Shown here piece by piece: positions 1-64,000 of a stretch of 64,000 nt of DNA; the first letter of the stretch is position 1; every line of letters begins with the position of its first letter. The notes under the pieces are model-generated. The model did not search any database and was not told the origin of the DNA. It saw only the letters and a program-made list of their open reading frames with translations. The stretch spans positions 3,472,001-3,536,000 of the forward strand of contig NZ_BLPG01000001.1 of the NCBI RefSeq assembly GCF_011764445.1, given 5' to 3'. The DNA comes from Phytohabitans rumicis (GTDB lineage: Bacteria > Actinomycetota > Actinomycetes > Mycobacteriales > Micromonosporaceae). Both the position numbers and the translations under genes were made by a program.

Positions 1-20
1 AATGCCGTTAGCAAACGGAT

Positions 21-53
21 ACAAAAACACCCTCCCGGAGAATCTCCAGAAGG
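21..53 (-). terminator. Intrinsic terminator of the initiator tRNA
   Basis: On the minus strand an 11-bp stem (CCCTTCTGGAG with CTCCGGGAGGG, two G-U pairs) encloses a 3-nt loop and runs into TGTTTTTGT. It starts about 14 nt past the tRNA 3' end. Stem plus T-tract is the textbook layout of a factor-independent terminator and is unusual among the T-poor hairpins of this window. Confidence 0.85.
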
Positions 54-66
54 GCATTCCTGCTAG

Positions 67-140
67 TAGCGGGGACAGGATTTGAACCTGCGACCTCTGG
101 GTTATGAGCCCAGCGAGCTACCGAGCTGCTCCACCCCGCG
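67..140 (-). tRNA. Initiator tRNA-fMet (anticodon CAT)
   Basis: The minus strand reads CGCGGGGTGGAGCAG at the 5' end, has a CAT anticodon in a loop flanked by three G-C pairs (GGG/CCC), a GGTTCAAATCC T-arm and ends in CCCCGCTA. The unpaired first base of the acceptor stem (C1 opposite U72) together with the three G-C pairs next to the anticodon loop are the marks of the initiator rather than the elongator methionine tRNA. The CCA end is not encoded (the DNA continues CTA). Length is 74 nt. Confidence 0.95.
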
Positions 141-151
141 TCGGCTCCTTA

Positions 152-181
152 ACACTAGCGCACGGTTCGCCGTACCTGCAA
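152..181 (-). promoter_or_regulatory. Possible promoter of the initiator tRNA
   Basis: On the minus strand TTGCAG and TAGTGT are separated by 18 nt, and the second hexamer ends 11 nt before the mature tRNA 5' end. The -10 match is fair and the -35 match weak, so this is a position-supported guess. Confidence 0.4.
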
Positions 182-212
182 AACGGGCCCGCAGTGGCGT
201 GGCGCACCCTCC

Positions 213-294
213 GTCGATCAAGGATTTCCACGCGGATCAAGGGCAAACGGTCGTGGTTTGGAGATCAAACCACGACCGTTTGCCCTTGATCGAC
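213..294. repeat. 57-bp palindromic repeat, copy 1
   Basis: Bases 235-291 form a perfect palindrome: two 26-nt arms starting GATCAAGGGCAAACGG around a 5-nt GAGAT loop. A shorter outer motif GTCGATCAAGGA precedes it at 213. The same unit recurs near 6.5, 17.9, 29.9 and 48.7 kb. This copy lies between the UPF0182 gene and the initiator tRNA, both on the minus strand. Arms with no drift suggest a recent copy or a constrained structure. Confidence 0.9.
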
Positions 295-316
295 GCGCAG
301 AAGGGCGCGCAGGCCC

Positions 317-344
317 ACGCGGCACGCGGCACGCGGCACGCGGC
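317..344. repeat. Short tandem repeat ACGCGGC x4
   Basis: Four head-to-tail 7-bp units ACGCGGC lie between the 57-bp palindrome and the terminator hairpin of the UPF0182 gene. No gene is visible here. Confidence 0.7.
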
Positions 345-348
345 GCGC

Positions 349-376
349 GGCCCGCGCGCAGAGGGGCGCGCGGGCC
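349..376 (-). terminator. Hairpin after the UPF0182 gene
   Basis: An 11-bp G/C-only stem (GGCCCGCGCGC with GCGCGCGGGCC) with a 6-nt loop sits about 10 nt past the stop codon. There is no T-tract, which is usual for hairpin-type ends in GC-rich actinobacteria. Confidence 0.5.
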
Positions 377-386
377 GCGGAGAGCG

Positions 387-3386
387 CTAGCCGCCTGGGG
401 AGGGGATGGGGAGGGGATGTGGGGGTGAGGTGCCTGAGGGCGATGGGGATGGGGTGGCGTTGGGGGTGCCGCCGGCGGCGCGGAGGGCCGTCTGGAACTC
501 GGCCATCGCGTCGTCGAACGCCTTCAGCGCCCGGCCCTCGCGCTCGAAGTCGCCGGCCGCCCGTGCGGCCTTGACCTCCGCCCACGCCTTCTCGACCTTG
601 TCGGCGGCGGCCGCCAGCTCGGGCGTCAGCGTCTGGGTGCCGCCCTGTGTCGGCGGGTTCTCGGTGCCGGTCTGGGGTGGTGGAGCGCCCTGTTTGCCTT
701 GGTCGACCAGTTCCTTGATGCCCGCTTGGAGCGAGTCGGCCAGTACGACGTACGAGCCACCGTCGCCATAGGACATGAGGATCTTTTGGAGCACCGGGTA
801 CGCGTTCTCCTGGTTGCTCTTGACGTACACGGGCTCCACATAGAGCATGCCGTTGCCGAACGGCAGGGACAGCAGGTTGCCGTAGAGCACCTGGGCCTGG
901 TTCGACGAGAGCAGGTTCAGGTCCTGTCTGATCTGGGCGTTAGTGTTCGTCATCCGCTGGTGCACCTGCACCGGGCCGGACACGGCCGTTTGATCGGGCA
1001 GTTCCCACACGTGCAAGACCGGTCTGTCGTCCACATAGGAGCCGGAGATGAGCGCGGCGAGGTTCTGCCGGCCGAGCGGGGTGACCGCCGAGGTGAGCTG
1101 GAATCTCGGCTCGTTCTGGCCCGGGAACTGGGTCAGCAGGTAGTACGGCGGCTGCTTGACGCCGGTGTCGGGCTTGTCGGGGGCGTTGGGCACCTCCCAG
1201 AAGTCCGACCCGTTGAAGAACTCGCCCGGGTCGGTGACGTGGAAGTTCGCCAGCAGGTTGCGCTGCACCTTGAAGAGGTCGGCCGGGTAGCGGAAGTGCG
1301 CGTTCAGCTCGTCCGGGATGTCCGCCTTCGGGATGACCAGGTCGCCGCCGAACGCCTTGTTCCACGCCTTGAGCACCGGGTCGGCGTCGTCGAACTCGTA
1401 CAGCTTGACGGTGCCGTCGTACGCGTCGACGGTGGCCTTGACCGAGTTGCGGATGTAGTTGACGTTCTCCCGGGCCAGCGCGAACGTGCCGACGTTGGTC
1501 AGCTCGTCTGCCGTCTCGGTCTGCAGGTTGACCCGCTTCGAGTACGGGTAGGTGCCCGCCGTCGTGTACCCGTCGAGGATCCACACGATGCGCCCGTCGA
1601 CCTCGGCCGGGTACGGGTCGCCGTCCATGGTCAGGAACGGCGCCACCTTCTCCACCCGGTCCCGCGGGTTGCGGACGTACAGCAGCTTGGAGTTGTCGTT
1701 GACCGCGTCGGAGAGCAGGAAGTTGGACTCCCGCTCCTTGACGCTGTACAGCAGCCGGCGCATGAAGGAGCCGATCTCGACGCCACCCGTGCCGGTGTAC
1801 GTGTAGTTGACGCCCTGCTCGCCGTTGGAGCCGGTCGGCCGGTCGTACTCGACGTGCCGGTCCGGGTCGGCCTGGCCGACGATCGCGTAGTCCGCGCCTT
1901 GCTGGCCGCCGCCGACCTGCTCGCCGTAGTAGATGCGCGGCTGCTCGACCGGGATCTGCTCCTGGTTGGAGGCGCACGCCTCGGGCGTCTGGTCGTCGCC
2001 GAGGAAGCCGGAGACGAAGTACGGCTGCCCGCCGCACACGATCTGGTTGGCCGGCGCGCCGACCAGGCCGTACCCGTGGGTGTAGACCGTGTGGCGGTTG
2101 AGCCAGTTGCCCTGCTGGTCGGTCAGCTGGCTGTAGTTGATCTCGCGGACGCCCACGACGTAGTCCTGGGTCTTGCTGTTGATCGTGTAGCGGTCGATGT
2201 CGAGCTTCTGCCCGAAGTCGTAGAAGCCCCGGACCTGCTGCAACTGGGTGTACGACTGCGAGACGAGCTCGGGGTCGAGCAGCCGGATGTTGGGCACGAC
2301 CGAGGTGTCGGTCGCCAGCGAGGCGGGCGGCGTGAGGTTGCTGGCCGAGTACGCATCGGTCTTCACCGTAGATAGGCCGAAGGCATCTCGGGTGGCGTTG
2401 ATGCCGCGCTCGATGTAGTCGCGCTCCTTGTCCCGGACGCTGGGGTTGACCTCGAAGGTCTGCACCGCCCAGGGATAGATGCCGCCGATCGCGACCGCGG
2501 AGATGGCCAGCAGCGCGAGCGAGACGCCGGGCCAGACCAGATTGCGCATCACCGCGTTGGAGAACACGATGATCGCGATCGCCACGACGATCGAGATGTA
2601 CGCCAGGATCTCCTTGGCCGGCAGGAGCGCGTTGATGTCGGCGTACCCGGCGCCGTAGAGGTTGGGCGGGTTCTGCTCGAGCAGGAGTGCCCGCCGGTCC
2701 AGGACGTACGCGATGGCCTTGAGCAAAACGAAGACCGCCACCAGCGAGGTCAGGTGGGCACGCGCGGCGGTGGTCATCCGGTCGCCGATGCCCTGTAGCC
2801 GCACGCCGCCGAAGACATAGTGGACGGCGAGCGAGCCGAGCACCGACAGCACGACGGCGGTGAAGCCGACGCCGAGCAGGTAGCGCAGGAACGGGTACTC
2901 GAAGACGTAGAACCCGATATCGATCTTGAACTCGGGGTCGGTGACGCCGAACGGCTGCGAGTTGCGGAAAAGCATCCAGTCGCGCCAGCGGCTCTGCCCG
3001 GACAGTCCGGCGAAGAGCCCGATGATGATGGAGAGCACCGCGATCCAGGTGCCGATGCGCGGGCTGAGCACCATCCGGTAGCGCTCCAGCGTGGCCTGCT
3101 CGGCCGAGTGCGGGCGCAGCAGCGGACGGAGCCGATAGGCGAGGTAGAGGTTGCCCCCGACCACCACCGCCATGGCCAGCCCTATCGCGAAGAAGAGCAG
3201 GATCCGCGTGGTCAGCACGTCCGAGAAGACCTGGGTGTACTGGACCTCGTCGAACCACAGCCAGTCGGTCCACACCTCGACCGCCCAGCCCATCAGGGTA
3301 AAGAGCAGGAATACCCCGACGAGTACGCCGATAGTGACGCGCCCCCGCCTGCTCATTCTCGGCAGAGGACTGCTACGCACGACCAC
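387..3386 (-). CDS. UPF0182 family membrane protein
   Basis: This is a 999-residue member of the UPF0182 (COG1615) family, found across actinobacteria and some other phyla; its biochemical role is unknown. About seven membrane segments fill the first third (near residues 17-37, 62-85, 112-130, 165-195, 210-228, 258-280 and 285-310). A large, probably extracytoplasmic domain follows, with the family's conserved blocks such as FYDFGQKLDIDRYTI. The C-terminus is a Pro/Thr/Ser-rich tail after a helical stretch. The GTG start is preferred because GGAG sits 6 nt upstream; an internal ATG ten codons later has no such site. Length is normal for the family. Confidence 0.93.
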   Translation of the reverse strand: MVVRSSPLPRMSRRGRVTIGVLVGVFLLFTLMGWAVEVWTDWLWFDEVQYTQVFSDVLTTRILLFFAIGLAMAVVVGGNLYLAYRLRPLLRPHSAEQATLERYRMVLSPRIGTWIAVLSIIIGLFAGLSGQSRWRDWMLFRNSQPFGVTDPEFKIDIGFYVFEYPFLRYLLGVGFTAVVLSVLGSLAVHYVFGGVRLQGIGDRMTTAARAHLTSLVAVFVLLKAIAYVLDRRALLLEQNPPNLYGAGYADINALLPAKEILAYISIVVAIAIIVFSNAVMRNLVWPGVSLALLAISAVAIGGIYPWAVQTFEVNPSVRDKERDYIERGINATRDAFGLSTVKTDAYSASNLTPPASLATDTSVVPNIRLLDPELVSQSYTQLQQVRGFYDFGQKLDIDRYTINSKTQDYVVGVREINYSQLTDQQGNWLNRHTVYTHGYGLVGAPANQIVCGGQPYFVSGFLGDDQTPEACASNQEQIPVEQPRIYYGEQVGGGQQGADYAIVGQADPDRHVEYDRPTGSNGEQGVNYTYTGTGGVEIGSFMRRLLYSVKERESNFLLSDAVNDNSKLLYVRNPRDRVEKVAPFLTMDGDPYPAEVDGRIVWILDGYTTAGTYPYSKRVNLQTETADELTNVGTFALARENVNYIRNSVKATVDAYDGTVKLYEFDDADPVLKAWNKAFGGDLVIPKADIPDELNAHFRYPADLFKVQRNLLANFHVTDPGEFFNGSDFWEVPNAPDKPDTGVKQPPYYLLTQFPGQNEPRFQLTSAVTPLGRQNLAALISGSYVDDRPVLHVWELPDQTAVSGPVQVHQRMTNTNAQIRQDLNLLSSNQAQVLYGNLLSLPFGNGMLYVEPVYVKSNQENAYPVLQKILMSYGDGGSYVVLADSLQAGIKELVDQGKQGAPPPQTGTENPPTQGGTQTLTPELAAAADKVEKAWAEVKAARAAGDFEREGRALKAFDDAMAEFQTALRAAGGTPNATPSPSPSGTSPPHPLPIPSPGG

Positions 3387-3468
3387 GGTATGCTCCGCAA
3401 GTTGTTGGCTGATCCGCTCCGATCAGGGACCTACAGTACGGGGTGTACCTGAAGGTCATGCCCCTAGG

Positions 3469-4485
3469 TCAGCAGAGCGGCGGCTGACCCCCGTCGCGGA
3501 GCGTCTGCAGCGCGGCCAGCGCCTCGTCGAGGGTCGCCACCTTGATCAATGGGAGCCCCGGGCGGTCATTGCTCTTGGCCTCGGCGCAGTTGTCGGCGGG
3601 CGTGAGAAACACGGTCGCGCCCGCGTTCTTGGCGCCCACGAGCTTCTGCCCGATGCCGCCGATCGGGCCGATGTTTCCGTCGTCGTCGATGGTCCCCGTA
3701 CCCGCTATGATCTTGCCGCCGGTGAGGTCGGCCGGCTCGATCTTGTCGATGATGCCCAGCGCGAACATCAGGCCCGCGCTCGGGCCGCCGATCTTCGACA
3801 GATCGATCTTCAGCTCGAACGGGTGCGGCTGCTTCGGCTCGATCTCCACGCCGATGCGCGGCGGCTCGCCGTCCTGGGCCCGGGTCTTGATCTTCACGGT
3901 CGCGTTGGCGTTTGCGCGGGTGTAGCCGATGGTCAGCTCGGTGCCGCCCGGCTCCGCCCGGATCATCTCGGTCAGCTTCGGCCCGCTGGTCACCGGCTTG
4001 CCGTTCACGGAGGTGAGGATGTCTCCGGCGCGCAGGACGCCCTCGGAGGGTCCGCCGGCGGTGACGTTCTTGACGGTCACCTGCACCGGGTAGCCGAGCT
4101 CGCGCAGCGCCGACGTCTCCGCGCTGCTCTGCGACGCCTTGAAGTCCTCGGCGTTGCGCTCCTCGACCTGCTGCTCGGTCTGGTCCGGCGGGTAGATCAA
4201 CTCGCGCGGCACCACGGCCTCGTCGTCGCTGAACCAGCCCGCGATCGCGGAGAGCAGCTTGACGTCCGGCTGCACGCCGACGGTGGTCAGGCGCAGCTGC
4301 CCCGCCGAGGTCGAGGTCTGCGTGCCGGTGACCTGAATGACCTCTTTGCCGTCCTCTTTACCCAGCGTGTCCACGGTGGGGCCGGGGCCGAGCACCACGT
4401 ACGGGATAGGGGCGGCTAGCACTCCCACGCTCAGCAACGCGGTGATCAGCGCGCCGAGGAGGACAGTGACACCGCGACGTCTCAT
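3469..4485 (-). CDS. YlbL-type PDZ/Lon (S16) membrane-anchored protease
   Basis: The 338-residue protein has one N-terminal membrane segment (residues 8-26), a PDZ domain (about 130-205) and a C-terminal Lon-type S16 peptidase domain (about 225-335). The Ser-Lys dyad is visible: Ser236 in GGPSAG and Lys281 in GGIGQK. This arrangement matches the YlbL family of Gram-positive bacteria, thought to act on membrane or extracytoplasmic substrates. The ATG at 4485 directly precedes the basic MRRRGVTV stretch before the membrane helix, so the longer upstream reading is not used. It lies 82 nt upstream of, and co-directional with, the UPF0182 gene and divergent from the DUF2342 gene. Confidence 0.9.
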   Translation of the reverse strand: MRRRGVTVLLGALITALLSVGVLAAPIPYVVLGPGPTVDTLGKEDGKEVIQVTGTQTSTSAGQLRLTTVGVQPDVKLLSAIAGWFSDDEAVVPRELIYPPDQTEQQVEERNAEDFKASQSSAETSALRELGYPVQVTVKNVTAGGPSEGVLRAGDILTSVNGKPVTSGPKLTEMIRAEPGGTELTIGYTRANANATVKIKTRAQDGEPPRIGVEIEPKQPHPFELKIDLSKIGGPSAGLMFALGIIDKIEPADLTGGKIIAGTGTIDDDGNIGPIGGIGQKLVGAKNAGATVFLTPADNCAEAKSNDRPGLPLIKVATLDEALAALQTLRDGGQPPLC

Positions 4486-4570
4486 GCGCGAAGCGTACCT
4501 ACCCCGGTTTCTCCCTGAGCTGACAGCGCGGACACGGCAGGCGCCAAAACCCGGGCGTACCGTGGATGAC

Positions 4571-5785
4571 GTGCCTGATATCCCGTTCGGCTTCGCTCTC
4601 CCGGGCGCGCAGCCACCCGACCCCAACGATCCGCAGCAGATGCAGCAGTTCATGGCTCAGCTGCAGCAGTTGCTCGCGACCCCCGGCACCGGCCCCGTCA
4701 ACTGGGACCTGGCCCGTCAGGTAGCGGTGAGTCAGCTCGCCGGGACCGGCGACCCGGCGGTCAACGTCTACGAGCGGAACGAGGTCGACGAAGCCCTGCG
4801 CCTGGCCGACCTCTGGCTGGAGCCCGCCTCCGCGCTGCCGTCGGGCATCCACACGTCCGTGGCGTGGACGCGCAACGAGTGGATCTACAACACCCTGGAC
4901 GTCTGGCGCAAGCTGTGCGACCCCGTCGCCGGCCGCATGGTGTCGGCCATGGGCGACCTGGTGCCGCCGGAGGCGCGCGCCCAGCTCGGCCCCATGCAGT
5001 CGATGGTCACCACGCTGGGCGGCGCGCTCTTCGGGGGTCAGCTGGGCCAGGCGCTCGGCTCACTCGCCGCCGAGGTGCTCTCCGCCGGCGACATCGGGCT
5101 TCCGCTCGGACCGGCCGGCACTGCCGCGCTCGTCCCGGCCAACATCAGCGAGTACGGCAAGGGCCTGGAGCTTCCGCTCGATGAGGTACGCCTGTACGTC
5201 GCCATGCGTGAGGCGGCCCACCAGCGGCTCTTCCAGCACGTGCCGTGGCTGCGCGGGCACGTGTTGACGGCGGTGGAGATGTACGCCGCCGGCATCACCG
5301 TCAACCGCGAGGCGATCGAAGACGCGATGGGCCGGATCGACCCGACCAACCCGGAGTCGATGCAGGCGATCGCCCTCGAAGGCATCTTCACGCCCGAGGA
5401 CACCCCGTCGCAGAAGGCGTCGCTGGCCCGGCTGGAAACCGCGCTCGCCCTGGTCGAGGGCTGGGTGTGCCACGTCGTCGACGAGGCGGCCGGCGACCGG
5501 CTGCCCAACGTCCTACGCCTCGGCGAGGCCTTCCGGCGGCGCCGCGCGGCCGGCGGGCCGGCGGAGCAGACGTTCGCCGCGCTGGTGGGACTGGAACTGC
5601 GCCCGCGCCGGCTCCGCGAGGCCGCCACCCTGTGGGCCGCACTGACGGAGCACCGCGGCACGGCCGCCCGCGACTCGCTGTGGGGCCACCCCGACCTCCT
5701 CCCCTCCGATGAGGACTTCGCCGACCCGCAGACCTTCGCGCGATCCCAGCTGGACCTAGGCGACCTGGGAGACCTGGGCCTCTAG
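4571..5785 (+). CDS. Zinc-dependent metalloprotease, DUF2342 (zincin type 2) family
   Basis: About 404 residues. The sequence follows the actinobacterial DUF2342/zincin_2 family: a Gln-rich N-terminus (PNDPQQMQQFMAQLQQLL), a central block VYVAMREAAHQRLFQHVPWL-like in which REAAHQRLF marks the family's metal-site region, and the LEGWVCHVVDEAA helix further on. The family is predicted zincin-like, but the site here (E-A-A-H) is not a plain HEXXH, so activity is inferred only from the family. The start is placed at GTG 4571 (VPDIPFGF), the usual family N-terminus; GTG 4562 is an alternative. It is transcribed away from the YlbL-type gene, with 85 bp between the two starts. Confidence 0.85.
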   Translation: MPDIPFGFALPGAQPPDPNDPQQMQQFMAQLQQLLATPGTGPVNWDLARQVAVSQLAGTGDPAVNVYERNEVDEALRLADLWLEPASALPSGIHTSVAWTRNEWIYNTLDVWRKLCDPVAGRMVSAMGDLVPPEARAQLGPMQSMVTTLGGALFGGQLGQALGSLAAEVLSAGDIGLPLGPAGTAALVPANISEYGKGLELPLDEVRLYVAMREAAHQRLFQHVPWLRGHVLTAVEMYAAGITVNREAIEDAMGRIDPTNPESMQAIALEGIFTPEDTPSQKASLARLETALALVEGWVCHVVDEAAGDRLPNVLRLGEAFRRRRAAGGPAEQTFAALVGLELRPRRLREAATLWAALTEHRGTAARDSLWGHPDLLPSDEDFADPQTFARSQLDLGDLGDLGL

Positions 5786-5791
5786 CGGTCG

Positions 5792-6388
5792 CTAGCCGCC
5801 GAGGAGGGCGCGGGTCGTGTCCCAGCCCTCCACGGCGGGGTCCAGGGTCGCGAGGTCCGCGGGGGTTCGCAGGCGGCGCCACGGCGGGCTTGAACCCACG
5901 TCCGCGGGGCGTGGCGCGGCCGCCCGGATCTCCGCGAGCGCCCCGCTGTCCAGGTCGAACGCCGGCAGCCAGTCCGGTGCCGGCAACCGGGCCGCCACGC
6001 CGAGCAGTCCCGGCCCCGGATCCGCCGGAGCCACCGCCAGCGGGCGGGTGGTCAGCGGCCGCAGCAACTTCCCCACCAACAGTCCCGGTACGTCCGGCGC
6101 GTCCCCTGCCACGGCCGCCGCCTGCTCGTACCCGTCCTTGGCGGCCACCGCGAAGATCGCTCCCGCACTCAGGTCGGGTACGTCGTACACCGGCATGCTC
6201 GGCCAGGCCACCGACTCGGCGAGCGCGCGGTCGGCGGGCAGGGCGGCGATGGCCGGCTCCACCTCGTTGAGGGTCGCGAGCAGGTCGACCAGGTCTTCGG
6301 CCAGCGCCGCCCGCCACGCAGCCGCGTCAACCCCCGGCGGATGCCACCGAACCTCACCAAGCACCGCAATAACCACCCGCCGCGTCAC
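5792..6388 (-). CDS. Conserved hypothetical protein, DUF2064/CofC-like fold suspected
   Basis: A 198-residue soluble protein. I do not firmly recognise it. The layout (N-terminal VVIAVLGEVRW, central AVAGDAPDVPGLLVGKLLRPL, then LAVAPADPGPGLLGVAARL) resembles the nucleotidyl-transferase-like DUF2064/TIGR04282 family, where AGDAPD-type motifs sit in the nucleotide-binding region. The usual GG-Y-LLG block is altered, so it may be a divergent, non-catalytic relative. It is convergent with the DUF2342 gene (6 bp between stops) and divergent from the HIT gene across a palindromic repeat. Confidence 0.6.
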   Translation of the reverse strand: MTRRVVIAVLGEVRWHPPGVDAAAWRAALAEDLVDLLATLNEVEPAIAALPADRALAESVAWPSMPVYDVPDLSAGAIFAVAAKDGYEQAAAVAGDAPDVPGLLVGKLLRPLTTRPLAVAPADPGPGLLGVAARLPAPDWLPAFDLDSGALAEIRAAAPRPADVGSSPPWRRLRTPADLATLDPAVEGWDTTRALLGG

Positions 6389-6483
6389 GCCCCCAGGCTA
6401 TCCCGCCCCGTTCCCCCGCCCCGCTCCCTCTCGCGCCGCGCCCCGCTCCCGCCCCCGCTCCCCGCGCTCCGCCCGCTTTCTGC

Positions 6484-6565
6484 GTCGATCAAGGGCATAC
6501 GGCCGTGCTTTGATCTCTAATCCACGACCGTTTGCCCTTGATCGACGCGGAATCCCTTGATCGAC
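6484..6565. repeat. 57-bp palindromic repeat, copy 2
   Basis: The core at 6487-6543 has the GATCAAGGGC...GCCCTTGATC arms with several mismatches near the middle and an ATCTC loop, so it is inverted relative to copy 1 (loop GAGAT). An outer motif CCCTTGATCGAC closes it at 6565. It fills the divergent space between the 5792-6388 gene and the HIT gene, ending 24 bp before the HIT start, so it must overlap that gene's promoter or leader. Confidence 0.88.
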
Positions 6566-6588
6566 GCGGCGCGGCTACCCTTTCCGGG

Positions 6589-7002
6589 GTGGCCGACTGC
6601 TTGTTCTGTGGCATCGTGGCGGGCTCCGTGCCGGCGTTCGTGGTAGCCGACGAGCCTGCGGGCTTCGCGTTTCTCGACACCCGGCCGGTATTCAAGGGGC
6701 ACACCCTCGTGGTGCCGCGCACGCACGTCGCCGTACTCGCTGATCTGCCCGCCGCGGACCTCGCGCCCTTCTTCGGCCTGGTGCAGCGGCTGGCGGTGGC
6801 GGTCGAGGACGGCCTGGGCGCGGGCGGGACGTTCGTGGCGATGAACAACAAGGTGTCGCAGTCGGTGCCCCACCTGCACGCCCACGTGGTGCCCCGCACC
6901 AAGGGCGACGGCCTGCGCGGTTTCTTCTGGCCCCGCACGAAATACGCCTCCGACGACGAGGCCCGCTCGTACGCCGAGAAGGTCGCCGCGGCACTGGGGT
7001 AA
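6589..7002 (+). CDS. HIT family nucleotide hydrolase/transferase
   Basis: 137 residues with the defining histidine triad HLHAH at 95-99, an N-terminal CLFC pair (Cys4, Cys7) typical of zinc-binding HIT proteins and the NNKVSQSVPHLHAHVVP block. HIT proteins hydrolyse or transfer nucleotide monophosphates from AMP-linked substrates; the exact substrate cannot be told. The GTG at 6589 starts the family N-terminus (VADCLFCGIV). An upstream in-frame ATG at 6532 would translate the palindromic repeat and is rejected. Confidence 0.9.
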   Translation: MADCLFCGIVAGSVPAFVVADEPAGFAFLDTRPVFKGHTLVVPRTHVAVLADLPAADLAPFFGLVQRLAVAVEDGLGAGGTFVAMNNKVSQSVPHLHAHVVPRTKGDGLRGFFWPRTKYASDDEARSYAEKVAAALG

Positions 7003-7054
7003 GGGTCGGTGCCCCGCGGCGTTGCAGGGTCTGGAAGCATGAGAGGAGCTTGCA

Positions 7055-7717
7055 GTGTTTCTGCGGCGCATGAAGTTTGACCTGCCCACCCTCGAGAACG
7101 CGTTGCCCGGACGGTCGGTCGAGATGCCGGTCGCCGAGCGGCACACGGTGCTCGGGACGCCGCTGCGCGGCCCCTGGCCGGCCGGCGCCGAGGTGGCGGT
7201 CTTCGGAATGGGCTGTTTCTGGGGCGCCGAGCGGCTGTTCTGGCGCCTGCCGGGCGTGATCTCGACCTCGGTCGGCTATGCGGGCGGCGTCACCCAGAAC
7301 CCGACGTACGAGGAGGTCTGCTCGGGCCAGACCGGCCACGCCGAGGTCGTCCAGGTCGTGTACGACCCCAGCAAGATCGGCTATGAGCAGCTGCTGAAGG
7401 TCTTCTGGGAGAACCACGACCCGACCCAGGGCATGCGGCAGGGCAACGACGTGGGCACCCAGTACCGTTCGACGATCTACACGACGACCGACGAGCAGCT
7501 TGTGGTGGCGGAGGCGTCCCGCGAGGCGTTCGCGCCGGTGGTCGCCCGCGCCGGCCGCGGCGAGATCACCACGGAGATCGGCCGGCTCGGTGAGTACTAC
7601 TTCGCCGAGGATTACCACCAGCAGTACTTGTCAAGTGACAAAAACCCGAACGGGTACTGCAACCACGGCCCGAACGGGATGACCTGCCCGATCGGGGTAG
7701 CGAAGACTGACGCCTGA
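7055..7717 (+). CDS. msrA: Peptide-methionine (S)-S-oxide reductase
   Basis: A 220-residue MsrA. The catalytic motif GCFWGAE has the nucleophile Cys54; Cys202 and Cys211 in the C-terminal [12 protein letters not shown] segment are placed to act as resolving cysteines. It reduces the S-epimer of methionine sulfoxide in proteins with thioredoxin as the usual donor. The GTG start at 7055 has a GAGAGGAG site 6-7 nt upstream. It follows the HIT gene by 52 nt on the same strand and may share its transcript. Confidence 0.95.
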
Positions 7718-7779
7718 TTGGGATCAGCCAACCAACGCTCGGCGTGACAGACTCGCGGCGAAGGGTGGTGACAGCCAGG

Positions 7780-7983
7780 ATGACGAGTGGAGCCGAACCG
7801 CTGAACGACCCGCAGCGCATCGCCCGCCGCCGCGAGTCGCTCGATGAGCAAGCACGACGTCGGGGGATCCGGCCGATCAAGGATGTGTCGGAGATGGCCC
7901 GTGATGACGTGTTCGAATCCGACGAAGAACTCGACGCGTTCATCGCGTTCGTGTACGCCGAGCGTCAAGCCAACCTGACGTAG
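7780..7983 (+). CDS. Putative antitoxin of a VapBC-type pair
   Basis: A 67-residue, strongly charged protein with an Arg-rich stretch (RIARRRESLDEQARRRG) followed by an acidic half (SDEELDAFIAFVYAERQ). It sits 17 nt before a PIN-domain gene, the usual place and size of a VapB-like antitoxin. I cannot assign a DNA-binding fold from sequence. ATG 7780 is chosen; a GTG at 7744 would add 12 residues. Base composition is slightly lower in GC than the neighbours, which fits an accessory module. Confidence 0.65.
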   Translation: MTSGAEPLNDPQRIARRRESLDEQARRRGIRPIKDVSEMARDDVFESDEELDAFIAFVYAERQANLT

Positions 7984-8000
7984 GCGGTCATGACTACGTC

Positions 8001-8393
8001 GTGTTGGATACCGACGTCGCTTCTCTGATCTTTCGAGAACGCCTCCCGTCATCTATGGCGGCCCGGCTCGCCGGCAAGACCTGGTGCCTGACGTTCGTCA
8101 CGGTCGGCGAGATGACCCCATGGGCAACGCTTCGGGACTGGAGTCGGCGCAACCAAGCGGCGCTTGAGGCGTGGATGTCGCGCTGCATCATGGTGAACGC
8201 GAGTTGGGAGACCGCGCAGACCTGGGGGCGCATGTCCGCCTCCGGCAGGCGCAGGGGCCGCACCCATCCGATCAACGATGCGTGGATCGCGGCATGCTGT
8301 CTGACCGAAGGGCTGCCGCTGGCAACTCTTAACACTAAGGACTACGACGACCTGGCCGTCAACCACGGGCTCACAGTGCTCGCAATGGCCTAG
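8001..8393 (+). CDS. PIN-domain ribonuclease toxin (VapC-like)
   Basis: 130 residues with the acidic residues of a PIN nuclease: Asp3/Asp5 in LDTDVASLI, Glu37 in TVGEM, Asp93 in INDAWIAACC and Asp114 in NTKDYDDL. PIN toxins of the VapC group cleave tRNA or rRNA and are held inactive by the partner encoded just upstream. The start is GTG 8001, which gives the canonical N-terminus. An out-of-frame ATG at 7990 was not used. Confidence 0.88.
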   Translation: MLDTDVASLIFRERLPSSMAARLAGKTWCLTFVTVGEMTPWATLRDWSRRNQAALEAWMSRCIMVNASWETAQTWGRMSASGRRRGRTHPINDAWIAACCLTEGLPLATLNTKDYDDLAVNHGLTVLAMA

Positions 8394-8481
8394 CCGGCCT
8401 CTGCCGGGTTAGCGCCGGCACATAGCGGGCTCTCAGGTACGCCACCGCGCGTTCACATGGTCCGGCACCACGATCACGCTC

Positions 8482-9468
8482 ATGCACAAGGTCCCGGATC
8501 GGCGCACGTTCCTCGCGATGGTCGCTGGGATCGGCGTCGCCGCGGTGGCGGCCTGCGAGTCGTCCTCGTCGGACGGCAAGAGCAACGGCGCCCCCGCCGG
8601 CACGAGCACTACCGCGGCGGCAGAAAGCCAGCCGCTGGTCGAGGTCCCGGCGAGCCCGTCGTTCGCGTTCGCCACGGACCTCAGCAACCGGGGTGGCGGC
8701 GAGGCAGCGCCGATCGAGGATGACTACTGGATCGGCCGGTATCAGGTTACGAACGCGCAGTACAAGGAGTTCGTCGACGGGACCGCGCGCGGCGCCGTGC
8801 CCAAGTACTGGACGGACGGCGCGCCGCCGGCGGACAAGCGGGATCACCCGGTGCTGTTCGTGTCGGCGCAGGACGCCGTGGCGTACTGCGAGTGGCTGAC
8901 CGCCGCGGTCGGTGGCTGGACCGTCCGGCTGCCCACCGAAGCGGAGTGGGAGAACGCCGCTCGCGGCCCGCAGGGGTACGCGTACCCGTGGGGTGACGAG
9001 GCTGGGACCTCGTACGCCTCCGGCAAGATCACCAGTAAGTACAACTACAACGCGGTGTGTGCGGCGTACGCGCTGGCCACCGATGCGTCGCTCGCGTCGA
9101 TCCTGTCCATCGGCGCGGACGGCGGCGTGCAGGGCTGGATCGATCATGACAGCCGGACTGGCTTCGTCTACACGGATTTGTACGCCAAGATCTCCGCCGC
9201 GGGCGGCTACACCACGGCGGTGGGTTCGTACCCGGACGGCCGGAGCCACTACGGCTGCTATGACATGGCGGGCAACGCCTTCGAGTGGACCTCCAGCTTG
9301 ATCACCGCCAGCAACGGCGCGGAGGCGGGCAAGCAGGTGCACGCGGTCCGCGGCGGATCGTGGTACTCCACCGGGCGCAGCTGCCGGACCAGCTACCGCG
9401 GCGAGGGCCGGGATCCGGGCGGCGGCTACAACACCGTCGGTTTTCGCGTCGTCGCCACGAAACGATAG
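8482..9468 (+). CDS. SUMF1/FGE-domain lipoprotein lacking one active-site cysteine
   Basis: 328 residues. The N-terminus has twin arginines (Arg7-Arg8 in DRRTFLAM), a hydrophobic stretch and a lipobox ending at Cys25 (VAAC), so it is probably a Tat-exported lipoprotein. A Ser/Thr/Ala linker leads to a formylglycine-generating-enzyme (SUMF1) domain from about residue 80 (YWIGRYQVTNAQYKEF, RLPTEAEWENAARG, DMAGNAFEWT, VRGGSW). Known FGEs have two cysteines five residues apart after GGSW; here the first is Ser296 and only Cys301 remains. Formylglycine formation is therefore doubtful, and a binding or scaffold role is possible. No sulfatase gene is next to it. Confidence 0.85.
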   Translation: MHKVPDRRTFLAMVAGIGVAAVAACESSSSDGKSNGAPAGTSTTAAAESQPLVEVPASPSFAFATDLSNRGGGEAAPIEDDYWIGRYQVTNAQYKEFVDGTARGAVPKYWTDGAPPADKRDHPVLFVSAQDAVAYCEWLTAAVGGWTVRLPTEAEWENAARGPQGYAYPWGDEAGTSYASGKITSKYNYNAVCAAYALATDASLASILSIGADGGVQGWIDHDSRTGFVYTDLYAKISAAGGYTTAVGSYPDGRSHYGCYDMAGNAFEWTSSLITASNGAEAGKQVHAVRGGSWYSTGRSCRTSYRGEGRDPGGGYNTVGFRVVATKR

Positions 9469-9729
9469 CCACGGAATTGCCGTTGCCGATCACCGCGCCC
9501 AGTGGATAGCGTGGCGGTACACGGGAAGGGAGGTGGTCCGGCTTTGTATAGCAATGGGACTCGTGAGGTGGCTGTCCGCTAGCCGCTGTCCTTGACAGAC
9601 ACGTCGTCGAGACCGTGTGGCAGCGGTGCGGCGAAAATCAAGTCAGCCACCCGACCCCGGGGCAACCGGCCCAGTCCAGCCGGCCCGCGCAGCGCGCGGA
9701 ACCCCGGGGGTCGACCATATAAAGGACCT

Positions 9730-10674
9730 GTGCGCGAACTCGTCATCCTCGGCACGGCAAGCCAGGTGCCGACCCGAACCCGCAACCACAACGGCTACCT
9801 GCTGCGCTGGGACGGCGCGGGGATCCTGTTCGACCCGGGCGAGGGCACCCAGCGCCAGATGCTCCGCGCCGGCGTCGCCGCCTCGGACATCACCCGCATC
9901 TGCGTCACCCATTTCCACGGCGATCACAGCCTCGGCCTGCCCGGCGTGATCCAGCGCATGTCGCTCGACCGCGTGAAGCACGCCGTACCGGTGCACTTTC
10001 CCGCCTCGGGCGGCGCGTTCTTCGCGCACCTCCGGCACGCGACCAGCTTTTACGAGACCGCCGACGTCCGCGCCGCGCCGATCGCCGGGGACGGCCCCAT
10101 AGCCCCGCATCTGGAGGCCCGCCGCCTGCGGCACTCCATCGAGACGTACGGCTTCCGGCTGGTCGAGCCCGACGGGCGCCGCATGCTGCCGGACCGGCTG
10201 GCCGCCCACGGCATCACCGGCCCGGCCGTCGGCGAGATCATCCGCACCGGCCACCTCGACCTCGACGGGCGGCGGGTCCTGCTCGACGAGGTCAGCGAGC
10301 CGCGGCCGGGGCAGCGGTTCGCGTTCATCATGGACACCGGCCTGTGCGACGGCGTGTTCGCCCTAGCGGAGGGCGTCGACCTGCTGGTCATCGAGGCGAC
10401 ATTTCTGTCCGAGGACGCCGCGATGGCCGCCGAGGTCGGCCACCTGACCGCGGCGCAGGCCGCGCACGTCGCACACCAGTCAGGGGTACGACGGCTCGTG
10501 CTCACCCATTTCTCCCAGCGGTACGACGATCCGGCGCGCTTTCGGGATGAGGCGCGTGAGCACTTCGCCGGTGACCTTGTGATCGCCGAAGACTTGATGC
10601 GGGTACCGGTGCCGGCACGGCTAGCCTGGGACCAGTGGGGATCACGATCCGAACCGCGCACGAGCGGGACCTGA
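9730..10674 (+). CDS. rnz: Ribonuclease Z (tRNA 3'-end endonuclease)
   Basis: 314 residues of the metallo-beta-lactamase fold. The zinc motif THFHGDH lies at 60-66; further ligands are in the IMDTGLCD and LTHFSQRY blocks. It matches RNase Z, which trims tRNA 3' trailers; this is needed here because the two tRNAs of the window lack an encoded CCA. The GTG at 9730 is chosen because the family starts at [11 protein letters not shown] and AAAGGA precedes it; longer in-frame readings have low-complexity N-termini. The 261 bp before it hold no gene I can support. Confidence 0.9.
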
Positions 10675-11156
10675 CCGACGTCGGCACGCTGCACCACCGT
10701 TCCCGCACCGCCGCGTACGCGGACATCGTGCCGGCCGATGCGCTGGCGACGGTATCGCCGTCGAGCATGGCCGCGTACTGGGTGGAGCGCTGGAAGTACG
10801 AGCGCGACGACTACCAGATGACGGTGGCGACCGACGCGGACGAGATCGTCGGCTTCACCTACCTGGGGCCGGGTGTGGAGCCCGGCACCGGCATGCTCTG
10901 CGCGATCCACGTCGACCCTGCCGCCCAGGGTCGGGGCATCGGTCGCGCGCTGATGGACGACGCGCTGGACAAGCTCGCGGCGGGCGGCTGGCGGCGTGTC
11001 GTGCTCTGGGTGCTCGCCGGCAACACCCACGCCCGCCGCTTCTACGAGCGCGGTGGCTGGTCGGCCGACGGCGGCGAGCGCGACGAGTTCATCGGCCCCG
11101 CGCTGGTGCGGCAGGTCCGGTACGCCCGGACAATCCAGAGCACGTCGTCGCCGTAA
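10635..11156 (+). CDS. GNAT-family N-acetyltransferase
   Basis: 173 residues with the GNAT acetyl-CoA loop ([19 protein letters not shown]) and the following [13 protein letters not shown] segment. The substrate is unknown. The GTG start at 10635 makes it overlap the 3' end of rnz by 40 nt in another frame, so it is probably co-transcribed. A downstream start would cut into the first GNAT strand. Confidence 0.85.
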
Positions 11157-11176
11157 CAGTGCCCAGAAAATCGGCT

Positions 11177-11233
11177 GGGCGAGAGTACGTGACCGATGTA
11201 TGCGGGGGAACCGGTGATCACGTACTCTCGCCC
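11177..11233. repeat. Palindrome between convergent genes
   Basis: Perfect 16-nt arms GGGCGAGAGTACGTGA and TCACGTACTCTCGCCC are separated by 25 nt. It lies 20 nt after the acetyltransferase stop and before the 3' end of the convergent gene at 11401, so it could end both transcripts. It does not match the other palindrome families here. The remaining sequence up to 11400 shows nothing I can name. Confidence 0.7.
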
Positions 11234-11400
11234 GCCGTACCCACCCCAAACCGGGGGAAACGCCTGGCCGGAGGCGTAGGACCGACGGAGGCTTGTCGGC
11301 CACCAAGTCCGGGTGGGTCTTGTGCGGGACACCACGGCACTGGCGGGGCACCGGGGTGTCACCGCGGGGGTGACAGTCTCATTGAGTTGTCGCTTGCAGG

Positions 11401-11679
11401 TCAGTCGAAGTAGCCGCGGTTCAGGTCCTCGCGCCAACTGGGCAGCGCGCGGAGTCCGTTCAGGTCGTGCCTGGCCGTCCACGCCTCACGCCAGTGCCGG
11501 CGGGATGCCGTCTCGGCGCGCTGGGCGAGCCGTCTGGGCGGACACGGCCACTCCGAGCCGCACCAGACACACTTGCCATCGTGGTCGGGTCGTGCGTGCC
11601 GGCCGAGCATGTACTGCGCGTCCCGCCATAACAGGCGGTCCACCACGTCGGTCGGCTCTGTATGGTCGACGCTGACCAT
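11401..11679 (-). CDS. Small Cys-motif protein of unknown function
   Basis: 92 residues. I do not recognise a named family. A cluster CVWCGSEWPC in the middle (Cys-x2-Cys-x5-Cys) with a nearby His (RHARPDHDGK) suggests a small metal site. The rest is Arg/Trp-rich (RRHWREAWTARHDLNGLRALPSWREDLNRG, quoted in parts: RRHWREAW and LPSWREDLN). The ATG at 11679 has a GAGAGGGGG site upstream. It is convergent with the acetyltransferase gene and divergent from the HtrA-like gene. Confidence 0.65.
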   Translation of the reverse strand: MVSVDHTEPTDVVDRLLWRDAQYMLGRHARPDHDGKCVWCGSEWPCPPRRLAQRAETASRRHWREAWTARHDLNGLRALPSWREDLNRGYFD

Positions 11680-11836
11680 CCGTTCCCCCTCTCGGGAGCT
11701 ACGACTAGTCAACGGGGTGTGCGGCCCGGCCAATCGGACAGGCTGTGCGATTTCCACTTTTGGGGGGTTCCGGCTGTTCGCTAAGAGCGGATGCCACGTC
11801 GGGCATTGAGGAGCTTCTCGGGGCGTTTCCTGCTTC

Positions 11837-12781
11837 ATGAGCACCGAACGTGATGTGGAGCGCGAGGCTCTCGACGCGTACTCCCAGGCGGTCACCGGCG
11901 TCGCGGCGCGGGTCCTGCCGAGCGTGGCCGCCCTGGCGGTCCGTACAGCCCGGGGCGGCGGCGCCGGATCGGCGGTCACCTTCACCGACGACGGGTTCCT
12001 CCTCACCAGCGCGCACGTGGTGACCGGCGCGTCCGGCGGCACGGCCACCTTCGCCGACGGCCTCGAGACGCGGTTCGACGTGGTCGGCGCCGACCCGCTC
12101 TCCGACCTCGCCGTCCTGCGGGTACGCGCGACCGGCGGGCCACCGGCCGAGCTCGGTGACGCCGACCGCCTGCGCATCGGGCAGCTCGTGGTCGCGGTGG
12201 GCAACCCGATGGGGCTGGCCGGCTCGGTCACCGCGGGCGTCGTGTCCGGCCTGGGCCGGTCGATCCCGGCGCGGGACGGCCGCAACGTCCGGCTGATCGA
12301 CGACGTGATCCAGACCGACGCGGCGCTCAACCCGGGCAACTCCGGCGGCGCGCTGGCCGACTCCACCGGACGCGTGGTGGGGGTCAACACCGCGGTCGCC
12401 GGGTACGGCCTGGGCCTGGCCGTGCCGATCAACTCGACCACCCGCCAGATCATCGGCGAGCTGGTGACCAACCGCCGGGTACGCCGGGCCTGGCTGGGCG
12501 TGGCCGGCGTACCCGTGCCGCTGCCGCCCCCGGTCGCCGCAAGGCTGGAGCAGAAGGTCGGCCTGCGGGTCGTCGAGGTGGTGCCCGGCAGCCCGGCCGG
12601 GACGGCGGGCATCTACCTCGGCGACGTGATCGTCTCCGCCGGCGGGCGGCCGGTGGCGAACGTGCAGGCGCTGCAGCGGCTCATGCTCGGGCCGGCGATC
12701 GGCACCCGCCTGCCGGTGACGGTGCTCCGGCGAGGCGCCTTCGTCGACGTGATCACGGTGCCCGCCGAACTCGACAGCTAG
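11837..12781 (+). CDS. HtrA/DegP-like S1C serine protease with PDZ domain
   Basis: 314 residues. The trypsin-like triad is complete: His60 (TSAHVV), Asp90 (SDLAVLRV) and Ser169 (NPGNSGGAL). A PDZ domain follows from about residue 215 (RVVEVVPGSPAGTAGIYLGDVI). There is no signal peptide or membrane anchor at the chosen ATG, unlike the membrane-bound actinobacterial HtrA proteins, so a cytoplasmic location is likely unless the start lies elsewhere. It is convergent with the cbs gene across a strong palindrome. Confidence 0.88.
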   Translation: MSTERDVEREALDAYSQAVTGVAARVLPSVAALAVRTARGGGAGSAVTFTDDGFLLTSAHVVTGASGGTATFADGLETRFDVVGADPLSDLAVLRVRATGGPPAELGDADRLRIGQLVVAVGNPMGLAGSVTAGVVSGLGRSIPARDGRNVRLIDDVIQTDAALNPGNSGGALADSTGRVVGVNTAVAGYGLGLAVPINSTTRQIIGELVTNRRVRRAWLGVAGVPVPLPPPVAARLEQKVGLRVVEVVPGSPAGTAGIYLGDVIVSAGGRPVANVQALQRLMLGPAIGTRLPVTVLRRGAFVDVITVPAELDS

Positions 12782-12792
12782 CCCGCCCTTGC

Positions 12793-12848
12793 TGCAAGGA
12801 AGGGCCCCTTGTTATCGCTTTTTGCATAACAAGGGGCCCTTCCTTGCA
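12793..12848. repeat. 56-bp GC-rich palindrome, probable bidirectional terminator
   Basis: Two perfect 23-nt arms (TGCAAGGAAGGGCCCCTTGT... and its complement) enclose a 10-nt loop containing TTTTT. It begins 12 bp after the HtrA-like stop and ends 4 bp before the cbs stop, exactly between convergent genes. A role in ending both transcripts is an inference. The form, a perfect long palindrome with its own internal GGGCCCC centre in each arm, is that of a dispersed repeat; only one copy occurs in this window. Confidence 0.8.
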
Positions 12849-12851
12849 AGA

Positions 12852-14225
12852 TCAGTGGGCTTGGCCCAAGTGGGCTAGGAGGTCTTGGCGGGTCAGGACA
12901 CCTTGCGGCTTGCCGTCGACCAGCACCAGGGCCGCGTCCGACTTCTCCAGCAGCCGCACGGCCTCGCTCACCGGCTGACCGCCGCCGATCATCGGCAGGG
13001 CCGGGCCCATGTGCCGCTCGATCGTGTCGTGCAGGTGGGCTTGGCCGGTGAAGAGCGCGTCCAGCAGGTCCTTCTCGGCGATCGAGCCGGCGACCTCGCC
13101 GGTCACCACGGGCGGCTCCGCCTTGAGCACCGGCAACTGCGACACGGCGTACTCGCGCATGTAGTCGATCGCGTCGCGGACCGTCTCGGTCGGATGCACA
13201 TGGACCAGCGACGGCATCCCGCCGGGCTTGCTGGTCAGCGCGGCGGCGACGGTCGGCTCGGCGCCGCCGGTCTCCAGGAAGCCGTACCGGGCCATCCAGT
13301 CGTCGTTGAAGATCTTGGAAAGGTAGCCGCGGCCCCCGTCGGGCAGCAGCACGACGACCACGGCGTCCGGGCCGGCGTCGCGGGCGACCTCCAGGGCCGC
13401 GACGGCCGCCATCCCGCAGGAGCCGCCGACCAGGAGCCCTTCCTCGCGGGCCAGCCGCCGGGTCAGGTCGAACGACGCCTTGTCCGACACCTTGACGATC
13501 GCATCGCAGATCGACCGGTCGTACGTCTCCGGCCAGAAGTCCTCGCCGACCCCCTCGACCAGGTACGGCCGGCCGGTGCCGCCGGAGTAGACCGAGCCCT
13601 CGGGGTCGGCGCCGATGACGCGGACAGCCCCGCCGGAGACCTCCTTGAGGTAGCGGCCGACGCCCGTGATGGTGCCGCCGGTGCCCACCCCGGCGACGAA
13701 GTGGGTGATCCGCCCCTCGGTCTGCTCCCACAGCTCCGGGCCGGTGGTCTCGTAGTGCGAGCGCGGGTTGGCGGCGTTGGCGTACTGGTTGGGCTTCCAC
13801 GCGCCGGGGATCTCGCGGGCCAGCCGGTCGGAGACGTTGTAGTAGGAGCGCGGGTCCTCCGGCGCGACCGCGGTTGGGCAGACCACCACCTCCGCGCCGT
13901 ACGCCCGGAGCACGTCCTGCTTGTCCTGGCTGACCTTGTCAGGGCAGACGAACACGCAGCGGTAGCCGCGCAACTGGGCGACCAGGGCCAGGCCGACGCC
14001 CGTGTTGCCGCTGGTCGGCTCCACGATCGTGCCGCCGGGTTGGAGGAGGCCGGACTTTTCCGCCTCGTCGACCATCCGCACCGCGATGCGGTCCTTCACG
14101 GACCCACCCGGGTTGAGGTATTCGACCTTCGCAAGAACCATCGCCGGGATCCCGGCGGTAACGTTTCGCAGCCTGACCAGCGGGGTGTTGCCGATCAGTT
14201 CGACGACGTTGTCGTAGTAGCGCAC
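12852..14225 (-). CDS. cbs: Cystathionine beta-synthase
   Basis: 457 residues. The PLP fold covers about 1-325: Lys44 in NPGGSVKDR carries the cofactor, TSGNTG (71-76) and GVGTGGTITG bind substrate and phosphate. Two CBS domains follow (about 335-455), the regulatory pair seen in full-length cystathionine beta-synthases and absent from most cysteine synthases. It condenses serine (or O-acetylserine) with homocysteine in transsulfuration. The upstream DUF1232 gene ends 4 nt before its start, so the two form an operon. Confidence 0.92.
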   Translation of the reverse strand: MRYYDNVVELIGNTPLVRLRNVTAGIPAMVLAKVEYLNPGGSVKDRIAVRMVDEAEKSGLLQPGGTIVEPTSGNTGVGLALVAQLRGYRCVFVCPDKVSQDKQDVLRAYGAEVVVCPTAVAPEDPRSYYNVSDRLAREIPGAWKPNQYANAANPRSHYETTGPELWEQTEGRITHFVAGVGTGGTITGVGRYLKEVSGGAVRVIGADPEGSVYSGGTGRPYLVEGVGEDFWPETYDRSICDAIVKVSDKASFDLTRRLAREEGLLVGGSCGMAAVAALEVARDAGPDAVVVVLLPDGGRGYLSKIFNDDWMARYGFLETGGAEPTVAAALTSKPGGMPSLVHVHPTETVRDAIDYMREYAVSQLPVLKAEPPVVTGEVAGSIAEKDLLDALFTGQAHLHDTIERHMGPALPMIGGGQPVSEAVRLLEKSDAALVLVDGKPQGVLTRQDLLAHLGQAH

Positions 14226-14229
14226 ACGA

Positions 14230-14592
14230 TCAGATTACGTGGCCGGGGATTACGCTCCGTTGCGTGGCTTCCCATTCGAGGAAGCGCTCCGTCTCGGCGA
14301 GCACCGCGCCGGCCAGCCAGGTGACCACCACAAGGTCGTCGACCAGGCCCACCGCCAGGAAGATCGCCTCCGGCCAGGCGTCGATCGGCGACACCACGTA
14401 CGCCGTGGCGGCCGCCATGAGCGCCAGCCGGACGCCGCCGTCGTACTTGCCCGTCATGGTCGCCCAGAGCATCCGGGGCAGCGCGACGAGGCGCCTGCCC
14501 AGCGGCGGCCCACCCCGCACTCCGCCGGTCAGCGCACGCCCCAGTGCCGTGAAAGCGGCCGTCCGGTTCAACGTTCTGCCCATGTCTCCCAT
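14230..14592 (-). CDS. DUF1232 (YkvA-like) small membrane protein
   Basis: About 120 residues. The conserved DUF1232 core is clear (YVVSPIDAWPEAI then GLVDDLVVV), flanked by two hydrophobic segments. The function of the family is unknown. Start codons at 14592 (ATG), 14583 (ATG) and 14610 (TTG) are all possible; 14592 is a compromise. It directly precedes cbs with a 4-nt gap. The shared transcript does not by itself indicate a role in sulfur metabolism. Confidence 0.8.
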   Translation of the reverse strand: MGDMGRTLNRTAAFTALGRALTGGVRGGPPLGRRLVALPRMLWATMTGKYDGGVRLALMAAATAYVVSPIDAWPEAIFLAVGLVDDLVVVTWLAGAVLAETERFLEWEATQRSVIPGHVI

Positions 14593-14677
14593 AGTGCCCG
14601 CAGCCGGCAAACCCCAACCGTGTCGTACTGTCGCGCTAACCTCGTAAGCCGCAGGGGGCAGCAGTCGGGGGACGCTG

Positions 14678-15712
14678 ATGAGTCAGAAGTGGCGGGTCGC
14701 CAAGCGGGCCGCGCAGGGGGTGGCGGTCGGAGCCGGGTTGCTCGCGACGGCGGCCGGCGTGATCGTGGCCCAGGCCAAGCAGGCGCGTCGGATCATTCCG
14801 CAGGCCGACAGTCCGCCGCCCCGCGGCGACGGCGTCTACGGCGCGCGGCTGCCCGGCAAGCCGATCACGATGGTGGTGCTCGGCGACTCGTCCGCCGCGG
14901 GCTACGGCACGTTCCGACCGCGCGAGACGCCCGGCGCGCTGCTCGCCAACGGCGTGTCGCGCCGGCTGCGCCGGCCGGTCCGCCTGCACCGCTTCGCGGT
15001 GGTCGGCGCCGAGTCCTCCGGGCTGGTCCCGCAGGTCGAGGCCGCGCTCGAGGTCAAGCCCGACATCGCGGTCATCCTGGTCGGCGGCAACGACGTCACC
15101 CACCGCACCTCCACCAGCACCGCCGTGCGCCATCTCGTCAACGCGGTACGCGATCTGCGCGCCGCCGGTGCGGAGGTGGTCGTCGGCACGTGTCCGGACC
15201 TGGGCACCATCCGGCCGATCAAGCCGCCGCTGCGGTGGCTGACCCGGTACTGGAGCCGGCAGCTCGCCGCCGCCCAGACGGTCGCCGTGGTCGAGGCCCG
15301 GGGTTGGACGGTTTCCCTGGGCGACCTGCTTGGGCCCCGGTTCACCGCCGAGCCGACCCGGATGTTCTCGTGGGACCGCTTCCACCCGTCCGCCGAGGGG
15401 TACGCGGTGGCGGCCGCCGCCCTGCTGCCGACCGTGCTGGCCGCGCTGGGCTCCGTCGACGAGCGGCGGGAGGTGCTGGCCGTGGGCGAGGGCGTGCGGT
15501 CGCTCCCGCACGCGGCGCACGAGGCCGCCCGGCGCGCCGGCACCGAGGTCAGCGGTGCCGAGGTGGCCGGCCGGGAGCGCGGCCCCGCCGGCCGGTGGGC
15601 CCAGCTGCGGCGGCGCACCGCCTGGTTCGGGCATCCTCACCCAGACGAGGCCGAGCAGGTGGTCGATGCGGCCGTACCCTTGGAAGAAACCGCTTCCCGG
15701 ACCGAAGGCTGA
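14678..15712 (+). CDS. SGNH/GDSL-type hydrolase, first of a tandem pair
   Basis: 344 residues. After an N-terminal hydrophobic segment (about 12-33, probable membrane anchor) come the four SGNH blocks: VVLGDSSAAG (Ser71), the glycine block near VVGAE, GGNDVT (Asn138) and DRFHPSAEGY (His near 235). The last about 80 residues are charged and have no counterpart in the second copy. Substrate unknown; extracytoplasmic esterase or deacylase is plausible. It is 9 nt upstream of its paralogue. Confidence 0.87.
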   Translation: MSQKWRVAKRAAQGVAVGAGLLATAAGVIVAQAKQARRIIPQADSPPPRGDGVYGARLPGKPITMVVLGDSSAAGYGTFRPRETPGALLANGVSRRLRRPVRLHRFAVVGAESSGLVPQVEAALEVKPDIAVILVGGNDVTHRTSTSTAVRHLVNAVRDLRAAGAEVVVGTCPDLGTIRPIKPPLRWLTRYWSRQLAAAQTVAVVEARGWTVSLGDLLGPRFTAEPTRMFSWDRFHPSAEGYAVAAAALLPTVLAALGSVDERREVLAVGEGVRSLPHAAHEAARRAGTEVSGAEVAGRERGPAGRWAQLRRRTAWFGHPHPDEAEQVVDAAVPLEETASRTEG

Positions 15713-15721
15713 GGTGACGGC

Positions 15722-16510
15722 ATGCCCACGGCGCGACAGCTGGGCCGCGCGACGGTGATCACGTTGATCGCCGGTACGGTCGGCGGCGCCGCGCTGCTGG
15801 CCGGCGAGGCCGTCGTGGCCCGCAACCGGCGCTACGCGAAGCCGGAGATGGGTCTGGCGCTGCGCACCTCGATGGGTCCCGACAGCGCGCCGCCGCTGCG
15901 GCTGGTCATGATGGGCGATTCGTCCGCGCTGGGCGTGGGCGTCGACCAGCTCACCGACACGATCGGCGGCCAGCTCGCCCAGATGCTCGCCGACGGCACG
16001 ACGGGCGCGGCGCCACGCCATGTCCACCTGTCCAGCGTGGGCGTCTCGGGCTCCCGGTCGACCGACCTGGCCACCCAGGTGGCGCGTGCGCTGCTCGGCG
16101 GTCGGCCGGACGTCGCGGTGATCCTGATCGGCGCCAACGACGTGACCAGCCTGCGCCGCCCCACCGAGGCGGCCGCATACCTCGGCGCGGCGGTCCGGCG
16201 GCTGCGCGACGCCGGCGTCGAGGTCGTCGTGGGCACGTGTCCCGACCTCGGAGCGGCCCGCGCGATCGCCCCGCCGCTGCGCCAGATCGCCGGCTGGCTC
16301 GGCCGCCGCGTGGGCCGGGCGCAGACCAAGGCCGTGGAGGCCGCCGGCGGCACGGTGGTCGACCTGGCCACCGAGACCGGCGCGGTGTTCCGGGCCGACG
16401 CGGGCACGCTCTGCTACGACGGCTTCCATCCGTCGGCCGACGGCTACCGGGTGTGGGCGCACGCGCTGCTGCCGGCGGTGATCCGGGCGGCGGTCCCCAC
16501 TACCCGGTGA
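15722..16510 (+). CDS. SGNH/GDSL-type hydrolase, second of a tandem pair
   Basis: 262 residues, with a hydrophobic N-terminal segment (about 11-28). Blocks: MGDSSALGVG (Ser67), IGANDVT (Asn139) and DGFHPSADGY. Long stretches parallel the upstream gene (both have GAEVVVGTCPDLG or GVEVVVGTCPDLG), so the pair arose by duplication. It lacks the charged C-terminal extension of the first copy. A gap of 26 nt separates it from the thiolase gene. Confidence 0.87.
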   Translation: MPTARQLGRATVITLIAGTVGGAALLAGEAVVARNRRYAKPEMGLALRTSMGPDSAPPLRLVMMGDSSALGVGVDQLTDTIGGQLAQMLADGTTGAAPRHVHLSSVGVSGSRSTDLATQVARALLGGRPDVAVILIGANDVTSLRRPTEAAAYLGAAVRRLRDAGVEVVVGTCPDLGAARAIAPPLRQIAGWLGRRVGRAQTKAVEAAGGTVVDLATETGAVFRADAGTLCYDGFHPSADGYRVWAHALLPAVIRAAVPTTR

Positions 16511-16536
16511 AGTTACCGACGAGTAAGGTGACTGTC

Positions 16537-17784
16537 ATGCCGAACGCCGTCATCGTCGCCACCGCACGATCCCCGATCGGGCGGGCCGGCAAGGGATCGC
16601 TCCGCGACGTACGCCCCGACGACCTGGCCGCCACCATCGTCCAGGCCGCCCTCGACAAGGTGCCCCAGCTCGACCCCGCCGAGATCGACGACCTGTACCT
16701 CGGCTGCGGCCTGCCCGGTGGCGAGCAGGGCTTCAACATGGCCCGCGTGGTCGCCACCCTCCTCGGCCACGACCGGCTCCCCGGCGCCACGCTCACCCGG
16801 TACTGCGCGTCGTCGCTGCAGACCACCCGGATGGCGTTCCACGCGATCGCCGCCGGCGAGGGCGACGTGTTCATCTCGGCCGGCGTCGAGTGCGTCTCCC
16901 GGTACGCCCGGGGCAACTCCGACGGCCTCCCGCCGGAGGCCCAGGCGGCCGTCGGCGGTGGCTGGGACAACCCGCGCTTCGCCGAGGCACGCGCCCGCTC
17001 GGCCGCCCGCGCCCAGGGTGGCGCGGAGGTGTGGCACGACCCGCGCGAGGCCGCCGAGCTGCCCGACGTCTACCTCGCGATGGGCCAGACTGCGGAGAAC
17101 CTCGCTCAGCTCTACGGGGTCACCCGCGAAGACATGGACGAGTTCGGCGTACGCAGCCAGAACCTCGCCGAGAAGGCCATCGCCGACGGCTTCTGGGCGC
17201 GCGAGATCACCCCGGTGACGGTGCCGTCCGGCGACGTGGTCAGCGCCGACGACGGGCCGCGGGCCGGGGTGACCATGGACGGCGTCGCGGGCCTTCAGCC
17301 GGTCTTCCGCCCGGACGGCCGGATCACCGCCGGCAACTGCTGCCCGCTCAACGACGGCGCGGCCGCCGTGGTGGTGATGAGCGAGACCCGGGCCCGCGAG
17401 CTCGGCGTCACGCCGCTGGCCAGGATCGTCTCCACCGGGGTCACCGGCCTGTCCCCCGAGATCATGGGACTCGGCCCGGTCGAGGCGTCCCGGCAGGCGC
17501 TCAAGCGGGCCGGCATGACCATCGACGACGTCGACCTGGTCGAGATCAACGAGGCGTTCGCGGCGCAGGTGATCCCGTCGTACCGCGACCTGGACATCCC
17601 CCTCGACAAGCTGAACGTCATGGGCGGCGCGATCGCGGTCGGGCACCCGTTCGGCATGACCGGCGCCCGCATCACCGGCACCCTCCTCAACGCCCTGGAC
17701 TGGCACGACAAGACGGTCGGCCTGGAGACCATGTGCGTGGGCGGCGGTCAGGGCATGGCCATGGTGCTGGAGCGCCTGAGCTGA
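16537..17784 (+). CDS. Acetyl-CoA acyltransferase (thiolase)
   Basis: 415 residues of the thiolase superfamily. The nucleophile Cys90 is in LTRYCASSLQTTRMA, the NEAFA block and the GHPFGMTGAR histidine are present, and the C-terminal cysteine is in CVGGGQG. It catalyses either thiolytic cleavage of 3-ketoacyl-CoA or the reverse condensation; without a neighbouring hydratase or dehydrogenase the direction is not clear. ATG 16537 is preferred because AAGGTG lies 7 nt upstream. Confidence 0.9.
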   Translation: MPNAVIVATARSPIGRAGKGSLRDVRPDDLAATIVQAALDKVPQLDPAEIDDLYLGCGLPGGEQGFNMARVVATLLGHDRLPGATLTRYCASSLQTTRMAFHAIAAGEGDVFISAGVECVSRYARGNSDGLPPEAQAAVGGGWDNPRFAEARARSAARAQGGAEVWHDPREAAELPDVYLAMGQTAENLAQLYGVTREDMDEFGVRSQNLAEKAIADGFWAREITPVTVPSGDVVSADDGPRAGVTMDGVAGLQPVFRPDGRITAGNCCPLNDGAAAVVVMSETRARELGVTPLARIVSTGVTGLSPEIMGLGPVEASRQALKRAGMTIDDVDLVEINEAFAAQVIPSYRDLDIPLDKLNVMGGAIAVGHPFGMTGARITGTLLNALDWHDKTVGLETMCVGGGQGMAMVLERLS

Positions 17785-17841
17785 TCCCAGGCCCTGCCCC
17801 TCGGCCCGGACGGGCCGGGGCCGGGCCGAGGCCCGGCGTTC

Positions 17842-17942
17842 GTCGATCAAGGACTTTCGCGTCGATCAAGGGCAAACGGCCGTGGATTGGAGATCAAAGC
17901 ACGACCGTTTGCCCTTGATCGACGGCAAAGTCCTTGATCGAC
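17842..17942. repeat. 57-bp palindromic repeat, copy 3, with full outer arms
   Basis: The core is at 17864-17920 (loop GAGAT). Here the outer arms are also complete: GTCGATCAAGGACTTTCGC on the left and GGCAAAGTCCTTGATCGAC on the right, making a nested palindrome of about 101 bp. It lies between the convergent thiolase and 17971-18291 genes and is the best guide to the full unit. Confidence 0.92.
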
Positions 17943-17970
17943 GGCGCGAGGGCCCGGGGCGCCGCGCGGG

Positions 17971-18291
17971 TCAGGTTAGGGAGTGGCGGACGGTGGATAT
18001 GTCCGTGGCTGCCTGGGCTAGGACGGTGGGGGGTGGGGTGGCGGCCAGGAGGTCGGCCGTTACCACCCGGAACTGGTCTATCAGGGCGGTGTCCGTGGGG
18101 AGGCGGGGTACCGGGCGGCGGGGTTGGCCCTCGGCGTCGGCGGCGCGATCCGCCAGGCGCTGGACCAGGGCGTACAGCAGGTCGCCGCGGGACGACTCGC
18201 CGCCCGCCTGAGCCGCCCACCGGGGCGCGGCCCAGTGGCCGGTCTGGCGTACGAGCAGGTCGACCGCCCGGCTCAGCTCTTGCGCGCTCAC
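17971..18291 (-). CDS. Conserved hypothetical protein
   Basis: 106 residues, mostly helical by composition, beginning SAQELSRAVDLLVRQTGHW and with a LLYALVQRLADRAADAEG segment. No domain is recognised. The GTG start at 18291 has a GGGGG site upstream. Likely a small lineage-specific soluble protein. Confidence 0.6.
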   Translation of the reverse strand: MSAQELSRAVDLLVRQTGHWAAPRWAAQAGGESSRGDLLYALVQRLADRAADAEGQPRRPVPRLPTDTALIDQFRVVTADLLAATPPPTVLAQAATDISTVRHSLT

Positions 18292-18357
18292 GTGACCCCC
18301 GATGCTCTATGAGTGTTTTGCACCTTTTAGGGTAAGTGGGCTTCCCGGCCCGAAACA

Positions 18358-18395
18358 GCCGGACGCCCGCCCCGAGCGGGGAGCGGGCGTCCGGC
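18358..18395 (-). terminator. Hairpin after the BI-1/YccA gene
   Basis: A 13-bp stem (GCCGGACGCCCGC with its complement) encloses a GC-rich loop that can itself fold. On the minus strand it begins 12 nt after the stop and is followed by TGTTTC. Confidence 0.65.
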
Positions 18396-18406
18396 GTGGA
18401 CGATCG

Positions 18407-19216
18407 TCAGTCATCTCCCTGGAAGTAGCTGATCAGGCGAAGGATCTCCAGGTAGAGCCAGACCAGGCTCACCAGGATGCCGAAGGAGGCGACCCAGGAG
18501 TAGCGCTGCGGAAGGCCCATCCGGACGCCCTCTTCCACCTCGTGGAAGCTGAGGATGAAGCTCAGCGAGGCCACCACGATGCAGACGAGGCTGAAACCGA
18601 TGGCCAGCGGGCTGCCGTCGCGCAGGCCGGTGTTGATGTCGAAGAGCGAGAGCACGAGGTTGATCATCATGACGGCGAACAGGCCGACCATCGCCGCGAT
18701 GACACCGCGTACGAACCGGGGCGTGGCCCGGATCGCGCGGATCTTGTAGAGGATGGCCATGAGGAAGAAGACGCCGAACGTGGCGGTGACCGCCTGCAGC
18801 ACGATGCCGTCGTAGAACGACTCGTACGCCTTGCTCACCATGCCGACGAAGACGCCCTCGAAGACGGCGTACGCGACGACCAGCGCCGGGTGAGCCATCC
18901 GAGAGAACGAAATGATCAGACCGAGCACCAGCCCGATCATCGCGCCGCCGATCCAAGCGGCCCCGGCCAGCGAGTCTGGAATCAGCACCCAGGCGGCCGT
19001 CGCGGACACGCCGAGGATGCCGAGCAAGGCCACGGTCTTGACCACGACGTCGTCGACGGTCATCGGCCGTACGGTGGGCGGCGCGGCCGGGTAGTCGGTC
19101 GTGGGGTACGGCGTACCGTAGCCGGGCTGCCCGTACCCGACCGGGGCGTACCCGGCGGCTCGCTCCCGCTCCGCCGCCTGGCCGAGCCGGCTAAGCACCG
19201 GGTTTGAGGTCTTCAC
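18407..19216 (-). CDS. Bax inhibitor-1/YccA family membrane protein
   Basis: 269 residues. A Tyr/Pro/Gly-rich N-terminal stretch (YAPVGYGQPGYGTPYP) precedes seven hydrophobic segments typical of the BI-1/YccA family, ending near LRLISYFQGDD. Family members are linked to ion leak and to control of membrane proteases; a specific role here is not known. GTG 19216 is chosen because GGGAGG lies 7 nt upstream. Confidence 0.9.
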   Translation of the reverse strand: MKTSNPVLSRLGQAAERERAAGYAPVGYGQPGYGTPYPTTDYPAAPPTVRPMTVDDVVVKTVALLGILGVSATAAWVLIPDSLAGAAWIGGAMIGLVLGLIISFSRMAHPALVVAYAVFEGVFVGMVSKAYESFYDGIVLQAVTATFGVFFLMAILYKIRAIRATPRFVRGVIAAMVGLFAVMMINLVLSLFDINTGLRDGSPLAIGFSLVCIVVASLSFILSFHEVEEGVRMGLPQRYSWVASFGILVSLVWLYLEILRLISYFQGDD

Positions 19217-19293
19217 GTCAAGCCTCCCTGACAGGTTTGTGCACGTTGACCGTGCCCTATCTAGGGTAAACGGCAAAGGCTCCTAAACCAGAG

Positions 19294-19374
19294 TGCCCGG
19301 GGCGGGACTCGAACCCGCATGCCTCGCGGCAGCCGCTTTTAAGGCGGCCGTGTCTGCCGTTCCACCACCCGGGC
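19294..19374 (-). tRNA. tRNA-Leu (anticodon TAA)
   Basis: The minus strand begins GCCCGGGTGGTGGAACGGC and ends GTTCGAGTCCCGCCCCGGGCA. The anticodon loop is CTTAAAA, giving TAA, and a long variable arm (GCTGCCGCGAGGC region) marks a class II leucine tRNA. The discriminator is A and CCA is not encoded. Confidence 0.93.
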
Positions 19375-19464
19375 AGGCGCGCGACGGCGCGCAGAATGCC
19401 ACGGTAACCGGTCCACGCCCACCGGGGCGCACCCGGACGGCCGGTCGGCACTAGGGTCAAGGCC

Positions 19465-21306
19465 GTGACCAGCACAGCCCGAGCCGCGCAACCGGACACC
19501 GGCCAGGCCGCCCACAGCACCACTCCGGCCACGAAAACCGCCCAGCCAGCCGGTTCAATCCGGACCAGATTGGCTGCTCAGGTCCGGCCGTACGCCCCCG
19601 ACCTGGCGATCTGCCTGGTCTTCGTGGCGCTGGCCGGGTGGGTCACACATGGGCTCTGGCCCGATCCGGGCGGGCGCGTGCTGGCGCTCAACCCCGAAGA
19701 CCAGACCCTGTACGAGTGGTTCCTGGCCACCGACACGAAGTTCTACTTCGGCGACTGGAGCCTGCTCACCGAGCGCCTCAACGCGCCGAGCGGGGTCAAC
19801 CTCCTCGCCAACACCACCGTCATCGCGCTCGGCGCGCTCTTCACGCCGGTGACCTTGATCTTCGGCGTGCCGGTCACGTTCGCCCTGATCGCCGGCGGCA
19901 ACCTGGCCGGCACCGCTATCGCGTGGTACTTCCTCTTCACCCGCACCCTCGGTGCCAGCCGGCTCGCGGCGGGCCTCGGCGCCGGCCTGTGCGGCTTCGG
20001 CCCGGGGATCGTCTCGCAAAACAACAGCCACCTGCACATGACCGCCCAGTTCCTGGTCCCGGTGCTGGTCTATCTGGTCGTACGGCTGGCGCGCGCGGCC
20101 GACCCGAGCGCCCGCCCGGAGGGCGTCGACCGCCGTCGGGTGGTCACGTCCGGGCTGTGGCTGGCCTTCGTGGTGACGGTGCAGGTGTTCATCGGCGAGG
20201 AGGTCCTCTTCCTCACCGCGGTGACCCTCGCCGTGCTGACCCTCACGTACGCGGTGGCGCGGCGCGACTTCGCCCGGCGGGTGCTGCCGTGGTTCCTGGC
20301 CGGCATGGGGGTCGCCGTCGGCGCGGCCGGGGTGCTCCTGGCGTACCCGCTCTGGTTCCAGTTCGCCGGGCCGCTCAGCGTGCCGAACGGGGTCTTCAGC
20401 CCGCACTACTTCTCCGCCGACCTGGCGAGTTGGTCGGCGATCTCGCCGCTGTCGATCGCCGGCTCCAACGACTCCGCCCGCCTGTCGACCGGCTCGGCGG
20501 AGTACAACACGTTCCTCGGCTGGCCGCTCATCCTGGTCGCCCTCGCCTGCGCGATCCGCATGATCCGCCGGCCGCTCGTCGTGGCCGTCACGCTCACCGG
20601 GATCCTGATGGCCTGGCTCTCGCTGGGCCCAGACATCGTGATCAACGGGAAGCGGACCGACATTCCCGGCCCGTACGCCGTACTCGTGGGAGTGCCGGTC
20701 GTGGACGGCGCCCTGCCGATGCGATTCGCCCTGGCGCTGCTGCCCCTGGTGGCGGTGCTGCTGGTGCTCGCCATCGACCAGGCCCGGCGATCCACCTGGC
20801 CGCGGTGGCTGATGCCCGGCGCGGTGGTCGTCGCCCTGCTGCCGATCTTCCCGGCGCCGCTGCCGACCACCGACCGCCCGGCGCTCCCGGAGTTCATCTC
20901 GGGCGGGCACTGGCGCAGCTGCGTCAAGCCGGGCGGCGTCATGGTGCCGGTGCCCATCGCCACGCCGCCGCAGCCGTGGGCGATGCGCTGGGCGGCCGCG
21001 GCGAACGTCGAGTTCGGGATGCCGGAGGGCTTCTTCATCGGCCCGTACGGCGCCAAGCGCCGGGCGTCGATGGGCACCTACAAGCGGCCCACCTCGCAGC
21101 TCCTCGCCGACGTGGCCAAGGACGGCGGGCGGCCCGGGATCGGCGAGGACCAGCTCCGCATGGCCCGCGAGGACCTCGCGTTCTGGGGCGCCTCCTGCGT
21201 GGTGCTCACCGACGACGCACCGCACCGCGACGACCTGCAGGCCACGCTGGAGGCGCTCCTGGGCCCAGGCACCCGGGTCGCGGACGCCTGGACCTGGAAG
21301 ATGTGA
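19465..21306 (+). CDS. Multi-spanning membrane protein, GT-C-like glycosyltransferase suspected
   Basis: 613 residues with about ten to twelve hydrophobic segments between residues 48 and 470, followed by a soluble C-terminal region of about 130 residues. The first long loop holds acidic residues (ALNPEDQTLYEWFLATD), which is where GT-C enzymes keep their catalytic acid, and the layout matches membrane proteins annotated as mannosyl- or arabinosyltransferase-like. This is a fold-level guess. The GTG start at 19465 is the first in frame. Its stop directly abuts the stop of the convergent ndh gene. Confidence 0.7.
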   Translation: MTSTARAAQPDTGQAAHSTTPATKTAQPAGSIRTRLAAQVRPYAPDLAICLVFVALAGWVTHGLWPDPGGRVLALNPEDQTLYEWFLATDTKFYFGDWSLLTERLNAPSGVNLLANTTVIALGALFTPVTLIFGVPVTFALIAGGNLAGTAIAWYFLFTRTLGASRLAAGLGAGLCGFGPGIVSQNNSHLHMTAQFLVPVLVYLVVRLARAADPSARPEGVDRRRVVTSGLWLAFVVTVQVFIGEEVLFLTAVTLAVLTLTYAVARRDFARRVLPWFLAGMGVAVGAAGVLLAYPLWFQFAGPLSVPNGVFSPHYFSADLASWSAISPLSIAGSNDSARLSTGSAEYNTFLGWPLILVALACAIRMIRRPLVVAVTLTGILMAWLSLGPDIVINGKRTDIPGPYAVLVGVPVVDGALPMRFALALLPLVAVLLVLAIDQARRSTWPRWLMPGAVVVALLPIFPAPLPTTDRPALPEFISGGHWRSCVKPGGVMVPVPIATPPQPWAMRWAAAANVEFGMPEGFFIGPYGAKRRASMGTYKRPTSQLLADVAKDGGRPGIGEDQLRMAREDLAFWGASCVVLTDDAPHRDDLQATLEALLGPGTRVADAWTWKM

Positions 21307-22641
21307 TCAGGACTTGATCGGCGGGGTCACGTCGGTGAACTCCACGCGCGGGTCGTGCAGCTGACCCAGCGCCACCACCTCGCGCTTGAGGAAGAACGCC
21401 AGCGTCCAGTCGATGATCACCCGCACCTTGCGGTTGAAGGACGGGATCCGGCTCACGTGGTACGTCCGGTGCATGAACCAGGCCGGCAGCCCCTTGAGCT
21501 TGATGCCGTACACCTGGGCGACGCCCTTGTGCAGGCCGAGGCTGGCGACGCTGCCGACGTGCTTGTGCTTGTACGGCGTCGGCTCCTGGCCGCGGATCAC
21601 CGCCCGGATGTTGTCGGCCATCCGGACCGCCTGACGGACCGCGTGCTGGGCGCTCGGCGAGCAAAACGTGCCGGGCGGGCCGGTCAGGTCGGGCACCGCG
21701 GCGCAGTCGCCCGCGCTCCACGCGCCCTCGAGCACCCGGTCGCCGTCGACCACCTGGAGCGTGGCCGCGCAGGTGACCCGCCGGCGCTCGTCGCGCGGCA
21801 GGTCGGTGTCGTCGAGCATCGGCGACGGCTTCACGCCGGCGGTCCACACGAGCGTGTCGGCCGGGAAGCTGTCACCGTCGGAGAGCTTCACCACGCCGTC
21901 CACGCAGGACTCCAGCCGGGTGTCGAGCCGGATGTCCAGGCCGCGCTGCAGCAGCTGCTGCACGGTGTACGCGCCCATGTCGCGGTCGACCTCGGGCAGC
22001 ACGCGCTGGGTCGCCTCGACGAGCACCCAGCGCATGTCGTCGACGCTGAGCTCGGGGTAGTACTTGAGCGCGTCCCGGGCCATGTCTTCCATCTCGGCGA
22101 GCGCCTCGATGCCGGCGTACCCGCCGCCGACGAAGACGAACGTCAGCGCCCGGCGGCGCGTCTCCGGGTCGGTCGTGGCGGCACCCACGTCGAGCCGGTC
22201 GAGCACGTGGTTGCGCAGGTAGATGGCCTCGCCGATGGTCTTGAACCCGATGCCGTGCTCGCGCAGCCCGGGGATCGGCAGGGTACGCGAGACCGAGCCC
22301 GGCGCCACGATGATCTGGTCGTACTCGATCTCCAGGGGCGGGCCGATGATCGGCTGCACGGTCGCGGTCCGGCGGGCGTGCTCGATCCGGGTGACCGCCC
22401 CGGCGACGATCTTGCAGTGCTTCAGCTCGCGCCGCAGCGGCACCACGGAGTGCCGCGGAGAGATGTTTCCCGCCGCCGCTTCCGGCAGGAACGGTTGGTA
22501 TGTCATGTGCGGCTGCGGGTCGACGACCGTTACCTCGGCCTCGCGCGCCCGTAGCTTCTTGGACAGCCGCAGGGCCGCGTACAGCCCGACGTGGCCGGCC
22601 CCCACCACAAGGATCCGTTGCGGATTCACGGCCTCAATCAT
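21307..22641 (-). CDS. ndh: Type II NADH dehydrogenase
   Basis: 444 residues. Two Rossmann motifs are visible: VVGAGHVGLYAAL near the N-terminus (FAD) and FVGGGYAGIEALAE (NADH). WSAGDCAAVPD and the SPSAQHAVRQ block bind flavin and quinone in the family. A C-terminal amphipathic/hydrophobic segment (VIIDWTLAFFLKREVV) would attach the enzyme to the membrane. It oxidises NADH and passes electrons to menaquinone without pumping protons. Confidence 0.9.
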   Translation of the reverse strand: MIEAVNPQRILVVGAGHVGLYAALRLSKKLRAREAEVTVVDPQPHMTYQPFLPEAAAGNISPRHSVVPLRRELKHCKIVAGAVTRIEHARRTATVQPIIGPPLEIEYDQIIVAPGSVSRTLPIPGLREHGIGFKTIGEAIYLRNHVLDRLDVGAATTDPETRRRALTFVFVGGGYAGIEALAEMEDMARDALKYYPELSVDDMRWVLVEATQRVLPEVDRDMGAYTVQQLLQRGLDIRLDTRLESCVDGVVKLSDGDSFPADTLVWTAGVKPSPMLDDTDLPRDERRRVTCAATLQVVDGDRVLEGAWSAGDCAAVPDLTGPPGTFCSPSAQHAVRQAVRMADNIRAVIRGQEPTPYKHKHVGSVASLGLHKGVAQVYGIKLKGLPAWFMHRTYHVSRIPSFNRKVRVIIDWTLAFFLKREVVALGQLHDPRVEFTDVTPPIKS

Positions 22642-22707
22642 CCGCCTGTGGCCGCGATTACACCGGGCCGACGTGGGGTTCTGTGACCGAGGCCGCTACC
22701 AGGGCCG

Positions 22708-23250
22708 CTAGCGACGCCGCAGGAGCCACGCGAGCAGGGCCGCGGCGCCGACCGCCACCGCCAGGCCGGCGAGCGCGGCGGCCAGGAAGGACCGGTCCCC
22801 GACCCCGTCGGCGGCGGCGAGCAGGAGCACGCTGAGCACCGCCGAGCCGAGCAGCACGGCCAGCGCCCGGGACAGCCAGCGGATCACCACCTCGAGCGGG
22901 ACCTTGGCGTCGTACGGCAGGAGCGCGGCCAGCGTCGCGAGGCTGTGGACGAGGTACAGGCACGACGCCAGGGCGATCATCCGGCCGAGGGTTACCGGGT
23001 CGTCGTACCAGACCGTGGAGACGACCCAGCCGCCCACCGCGATCAGGATCGCCACCGTCACCCACGGGCTGCGCGGTAGCACGGCCGCCAGCCCGGCCTG
23101 CAGGACGAGGATGCCGAGGAAGTAGACGGTCATGGCCTCGGGCGGGTACGCCGCGACGTACGCGGCCAGCGCGGCGGCGAACACCCCGGCGCGGATCAGC
23201 AGCGGCCCGAGCGTGGCCCGGGTGACGAGCATGACGGCCCGCTCGATCAT
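22708..23250 (-). CDS. Five-segment membrane protein at the end of the MoxR/DUF58 operon
   Basis: 180 residues, nearly all hydrophobic with four to six membrane segments and a C-terminal LLRRR. No named family is recognised. The ATG at 23250 overlaps the DUF58 stop (ATGA), so it is translated from the same message as MoxR and DUF58. Confidence 0.75.
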   Translation of the reverse strand: MIERAVMLVTRATLGPLLIRAGVFAAALAAYVAAYPPEAMTVYFLGILVLQAGLAAVLPRSPWVTVAILIAVGGWVVSTVWYDDPVTLGRMIALASCLYLVHSLATLAALLPYDAKVPLEVVIRWLSRALAVLLGSAVLSVLLLAAADGVGDRSFLAAALAGLAVAVGAAALLAWLLRRR

Positions 23251-24604
23251 CGCAACACCCCCTTGGGCGCCGACGCCAGCCGGGCCACGTCCCGCAGGAC
23301 CAGGTCGAGGCTGCCGGCCCCGGCCCACCGCACCACCGGAACGCCGTGCTCGCGCAACTGGCCGACGGTGTTGTCCCGCTCCAGCAGCCACAGCCGGTGA
23401 GCCACGTCACTCCAGCCGGTACGGCGGGGCGGGGCGGCCGCCGGCGGCAGCGTGTCGACCGCGAGGACGAACCGGCCGGACCGGGCGAGCCGGGCCACCA
23501 TCTCGGCCGACCGCCCGTCGACGAGCGGGGTCAGCACCACCACCAGCGCGTTCGAGGAGAGCAGGTGCGGCCCGAAGACCTGGTCGTACGGCTCGTACGG
23601 GGACGGCTGGGCTTCGACGTCCAGGAGCCACTCCAGCACGGTCAGGTACTGCCGGCGGCCGGTCGCCGGGCGCAGGCGGCGGGCGGACGTGCCGTACTCC
23701 AGCATCGAGACCCGGTCGCCGCGGTGCAGGTAGTGCTCGGCGATCGCGGCGGCGGCGCGCACGGTGGTGTCGAGGACGGACGCGCTCCCGCCGACGCCGC
23801 CGGAGCGCCCCGCCTCGGCCAGCACGTCGAGCAGCAGCACCACCTCGGCGTCGCGGTCGGACAGCGTGGCCGCGACGTGCAGCCGCTCGGTGCGCAGCGA
23901 GACCCGCCAGTCGATGCGGCGCAGGCGGTCGCCGGGCCCGAAGATGCGTACCCCGGCCAGTTCGCCGCCCTCCCCCGGCCGGCGCGACCGGTGGCCGCCG
24001 ACCAGCCCGGCGGCCCGCGGCATGGCCTCGTCGGCGTCGAACGGCTCGGTGACCGGGTAGACCTTGACGTCGCGCGCCGCGGCGATGCCCGGCCGGCTGG
24101 CCATCAGCCCGTCACAGGCGGCGGCCCGGGCCAGGGCCGGCCCGAACGGGTGCCGCCCCCAGCGGTTCGCCGGGCCGCGCAGCTCGATCTCCTCCACCCC
24201 GCCCGGCGGCAGCGTCAACAGGCGCGGCCGGTCGCCCTCCTCGACGCGCACCCAGCGCGGGATGCGGGTGCGGACCACCACGAGGTCGTACGCCGGCACG
24301 TCCGGGTTGCCCACCGTCACCACGGCCGCCGCCTCGTCGCCCTCGGCGAGGTACGCGTCGTCCACGGTGAGCGCGATCCGCGGCCGTTCCCGGGGCGGCG
24401 GCGCAGCGCGACCGCGGTGCCCACCGCGAACGGGATCGCGAGCACGACCAGATCGACCCGCCCGACCAGCACGCCGGTGATCAGCAGCAGCCCGGTCAGC
24501 AGTACGGCCCGGCCGAGGGCGCGGGTGGGCGCCCACTCCGGGATGTCGTCGGCCGGCGCGAAGACGGCCTCCTCCCCCGGCGCGGCGGGCCGCAGGACGG
24601 TCAC
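23247..24604 (-). CDS. DUF58 protein (vWA-like), frame broken by one base
   Basis: About 453 codons. The N-terminal part (VTVLRPAAPGEEAVFAP, then two membrane segments up to ALRRRPG) and the main part (RPRIALTVDDAYLAEGDE onward, with the DUF58 core RRIDWRVSLRTERLHV and a vWA-like LLLDVLAE) are in different frames. Adding one C in the minus-strand CCCC run (24392-24395) restores a continuous protein. DUF58 proteins accompany MoxR ATPases and are thought to help assemble or activate substrate complexes at the membrane. The GTG start overlaps the MoxR stop (GTGA). Confidence 0.83.
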
Positions 24605-25670
24605 GGCGACTTCTCGCGGCGGCCGACCTCGAGCGACTCGGTGATCCGTACGCCCGGATCGCGGGGCCCGGGCGCGCCGTAGCCGGCCGCGTACGTGGGC
24701 ATGGCACCGCTGGCCGGCGCCGGCACCTTTTCCAGCACCTCGCCGACCACGAAGGACGGGTCGACGCGGCGCAGCCACATCTCCGGGCGCAGCGTGATGC
24801 GGTGCGCCAGCGCGGGGGCGGCCACGTCCTTGACGTCTTCCGGGATCACGAAGTCCCGGCCGGCGAGCGCGGCGCGGGCCCGGGACAGCAGCAGCAGCGC
24901 CAACGAGCCCCGGGGCGACGCCCCGACCAGCACCGACGGGTGCTCGCGGGTGGCCGAGGTGAGGTCGACGATGTACCGGCCGATCGAGTCTTCGACCGCG
25001 ACGTCCTCCAGGGCCGCCTGCATCCCGCGCAGGGTGGGGGATTGACGACGGCCTGTAGCTCGGCCTCCTCCTGGCGGCGGGACATGCGGCGGCGCAGCAC
25101 GTCCCACTCCTCCTCCCGGGTCGGGTAGCCGAACGACACCCGCAGCAGGAACCGGTCCAGCTGCGCCTCCGGCAGCGGGTACGTCCCCTCGTACTCGATG
25201 GGGTTGGCGGTGGCGAGCACGTGGAACGGCGCGTCCAGCCGGTAGGTGACGCCCTCCACCGAGACCTGCTTTTCCTGCATCGCCTCCAGCAGGGCCGCCT
25301 GGGTCTTCGGCGGCGTCCGGTTGATCTCGTCGGCGAGCAGCAGGTTGGTGAAGACCGGCCCGGCCCGGAACGTGAAGTCGGCCCGGCGCTGGTCGTAGAG
25401 GAACGAGCCGGTGACGTCCGCGGGCAGCAGGTCGGGGGTGAACTGCAGCCGCCGGAAGTCCAGCCCGAGCACCTGCGCGAACGACCGCGCGGTCAGCGTC
25501 TTGCCGAGGCCGGGCAGGTCTTCCAGGAGCACGTGGCCACCGGCGAGGATGCCGGACAGCACCAGTTCGAGGGCGCCGCGCTTGCCGACCACCACCGTGC
25601 CGACCTGGTCCAGCACCGCATGGGCCAGCCGGCCGACCTCGTAGACGGGTACCGGTTCGACATCACTCAT
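24601..25670 (-). CDS. MoxR-family AAA+ ATPase, frame broken by one base
   Basis: About 356 codons. Walker A is in LLEDLPGLGKT, Walker B in LLADEINRTPPKTQAALLEAM, and sensor and arginine-finger regions (ANPIEYEGTYPLPEAQLDRF) are intact. After VVNPP the frame is lost and continues as TLRGMQAALEDVAVED in another frame; one extra base in the 5-base run at 25036-25040 repairs it. MoxR ATPases act as chaperones for vWA-containing partners such as the DUF58 protein next door. The ATG overlaps the preceding stop. Confidence 0.88.
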
Positions 25671-26257
25671 AGCTTCTCCAGACGGGAGACGGACGCCGCC
25701 AGGTCGGACGGCGCCAGCGGGCGCTTGGCCGGGGTGGTCAGGAAGTTCCACAGTGGATCACCGATGAGCGCCCGCGCGCGCTTCGGGTCGCTGTTCAGCG
25801 TAAAGCCGTGCCGCTGCCGCAGGCGCTCGTCGACCATTTCCCGCAGCAACGGCCGCACCGAGGTCTGGAAGCGCTCGCGGTCGGATTCGTACCAGCTCAG
25901 CCGCCGCTCCCAACGCGTCACCGCGACGCGCAGCGCGTCCTGCTCGGCGAGCCAGTTGTAGGAGCCGCTCTCCTCACCGGCGCCGCGCGGAATCCCCGCC
26001 CGGGGCTGCGGCGGCGCGGCTACCAGCGCGACCACCCGGCGCAGCATCAGCAGCGCGAGGCAGCCGGCGTACGCGAGCGGAATAGACAGCGCCAGGCCCG
26101 CCATCCGCAGGCCGAACACGGCGACCGCGGCCATTCCACCGGCCATCAGCAGGGTACGGATCCACCAGCCGGTGCCGGTGGTCAGCCGCTTCTGGCGGGG
26201 CGGCGCGTCTTCGTCGTGCCGCAGCAGGTCGTCGATGCTCGCATCGGCGTCGGTCAT
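25667..26257 (-). CDS. Membrane protein of the MoxR operon, unknown family
   Basis: 196 residues: an acidic N-terminus (MTDADASIDDLLRHDED), two adjacent membrane segments (about 32-75) and a soluble C-terminal half rich in Arg and Glu (WERRLSWYESDRERFQ). No named domain is recognised. Both ends overlap neighbours by ATGA junctions, which places it firmly in the operon between the DUF4129 protein and MoxR. Confidence 0.75.
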   Translation of the reverse strand: MTDADASIDDLLRHDEDAPPRQKRLTTGTGWWIRTLLMAGGMAAVAVFGLRMAGLALSIPLAYAGCLALLMLRRVVALVAAPPQPRAGIPRGAGEESGSYNWLAEQDALRVAVTRWERRLSWYESDRERFQTSVRPLLREMVDERLRQRHGFTLNSDPKRARALIGDPLWNFLTTPAKRPLAPSDLAASVSRLEKL

Positions 26258-26976
26258 GCGGGGCCCCCGACTCCGGCGGTGAGCTCGGCGCGCAGCCGTT
26301 CCAGGGCGGCGCGGGCGTGCTCGCGCATCCGCTCGTCGACGGTGTGCGTGGCGTACCGCGCCTCCCGGTAGACGTCCGCGAAGCCGGCCAGCACGTCGGC
26401 GCTGACGCGGTGGCCTTGCAGCAGCCGGCTGACCAGGTCGGTTGGCGTGTCGGCGACGTGCCGGGGCGTACCCGCCGCGGCCGCCGCCTGCTCCAGCCGC
26501 AGCCAGCAGGCGATCACGGCCCGGCGCGGGTCGAGGTCGGCGTCGGACAGGTCGATCAGGCCGGCGTCCAGCGCGGCGACGACCTCCTCGGCGCTCGCGG
26601 CCACATCCGGCACGGCCCGCGCCGGCATCCGGCCGCGGCGCACCTTCCGGGTGATCTCCCGGGCCAAGGTCCACACCATCACGCCCAGGAGTACGACCAG
26701 CACCGTGCCGGCGATGACCCCGATGGTGACGACGAGCCAGCGGGGCACCCGGGTCGGCTCGGTGTCGATGAGGTCGGCGGCCCCCTCGGTCTCCCCCGCC
26801 GCGGGCGGTGGCACCTCGAGCTCGGGTGGCGTGCTGGGGGCGCTATCGGCCTTGTCCACCCGCCCGATCTGCGGCGACGAGTGCGCAGCGGCGACCGCGG
26901 CCAGGGCGAGCAGCAGGGCAACCGCGGCCAGGGGCCACCATCTGCGCAGCGAACTGCTTAACGGGCTCGATGTCAT
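26254..26976 (-). CDS. DUF4129 membrane protein, first gene of the MoxR operon
   Basis: 240 residues. A first hydrophobic segment (about 12-31) acts as signal or anchor, a Pro/Glu-rich linker follows, then a second membrane segment (about 82-105) and a C-terminal DUF4129 domain (AVIACWLRLEQAAAAAG, TPTDLVSRLL). DUF4129 often accompanies transglutaminase-like proteins and MoxR/DUF58 pairs; no transglutaminase is present here. ATG 26976 directly precedes the basic region before the first helix. Confidence 0.82.
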   Translation of the reverse strand: MTSSPLSSSLRRWWPLAAVALLLALAAVAAAHSSPQIGRVDKADSAPSTPPELEVPPPAAGETEGAADLIDTEPTRVPRWLVVTIGVIAGTVLVVLLGVMVWTLAREITRKVRRGRMPARAVPDVAASAEEVVAALDAGLIDLSDADLDPRRAVIACWLRLEQAAAAAGTPRHVADTPTDLVSRLLQGHRVSADVLAGFADVYREARYATHTVDERMREHARAALERLRAELTAGVGGPA

Positions 26977-27037
26977 GTTTGGCTTTATGTCCGAAATGTC
27001 AGTCGGTTGGGCGTGCCAGTAACCGTACCGCCCCGGA

Positions 27038-27778
27038 TCAGGCCAGCCCCGCTCGGTGCTTCGCGTCAGCGAACACGTCGTCAAGCATCGCCGGTGTGAG
27101 CCGTCCGGTAAAGGTGTTCTGTTGGCTGACGTGATAGCAGCCGATCACCGTCGGTACGTCCGGGCCGCTCCACCGCGCCCCATGCCCGAACACCGGGCGC
27201 GGCACGGGCGGGCGTACGCCGTACACCGATGTCATGGCCGGCCACCACGCGGCCCAAGCGAACGCACCGAGCGCGACCACAACGCGCAGCGTGGGTTTAA
27301 TCAGTGCGATCTCGCGGTGCAGCCAGGGCGCGCAGGTGTCCCGCTCGCCCGGGGTGGGCTTGTTGTCCGGCGGCGCGCAGCGGACGGCGGCGAAGATCCG
27401 CGTGTCGCGGAGCGCCAGCCCGTCGTCGCGCCACACGCTGGTCGGCTGGTTGGCGAGGCCGGCCCGGTGCAGGGCCGCGAAGAGCACGTCGCCGGAGCGG
27501 TCGCCGGTGAAGATCCGGCCGGTGCGGTTGCCGCCGTGCGCGGCCGGCGCGAGGCCGAGGATGCCCAGCCGCGCGCCGGGCGCGCCGAAGCCCGGCACCG
27601 GCCGCCCCCAGTACTCCTGGTCGCGGAAGGACGCCCGCCGGGTCGCGGCGACCTCCTCCCGCCACGCCACGAGGCGCGGGCAGGCGAAGCAATCGGCGAC
27701 GGCGCCGTCGAGGTCGGCGAGGTCGGCCGCCCGCTGTGCGCGGGCGGCCACCTCATCCTTGGTACGCGTCTCAGCCAA
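27038..27778 (-). CDS. Family 5 uracil-DNA glycosylase (UdgB-like)
   Basis: About 246 residues. The N-terminal CFACPRLVAWREEVA block holds two of the iron-sulfur cysteines, GLAPAAHGGNRTGR is the family 5 catalytic motif, and GCYHVSQQNTFTGRL is the family's second motif. These enzymes remove uracil and related damaged bases from DNA. The TTG at 27778 is chosen since homologues extend over the TRTKDEVAAR segment; GTG 27751 is an alternative. It overlaps the dienelactone hydrolase stop by 8 nt, so the two are co-transcribed. Confidence 0.87.
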   Translation of the reverse strand: MAETRTKDEVAARAQRAADLADLDGAVADCFACPRLVAWREEVAATRRASFRDQEYWGRPVPGFGAPGARLGILGLAPAAHGGNRTGRIFTGDRSGDVLFAALHRAGLANQPTSVWRDDGLALRDTRIFAAVRCAPPDNKPTPGERDTCAPWLHREIALIKPTLRVVVALGAFAWAAWWPAMTSVYGVRPPVPRPVFGHGARWSGPDVPTVIGCYHVSQQNTFTGRLTPAMLDDVFADAKHRAGLA

Positions 27779-28453
27779 GCTTCTTGCGGAAGAGCTCGAG
27801 TGTGCGGGCCCACGACGTGGCCGCCGCCTGCCGATCGAAGACCTCGGGACGGTCGTCGTTGAAGAAGGCGTGCTTGGTGCCGGGGTAGTCGTACAGGACG
27901 CAGTCGCCGCTGGCATCCTCGATGGACCGCTTGGCGATCTGAATGCCCTCCGCGGCGGAGGTGCCGTCCGCCTCGGAGCAGTGGATGATGGCCGACTTGC
28001 CCGCGTAGCCGGACCAGTCCGGGCTCATCCGCTCCCACGGCATCGGCGGGTAGAAGCCGACCGTGGCAGCGATCTTGTCGGAGAGAGTCGCCGACCAGAG
28101 CGCCAGGCTGCCGCCCGAGCAGAACCCCACGCTTCCGACCTTGCCGCCGGTCTCCGGACGCGCCGCGAGGTAGTCGGCCGCGCCGGCGATGTCCTTGGCC
28201 GCCTGATCCATGGCCAGGCCCATGAGCAGCTTGCCCGCCTCGTCCGGCTCGGTCGTGTGCTCGCCGTGGTAGAGGTCGGGTGCCAGCGCCACGAAGCCCG
28301 CCTCGGCGAACCGGTCCGTCAGCGAGACGATGTGCGGCACCAGGCCCCACCACTCCTGGATGACAATGACGGCCGGGGCACCTTGGACAGCGGGGAGGGC
28401 GAGGTAACCCTCACTGTTCCCCCATTGCTGCGATAGCTAACCATTTCGCCCAT
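27771..28453 (-). CDS. Dienelactone hydrolase family protein, frame broken by one base
   Basis: About 228 codons. The alpha/beta-hydrolase carries the DLH set: Glu in VIVIQEWWGL, the nucleophile Cys in GFCSGG and His in GTKHAFFN. The first ten codons (MGEMVSYRSN) lie in one frame and the rest in another; one extra base in the 5-base run at 28419-28423 restores MGEMVSYRSNGGNSEGYLAL. The ATG at 28453 has a perfect AGGAGG 7-10 nt upstream, which is why the short first segment is considered real. Substrate unknown. Confidence 0.85.
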
Positions 28454-28552
28454 AGGCCGTCCTCCTGTCGGTCAGTCATCGTTGGCTGGTCGCACAGTGG
28501 CGTTCTGCGTGCGCGTAGCGTGCCATGCCGGACAGGGGTCGGGAAAGGCGAA

Positions 28553-28600
28553 GGCGGCGTGGCGTACACCTCGTTGTAGCTGGGTGTACACCACGCCGCC
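28553..28600 (-). terminator. Hairpin downstream of the 28660-29172 gene
   Basis: Arms of 18 nt (GGCGGCGTGGCGTACACC and GGTGTACACCACGCCGCC) with one mismatch and a 12-nt loop. It lies 60 nt after the stop of the minus-strand lipoprotein-like gene. There is no T-tract; it may equally be a dispersed palindrome. Confidence 0.55.
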
Positions 28601-28616
28601 GCGTGGACCTTTGTTT

Positions 28617-28670
28617 CAGGCGGGCGTTGATCCGCCGCCAGGCGGGCGTTGATCCGCCGCTAGGCGGGCT
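28617..28670. repeat. 22-bp tandem repeat spanning a stop codon
   Basis: CAGGCGGGCGTTGATCCGCC (first 20 of 22 bp) is present twice, at 28617-28638 and 28639-28660, and a third partial unit runs into the coding end of the minus-strand gene, whose TAG stop lies at the junction. Each unit can fold as GGCGG/CCGCC. Confidence 0.75.
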
Positions 28671-29172
28671 TGAGGCAGAGCACGTAGCCCTTGCCGCCGG
28701 CCGGAATCGCGTAGTAGATGCTCTCCGCGCCGGCCTCCAGGTACGGGTTGCAAACCGTGCTGTCAGCAGCGGATGCCTGCTCGGCCGTGACCCCGTCGAC
28801 CCGGCCGACCACCGAATACTTGGCCTCGGCCGAGGCGCAGTCGACAACCTTGGCGTTGTCGGCCTTGACCTCCTGGCCCTCCTGGATGTTCGACGGCAGG
28901 TCGGCGATGCAGTCCCCCTGCTTGGCCTCCGCCGTCGCGTCGTCGCCGCCGAGCACGTTGCGCAGCACGGCGAGGACGATGGCCACGATCACCGCGACCA
29001 CGACGCCGCCGCCGATCCCGGCGATCTTCTTGCCGGCGCCGCCCTTCTTCTGCGGCGGGGCTGGCACGGGTGCCGACTCCGCCGGCCCGAAGCCCTGGTT
29101 GGGCGGCGGCGGCGGAGTTGCCGGTCCCCAACCTTGGGCCTGCGCCGGCGGTGGGGGTGGCTGGTTCGTCAC
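28660..29172 (-). CDS. Proline-rich single-pass membrane protein (LppU/SCO3897-like)
   Basis: 170 residues. The cytoplasmic N-terminus is Pro/Gln/Gly-rich (NQPPPPPAQAQGWGP), followed by a KKGGAGKK patch, one membrane helix (about 50-72) and an extracytoplasmic domain with paired cysteines (GDCIADLP, VVDCAS, STVCNPY, YVLCLKP). This layout is common in actinobacteria and resembles the LppU/SCO3897 group; the function is unknown. The GTG start at 29172 has GAGAGGA some 12 nt upstream. Confidence 0.75.
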   Translation of the reverse strand: MTNQPPPPPAQAQGWGPATPPPPPNQGFGPAESAPVPAPPQKKGGAGKKIAGIGGGVVVAVIVAIVLAVLRNVLGGDDATAEAKQGDCIADLPSNIQEGQEVKADNAKVVDCASAEAKYSVVGRVDGVTAEQASAADSTVCNPYLEAGAESIYYAIPAGGKGYVLCLKPA

Positions 29173-29337
29173 GAGTGGGGTTCCTCTCCCAGGCAGTTTT
29201 CAGCTAGCCGTCGCACCGTAGCTGTGCAGCGCAAACGCTCGCCACCCCGGTCGCAGGGCGTGCTCGCGTGGGCGCTCTTAGTTGCGATCTGTCCACATTG
29301 CACCTTTGTTCTTGGCGGCTCGGGCTAGTGTGTCGCC

Positions 29338-29766
29338 GTGCAGGCCGACGATGTGTTCGGGCGTCTCGCGAACGCCACAGGGGTTTACCGCGGTCGCGGC
29401 GACGGCCCGGAGAGTGGGCCCTTCGTCGCCCGCATGGCGGTGGCGTCGGCCGTACGCGGGCGCGCCGTGACCCTCGACTACGAGGCGACCAACGACCGAA
29501 ACGGCCTCCAGCACGTCGAGCACACCGTCCTGGTCGCCGGCGAGGCGGGCCGACTGGAGCTGCACGTCGCATGCCTGGAGCTACCCGGGGTGGTGCGGTT
29601 CGCGCAGACCGGGCCGGGCGAGTTCACCGCGTACGAAGGCCCGCTGGTAGCCCGCATCGTCCTGCGCCTGCCCCAACCGGGCGCCATCAGCTACGCCTGG
29701 TGGTGGTCCCGCGACGAATCCGACCCCCGCGAGCAGTCCAGAGCCGACCTCCGCCGCACAGGCTGA
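29338..29766 (+). CDS. Conserved hypothetical protein, beta-rich
   Basis: 142 residues. Alternating hydrophobic strands (VTLDYEATNDR, HTVLVAGEAGRLELHVACLEL, FTAYEGPLVARIVLRL) suggest a small beta-barrel, lipocalin-like fold; no family is confidently named. The GTG start sits just 10 nt after a TAGTGT hexamer, so the message could be nearly leaderless. Confidence 0.6.
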   Translation: MQADDVFGRLANATGVYRGRGDGPESGPFVARMAVASAVRGRAVTLDYEATNDRNGLQHVEHTVLVAGEAGRLELHVACLELPGVVRFAQTGPGEFTAYEGPLVARIVLRLPQPGAISYAWWWSRDESDPREQSRADLRRTG

Positions 29767-29856
29767 CCATCTCCCCTCCCGCCCGCGCGCCCCTCGCCCA
29801 AGGACCCGCACGCCGCGGCCACGCCCGCACCTACCCGCACCCGCCCGCTCCCGCGC

Positions 29857-29957
29857 GTCGATCAAGGGCTTGCGCGTCGATCAAGGGCGAACGGCCGTGC
29901 TTCGATCTCTAAACCACGACCATATGCCCTTGATCGGCGCAGGAATCCTTGATCGCC
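29857..29957. repeat. 57-bp palindromic repeat, copy 4
   Basis: Core at 29879-29935 with the ATCTC loop (inverted orientation, as in copy 2) and several arm mismatches, for example CATATGCCC in place of CGTTTGCCC. Outer arms GTCGATCAAGGGCTTGCGC and GCAGGAATCCTTGATCGCC are diverged. It lies between convergent genes (29338-29766 and ppx); the rest of the 277-bp gap is low-complexity GC. Confidence 0.88.
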
Positions 29958-30043
29958 GCCGGCCGCAAGGCCGCGCGGCGCGGCGGCGGGCGGGGCGGCG
30001 GGGTGAGCGGTCGGCCGAGGTGGCGAAAAGGGCGCGGCGGGTG

Positions 30044-30963
30044 TTAGGACGGGCTGGCCGTGCTCCAGGCGATGCCGTCCAGGATGTCGTGCTCGCTGGC
30101 GATCACGGACCCCGCGCCGGCCCGTTCCATGATCACTCGCAGTACGAGGGCGCCGGCCCCGATCACGTCGGCCCGGCCCGGGTGCATGACGGGGATCGCC
30201 AGCCGCTGCGCGGTCGTCATCTCCAGCAGGTCGGCGGTGATCTTCGCCACCTCGTCGTACGACACGCGGCTGTGGTGGATGCGCACCGGGTCGTACTCGG
30301 TCAGGCCGAGCGCGATCGCCGCCACCGTCGCCACCGAGCCGGCGAGGCCGACCAGCGTCGCGGCGCCCCGGCCGCCCACCGCGTCCAGCGCCCGGTCGAC
30401 GGCGGCCGTGATGTCGGCGGTCGCCGCAGCGACCTCGTCGGACGAGGGCGGGTCGGTGTGCAGGTGCCGTTCGGTCATCCGTACGCAGCCGATGTCCACC
30501 GAGATCGCACTATCCACGCTGGAGGAGCCGACCACGAACTCGGTGGAGCCGCCGCCGATGTCCACCACCAGGTACGGCGCCTGGGCCGACAGCCCGCGCA
30601 CCGCCCCGGTGAACGACAGCCGTGCCTCCTCGTCGCCGGTCACCACCTCCGGCAGTACGCCGAGCGTGTCCAGCACCATGGCCCGGAACTCGTCGGCGTT
30701 CGCCGCGTCCCGGGTGGCCGAGGTGGCGCACATCCGCACCCGGCTGGCCCGAGGTCACGGACGACGGCGGCGTAGTCCGCCAGCGCCACCCGGGTCCGCT
30801 CGATCGCCTCGGGCGCGAGCCGGCCGGTACGATCCACGCCCTGCCCGAGCCGGACGATCTCCATCCGCCGCACGACATCGACGAGCCGGTCGCCAACGAT
30901 GTCGGCTATGAGGAGCCGGATCGAGTTCGTCCCGCAGTCGATGGCCGCCACCCTCGTCGTCAC
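30044..30963 (-). CDS. ppx: Exopolyphosphatase (Ppx/GppA), frame broken by one base
   Basis: About 306 codons. The N-terminal segment has the phosphate-1 motif of the actin-like fold (VAAIDCGTNSIRLL) and ends in frame at VVRDLG; the remainder (VRMCATSATRDAANADEF, LVVDIGGGSTEFVVG, GLAGSVATVAAIALG) is in another frame. One extra base at the run 30748-30750 joins them as DLGASRVRMCATSATRD, the usual family sequence. The enzyme degrades polyphosphate or ppGpp-type substrates. Actinobacteria usually have it near eno, ftsB and DUF501, as here. Confidence 0.87.
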
Positions 30964-30988
30964 GCCGGCAACCCTATCCGGCCCTGGA

Positions 30989-31034
30989 TTTGTGAACGCT
31001 TTCTGCTGCCAGGGCGACAGGAAACGTTCACAAA
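30989..31034. repeat. Palindrome between ppx and the NAGS-like gene
   Basis: Ten-nt arms TTTGTGAACG and CGTTCACAAA are 26 nt apart and further partial pairing (TTTC with GAAA) extends the stem. Being AT-richer than the surroundings it stands out. It may end the upstream minus-strand transcript or be an operator for ppx, whose start is 26 bp away. Confidence 0.6.
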
Positions 31035-31050
31035 ACCCGCCGGCAGAGCG

Positions 31051-31557
31051 CTACAGGTGCAGCAGCATCCGGGTGTTACCCAACGTGTTCGGCTTCACCC
31101 GCTCCAGGCCCAGAAACTCGGCCACGCCCTCGTCGTACGAGCGGAGGAGTTGCTCGTACACGGCGTGTGGCACGGGTGCGCCGTCGATCTCCACGAACCC
31201 GAACGAGCCGAAGAACCGGGTCTCGAACGTCAGCACGAACACCCGGGCCACGCCCACCTCGCGGGCCGCGTCGAGCAGCCCGGTCACGATCCGCTGGCCG
31301 ATCTTCAGGCCCCGCTGGTCGGGGTGGACCGCCACCGACCGGATCTCGGCCAGGTCCTCCCACATCACGTGCAGCGCCCCGCACCCCACGACGGGGCCGT
31401 CCGCGCCCAGCGAGGCCACCCAGAACTCCTGCACGTCCTCGTACAGGGTCACGGTGGCCTTGCTCAGCATCCGGCGGCCGCCGGTGTACATGTCGATGAG
31501 CTCCCGGACCGCCCTGATGTCGGCGGTCCGGGCCCGCCGGACTACGACGTCACGCAT
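31051..31557 (-). CDS. argA: Amino-acid N-acetyltransferase (NAGS-like GNAT)
   Basis: 168 residues. A stand-alone GNAT domain with the acetyl-CoA loop VAVHPDQRGLKIGQR and the ETRFFGSFGFVEID segment, much like the short actinobacterial N-acetylglutamate synthase (Rv2747 type). It would make N-acetylglutamate, the first step of arginine synthesis. The gene name rests on overall resemblance. Its ATG lies 16 nt inside the DUF501 gene, so it is translated from the same message. Confidence 0.78.
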   Translation of the reverse strand: MRDVVVRRARTADIRAVRELIDMYTGGRRMLSKATVTLYEDVQEFWVASLGADGPVVGCGALHVMWEDLAEIRSVAVHPDQRGLKIGQRIVTGLLDAAREVGVARVFVLTFETRFFGSFGFVEIDGAPVPHAVYEQLLRSYDEGVAEFLGLERVKPNTLGNTRMLLHL

Positions 31558-32057
31558 GGTCCGTCCCGCCACCACGGCGCCACGCGGGCGATCACCTCGT
31601 CGCCGAACGGGTTGACGCCCGGCCCCACCGCCAGCGCGTGCCCGAGGTGCACGTGCAGGCACTTGACGCGGCCGGGCATGCCGCCGGCCGACGTACCGGC
31701 GATCTCCGGCACGTGCCCGATCGCCTCCCGGCGGGCCAGGTAATCCTCGTGCGCCGCCCGATACTCGGCGGCCAGCTCCGGGTCGGCGGCGAGCCGCGCC
31801 TCCATCTCCTTCATCAGCCCGGCCGACTCCAGCCGGCTGCACGCCGACGTCGCCCGCGGGCAGGTCAGGTAGTACAGCGTCGGGAACGGGGTGCCGTCGG
31901 CCAGCCGCGGCGTGGTCTCCACGACGTCGGGCAGCCCGCACGGACACCGGTGGGCCACCGCCTTCGTACCGCGCGGCGGCCTGCCGAGCTGCGCGGCCAC
32001 CGCCGCGCGGTCACCCTCCGTCGCCGCTTCCCGCACCGGAGGGGGTACGTCGTTCAC
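31542..32057 (-). CDS. DUF501 family protein
   Basis: 171 residues. The DUF501 signature is clear: AAQLGRPPRGTKAVAHRCPCG, LYYLTCPRATSACSRLE, GGMPGRVKCLHVHLGHALA and GVNPFGDEV. Conserved Cys and His residues suggest a metal-binding site; the function is unknown. The family almost always sits beside the FtsB/DivIC gene and Ppx, as here. The GTG start overlaps the FtsB stop (GTGA). Confidence 0.9.
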   Translation of the reverse strand: MNDVPPPVREAATEGDRAAVAAQLGRPPRGTKAVAHRCPCGLPDVVETTPRLADGTPFPTLYYLTCPRATSACSRLESAGLMKEMEARLAADPELAAEYRAAHEDYLARREAIGHVPEIAGTSAGGMPGRVKCLHVHLGHALAVGPGVNPFGDEVIARVAPWWRDGPCVTS

Positions 32058-32580
32058 TGTGCCACGGCTTTGTCGGCGGCCTGGATGCTGGACCAGAGCG
32101 TGTCGTACCACGGGTCGGCCGGCGGTTTCTTGGCCGCGTCGGGGTTGGCGCCGGCGTCCCGCGCCGCGCCTTCGGGGTCGTCGAGGACCACCAGTGGGAC
32201 CTCGCCCGGATAGACCATGAAGAACCGCTTCCGTGCCTGGATCTTGATGTACTCGGGGTCCTGCCACAGCGCCGCCTGCTCGGTCAGCTCGCCGATCCGG
32301 CGCCGCTGCTCGGCCTGAGCCTGCTCCATGCGGGCGATGTCGGACTGCTGGGTCAGGTAGACCCGGACCGGGTAGGTGTAACCGAGCGCGAGTGCGATCA
32401 GCACCACCAGCAGCACGGTCGCCCGGCCGGTCAGCCGGCGCGGCTGCGGTGCGGTGGTACGCCGCGCGGGTGCCCGCCGCGCCGCCGCGGGCCGGGCGCT
32501 GGACCTGCGGGGGTGCCCTGGCCCCGCCGCTGGGAACGCCGCGGCGGCGTCTGCCCGGCGGGCGACTGCCTCTGCGTCAT
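32054..32580 (-). CDS. FtsB/DivIC-type septum formation protein, N-terminal frame uncertain
   Basis: About 175 codons. The core has one membrane helix (TVLLVVLIALALGYTYPV) followed by a coiled coil (QQSDIARMEQAQAEQRRRIGELTEQAALW) quoted here in parts, and the DPEYIKIQARKRFFMVYPGE motif of the DivIC/FtsB family, a divisome scaffold. The best start, ATG 32580 with GGGAGGGGAG in front, opens MTQRQSPAGQTPP in a frame that stops after about 60 codons; one missing base in a G or C run (32509-32513 or 32522-32525) would link it to the core. Confidence 0.78.
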
Positions 32581-32603
32581 CTCCCCTCCCCGGCGATCTA
32601 GGT

Positions 32604-32698
32604 CCTATCCGATGGATCTTCGTGGGGCTGCGGCGGGTCCAGGCGACGACCGGCGGCGCCTGGACCACGCCTCGCACCCACAAGATCCATCGGATAGG
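32604..32698. repeat. 95-bp imperfect palindrome between ftsB and eno
   Basis: Outer arms CCTATCCGATGGATCTT and AAGATCCATCGGATAGG match perfectly, and an inner pair GGTCCAGGCG/CGCCTGGACC lies at 32636-32665. Between them pairing is partial. It is longer than needed for a terminator and looks like a mobile or dispersed palindrome inserted between eno and ftsB. Confidence 0.75.
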
Positions 32699-32702
32699 CC
32701 CT

Positions 32703-32728
32703 GGCGCACCCGGACAAAAGGGTGCGCC
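32703..32728 (-). terminator. Hairpin after eno
   Basis: GGCGCACCC and GGGTGCGCC are separated by GGACAAAA, giving a compact 9-bp stem 10 nt past the enolase stop. On the minus strand TTTT lies in the loop and no T-tract follows. Confidence 0.6.
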
Positions 32729-32737
32729 CTAGATCAA

Positions 32738-36424
<3,687 letters not shown>

Positions 36425-36450
<26 letters not shown>

Positions 36451-37817
36451 ACGAAGAAGCTAGCGTCTGAACGGCACTTTCGAGTTCCCCTGGCGGGTTT
36501 GCCGCGTATCCGAGGACAAGTCCGGGCGGCCCACCGCCGGCCAGCCGCATCCGGGACAGCGGCAGCAGGCCCAGCCCGGCGGCCAGCGCCCGCTCGGCGA
36601 GCGCCTCGTCGTCGACGCCGGCCGGCAGCTCGACCACGAGGTGCAGGCCGGCGGCCACGCCCGAGATCCGCAGCCCGGGCAGGTGCCGCCGCAGGGCCGC
36701 GACCAGGGCGTCCCGCCGCCGCCGGTGCTCCAGTCGGGCGCGGCGCAGGTGCCGGTCGTACCCGCCGCTGGCCAGCAGCTCGGCGAACGCGAGCTGCTCC
36801 AGGACCGGCCCGCCGAGGTCGGCCCACTCCTTGCGCGCGGCCACCGCCGCCCGCCACTTGTCGGGTACGGCGAGCCAGCCGAGCCGCAGCGCCGGGGCGA
36901 GCGCCTTGCTGACCGAGCCGATGTAGGCCACCGCGTCCGGGGCGAGCCCTTGCACGCAGCCGACCGGGTCCCGGTCGTACCGGAACTCGGCGTCGTAGTC
37001 GTCCTCGATGATCAGGCCACCCGTCCGCCGGGCCCACTCGACCAGGGCCGCCCGGCGGGCCGGGGCCAGCACGACGCCGGTCGGAAACTGGTGTGCCGGC
37101 GTCACGATCACGGCCGGTACGCCGGCCCGGTCGAGCGCGGCGACGTCCAGCCCGTCGGCGTCGACCGGCACGGGCACGAGCCGGACGTGGTGGCCCTCCA
37201 TATGGCCCCGCAGGCCGTAGCTGCCCGGCTCCTCGAACCCCACGGTGCTCGCCCCCGCGTCCCGCAACGCCCCCGCAAGCAACGCAAACCCTTGCGCCGC
37301 CCCGGTAGTAACGACAATCCCGCTCGCGTCAACCCGCGCCGCCCGCACCCGCCCGAGATAACCGGCCAGCTCGACCCGCAGCCGCCCAGCCCCCGTAGGC
37401 GTCCCGTAGTCCAACTCCCCATCCCGCATCCCGGTGAGCACCTTCCCGTACGCCCGCCCCACACCCCCTCGGAAACATCCCCAGGTCCGGCACCCCCGGC
37501 CGCAGCAAAACCGGCCGTTGATCAGGGAGCGGCTCCGGCGTGTCGTCGGCGCGCCGGGAGAGGAGGTCCCTGATCAACGGGGCGACCACGGTGCCGGAGC
37601 CGCGGCGGCTCACCAGGTGGCCCTCGGCTACCAGCTGCTCGTAGGCGTCCACCACCACGCCGCGCGACAGGGCCAGGTCGGCGGCCAGCGCGCGGGTGGA
37701 GGGCAAGCGGGTGCCGGGCGCCAGGCGGCCCTGGGAGATGGCATCTCGTAGGGCGTTGGTCAGTTGGTCGGCCAGGGCCGGGAGGGTCCGGTCCAGGGAC
37801 ACGAGGGCCTCGCGCAA
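36425..37817 (-). CDS. MocR/PdxR-type regulator (GntR HTH plus aminotransferase domain), frame broken
   Basis: About 464 codons. The N-terminal GntR winged helix (ALRDAISQGRLAPGTRLPS, LSRGVVVDAYEQLVAEG) is joined by a linker to a fold-type I aminotransferase domain with the PLP lysine in YIGSVSKALAPALRLGW. The frame is lost after MFPRG; adding one G in each of the runs 37464-37468 and 37457-37460 gives FPRGVWGRAYGKV, the conserved FPR-x2-W-x-RA motif. MocR proteins sense PLP or amines. The TTG start has GGAGG 6 nt upstream. The linker is encoded by a palindromic repeat. The divergent EamA exporter is a likely target. Confidence 0.85.
37517..37578. repeat. 61/62-bp TGATCAGGGA palindrome inside the MocR gene
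   Basis: Arms GTTGATCAGGGA and TCCCTGATCAAC flank a GC-rich middle; the unit is closely related to one at 48052-48112 (shared GATCAGGGAG-GGCTC-GGCGTGT). On the coding strand it is read in frame as LIRDLLSRRADDTPEPL then PDQR, exactly the linker between the HTH and aminotransferase domains, so the element has been absorbed into a protein. Confidence 0.85.
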
Positions 37818-37883
37818 TTGGTCCTCCGTTACGGGCGCCTAGTGGTCCTGTTTTGGGGACCACTACGAACATACCGTCGGCTC

Positions 37884-38852
37884 ATGAAGGTTGGTGCGCT
37901 GCTCTGCGTCTTCGGCATGGCGATCGTCGGCAGCTCGGTCTCGCTGAGCCAGCTGATCCTCGACTACCCCACGCTGACCGGCCAGGCCGTCCGGTACGGC
38001 GTCGCGGCGGCCCTACTGCTGCTCATCGCCCGCACGTTCCGCCGGCCCACCCGGCGCGAACTGGGCATCCTCACCGTGCTCGCGGCGACCGGGCTGGCCG
38101 CGTTCAACGCGTGCATCCTCATCGCGCTGCCGCACGCCGACGCGGCCGTCGTCGGTACGGTCATCGGCGCGGCCCCGCTCGGCCTCGCGCTCCTGGCGCC
38201 GATGCTGCGCGGTGCCCGCCCCGCCGCCCGGATCGTCGCTGCCGCAGCCGTCGTCGTCGCCGGTACGGCGCTGGTGCAGGGCAGCGGCCGGGCCGACACC
38301 ATCGGGGTGCTGGCGTCGCTCGGCGCCCTGGTCGGGGAGGTGCTCTTCTCCCTGCTCGCCGCCGCCGTCCTGCCCCGCCTCGGGGCGGTACGCGTGGCGG
38401 CGTACAGCTGCGCGCTGGCCGTACCCCTGTTGCTGGTGGGTGGGGTCGCGGCCGGTGAAGTGACGCGGTGGCGGCTGCCCACGGGCGCCGAGACCGCCAC
38501 GCTGGCGTACCTGGCGCTGGGGATGACGGTGGTGGCGTTCGTGGCGTGGTTCACCGGGTTGCAGCGGCTGGGGGTCGAGCGGGCCGGCATGATCGTCGGG
38601 GTGATGCCGGTGGCGACGCTGGTGACCGCCGCGATCCAGGCGGGCCGGCTGCCCGATCCGGGCCAGACGGCCGGCGTGCTGGTGGTCGCGCTGGGCCTGA
38701 CCCTGGGGCTGACGAGTCAGTCCTCGGCGGCCCGCACCGACTCGGCGTACGACAGGGCGGCCCGGCGCAGCGCCGCCTCGGCGTCCAACCCGCCTGCCCT
38801 GGCCGACGCGACGGTGGCCAGCAGCGCCGCGCCGAGGTCGTCGCCGGCCTGA
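37884..38852 (+). CDS. EamA/DMT-type small-molecule exporter
   Basis: 322 residues with ten hydrophobic segments in two repeats, as in drug/metabolite transporters. It is divergent from the MocR regulator (66 bp between starts), a frequent regulator-transporter pair. The last about 45 residues (after LGLTLGLTSQSS) are polar and read antisense through the 3' end of mazG for 136 nt, so the true stop may have been lost or shifted. Confidence 0.82.
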   Translation: MKVGALLCVFGMAIVGSSVSLSQLILDYPTLTGQAVRYGVAAALLLLIARTFRRPTRRELGILTVLAATGLAAFNACILIALPHADAAVVGTVIGAAPLGLALLAPMLRGARPAARIVAAAAVVVAGTALVQGSGRADTIGVLASLGALVGEVLFSLLAAAVLPRLGAVRVAAYSCALAVPLLLVGGVAAGEVTRWRLPTGAETATLAYLALGMTVVAFVAWFTGLQRLGVERAGMIVGVMPVATLVTAAIQAGRLPDPGQTAGVLVVALGLTLGLTSQSSAARTDSAYDRAARRSAASASNPPALADATVASSAAPRSSPA

Positions 38853-39658
38853 GGCACCGGCACGTCGATCCCGGCCCGCTCGGCCCGCTGGAGGATCTTG
38901 GCGGCCAGGGAGAGGGCCGGCTGGGCCAGCGCGATCCCGTCCATGGCCGAGTCGCGGGACTTCTCCGCCCGCTTGATCTGCTCCCAGTTCTCGATGATCT
39001 CGTCGACGCCGGACACCGCCGTGCCCGCGAAGACGTGCGGGTTGCGCCGGATCAGCTTCGCCACCAGGTCACCGGCGACGTCGTCGACCGTCCAGCGCTC
39101 GCCCTCGGGCAGTTCCTCGGCGAGCCGGGCGTGCAGCACCACCTGGAGCAGCACGTCGCCCAGCTCCTCGCGCAGCGCGCCGAGGTCGCCGGCCTCGATC
39201 GCGTCGTACGCCTCGTAGCACTCCTCCAGCAGGAACTGCGCCAGCGTGGCGTGCGTCTGCTGCCGCTTCCACGGGTCGCCGCCCGGCGAGGCCAGCCGGT
39301 CCATCACCGTCACCGCGTCCAGCAGCCGGGCCCCGGGCGGGTCCCACGAGCCGTACATCAGCTCCAGCTCGGCGCGGCCCGGCTCGCGCGCCACCCGCAT
39401 GCCGAGGTCACGGGCGAGCGCCTCGTCCCCGGCCGGGCCGGCCAGCCAGACCGCCGTACCGCCGTCGCCGGCCGCCGCGAGCAGGTCGTCGATGCCGCCG
39501 ATCGTCACGCCGGCACCCGCCGCGCGTACGGCCGCCACCTGCTCGCTCTCCGTGCCCGCCACGACCGGATGCCCGCGTACGAGGTCCCACGCCGCCGCGG
39601 TCAACAGGCCGGCCGGGAGCCGGGGCGAGGTGACCAGCAGTACGAGACGAGCCGTCAT
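38717..39658 (-). CDS. mazG: MazG nucleoside triphosphate pyrophosphohydrolase
   Basis: 313 residues. An N-terminal Rossmann-like region of about 110 residues, often found in actinobacterial MazG, precedes the MazG domain with EECYEAYDAIEAGD and REELGDVLLQVVLHA (acidic metal-binding residues) and the RRNPHVFAG motif. It hydrolyses non-canonical or excess NTPs, lowering mutagenesis and modulating the stringent response. The ATG overlaps the stop of the SurA-like gene (ATGA), so the order mfd, SurA-like, mazG forms one operon. Confidence 0.92.
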   Translation of the reverse strand: MTARLVLLVTSPRLPAGLLTAAAWDLVRGHPVVAGTESEQVAAVRAAGAGVTIGGIDDLLAAAGDGGTAVWLAGPAGDEALARDLGMRVAREPGRAELELMYGSWDPPGARLLDAVTVMDRLASPGGDPWKRQQTHATLAQFLLEECYEAYDAIEAGDLGALREELGDVLLQVVLHARLAEELPEGERWTVDDVAGDLVAKLIRRNPHVFAGTAVSGVDEIIENWEQIKRAEKSRDSAMDGIALAQPALSLAAKILQRAERAGIDVPVPQAGDDLGAALLATVASARAGGLDAEAALRRAALSYAESVRAAED

Positions 39659-40380
39659 AGAGAAACGTCGGTCACCATGTCGGAGGAGATGAACGGCAGG
39701 TTGTAGAAGATCGGGCCCTGCTGGGTGCTGACCGCCATCGGCGCGCCCACCGGCTCGTACCTCGGGTTGACCGAGGCGTTGGTGCGCTCCACCTCGGCGC
39801 CCAGCGCGGTCGAGACCAGGATGGCCGCCTCGGCGAAGATGGCCGAGCCGAACGCCTCGCGCACCTGGGTCACGGTCAGGCCCGCCTGGATCGCCCCGGT
39901 CTTGGCCAGCGCCCCGTAGACCTTCATGATCCCCTCGTCGGTCAGCTCGGTACGCGGGGTGTTCTCGGCGATCACGTTGGAGACGTCGAGCCACGCCGCC
40001 CACAGCTTCACGTACGCGCTGTCGGCCGGGGCCCGCAACGCCTCGGCGATCTGGGCCGGGTCGGTGGGCTCCTGCGGGGCCGGGAGCTTCTTGTCGATGA
40101 CGATGCGCCGGCCCAGCTCCAGGCTGACCATCAGGTCGACGACCTCCTGCCGGGTCACCGGCAGCTCGGCGGTGCCGGGCGACGCCTCGGGCGTGGGGGT
40201 CGCGGTGCCGGTCGCCGCCGCGGCCACGACCTCGTCGTACACCTCGTCGACCTGCTTTTCGGTGATCGTCGTGTCGCCCACGAACGCCGCCTTGCCGTTT
40301 TCCACCCGGCACCCGGCGAGCCCGCCGAGGCCCAGGGCGGCGATGACGACGATGGATGCCAGTCGACGACCACGGTTCAT
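39655..40380 (-). CDS. SurA N-domain-like lipoprotein
   Basis: 241 residues. Signal peptide and lipobox GLAGC (Cys24), followed by GDTTITEKQVDEVYDEVV, the start of the SurA/PrsA-type chaperone N-domain. There is no parvulin (PPIase) domain. A Thr/Pro/Ala-rich insert lies at about residues 58-72. It is 13 nt downstream of mfd and overlaps mazG, a conserved actinobacterial order. Confidence 0.83.
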   Translation of the reverse strand: MNRGRRLASIVVIAALGLGGLAGCRVENGKAAFVGDTTITEKQVDEVYDEVVAAAATGTATPTPEASPGTAELPVTRQEVVDLMVSLELGRRIVIDKKLPAPQEPTDPAQIAEALRAPADSAYVKLWAAWLDVSNVIAENTPRTELTDEGIMKVYGALAKTGAIQAGLTVTQVREAFGSAIFAEAAILVSTALGAEVERTNASVNPRYEPVGAPMAVSTQQGPIFYNLPFISSDMVTDVSL

Positions 40381-40393
40381 GGCCGACACTCTC

Positions 40394-44006
<3,613 letters not shown>

Positions 44007-44102
44007 GGAAACACCTCTTCGGGCACGCACGAACGCCCCGCGCCCGGACCGGACGGGGGTATGTGGCCTCCAGCCTATCCCTCCTGGTGGTATGAGTGTT
44101 AC

Positions 44103-45092
44103 GTGGATAGATGGGGCAAAACGGGCCTACTGGTCATCGGCACGCTGGCGCTGGCCGGCGCGTTCATCGCGGCGTACGTCGGCGGCCTGCACCAACCCAC
44201 GCCCCGGGACGTGCCGGTCGGCGTCGTCCGCGACGACAGCGCCGCGAGCCGGGTGCTCGCCGCGCTGCGCCCGCAGCTCAAGGCCATCGAGTACGCCGAC
44301 GCCGGGGACGCCGCCGAGGCGCTCACCCGGCGCAAGGTGTACGCGGTGCTCGCGTCCACGGACGCCGGCGGCGCGACCGGCCTGACGCTCACCACGGCGA
44401 GTGCCTCCTCGCCCGTGGCGACCGACCTGATCATCCAGGCGACCACCGCGGCAGCCGCCACGGCCGAGGTGCCGTTGACGGTGGCGGACGCCGTACCCGT
44501 GTCGGATGCCGACCCCCGCGGGCTCGTGCCGTTCTATCTGGTCGTGGGCCTAGTGCTCGGCGGCTATCTGGCCTCGACGGCGCTCGGCCTGTCGGCCGGT
44601 ACGGCGCCGGCGGACCTGGACCGGGCCGCGCTGCGGATCGGCACGCTCGCGGTCTTCGCGGTGACCCTGGGGGTCACCGGCGCGATCATCACCGGCCCGG
44701 TGCTGGACGTCTTCACCGCGCACCGGCCGGGGATCGCGATCGCCGGGGCGTTGATCGTCTTCGCCTCCGCCATGATCGCGGCGGCGGTACAGAGCTGGCT
44801 CAGCCTCTTCGGCACCGGGCTGGTGATCCTGCTGCTGGTCGTGCTCGGCAACCCGGGATCGGGCGGCATCTACCCGCCGGAGTTCCTGCCGACCTTCTTC
44901 CGCGGCATGCACCGCTGGGACCCGCCGGGACTGGGCACCGACCTGATCAAGTCGGTCGTGTACTTCGACCGGAAGGCGGCCGCGTGGCCGATCACCGCGC
45001 TGGCCCTCTGGGCGCTGGCCGGCGTGGTCGCTCTGCTCGCCCGCCCCGTCCTGCGCCCCGTCTCAGCGCCGATTCAGCCTTCCGACCTTTGA
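44103..45092 (+). CDS. ABC-2/YhgE-like membrane protein
   Basis: 329 residues. One N-terminal helix (about 7-27), a soluble extracytoplasmic segment of about 110 residues (VPVGVVRDDSAASRVL) and five more helices from about 145, ending in basic residues. This is the layout of DUF3533/ABC-2-type and YhgE/Pip-like membrane proteins; no ATPase is adjacent. The GTG at 44103 gives VDRWGKTGLLVIG; it is 96 bp past the divergent mfd start. Confidence 0.72.
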   Translation: MDRWGKTGLLVIGTLALAGAFIAAYVGGLHQPTPRDVPVGVVRDDSAASRVLAALRPQLKAIEYADAGDAAEALTRRKVYAVLASTDAGGATGLTLTTASASSPVATDLIIQATTAAAATAEVPLTVADAVPVSDADPRGLVPFYLVVGLVLGGYLASTALGLSAGTAPADLDRAALRIGTLAVFAVTLGVTGAIITGPVLDVFTAHRPGIAIAGALIVFASAMIAAAVQSWLSLFGTGLVILLLVVLGNPGSGGIYPPEFLPTFFRGMHRWDPPGLGTDLIKSVVYFDRKAAAWPITALALWALAGVVALLARPVLRPVSAPIQPSDL

Positions 45093-45188
45093 GACATGAC
45101 TCACCAGTTTGACCTGCTAGCAACGTGGCCTCGGTAACATCTTGGTGTCGGACAGCGCCGTCCTTCGTACTCAGGTAAGGAGCGCACG

Positions 45189-47999
<2,811 letters not shown>

Positions 48000-48051
48000 C
48001 CCCGCCGCCTCCCGCCTCTCCCCGCCCCGCCGCCTCGCCCCGGCTCTCCCC

Positions 48052-48112
48052 GGTGATCAGGGAGTGGCTCGGGCGTGTTGCGGCGGGGCGAGAGAGCAGC
48101 TCCCTGATCACC
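48052..48112. repeat. 61-bp TGATCAGGGA palindrome, intergenic copy
   Basis: Arms GGTGATCAGGGAG and CTCCCTGATCACC, 61 bp in total. It starts 52 bp after the ppc stop and is closely related to the unit inside the MocR gene, and shares arms with the one at 63616. Possible transcription terminator of ppc. Confidence 0.85.
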
Positions 48113-48178
48113 GAGATCTTGGGGGCTGTGGCGGTGCCCTTCGCCCTCACTTCCAGAGGGTGCCCCTGCCTGCCGCAC

Positions 48179-48196
48179 GGGGCGTGAGTAGGGCGG
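48179..48196. repeat. Half copy of the GAGTAGGGCG palindrome
   Basis: GGGCGTGAGTAGGGCG-type sequence matching one arm of the palindrome at 48503-48562. No matching second arm is close by, so it is a solo arm. Confidence 0.55.
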
Positions 48197-48244
48197 TACA
48201 GCGCAAGATGCGCCGCCGATGGTGGCGCCGTTTCCCTGATTGCC

Positions 48245-48308
48245 GCGGTGATCATGAGGTTAGCGTCAGGGCAAGCGCTCTCCCTAACGCTAACTTCATG
48301 ATCACCGC
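48245..48308. repeat. 64-bp TGATCATGA palindrome
   Basis: 22-nt arms (GCGGTGATCATGAGGTTAGC... and ...GCTAACTTCATGATCACCGC) with one G-T wobble, and the stem can continue inward through CAGGG/CCCTA. Single copy in this window. Confidence 0.8.
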
Positions 48309-48319
48309 AGGCTGGCGTC

Positions 48320-48429
48320 GGTCGCTCGACTTGGTGGGGCGTACCGGGATCTTGGGCCCGGTTATGTCGGACACGTCCGGACGCAAGATCCCGCCCTGCC
48401 CCACCAAGTCCACTGGCCGGCAAGCGACC
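48320..48429. repeat. Nested palindrome ACTTGGTGGGGC / GATCTTG
   Basis: Three concentric arm pairs: GGTCGCT/AGCGACC (outer), GACTTGGTGGGGC/GCCCCACCAAGTC (48328-48340 and 48398-48410) and GGGATCTTG/CAAGATCCC (48346-48354 and 48384-48392). A fourth palindrome type in this gap. Confidence 0.75.
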
Positions 48430-48480
48430 AACCGGCGCCGCTTGACAGCACCCAGGAACCCTTGACTACCCGGCCTTGAT

Positions 48481-48562
48481 GGCGCCCCTGTTGGCGGCGC
48501 GCGGGTGAGTAGGGCGCCCCCATACCCGGCATCGCGGGAACAGGGGCGCCCTACTCACGCCC
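48481..48562. repeat. Two overlapping palindromes sharing one arm
   Basis: GGGTGAGTAGGGCGCCCC (48503-48520) pairs with GGGGCGCCCTACTCACGCCC (48543-48562). Alternatively GGCGCCCCTGTT (48481-48492) pairs with AACAGGGGCGCC (48539-48550), using the same GGGGCGCC. The two foldings exclude each other. Confidence 0.75.
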
Positions 48563-48620
48563 GTGTCACGGCCGAGACCGGCCGCCCCGCAGCGCGCTCC
48601 CCCAGCCCACGATCCCCTCC

Positions 48621-48701
48621 GCGATCAAGGAAAACGCCGTCGATCAAGGGCAAACGGTCGTGGTTTGGAGATCAAAGCACGACCGTTTGCCCTTGATCGA
48701 C
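48621..48701. repeat. 57-bp palindromic repeat, copy 5
   Basis: Core at 48642-48698 with GAGAT loop and nearly perfect arms (one mismatch near the loop, GGTTTG against CAAAGC). The outer left motif GCGATCAAGGAAAACGCC remains, the right outer arm is lost. It is the last element before the ABC operon's 3' end. The whole 47999-48752 gap contains no gene I can support, only palindromes and a GGGCGGAAAGAG-type purine-rich repeat at 48702-48750. Confidence 0.9.
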
Positions 48702-48751
48702 GGAAAGAGGGCGGAAAGGGGCGGAAAGAGGGGGAAAGAGGGCGGAAGGGG

Positions 48752-49474
48752 CTAGGAGGTTTCGCCGGCTACGGAGAAGGAGCGGAGGCGGTCTATCGCT
48801 AGCACGGTGAAGCCGGCCACCATCAAGGTCGTCATCACCAGGGCCACCGGCAGGCCGACCTTGGCGTGCAGCAGGCCGGTCGGTGCGATCCGGTCGGCGA
48901 GCGTGATGACGTACTGCTGGATGGACAGGGTGCGGGTGCCGGAGACGAAGTTGCCCAGCAGTCCCTCCCAGACCAGCACGTACACCAGGCCGAGCAGCAC
49001 CGGTCGCCGGGTCACCAGGCTCAGCGCCAGGAAGAACGCCGAGTACGCCAGCGCGCCCACCGCGCACGCCGCCGCGAGCCCGAGCCCCAGCCGTACGCCG
49101 TCGGCGAGCACGCCGGCGACGTACATCGGGACGGCGACGGTCGCGGCTGTCACGCCGGTCGCCACCGCCAGCTTCGGCAGGATGATCTGCCAGCGGGGCA
49201 GCGGCTTGGTGAGGATGTGCACCACCGTGCCGTCGTCGATCTCCGAGCCGAGCACCCCGGTGCCCACGATGAGGGCGATCACCGGCAGTACGACGGCCAG
49301 GCCGAGCCCGACCAGCACCGGCTGCCCCCAGTGCTCGGGCGCGACCCCGAACCCGCGGCTCAGCGCCGCCAGCCCGATGACGAGCAGCGGCAGCGGCAGG
49401 AGCAGCAGGAATCGGCGCCGGCCGAAGAGGCCCCGGGTGGTGATCCACGCGATCGTCTGGGTTACCACGGTCAT
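48752..49474 (-). CDS. ABC-2 type permease (second transporter of the operon)
   Basis: 240 residues with six hydrophobic segments; the loop EIDDGTVVHILTKPLPRW is typical of ABC-2 permeases of the exporter/lantibiotic-immunity type. The ATG overlaps the stop of the ATPase gene (ATGA). Substrate unknown. Confidence 0.87.
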   Translation of the reverse strand: MTVVTQTIAWITTRGLFGRRRFLLLLPLPLLVIGLAALSRGFGVAPEHWGQPVLVGLGLAVVLPVIALIVGTGVLGSEIDDGTVVHILTKPLPRWQIILPKLAVATGVTAATVAVPMYVAGVLADGVRLGLGLAAACAVGALAYSAFFLALSLVTRRPVLLGLVYVLVWEGLLGNFVSGTRTLSIQQYVITLADRIAPTGLLHAKVGLPVALVMTTLMVAGFTVLAIDRLRSFSVAGETS

Positions 49475-50436
49475 GCCTCCACCAGGTAGGAGAAGACGCT
49501 CTCCAGGGACTCGTCCGAGGGCAGCAACCGGCGTACCCGGATGCCCTCAGCGAGCGCGATCTTGGGTAGCGCGCGGGTGAAGCTGCCGTAGTCGCCTGCG
49601 CGTACGGTCAGGCCGGCCCGGTCGATCTCGACGCCGGTGACCGAGCCCTGCCCGATCAGCGCCACGGCGAGCCGCCGGTCGTCCGTGGACTGTACGGCGA
49701 ACACGTGCGGCCGGTTGGACATCAGCCGGCGGATGGCCCGGTAGTCGCCGGAGGCGGCGAGCCGGCCGGCCACGATCACCTGGACGGTGCCGGAGACCTG
49801 CTCGACCTCTTCGAGGATGTGCGAGCTGAAGAGGATCGTCCGCCCGGCCGCGCCTAGCCGGTGCAGCAGCTCCATCATGTGCAGCCGCTGCCGCGGGTCC
49901 ATCCCGTTGAACGGCTCGTCGAGCAGCAGCACCTCGGGGTCGTGCACCAGCGCGGCGGCCACCCGGGTGCGCTGCCGCATGCCCTTGGAGTAGGTGCCGA
50001 TCCGGCGGTCCTGGGCGTCGGTCATCTCGACCAGTTCCAGGGCCCGCTGGGCGGCCGAAGCCGGGTCGGGCAGCTTGTGCAGCTTGGCGCTCACCAGCAG
50101 GAACTCCCGTGCGGTCAGGAAGTCGTGCACCGCCTCCCGCTCGCTGACCAGCCCCAACTTCTCGTACACGGAAGGGTTGCGCCATGTCGGCGCGCCGCCG
50201 ACGGTGACCGTGCCCCGCGACGGCGCCAGGAAGCCGGCCATCATGTGCAGCACGGTGGTCTTGCCGGCGCCGTTCGGCCCGAGCAGGCCGGTCACGCCGG
50301 GCCCGAGCGTCATGGTCACGTCGTTGACGGCGACCACGTTGCCGTACCAGCGGGAGACCCCGTCCAGGGTCACGTCGCTCCCGGGCCCCGACGGAGACGT
50401 GGAGCGAAGCGGAGCGTCTTCGTTGGGTGGGTTCAT
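49471..50436 (-). CDS. ABC transporter ATPase
   Basis: 321 residues: Walker A GPNGAGKTT, signature TYSKGMRQR, Walker B VLLLDEPFNGMD and the H-loop SSHIL. The C-terminal about 100 residues form the extra domain seen in ABC-2 exporters. It sits between two permeases, with ATGA overlaps at both ends. Confidence 0.93.
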   Translation of the reverse strand: MNPPNEDAPLRSTSPSGPGSDVTLDGVSRWYGNVVAVNDVTMTLGPGVTGLLGPNGAGKTTVLHMMAGFLAPSRGTVTVGGAPTWRNPSVYEKLGLVSEREAVHDFLTAREFLLVSAKLHKLPDPASAAQRALELVEMTDAQDRRIGTYSKGMRQRTRVAAALVHDPEVLLLDEPFNGMDPRQRLHMMELLHRLGAAGRTILFSSHILEEVEQVSGTVQVIVAGRLAASGDYRAIRRLMSNRPHVFAVQSTDDRRLAVALIGQGSVTGVEIDRAGLTVRAGDYGSFTRALPKIALAEGIRVRRLLPSDESLESVFSYLVEA

Positions 50437-51305
50437 GAGGAGGCCACCTTCCGGTAGCGGGCGAGCAGGAGGGCGATGCAGCCGGCGACGAGGCCGACGG
50501 CCACCGCCAGGTACAGGGGACCGAACGAACCGATGCTGTCGCCGTCGCCGTCAGCCCCGGACTCGAAGAGCCAGATCCCGACGCCGAACACCAGGCTGGA
50601 CGGGCTGAAGAGCAGGGCCAGGTCGTTCACCGTCTGCGACGGCATGACCGACAGCACGCCGACGACCGGCGTGGTCATGAGAAAGACCGCGACGATCCCG
50701 CCGGCGGCGAACGCCCGCTTGCCGGTCAGCGACGCGACCAGCAGCCCGATGCCGGCGAAGACGGCCGCCCACAGGACCGCGTAGGCCAGCCCCGGCAGCA
50801 GGTCGCCGAGCTCGGTCCACACGTCGCCCACCTTGTCCGCGGAGAACGCGGCGATCGCGAACATCAGCAGTTGCGGCGCGCCCAGCAGCAGCCACACCGC
50901 GGTGGCGAGGGCGGCCAGCTTCGCGTACACGTAGTCGTTGCGGTGCAGCGGCCGGGAGAAGTAGAGCGGCAGCACGCCGGCCCGCAGGTCGCGGGAGACC
51001 AGCTCCGGCGCGACGACGGCCACGAAGAACACGACCAGCCAGGCCATCATGTCGGCGAACCCGGTGTAGGTGACCCCGACCTCGTCGCCGACCTGCGCGC
51101 GGATGGCCGCGAGCACCAGCCCGGTCAGGAAGACCACGCCCAGCACGAACCACGGGAAGATCTTCGCCTTGGCGCTGCGCCCCAGCCCGAACGCGGTGCG
51201 CAGCCCGTGCACGTACAGCGAGCCGAACACGTACCGCCGGCCGAGCCGCGGGCCCTCGTACCGCTGGTAGCCGATGTCGTGGATGACACTCGCCACGTCA
51301 GACAT
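50433..51305 (-). CDS. ABC-2 type permease (first transporter of the operon)
   Basis: 290 residues with six or seven hydrophobic segments. The N-terminal IGYQRYEGPRLGR and the VSRDLRAGVLPLYFSRPLHRNDY loop are characteristic of actinobacterial ABC-2 permeases paired with an ATPase. It overlaps the upstream ATPase by 8 nt. Confidence 0.88.
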   Translation of the reverse strand: MSDVASVIHDIGYQRYEGPRLGRRYVFGSLYVHGLRTAFGLGRSAKAKIFPWFVLGVVFLTGLVLAAIRAQVGDEVGVTYTGFADMMAWLVVFFVAVVAPELVSRDLRAGVLPLYFSRPLHRNDYVYAKLAALATAVWLLLGAPQLLMFAIAAFSADKVGDVWTELGDLLPGLAYAVLWAAVFAGIGLLVASLTGKRAFAAGGIVAVFLMTTPVVGVLSVMPSQTVNDLALLFSPSSLVFGVGIWLFESGADGDGDSIGSFGPLYLAVAVGLVAGCIALLLARYRKVASS

Positions 51306-52212
51306 GGGTCACCTCCCGGGTCGCGAAAAGCTCCGCGACGCGGTGGCGCCGCTGGTCGAGGCGGTGCAGCGGCAGGTCCAGCTCGGCCACCGCGGTCAGG
51401 ATGCGGTCGTACGTCGCATCGTCTTCCAGGGGTACGAGCAGCACCCGGCCGTCCCGGCGCACCGGCAGCCCGAGCAGGTCGAGCCGGACGGCCAGCTCCT
51501 CGGTCCCCTCGCTCACCTCGACGACCAGCACGTCGGTCACGGTGGTCATCGCGGAGATGTGGTCCGAGCGCAGCAGCCGGCCCGCGTCGATGGCGACCAG
51601 CGAGTCGCAGATCCGCTCGACCTCGCCGAGCAGGTGCGAGCAGACCACGACCGAGATGCCGAACTCGGTGCCGATCCGGTGGATCAGCGCCAGCATCGCG
51701 TCGCGGCCGGCCGGGTCCAGCCCGTTCGTCGGCTCGTCGAGCAGCAGCAGGTCGGGGTCGTGCACGAGCGCCTGGGCGAGCTTCACCCGCTGCTTCATGC
51801 CGGTGGAGTAGCCGCCGATCTGGCGGTACCGCTCCTCGTACAGCCCGACGTGGCGCAGCGCCTCGGAGGCCCGCTCGCGCGCCGCCGTACGCGGAAGCCC
51901 GCTCATCCGCCCCAGGTGGGTGACGAACTCGGCGGCGGACAGGTCCGGCGAGAGGCAGTCGTGCTCGGGCATGTAGCCGACCCGGGCGCGCACGGCGGCC
52001 GCGTCGGCGGTGGGGTCCAGGCCGAGCACGCGTGCCCGGCCACTGGTCGGAGCGAGCAGGCCCAGCAGGATCTTGATCAATGTGGACTTGCCCGCGCCGT
52101 TCGCCCCGACCAGCCCGACGATGCCGGGTTCGACGCTGACCGTGAGGTCAGCGAGGGCGGTAACCCGGCCGCCGTATGTCTTGGTGAGCGACTCGGTCGC
52201 TATGAGGGTCAC
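51298..52212 (-). CDS. ABC transporter ATPase, first gene of the operon
   Basis: 304 residues: Walker A GANGAGKST, signature YSTGMKQR, Walker B LLLLDEPTNGLD, H-loop CSHLL. First of four overlapping genes (ATPase, permease, ATPase, permease), so two related exporters or one with two distinct halves are made together. Confidence 0.93.
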   Translation of the reverse strand: MTLIATESLTKTYGGRVTALADLTVSVEPGIVGLVGANGAGKSTLIKILLGLLAPTSGRARVLGLDPTADAAAVRARVGYMPEHDCLSPDLSAAEFVTHLGRMSGLPRTAARERASEALRHVGLYEERYRQIGGYSTGMKQRVKLAQALVHDPDLLLLDEPTNGLDPAGRDAMLALIHRIGTEFGISVVVCSHLLGEVERICDSLVAIDAGRLLRSDHISAMTTVTDVLVVEVSEGTEELAVRLDLLGLPVRRDGRVLLVPLEDDATYDRILTAVAELDLPLHRLDQRRHRVAELFATREVTHV

Positions 52213-52255
52213 GCCGCTCAGCGTAGAAACAAGCCGCTGCCTGGGGCATCCGGCG

Positions 52256-52951
52256 TTACCCTGGCCCGGCCCCTAGGGTCCTCGGGGTCAGGCGGACGCC
52301 GGGGCTGGTGGCCCGCAGCGCCTCGGCGAGCGCGTCGCCGGCCGCGGCCAAGGCCGCGTCGGTCATCGGTGCGAGGGCGTCGAGCACGAAGACGGCCCGC
52401 GTCGTGGTGCTTCCGATCCGGGTACGTAGGCACTGCCGCCAATTCCAGCGCCGGCAGGTGACCCCGTCGTCATCTCGCCAGACCATCTCGCCCGCGGCCG
52501 GGTGCTCGACCGCCGGCTGGCCGTCCACAATGGTGTCGAACGGCTCGCTTCCGTTGGCGCGTACCAGTCGTAGCGGCCCGTGGTAGCGGTCGACGTCCTC
52601 CCCGCCGATCGGGATGGCATGCTCGACGGAGATCGCGTTGTACGCGTCGGTGAGCCGGTCCACCCGCGGCAGCCCCTGCGGGACGCGGCGCAGCAGGGCG
52701 TCGACGCTCGGGCGGGTGCGCTGCGGCTTGGCGCCGAACGCCCGGAACGCGTCCCGCCACGCCTCGACGTGCGGGTGGTCCGGCACGGCCCGCTCCTCCG
52801 CGGAGCGCAGCAGCTTTTCGCTCGCGTCGTCACTCGGGCCGGGCACGAGGTCGTCGGCGAGGATGAGGAGCGCCCGGTAGTCCGGCCGGAGGGTATACAC
52901 CTCGGGGTCGACGTACGCGCCGGCGAGCCAGCGGTCATCTTGCTGCGTCAT
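52256..52951 (-). CDS. B3/B4 tRNA-binding domain protein
   Basis: 231 residues. The free-standing B3/4 domain of phenylalanyl-tRNA synthetase beta is recognisable (WRDAFRAFGAKPQRTRPSVDALLRR, NAISVEHAIPIGGEDVD). Such proteins may edit or bind aminoacyl-tRNA or a related ligand; the role is unknown. The ATG at 52951 lies directly at the edge of a palindrome and 6 nt after a TATAGT hexamer, so the message is probably leaderless. Confidence 0.83.
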   Translation of the reverse strand: MTQQDDRWLAGAYVDPEVYTLRPDYRALLILADDLVPGPSDDASEKLLRSAEERAVPDHPHVEAWRDAFRAFGAKPQRTRPSVDALLRRVPQGLPRVDRLTDAYNAISVEHAIPIGGEDVDRYHGPLRLVRANGSEPFDTIVDGQPAVEHPAAGEMVWRDDDGVTCRRWNWRQCLRTRIGSTTTRAVFVLDALAPMTDAALAAAGDALAEALRATSPGVRLTPRTLGAGPG

Positions 52952-52972
52952 ACGGTCACTATACTGACCGTA
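52951..52972. promoter_or_regulatory. Palindromic operator over two opposed -10 hexamers
   Basis: TACGGTCA and TGACCGTA, 6 nt apart, form a perfect 8-bp inverted repeat. The centre reads TATAGT on the minus strand and TATACT on the plus strand, each five of six matches to a -10 box. The minus hexamer points at the B3/4 gene, the plus one at the DM13 gene 61 nt away. A dimeric repressor binding here would block both. Confidence 0.65.
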
Positions 52973-53025
52973 GCCGTCACCGTTTCCTAAGGGTTTCCGC
53001 CGGCCGCAGGCGGTCTACTGGAACC

Positions 53026-53535
53026 GTGTTGAGACGCCCGCTGACCTGGATCGTCGCCGCGGCCGTGCTGGCCGCCGGCGGAGTGTTCGGCCTGTACTGG
53101 TTCCAGCCGTGGAAGCTCGTGACCGACAAGGAGGTGAACGAGACCCTGGTGGTCGCCGCGACCTCGCCGGCCCCGGACGGGCCGCGAGTGGTACGGCAGG
53201 GCGCCTTCATCACCCACGAGCACGACACCAGCGGCCTCGCCCGGGTGATCCGGAACGCCGACGGCTCGCACCGGCTGGAACTGGTCGACCTGGACACCTC
53301 CAACGGCCCGGACCTGCGCGTCTGGCTCTCCGACCAGCCGGTCAAGAAGGGCACCGCCGGCTGGCGCGTCTTCGACGACGGCGAGTGGCTCGAACTGGGC
53401 CGACTCAAGGGCAACAAGGGCGACCAGGCGTACGCCATCCCAGCCGGCACCGATCTGGAACGGCTCGGCAGCGTCGCGATCTGGTGCAAGCGCTTCTCCG
53501 TCTCCTTCGGCGCCGCCACCCTGTCACCCTCGTGA
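53026..53535 (+). CDS. Membrane-anchored DM13-domain protein
   Basis: 169 residues. One N-terminal membrane helix (about 6-26), then a DM13 domain: GLARVIRNADGSHRLELVDLD, NGPDLRVWLSD, LGRLKGNKGDQAYAIPAGTD and SVAIWCKRFSVSFG with the conserved Cys-containing WC motif. DM13 domains are proposed to take part in electron transfer or redox steps outside the cytoplasm. GTG start at 53026. Confidence 0.85.
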   Translation: MLRRPLTWIVAAAVLAAGGVFGLYWFQPWKLVTDKEVNETLVVAATSPAPDGPRVVRQGAFITHEHDTSGLARVIRNADGSHRLELVDLDTSNGPDLRVWLSDQPVKKGTAGWRVFDDGEWLELGRLKGNKGDQAYAIPAGTDLERLGSVAIWCKRFSVSFGAATLSPS

Positions 53536-54810
53536 TCACGGAGGGGGGAGCTCCCAGAGCGCGCTTACCGGAATGGCGCGGAAGCGCGGGCCGAACGGCA
53601 GCGTCTGCTGGCCGGTGTAGAGCACCAAGCCCGCGATCAGGTCGTCGCCGAGGCGCTCCGCCAGATGCCCGAGCCCGCGGAAGTCCTCCGCGCGCACGGT
53701 GGCGGCGGCCTTCACGTCGATGGCCACCACCTGACCGCGCCGGTTCTCCAGGACCAGATCGACCTCGACCTTGTCCTTCGTGCGGTAGTGATACAACTCG
53801 GCGCGCTCGCGTGACCAGGTGAGCTGGCGCGCTATCTCCATCGCGACGAAGCCTTCGAGCAGCGGTCCCAGTGGGCCGGTCGGTTGGCGAAGGCTGCCCG
53901 CGTCCTGACCGAGCAGGTTCGCGGCGATCCCGGAGTCGACCATCGCCACCTTCGCGGCGCCGGTCGCGCGGCTGCTCAGGTTTCGTGACCAGGCCGGGAT
54001 TCGCTTGATGAGGAAGACCTCCTCCAGCAAACCGAGGTAACGCTGGACGGTCGGCTGCGAGAGGCCCAGCTCGTTCGCCAAGGTGCCGGGGACCAGGAGT
54101 TGTCCCGAGCGCGCGGCGACCAGGCGGGTCAGCGCCCGCATCTCCGGACCGCGCGCGATCTCCGAGAGCTGGATGACGTCACGATTGATGAGGTCGGCCA
54201 CATAGGAGTCGAAGAAGCGTTCCCGCCTCGCGCCGGTGCGCGCGACCGCCTCTGGAAAGCCGCCCCGGACGATCCGATCGACGTAGCCGGACCGGCTCTC
54301 CTGCGACGCGTGGCGCAGGTCCGGCCCGAGCCGGAAGATCGCGTCGACGAAGCCGTCCGGCCGGTCGTCGATCTCCCCCTGGGAAAGCGGCCACAGCTCG
54401 ATCGTTTCCATCCGTCCCGGTAGGGCGTCGGGCAGTGCCCGCAGGCCGAGAACGCGAGCGGAACCCGTCAGGAGGAACCGACCCGGCCGGGAGTCCGTGT
54501 CCACGCTCTCCTTGATGGCAAGCAGCAGCTCGGGGACTCGTTGAACCTCGTCGATCACCATGACGCCGTCAGCGGCGACGAACTCGGTCGGATCGAACGC
54601 CGCCGCTTGCCGGGTAGCGGCCCGGTCCAGGCTGCGCCACTGCGCACCACGCGCGGCGCCCACCTGGGCCACCAACGTGCTCTTTCCGCACTGCCGCGCG
54701 CCGTTGACGAGCACCACGCGCGTGTCACCGAGCGCCTCCTCGATGACGGTGCTCGCGTGGCGCGCAAGGAGCCGGCCAATGGGCGAGGACAACCCTGCCA
54801 TGGCACCCAT
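53536..54810 (-). CDS. AAA ATPase with DUF4143 nuclease-like domain
   Basis: 424 residues. The ATPase part has Walker A GARQCGKST (Lys43) and Walker B VMVIDEVQ (Asp87, Glu88), then SGSAR-type sensor TGSARVLG. A winged-helix segment (ELGLSQPTVQRYLGLLEE) leads into the DUF4143 domain with VDLVLENRRGQVVAIDVKA, the pattern of a PD-(D/E)xK nuclease fold. Such proteins are common and their role is unclear, perhaps defence or mobile-element linked. The start could also be ATG 54801. It is preceded by five tandem repeats. Confidence 0.87.
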   Translation of the reverse strand: MGAMAGLSSPIGRLLARHASTVIEEALGDTRVVLVNGARQCGKSTLVAQVGAARGAQWRSLDRAATRQAAAFDPTEFVAADGVMVIDEVQRVPELLLAIKESVDTDSRPGRFLLTGSARVLGLRALPDALPGRMETIELWPLSQGEIDDRPDGFVDAIFRLGPDLRHASQESRSGYVDRIVRGGFPEAVARTGARRERFFDSYVADLINRDVIQLSEIARGPEMRALTRLVAARSGQLLVPGTLANELGLSQPTVQRYLGLLEEVFLIKRIPAWSRNLSSRATGAAKVAMVDSGIAANLLGQDAGSLRQPTGPLGPLLEGFVAMEIARQLTWSRERAELYHYRTKDKVEVDLVLENRRGQVVAIDVKAAATVRAEDFRGLGHLAERLGDDLIAGLVLYTGQQTLPFGPRFRAIPVSALWELPPP

Positions 54811-54815
54811 CCTGC

Positions 54816-54934
54816 CACGTGCATGTTCGTTTGGTCGCTACCCACGTGTTAATTTGGTCGCTACCCACGTGTTAATTTGGTCGCACCCCTCGTGTTAGTT
54901 TGGTCGGTGCTTGAGTGTTAGTTTGGTCGCATTC
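54816..54934. repeat. Five tandem 23-bp repeats upstream of the DUF4143 ATPase
   Basis: Units are CACGTGTTAATTTGGTCGCT-type sequences of 23 bp starting at 54843, 54866, 54889 and 54912, and a first unit of 27 bp at 54816. All keep TTTGGTCG; the first half drifts (CACGTG, CTCGTG, TGAGTG). The array starts 5 bp upstream of the ATPase start codon, so it lies in the leader or promoter of that gene. The rest of the gap to 55094 shows no gene. Confidence 0.85.
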
Positions 54935-55094
54935 GCGGATTGATCCGGCCGCAGGCTCGTCGATGGGACACAGCCGGTGGCCACGAACCGGTATCTTCGC
55001 TGCGATCCGGTAGCCGACACCGCAGAGCCGTGGCACTCTCGACCGATAAGCGGGCGGCTGCGAAACTGTGAGCCAGTTCGCTGTTGGGGGTGGG

Positions 55095-56623
55095 ATGAGC
55101 AACGGGTGGGTGCTGCCCGACGAGGTGCTGCGCGACGCGCCGGCGTACACGCCGCGCGCGTACGAGCTGGCTGACCTCGAGCTGCTCCTGTCCGGGGCGT
55201 ACACGCCGCTGACGGGCTTTCTCGGCCGCGCCGACCTCACGGCCCTGACCCGCCGCGGACGCCTGGACGACGGCACGCCGTGGCCGGTGCCGGTGACCCT
55301 GGAGATCCCCGGTGAGCTGGTCGGCGGCCTGGAGCTGGACAACCCGCTGCACCGGGCGCTCGTGCTCACCGACGCCGAAGGCGCGCCCGTCGCCGCCGTC
55401 GACGTGACCGACACCTGGCCGACCCGCGAGGGGCGGTACGGCGTGGGCGGCGCCGTGCGCCGGCTGGGCGACGGCGGGCACGGCCCGTTCCAGCGGTTGC
55501 GGCGCACGCCCGACGAGGTCAGATCGCTGCTGCCGCCCGGCCGGGTGCTCGGCGTGGTCGCCGACCGGCCGCTGCACCGCCCGCAGCTCGCGCAGATCGC
55601 GCACGCCGCCCGCACGCTGGCCGCGCACCTGCTCATCCTCATCCCGGTCGCCGAATCGGGCCCCGACGGGCTGCCGCCGGAGGTACTGGTACGGGCCGTC
55701 TTCGCCGCCCGCGACCGGATGCCCCGGCCACCCTGGTCGCGGTGCCGCTGATCCGGCGTGGCGACGAGATCCGCGACGCGCTGCTGCGGGCCAAGGTCGC
55801 CGCGGCGTACGGCGTGACCCACCTACTCTCCACCGGCGAGATGCTCTCCGGCGGCGGGCCGCGCGTGCTGGTCCCCCGCGAGTTGGCGTACGACAACCGG
55901 GACGGCCAGTGGCGCTGGCGCGACGACATCCCGCCGCGCAACCGGCGGCTGGCGCTCAGCCCGCAAGAGATCGACGACCTGCTCGACCGGGGCTTCCCGC
56001 TACCCGAGTGGCACACCCCGCCCGCGGTCGCCAAGGAGCTGGCCCGGGCCCGCCCGCCGCGCCGCCACCGCGGGCTCGTCGTGTTCTTCACCGGGCTGTC
56101 CGGCTCGGGCAAGTCGACGATCGCCCGCGGCGTGGCCGACTCGCTGCGGGAGAGCGGCGACCGCACGGTCACCCTGCTCGACGGCGACGTGGTGCGCCGG
56201 GAACTGTCCAAGGGGCTCGGCTTCAGCAAGGAAGACCGGGACACCAACGTGCGCCGGATCGGCTGGGTGGCCGCCGAGGTGGCCCGCCACCGCGGGATGG
56301 TGCTCTGCTGCCCCATCGCGCCGTACGAGAAGGCCCGCACCACCGCCCGCGCGATGGCGCAGGCCGCCGGCGCCGGCTTCATCCTGGTGTACGTCTCGAC
56401 GCCGCTCGCCGTGTGCGAGCAGCGCGACCGCAAGGGCCTGTACGCCAAGGCCCGCGCCGGTCAGCTCACCGGGATGACCGGGGTGGACGACCCGTACGAG
56501 GAGCCGACCAACGCCGACCTCGTGATCGACGCCAGCGAGCTGCCGATCGACGAGGCGGTGCATGCGGTCATGCACCACCTCACGGAGACGGGCTGGGTGG
56601 AGCCACGCCTCCAGCCGGCGTGA
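55095..56623 (+). CDS. cysC: APS kinase fused to a degenerate ATP-sulfurylase domain, frame broken
   Basis: About 510 codons. Residues 1-330 resemble ATP sulfurylase (LELLLSGAYTPLTGFLG, PVPVTLEIPGELV), but the catalytic TRNPLHRAH motif is replaced by ADRPLHRPQ and GRDHAG by STGEML, so this part is probably inactive. The C-terminal APS kinase is intact: P-loop GLSGSGKST (about 334-342), GDVVRRELSKGLGFSKEDRD and DDPYEEP. The frame breaks at 55722-55725; one extra C gives RMPPATLVAVPLIRRG. It would phosphorylate APS to PAPS. No true sulfurylase gene is in this window. Its end overlaps the convergent GH26-like gene by 44 nt. Confidence 0.87.
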
Positions 56624-58391
56624 TCCGCACCTGGAAGGTCCGGTCCAGCCCTAGCTCCCGGTACGCGGTCAGCCCGTCCGGCGTACGGTCCACCCGCGAG
56701 TCGCGGCCCTTCTGGTCGTGCGGCGTGTCGAAGTAGACCATCGCCTTGACCCGCGGGAAGAGCTGCATCTGCTTGCCCACCGAGCCGTAGAAGTACGCCA
56801 TGTGGCCGGGGTTGGCGGGCGCGTGCCAGACGCCCCACTCGCCCACCATCAGCGGCTTGTCCGGGTGCCGCTCGGCGGCCCAGTTGTAGAACCCGGGCCA
56901 CGTCGGCTTGTTGCTCGACTGGCGGTTCATCATCTCGGCGAAGTCGCCGTGGCCGTACCCGCCGGGCTCGCTGTAGGCGTACGCGTCCCAGCCCACCCAG
57001 TCGATGACGTCGTCGCCCGGGTACAGGCGCTCGAACCACGGCTGGGTGTTGAGCGGCACGTACGCCATGTAGACCATGACCGACACGATCGTGGTGACGC
57101 CCCGCTCCCGCAGCCCGGTCACCGCGTGCCGGACCATCGCCGCGTAGTCCTCCGCTGTGTAGCCGGAACCGGGGCGCGGGTCGACGTCGTTCTCCGGCTC
57201 ATGGTGTACGGCGAAGAAGAACGGCGCGGTGACCGTGCTCTTCATGTGGGCGGCCAGCCGGTCCAGGTACGCCTCGGTCGCCGGGTCGCCCCGGGCGATC
57301 TCGGCCCAGGTGGCGCCGCGCGGCTTCCAGTTGAGGAAGAGGACCCGCTCGCGGGCGATCTCCAGCTCCTTCGCGGTCGGGAAGATCTCGGTGCCGCGGT
57401 GGTACGCGTGGTAGACCGACTGCGTCCGGCCGGTCTTCTCCTCGAAGTCCACCAGCGCCTGGTCCCGCGGGGTGTCGGTGTGCGCGCCGGGCGCCACGCC
57501 CCACAGCACCCCGCAGGTGGGGACGAGCCGCTCGCCGGTGACGCACTCGGGATCCGGGTCGTCAGACGGGCTGGGCGTGGGCGTCGGCGACTCAGATGGC
57601 GACTCGGATGGCGACTCAGAGGGAGATTCAGACGGAGAAGGCGAAGGCGGGTCGGACGGAGAAGGCGAAGGCGACTCCGACGGGGACAAGGATGGCGATG
57701 GCGATGGCGAGTCAGCGGGAGACGGCGATTCCGACGGAGACACAGACACAGACGGTGACGGTGACTCCGACTCAGCAGGGCTCTCGGACGGAAGCAGCCG
57801 TCCCATCCACGACAGCCAGAGCGTCGGCTTGAAGAGCCCGTCGATCGGCGGCACCCCGTCCTTCGCCCAGAACGTGGCGTATCCGTCGCCGGCCGGCGTG
57901 GTCACCGCGAACGAGTAGGTGCCCTCGTGCCGGATCACCCGGCTGACGTCGAACAGCACGCTCTCGTCGTACTCCCGCGGATGCGCGCTCGCGACGACGG
58001 TGCCGAGGCGCGGCGCGGACCGCGCGTTGAGACTGGCTTCCCGCCAGCCGGTCGCGGGCACGTGGGTGAGCTCGATGCGCGCGGGCAGCGCGCCGCCGAG
58101 GCGGCTGAGCCGCACCTCGGCCCGCGCCGGCGGTTTGCCGCCGCGCAGCCCGCTCACCGTGAACTTCAGGTACGTGATCGCAGCGCCGCCGCCCATGCCA
58201 CCGGCGACCAGCTCGGTGCGGTCGCCGCCGGTGCGGTGCGGGTCGGCGGTGTTCGCGTACGTGTCCTCGGCGGCCGCGATCCGTTGATCCGGTGCGGTGC
58301 CGAGTGAGCCGCCGAGATAACCGATCAGCACGGCGAAGGCCGTAACGCCGACCGCGATTCCGGTCGCGCCGAAGACACGCGCTCTGGACAT
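56580..58391 (-). CDS. Secreted GH26-like glycoside hydrolase with DNRLRE domain
   Basis: 603 residues. A membrane anchor or signal (about 8-30), a DNRLRE/CBM-type beta domain (about 36-192), a Ser-Pro-Glu linker of about 75 residues (201-276) and a catalytic TIM-barrel domain (about 290-590). Glu398 in HHEPEND and Glu518 in VGEWGVW fit the acid/base and nucleophile of family 26. GH26 enzymes cut beta-1,4-mannans or related beta-glycans. It is divergent from the Wzz-like gene, so it probably trims or processes that polymer. Confidence 0.84.
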   Translation of the reverse strand: MSRARVFGATGIAVGVTAFAVLIGYLGGSLGTAPDQRIAAAEDTYANTADPHRTGGDRTELVAGGMGGGAAITYLKFTVSGLRGGKPPARAEVRLSRLGGALPARIELTHVPATGWREASLNARSAPRLGTVVASAHPREYDESVLFDVSRVIRHEGTYSFAVTTPAGDGYATFWAKDGVPPIDGLFKPTLWLSWMGRLLPSESPAESESPSPSVSVSPSESPSPADSPSPSPSLSPSESPSPSPSDPPSPSPSESPSESPSESPSESPTPTPSPSDDPDPECVTGERLVPTCGVLWGVAPGAHTDTPRDQALVDFEEKTGRTQSVYHAYHRGTEIFPTAKELEIARERVLFLNWKPRGATWAEIARGDPATEAYLDRLAAHMKSTVTAPFFFAVHHEPENDVDPRPGSGYTAEDYAAMVRHAVTGLRERGVTTIVSVMVYMAYVPLNTQPWFERLYPGDDVIDWVGWDAYAYSEPGGYGHGDFAEMMNRQSSNKPTWPGFYNWAAERHPDKPLMVGEWGVWHAPANPGHMAYFYGSVGKQMQLFPRVKAMVYFDTPHDQKGRDSRVDRTPDGLTAYRELGLDRTFQVRITPAGGVAPPSPSP

Positions 58392-58426
58392 GGGAGACCT
58401 CCCCCGAGCCGCTGTGGCCTTTGGTG

Positions 58427-58485
58427 CCGGAGTTACACTATATGGCTTACGCCGGATTTACACCCTTTATCACGGGAGTTACCCC
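58427..58485. promoter_or_regulatory. Three direct repeats in the divergent GH26/Wzz promoter
   Basis: GGAGTTACACTA, GGATTTACACCC and GGAGTTACCCCA begin near 58429, 58454 and 58475, about 25 and 21 bp apart. This is also the only clearly AT-richer patch in the 153-bp gap. Spacing near two helical turns suggests binding of one regulator to several sites. Confidence 0.5.
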
Positions 58486-58544
58486 AGGCCGGACCGGCCC
58501 GTTAGCAAGACCGAGACCCCCCGCTGAAAGGTCCGCCCCAACCC

Positions 58545-60187
58545 ATGGACGCCTCGACCGACATATCCGACTACTTCGGCATGCTGCGCCGGCACTGGTG
58601 GGTCGTCCTCCTCTGCACCGTCGCGGGCGCCGGCGCCGCGCTCCTCGTCACCGCCGTCCAGCCCAAGCTCTACGAGTCGTCGACCTCGGTCCTCGTGCAG
58701 CCGGCCGGGCAGGACACGAACGTGGTCGGCGGGCGGACCAAGGGCGACATCAACCTGGACACCGAGGCGCAGCTCGTGCGCTCCACCGCGGTCGCGGCCG
58801 GCGCCGCCGAACTGCTGCGCACCGGCGTCGCCCCGGACGAGCTGGCCCGCAACGTCACCGCGGAGGTGCCGGCCAACACCGCGGTGCTGGTCGTGACGTA
58901 CGGCGCGAGTGACCCGGCCGTCGCGCAGGCGGGCTCGCACGCGTTCGCCGAGGCGTACCTGCGCAACCGGGAGGAGAGCGCGAAGGCCGACCTGAACGCC
59001 CAGATCGCCGCGCTCAACACCAAGGTCAAGCAGCTCGGCGACACGCTGTCCCGGGTCAACGGCCGGCTGGCCGGACTCGCCGACGGCAGCCCGCAGCGCC
59101 CCAACCTGGAGAGCCAGCGCTCCACCGCGCAGAACCAGCTCAACAACCTCAGCGGCAAGCTGAACGACCTCACCACGGCCACGGTCACCGGCGGAAAGAT
59201 CATCAGCGACGCCCGGCTGCCCGAGGCGCCGACGAAGCCGGACCGGGTGCTCAACCTCGCGACCGGGGCGATGCTGGGCGTGCTCCTCGGGCTGGCCGCG
59301 GGCCTGCTCCGGGAGCGGCTGGACCGGCGCGTACGGACCGCCGCGGACGTCGCCCGGCGCGGCCGCGTACCGGTGCTCGCCGAGCTGACCGACCGCGAGC
59401 AGCCGCGCTTCGACGACGTGCTGCACCCGTACGAGGACGGCGGCCGGACGTTCAACCGGCTGCGCAACGAGGTGGTGGCCAGCCTCGGGCCGGACGACAA
59501 GATCGTCGTGGTGGCCGGGGCCAGCCGCGGCGTCGCGTCCACGCTCGTCGCCGCGAACCTGGCCGCCGCGCTCGCGCGTACCGGCAGCGACGTGATCCTC
59601 GTCGGCGCGCACGTGCCGGCGCCGCTCGCCCCGATCTTCGGCGTCGCGGCCACGCCGGGCCTGTCCGACGTGCTCGCCGGCCGGGTCGGGCTCGCGGCCG
59701 CCGTCCAGCCAGCGCCGCGGATCCCGTCGCTGCGCGTCGTGACGGCCGGCGGGACCGCCAGCGCCGCCGGGCTCATGCAGTCGCAAGGCTTGCGCGACGC
59801 GCTGGACCTGCTTTGTGCCCGACCCGGGTACGTCGTGATCGAGGCGCCGTCCACCTCCAGCAGTGCCGACGCGCAGAGCCTGGCGAGCCTCGCCGACGCG
59901 GCGATCATCGCGGTCGAGCTGCGCCGCACCCGCCGTCCCGAGGTGACCGACGCCGCCGAGCAGCTGCGCCGGGTCGGCACGCCGCTGCTGGGCGCGGTCG
60001 TCGTACCCCGGCTGCTGCCCCGGCGGCCGAGCCGGAGCCGGCGGCGCTGGCCGACACCGCGCTCATCCCGGCGCTGCCGGCCGGCCCTGAGCCGGCCGAC
60101 CTCAGCTCCGCCGGCCTGGCCGAGGTGGACCTGAACTCCTCCACCGCCGTGATCCGCGTGCCCAAGACCGCGCGCCCGCGACGATGA
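58545..60187 (+). CDS. Wzz-type chain-length protein with P-loop-less kinase-like domain, frame broken
   Basis: About 548 codons. Wzz domain with helices near 20-42 and 240-262 around an extracytoplasmic coiled-coil stretch (LNAQIAALNTKVKQLG). The following ATPase-like domain has VVAGASRGVASTLVAANLAAAL where a BY-kinase would have a GK-containing Walker A; the Lys is absent. At 60006-60009 one extra C joins the end (AAAPAAEPEP ... RVPKTARPRR). The repaired stop overlaps the next ATG (ATGA), which supports it. It probably sets polymer length without tyrosine-kinase activity. Confidence 0.83.
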
Positions 60188-61524
60188 CGATCGCGCCCGC
60201 CCCACCGCGCCCGCCTGCTGTGCGGGGGCTGCCGGCCTGGCCGCTCGCCGGCGTGCTGCTCCTCTATCCACTGTGGTGGATGCTCGGGCTGGGCGTGCTC
60301 ATCTTCCCGATCGCCGCGGTGCCGATGGCCGCCGCCCTGCTGCGCGCCCACTTGAGCGGCCGGCCGGTACGCCTACCGCCCGGCTTCGCGCTGTGGGCGC
60401 TGTTTCTGGTCGTGCTCCTCATCGGCGTCGCGGCGCTGGACGCCGAACCGGTCGGCGCGGTCGACGGGCACGCCAGCGGCCGGCTGCTGGGGGTGGGCTA
60501 CCGCCTCGTCCAGTACGTCGCGCTGACCGTGCTGCTGGTCTACGCCGGCAACCTCACCGAGGCCGAGCTGTCCCGCCGCCGGCTGGTACGGCTGCTCGCC
60601 TGGCTCTTCGTGGTGACCGTGGCCGGCGGGCTGCTCGGCGTGGTCACCGGCCACTTCGAGTTCACGTCCCCGGTGGAGCTGCTGCTGCCGCCGCGCGTCC
60701 GTAACAAGGGCTTCGTGCAGTCGCTGGTGCACCCGTACGCGGCGCAGATCATGGACGTGGTCCGGGACGCCCACCCACGCCCGGCCGCCCCGTGGGGCTA
60801 CACCAACACCTGGGGCAACAACTTCTGCCTGCTGGTGGTGTGGTTCGTCGCGTGGGCCTGGGGGTTCGCGAAGAGCCACCGGGCCAAGGCTTTCGCGCTG
60901 GTGTGCCTCGCGGTGTCCATCGTCCCCGTCGTGTACTCCCTCAACCGCGGCCTGTGGATCGGCCTCGGCGTCGCGGCCGCCTACGTGGCCGTACGGCTGG
61001 CCCTCGCCGGCCGGGCCTGGGCGATCGGCGGGCTGGGCCTGGCGGCCGCCGGCCTCGCCGCCGCGGTCGTGCTGACCCCGCTCGGCACCGTCGTCAGCGC
61101 CCGCCTCGACGACGGCCACTCCAACGGGGTGCGCTCGTTTCTGATGGAGCGCGCGGTCAGCGGGATGGCCGAGTCGCCGGTCATCGGGTTCGGCTCGACC
61201 CGGACGACGATGGGCGGGCGCAACTCCATCACCGTCGGCGAGAGCGCCGCGTGCGAGCGCTGCGGCAACTTCACCGTCGGCGGGAACGGCCAGTTCTGGC
61301 AGCTCATCTTCGCGCACGGCCTGGTCGGCGCCGGCGCGTACCTCGGTTTCTTCGGCTACGGGCTGTGGCGTTTCCGGCGCGACCGCGGCCCGATCGGCAT
61401 CGCCGGCGGCTGCGCGATCTTCGGCGGCTTCGCGGCGATGCTCTGGTACAACGCGCTGGTCACGCCCCTCGCATTCATGTTCCTCGCGTACGCGCTGCTC
61501 TGGAGGAGTTCCCTTGCCCGTTAG
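60184..61524 (+). CDS. Wzy/O-antigen ligase-like polysaccharide polymerase
   Basis: 446 residues with ten or more membrane segments and a large extracytoplasmic loop (about 250-385, YTNTWGNNFCLLVVWF and GNGQFWQLIFAHGLVGAGAYL flank it) characteristic of the O-antigen ligase/WaaL/Wzy superfamily. It would join repeat units outside the membrane. Its ATG overlaps the Wzz-like stop. Confidence 0.85.
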   Translation: MTIAPAPPRPPAVRGLPAWPLAGVLLLYPLWWMLGLGVLIFPIAAVPMAAALLRAHLSGRPVRLPPGFALWALFLVVLLIGVAALDAEPVGAVDGHASGRLLGVGYRLVQYVALTVLLVYAGNLTEAELSRRRLVRLLAWLFVVTVAGGLLGVVTGHFEFTSPVELLLPPRVRNKGFVQSLVHPYAAQIMDVVRDAHPRPAAPWGYTNTWGNNFCLLVVWFVAWAWGFAKSHRAKAFALVCLAVSIVPVVYSLNRGLWIGLGVAAAYVAVRLALAGRAWAIGGLGLAAAGLAAAVVLTPLGTVVSARLDDGHSNGVRSFLMERAVSGMAESPVIGFGSTRTTMGGRNSITVGESAACERCGNFTVGGNGQFWQLIFAHGLVGAGAYLGFFGYGLWRFRRDRGPIGIAGGCAIFGGFAAMLWYNALVTPLAFMFLAYALLWRSSLAR

Positions 61525-62746
61525 AACCGCGCCCGCGCGGCTGACCGCGGGCGACGCGGCGCTGCGCGCCCAGTACCTGCAGGACGTGCTGCGGCTGCTC
61601 TATCCGGAGCCGTGCACGACCGCCGCCAACGGCCGCGCGCCGCTCGTCACCGAGTACGTCGTGGTGCCCGACGCGCGCCGGCCACGCCTGCTCGTGCCGA
61701 CCCGGTCGCGCCGGATCGCCGCAGCCGCCGTCCGCCGGTACGCCGAGCCGCAGTCCCGGATCGCGCGCCTCAAGCGGGACGCGGTGGTCGCCGCGCTCCG
61801 CACGCCGGGCGCCTCGGCGGTGCTCCTGCGCCACCGGGTACGCGTCCGCGGGCCGATCCGCGAGACGATCGACGGCTATCTGCGTACGGCGCTGGACACC
61901 GACCTCTCCATCAGCGTCCACATCGGACCGGCTCGGGCCAACCGCAAGCCGGTCCTACAGCTGATCGCCCCGGACGGGCAGACGCTGGGCTTCGCCAAGA
62001 TGGGCACCGGCCCGCTGACCCGCCGCCTGGTCCGGGCCGAGACCACCGCGCTCAGCGCCCTGTCCCACGTGGGCCTGCGCGGCCTGACCGTGCCCCGGGT
62101 GCTGCACTCCGGCGAGTGGCGCGGGCACCAGGTGCTCGTGCAGTCGCCGCTGCCGGTGTGGCGGCCCCGGGCGCCGCTGGCCCCGGACCGCCTCGGCGCC
62201 GCCATGCGCGAGGTGGCCCGCAGTTGCGGCATCTCCCGCAGCTGGTTCGCCACCAGCCCGTACTGGGCGGAGCTGCGCGAGCGCCTCGCCGCCGTGTCCG
62301 ACCGCCCGGAGGGCGCCGCGCTCGGCTCGGCCGCCCGGGCGCTGGTGGACCGCACCAGCGACGTGGACCTGCGGTACGGCGCCTGGCACGGCGACTGGGC
62401 CCCGTGGAACATGGCCTCGCTCGCCGACACCCTGCTGGTGTGGGACTGGGAGCGGTTCACCACCGGGGTGCCGCTGGGCTTCGACGCGGTGCACTACGAG
62501 CTACAGCGCCGCATCCAGTCCACATCGGACGCCGAGGCGGCCGTGGAGGCGACGCTCGGCGTGGCACCGGCGCTGCTGGAGCCGTTCGAGGTGACCGGGG
62601 ACGCGGCCCGCCTGACCGCGCTGCTGTACCTGGTCGACCTCGCCGCCCGCTACCTCGCCGACCGGCAGGCCGAGGCCGGCGCCCGGCTGGGCGTGCTCGG
62701 CACCTGGCTCCTGCCGGTCCTCGTCCGCCGCGTGGAGGCGCTATGA
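61514..62746 (+). CDS. Phosphotransferase-fold (APH-like) protein
   Basis: 410 residues. An N-terminal region of about 150 residues without recognised motifs precedes an aminoglycoside-phosphotransferase-like kinase fold: LQLIAPDGQTLGFAKMGTG (P-loop-like beta hairpin with Lys), GAWHGDWAPWNM (catalytic loop, HGD-x4-N) and LLVWDWERF (metal-binding Asp). In this locus it may phosphorylate a sugar or lipid carrier, though substrate is unknown. The TTG start has GGAGGAG 6 nt upstream and overlaps the Wzy stop by 11 nt. Confidence 0.8.
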   Translation: MPVRTAPARLTAGDAALRAQYLQDVLRLLYPEPCTTAANGRAPLVTEYVVVPDARRPRLLVPTRSRRIAAAAVRRYAEPQSRIARLKRDAVVAALRTPGASAVLLRHRVRVRGPIRETIDGYLRTALDTDLSISVHIGPARANRKPVLQLIAPDGQTLGFAKMGTGPLTRRLVRAETTALSALSHVGLRGLTVPRVLHSGEWRGHQVLVQSPLPVWRPRAPLAPDRLGAAMREVARSCGISRSWFATSPYWAELRERLAAVSDRPEGAALGSAARALVDRTSDVDLRYGAWHGDWAPWNMASLADTLLVWDWERFTTGVPLGFDAVHYELQRRIQSTSDAEAAVEATLGVAPALLEPFEVTGDAARLTALLYLVDLAARYLADRQAEAGARLGVLGTWLLPVLVRRVEAL

Positions 62747-63613
62747 GAGAGCGGGTTCCCGCCCCGGTCAAGCGGATCGTCCACTTCGGATCCCGCTCGT
62801 ACGGCCGGATCACCGCGCCCGCCCGCATGCTGCCGTCGTTTCTGATCTGCGGCGGCCAGCGGTGCGGCACGACCTCGCTCTACCGGGCGCTCTCCGCGCA
62901 CCCGGTGGTGCTCAAGGCCGTACTGCACAAGGGCGTGCACTACTTCGACACGTCGTACCACCGGGGAATGGCGTGGTATCGCGGCCACTTCCCGCTGCAG
63001 CGCACCGCCATGAAGGTCGAGCAGCGGTACGGCGTACCGGCGCAGACGTTCGAGTCCAGCCCGTACTATATGTACCACCCGCACGCGGTGGCCCGGATCG
63101 CCCGCGACCTGCCCACCGTACGGCTGGTGGTGCTGGTCCGCGACCCGGTCGAGCGGGCGTACTCCCACCACGCCCACGAGCTGGCGCGCGGCTTCGAGTC
63201 GGAGCCGTCGTTCGCCAAGGTCCTCGCGCTGGAGCCGGACCGGCTCCGCGGGCAGGAGGAGCGACTCCTCGCCGATCCGACGTACTACAGCTTCGCCCAC
63301 CAGCACCACGCCTACCGGGCGCGCGGCGAGTACGCCCGGTACCTCGCCGAGATGGCCCAGCGGGTCGGCCGGGAGCGGATCCTGGTGGTGGAGAGCGAGC
63401 GCTTCTTCACCGACCCGTCCAGCGTCTACGCCGAGGTCCTCGACTTCCTCGACCTCCCCCGTTCGACCCCCGGTCTTCGCCCGCCACAACGCCCGGCCCC
63501 GCCCCGGCGCGATGGACGAGGCCGTGCGCCGTGACCTGCGCGCGCACTACGCCGACTGGGACGCCGCCCTAGCGACCTGGCTGGGTGGTCACCCTGGGTG
63601 GGGCCGGTCATGA
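62743..63613 (+). CDS. PAPS-dependent sulfotransferase, frame broken at two sites
   Basis: About 290 codons. PAPS-binding elements are present: LICGGQRCGTTSLYRAL (5'-phosphosulfate loop, residues 34-50) and VRDPVERAYSHH (3'-phosphate site, 132-143), as in Golgi-type carbohydrate sulfotransferases. The end is split: adding one C in each run 63456-63460 and 63467-63471 gives DLPPFDPPVFARHNARPRPG and continues to TGA 63613. That stop overlaps the next ATG, which supports the repair. It would sulfate a glycan of this locus using PAPS from the APS kinase. Confidence 0.87.
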
Positions 63614-64000
63614 GCGTTGATCAGGGAATAGCTCCCTCGACGCACCGCGAAACGCACGACGTACTCCCTGATCATCGGAAGACTTCGGTGCTGGGGGTTC
63701 TTGGGGCGGGTATCGCTGGGGCGGCGGGCGTGGGGGTCGCCTGGGTGGTCGCGCGTGGGTTGCCGCCGGCCGGGGCGGGGCGGTGTTTGTGGCTACCGGA
63801 GCTTTTGTGCTGGCCGGCGGGGTCGTCAAGCTGGGCACGCAGACGGGACTGGTGTACTGGCTGGCACGGTTGCGGGCGCAGAAGCGGACCCACCTGCTGG
63901 GCGCCTGCCTGCGGATCGGGCTGACCCCGGTCGCCGTCGCGGCCACCGCGCTCGCCGTCGTGCTGTGGTTCGCCGCGCCGGCACCGCTGGACACGCTCGG
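63610..64000 (+). CDS. Wzx-type polysaccharide flippase, partial and frame broken
   Basis: The window ends inside this gene. After a polar N-terminus of about 25 residues come two or more membrane helices: VLGVLGAGIAGAAGVGVAWV, then, after adding one G at 63777-63780, VFVATGAFVLAGGVVKLGTQ. This is typical of Wzx/MATE-like flippases (polysaccharide transport). The ATG at 63610 overlaps the sulfotransferase stop (ATGA). The first about 20 codons coincide with a palindromic repeat. Confidence 0.75.
63616..63676. repeat. 61-bp TGATCAGGGA palindrome at the start of the flippase gene
   Basis: GTTGATCAGGGA and TCCCTGATCATC frame a 61-bp unit of the same family as those at 37517 and 48052, with a more diverged middle. 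It starts 6 nt after the flippase ATG and, if that start is right, is translated in frame as VDQGIAPSTHRETHDVLPDH. Otherwise it is part of the leader and the gene starts downstream at a GTG. Confidence 0.8.

Follow-up and report, generated by a model that had tools for sequence, protein, structure and literature searches.

In bacterial bidirectional terminators, a stable hairpin with a C-rich lead follows the stop codon, in many cases where two genes converge. NEMIS/Correia and ERIC are co-transcribed, MITE-type hairpins of about 100 bp with terminal inverted repeats. NEMIS and ERIC are named in PMC1590033. The CGTC-tagged REPs have stems of 8-9 bp, an unpaired tag, common head-to-head pairs and no known dedicated transposase (PMC3733652); in a word search of the text of that paper, the terms 'actinobacter' and 'Streptomyces' are absent. 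The literature listings searched contain no account of the repeat described here, which is best read as a new REP/MITE-like palindromic element. With a probability of roughly 0.6, it is a non-autonomous element that is moved in trans and acts as a transcribed 3'-end hairpin.

The copied unit and its edges

The window, a stretch of 64,000 nucleotides from Phytohabitans rumicis, contains five 57-bp cores, and none were found in 100 dinucleotide shuffles. An earlier note had described each core as 26-nt arms around the loop GAGAT or its complement ATCTC, with three copies between convergent genes, one between divergent genes and one between co-directional genes, and these descriptions were confirmed copy by copy; copy 1 counts as co-directional because the tRNA and the gene that flank it are both on the minus strand. 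The note had also proposed outer arms that extend each copy to about 101 bp, which is true of the head side in all five copies, whereas the symmetry was lost on inspection, as the tail-side arm occurs in two of five (cores starting at 17864 and 29879). The features of the window are as follows.

212-295, plus strand: copy 1, 84-bp unit, core 235-291, loop GAGAT on the plus strand; the unit is missing at the matching gaps of 22 bp in G103 and 73 bp in G031
296-386, plus strand: G-rich tail of copy 1, outside the copied unit, reaching the stop codon of a UPF0182 gene (387-3386, minus strand)
6400-6482, minus strand: tail of copy 2, C-rich on the plus strand; missing in the relatives read
6483-6566, minus strand: copy 2, 84-bp unit with core 6487-6543; its neighbouring genes diverge, and the one on the right encodes a HIT-domain protein
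17841-17924, plus strand: copy 3, 84-bp unit, core 17864-17920, convergent, beside a thiolase gene
17925-17943, plus strand: copy 3, the optional second arm on its tail side
29767-29874, minus strand: tail of copy 4, C-rich on the plus strand, from the stop codon of 29338-29766; includes the optional tail-side arm
29875-29958, minus strand: copy 4, 84-bp unit, core 29879-29935, convergent
48619-48702, plus strand: copy 5, 84-bp unit, core 48642-48698, convergent
48703-48751, plus strand: copy 5, G-rich tail that extends as far as the stop side of an ABC2-type gene (48752-49474, minus strand)

The copied unit has the layout CGYCGATCAAGG-N7-CGYC-GATCAAGGGC-stem-loop-stem-GCCCTTGATC-GRCG, in which 12-bp terminal inverted repeats, CGYCGATCAAGG, stand at both edges as in a MITE and flank a hairpin with the loop GATCTC and a 26-bp core stem; the edges of the unit consensus carry no GTAG. 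Because the outer arm is asymmetric, being nearly constant on the head side (127 of 129 copies in the source genome) and optional on the tail side (46 of 129), the unit measures 84 bp and is lengthened to about 103 bp in about one third of copies. Between the motifs CGYC (columns 2-5) and GRCG (columns 63-66), 58 of 72 cells from 18 chosen sequences show standard pairing, a figure that leans towards structure because the model was built from copies pre-filtered for pairing, the cut-off being 18 or more of 26 pairs in two genomes and above 14 of 24 at other loci, with 18 of 21 rows used after two duplicates and one copy from the same-genus relative G057 were omitted.

The edges are sharp. In close pairs of copies (176 from the source genome and 77 from G057, one segmental duplicate being excluded), identity is at least 0.9 at positions -23 and +4 and falls to 0.23-0.48 just beyond, and the flanks of the copies are unrelated to each other. 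Such edges, together with the terminal inverted repeats and the high copy number, would suit an ordinary MITE that arose by deletion from a DDE insertion sequence whose ends are CGYCGATCAAGG. This is nevertheless unlikely, as no target-site duplication of 2-9 bp was found in 82 source-genome copies, 45 others with a second tail-side arm having been excluded, or in 126 copies of G057 (best z 2.4 and 2.0, 175 settings each), and membership in the classical MITEs fails for want of that duplication. A search of plasmids and phages with one copy as query, and of viral contigs with the pattern, also gave no match, and a plasmid, phage or viral source was rejected.

Copy number and empty sites

The five copies are part of a far larger family, as a whole-genome search for the core, which the earlier note had proposed, returned 527 exact cores and none with the reversed control. 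Positions were listed for 100 of these 527; among the matches listed, no exact core lies at 0.92-1.76 Mb of contig 1. In five relatives of the same genus, exact cores number 339 in G057 and 0 or 1 in each of G031, G077, G091 and G103; more than 500 copies in one genome and near-absence from four of five relatives give the family the look of a REP-like mobile element. The structure model matches 69 of 250 sampled genomes of the taxonomic family, each with a copy count that is to be read as 'at least', since up to 20 candidates were scored per genome; among the best 20 candidates, every one of the four copy-poor genomes of the genus has 1-7 weaker matches to it. The initial candidate scoring covered 40 of 578 candidates. 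At the window copies, no Rfam-type RNA family was found at gathering scores, and a known RNA family was rejected as the identity of the repeat.

Anchored comparisons with relatives, 44 in number and covering 21 copies, with copies 1 to 4 of the window among them, show the unit in none; 36 of the 44 target gaps are 150 bp or shorter, and the matching gaps of the source genome span 169-903 bp. Three target rows had been flagged with a hairpin, of which two were read and belong to a different hairpin family, the third being the same stretch as one of them. Within the window, a gap of 181 bp at copy 2 corresponds to one of 11 bp in G103, and 178 bp correspond to 17 bp in G031; the site is empty in G091 and G077 too; the site of copy 3 is a 65-bp gap without the unit in G057. 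At the site of copy 4, G103 has a 9-bp gap and G057 carries a copy of its own type at the same gene 3' end. A copy is present in the source genome or in G057, whose loci were chosen for containing copies, at 17 gene 3' ends, and in both genomes at four of these; they could be old common copies that were later homogenised, which counts against the preferred reading. An unrooted tree of one 3.6-kb region tentatively places G057 as the outgroup. Five further intervals examined had been picked for hairpins already seen there.

Position and orientation relative to genes

As with REP elements, the copies are numerous, intergenic, and prefer gene 3' ends and convergent gaps. With genes called by a simple, purpose-made caller and one unrelated 54-bp hairpin removed, 24 of 49 copies lie in convergent gaps, compared with 64 of 372 gaps overall (p = 2e-6). 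One particular end of the unit faces the stop codon: in tandem gaps, the arrangement with tail to stop and head to start occurs 35 times and the opposite 15 times (p = 0.007), copies inside called genes (6 of 62 and 1 of 67) being excluded from the orientation counts. Neighbouring copies 300-1200 bp apart stand almost only head to head ('-+' in 8 of 8 pairs in the source genome and 40 of 44 in G057, '+-' in none), counts that were reached by 0 of 2000 shuffles in either genome.

Stem covariation between and within genomes

The loop and the ends of the unit are kept across genomes, and the middle of the stem is genome-specific. In copies of 11 genomes, taken without selection for pairing, 636 of 820 stem cells are paired against a shuffled mean of 481, and 0 of 1000 shuffles reach the observed value. 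When shuffling is confined within genomes, 4 of 1000 shuffles of the 11-genome set reach the observed pairing, and the same is true of 154 of 1000 for the source genome and 470 of 1000 for G057; the stem thus covaries between genomes and hardly within them. In G047, G048 and G068, the middle of the stem is often unpaired.

An arm middle that is alike within a genome and different between genomes, with so little covariation within, is what might be seen at a DNA site that organises the chromosome through a protein whose recognition sequence is species-specific, and the core-free interval of contig 1, among the matches listed, points the same way. Such a site, which the earlier note had offered as a nucleoid or chromosome-organisation role, is very unlikely, however, given that the sampled copies of the source genome are divided evenly between the strands (62 against 60, with one of 123 undecided), that they are tied to gene ends, and that four genomes of the same genus nearly lack them.

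Flanking composition and RNA signals

The stretch from -80 to -41 before the hairpin has the C-rich, G-poor composition of Rho-dependent terminator leads, with C at 0.52 and G at 0.25 in 130 source-genome copies, compared with 0.34 for both behind 254 copy-free genes. A U-tract after the hairpin is not clear, with T at +1 to +10 on the GATCTC strand amounting to 0.06 in the source genome, 0.22 in G057 and 0.07 in others. In two genomes, a strand-specific wobble test comes out in favour of the GATCTC strand (G.U 179 against A.C 84, and 310 against 56), and in 11 others it runs opposite (42 against 77); the samples were 121 of 123 sequences, partly picked by likeness to one window copy, 116 of 122, and 82 of 85 typed with three ambiguous, and of the copies listed for this last sample, those of G031, G036, G270 and G296 were left untyped, together with two from G027 and one from G010. 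Since the direction is reversed in those 11 genomes, wobble asymmetry was dropped as proof of RNA, and the RNA hairpin suggested in the earlier note is upheld as a plausible role of the copies at 3' ends, with the wobble support withdrawn.

The 3'-end preference, the orientation, the C-rich lead and the stable hairpin would equally be expected of a terminator or mRNA 3'-end module selected at many genes and spread mainly by recombination, with mobility minor, as would the four 3' ends common to two species and the stem covariation between genomes. This explanation is quite improbable: in G103, G031 and G077 the unit is missing at the same genes wherever these could be anchored, the edges are sharp and the flanks unrelated, and neither the U-tract nor the wobble test speaks for it.

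A proposed mover in trans

The earlier note had proposed looking for a RAYT/IS200-like transposase, and this candidate was rejected, as a search for the Y1 domain PF01797, which gave matches in 5 of 14 control genomes, gave none in the six genomes examined from the genus; without a Y1 transposase, membership in REP/RAYT fails. A resident reverse transcriptase that copies the transcribed hairpin in a retrotransposition-like manner could account for orientation relative to transcription, a variable low-complexity tail and the lack of target duplication, and is still extremely doubtful, because RVT_1 is without a match in seven copy-bearing genomes (G057, G047, G048, G068, G164, G216 and G283) and has one in the source genome; a reverse-transcriptase mover was rejected on this ground. 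Nor was a recurrent neighbour gene seen: the first 25 clusters of 661 proteins encoded near copies, judged from their sequences, hold only ordinary families and no transposase-like one.

The earlier proposal of a REP/MITE-like element moved in trans is therefore retained for its high copy number, sharp edges, empty sites and lineage-specific amplification, and set aside as regards Y1/RAYT and target duplication. For such an element, an enzyme encoded elsewhere would recognise the hairpin and its ends, and copies would be inserted without target duplication, chiefly into short intergenic gaps behind stop codons. In settled copies, the tail tends to face the stop codon of a gene that runs in the same direction as the GATCTC-loop strand; a transcript would pass first through the C-rich stretch and next through a very stable hairpin, and the copy probably terminates or shields the mRNA 3' end, perhaps with Rho. 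It is possible, more tentatively, that a widespread class of actinobacterial mobile hairpins exists, without Y1 or duplications, aimed at 3' ends in a fixed orientation, with a genome-specific stem code that coevolves with the mover.

If the preferred reading of a REP/MITE-like element moved in trans is true, the Micromonosporaceae possess an equivalent of REP elements that is their own, with a predicted mover. Some of the breaks in the assemblies of these high-GC genomes may be due to the repeat, since several of the contigs listed start or end inside a copy. The repeat would also provide natural 3'-end insertions that one species has and the next lacks, for testing the effects of hairpins on mRNA ends in high-GC bacteria.

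Comparison with known systems

Like bidirectional terminators, the copies are stable hairpins behind stop codons, often convergent and with a C-rich lead, as opposed to which they have no clear U-tract, recur with similar sequence at hundreds of sites and are missing at the same genes of relatives. With NEMIS/Correia and ERIC they share a hairpin of about 100 bp with terminal inverted repeats and, by analogy, presumably co-transcription; they differ in having no target duplication and no Rfam match, a distinction drawn by description, not sequence. A CGTC-like motif that opens the unit, frequent head-to-head pairs and the lack of a known dedicated transposase recall the CGTC-tagged REPs (PMC3733652), while here CGYC is mostly paired with GRCG and the core stem measures 26 bp. 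While the unit departs from REP/REPIN with RAYT in its 84 bp and 26-bp core stem, as opposed to 20-40 bp, and in having neither an unpaired GTAG nor Y1 in six genomes, it resembles these systems in its hundreds of intergenic palindromes, its preference for 3' ends and convergent gaps, its head-to-head neighbours and its lineage-specific sequence.

Copy number and hairpin structure

All five 57-bp cores of the earlier note, with their 26-nt arms around a GAGAT or ATCTC loop, were recovered in the window where it had placed them, and none of 100 shuffles yielded a core. Folding energies of the five hairpins lie between -51 and -87 kcal/mol, with z scores from -6 to -16. The genome-wide count proposed in that note showed that these are not merely five copies, as the P. 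rumicis genome (10.7 Mb, three contigs) holds 527 exact cores, with no matches to a reversed-control pattern. A shorter end motif gave 595 matches in this genome, catching other hairpin families too. Length was 57 bp in 131 of 133 distinct copies, with 54-58 bp permitted by the search. Contig C1 carries no exact core over 0.84 Mb (917,753-1,758,801), as opposed to 80 in the next 0.94 Mb.

The unit edges were defined on copies aligned by the loop, using close pairs (no more than 4 of 80 bases different; 176 in P. rumicis and 77 in G057, a comparison genome judged from copy sequence and spacing on its first contig to be Micromonospora sp. CPCC 205371). Because identity in these pairs is high only from -23 to +4 and falls to background immediately beyond, the copied unit is 84 bp long, ending in CGYCGATCAAGG and its reverse complement. 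A second arm, GATCAAGG, with its start 19 bases ahead of the core, accompanies the head side of 127/129 P. rumicis and 134/136 G057 copies, and the tail side of 46/129 and 2/136, respectively; of the outer arms proposed earlier, the head-side one stands and the tail-side one does not belong to the copied unit. The G-rich low-complexity tail that follows lies outside the copied part, three A's at +8 to +10 are weakly conserved beyond the edge in P. rumicis, and a target duplication was looked for at the unit edges and not found.

Loop and stem

The loop contains GATC in all 82 sequences compared and was not set by the search pattern, unlike the unit ends, which were fixed by GATCTAGGGC. Mid-arm sequence is characteristic of each genome, and in three genomes (G047, G048 and G068) the two arms are often unlike each other. 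Across 82 sequences taken irrespective of pairing, the two arms match in 636 of 820 cells; shuffles average 481 when made over all genomes (0/1000 reaching 636) and 619 when made inside genomes (4/1000). Covariation was absent inside P. rumicis and inside G057, where 154/1000 and 470/1000 shuffles, respectively, reached the observed value. Since the arms covary across genomes but not inside either of these two, the stem changes between genomes as a whole.

Stem mismatches on the GATCTC strand favour G.U over A.C in P. rumicis (179 vs 84) and G057 (310 vs 56); this excess was dropped as evidence for RNA, as its direction is reversed in 11 other genomes (42 vs 77; 82 sequences), and it probably reflects a few founder columns.

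Position relative to genes

According to our own gene calls, convergent gaps take up 24 of 49 copies, compared with 64 of 372 gaps overall. The tail points towards a stop codon in 43/56 copies in P. rumicis and 47/66 in G057, and the head in 37/56 and 33/66; in tandem gaps, tail-to-stop with head-to-start occurs 35 times and the opposite arrangement 15 times. On the GATCTC strand, the lead before the hairpin is C-rich (C 0.52, G 0.25), as opposed to 0.34 each behind copy-free genes. This lead may serve both strands, because the far-side G-rich stretch is equally marked in other genomes.

Copies 300-1200 bp apart stand head to head ('-+') in 8/8 pairs in P. rumicis and 40/44 in G057, and never in the '+-' order. 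Five head-to-head intervals, chosen for hairpins seen earlier, were read, and other hairpin families lie between the two units. Nested palindromes of two head-to-head units with inner hairpin families occur in three stretches (L074 7594-8646, L082 388-960 and L087 704-1096). In another (L090 2012-3539; C1 about 2,642,012-2,643,539), two inverted copies, near 2.642 and 2.6435 Mb, enclose a segment that runs the opposite way from G103 and G077 and, in G031, from its right-hand flank, which suggests recombination between the bounding copies.

Other elements in the window are as follows; the first three hairpin families recur elsewhere in the genome.

9519-9719, + strand: Ms_IGR-5 actinobacterial sRNA (Rfam match, 76.6 bits)
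12793-12848: large hairpin, family TGCAAGGAAGGGC..
48245-48308: large hairpin, family GATCATGRRGTTAGCG..
48505-48558: large hairpin, family GTGAGTAGGGCGCCCC..
32589-32713: fourth additional large hairpin

A second GATC-ended palindrome family, TGATCARGGCGTCCYTCAAGTCG.., is found on C1 and C2 (e.g. C1:3409466-3409517), with 31 exact copies in P. rumicis, 4 in G057 and none in 20 other tested genomes.

Occurrence in related genomes

Within the same-genus set, G057 carries 339 exact cores and the four other genomes 0 or 1 each, with weaker covariance-model matches in G031 (at least 4), G077 (at least 1), G091 (at least 7) and G103 (at least 2). Flanking DNA could be matched in at least one relative for 21 of the 64 copies in the P. 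rumicis stretches compared, giving 44 anchored rows (G103 19, G031 12, G077 9, G057 4). In this search for empty sites, as suggested earlier, the unit is present in none of these rows; the target gap is at most 150 bp in 36/44, where the P. rumicis gap is 169-903 bp.

Four out of 17 gene 3' ends that bear a copy in P. rumicis or G057 are occupied in both genomes; one of the four lies inside the window, and at that site G103 and G031 have no copy. At these four, the orientation is the same (by reading the sequences), the stem is typical of each species and the leads are unrelated. With the tree unrooted, the same 3' end may have been hit by repeated insertion, or these may be old copies homogenised inside each genome.

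A covariance model, built from 18 sequences filtered for pairing (within this filtered set, both sides changed in 13/26 pairs; 0/500 shuffles equal), matches 69 of 250 sampled family genomes in 18 of 44 genera. The exact GATCTAGGGC form occurs in 15/300 genomes, with at most 87 copies; G031 and G036 have one match each, missing the usual loop. Pseudonocardia bannensis has one copy, and the MAG Micromonosporaceae CR_Sed_300A_bin.20, which is G027 as judged by sequence identity, has several. In a class sample of 296 genomes, three from outside the family carry possibly related hairpins with similar ends and different stems.

Mechanism and classification

The unit is sharp-edged, multiplied, lineage-specific and oriented to gene 3' ends, without detectable target duplication. 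A mover acting in trans would recognise the hairpin, and a settled copy would act as an mRNA 3'-end or termination hairpin, as its place, direction, C-rich lead and stability suggest. The RAYT/IS200-like transposase sought on the earlier note's proposal did not appear, the genus sample holding no Y1 enzymes, and several copy-bearing genomes lack reverse transcriptases.

Tests of membership failed for REP/RAYT, for classical MITEs and for the CGTC REPs (PMC3733652). The unit is filed as a new variant among dispersed palindromic mobile repeats. In its working it resembles REP elements, whose equivalent in Micromonosporaceae it may be.
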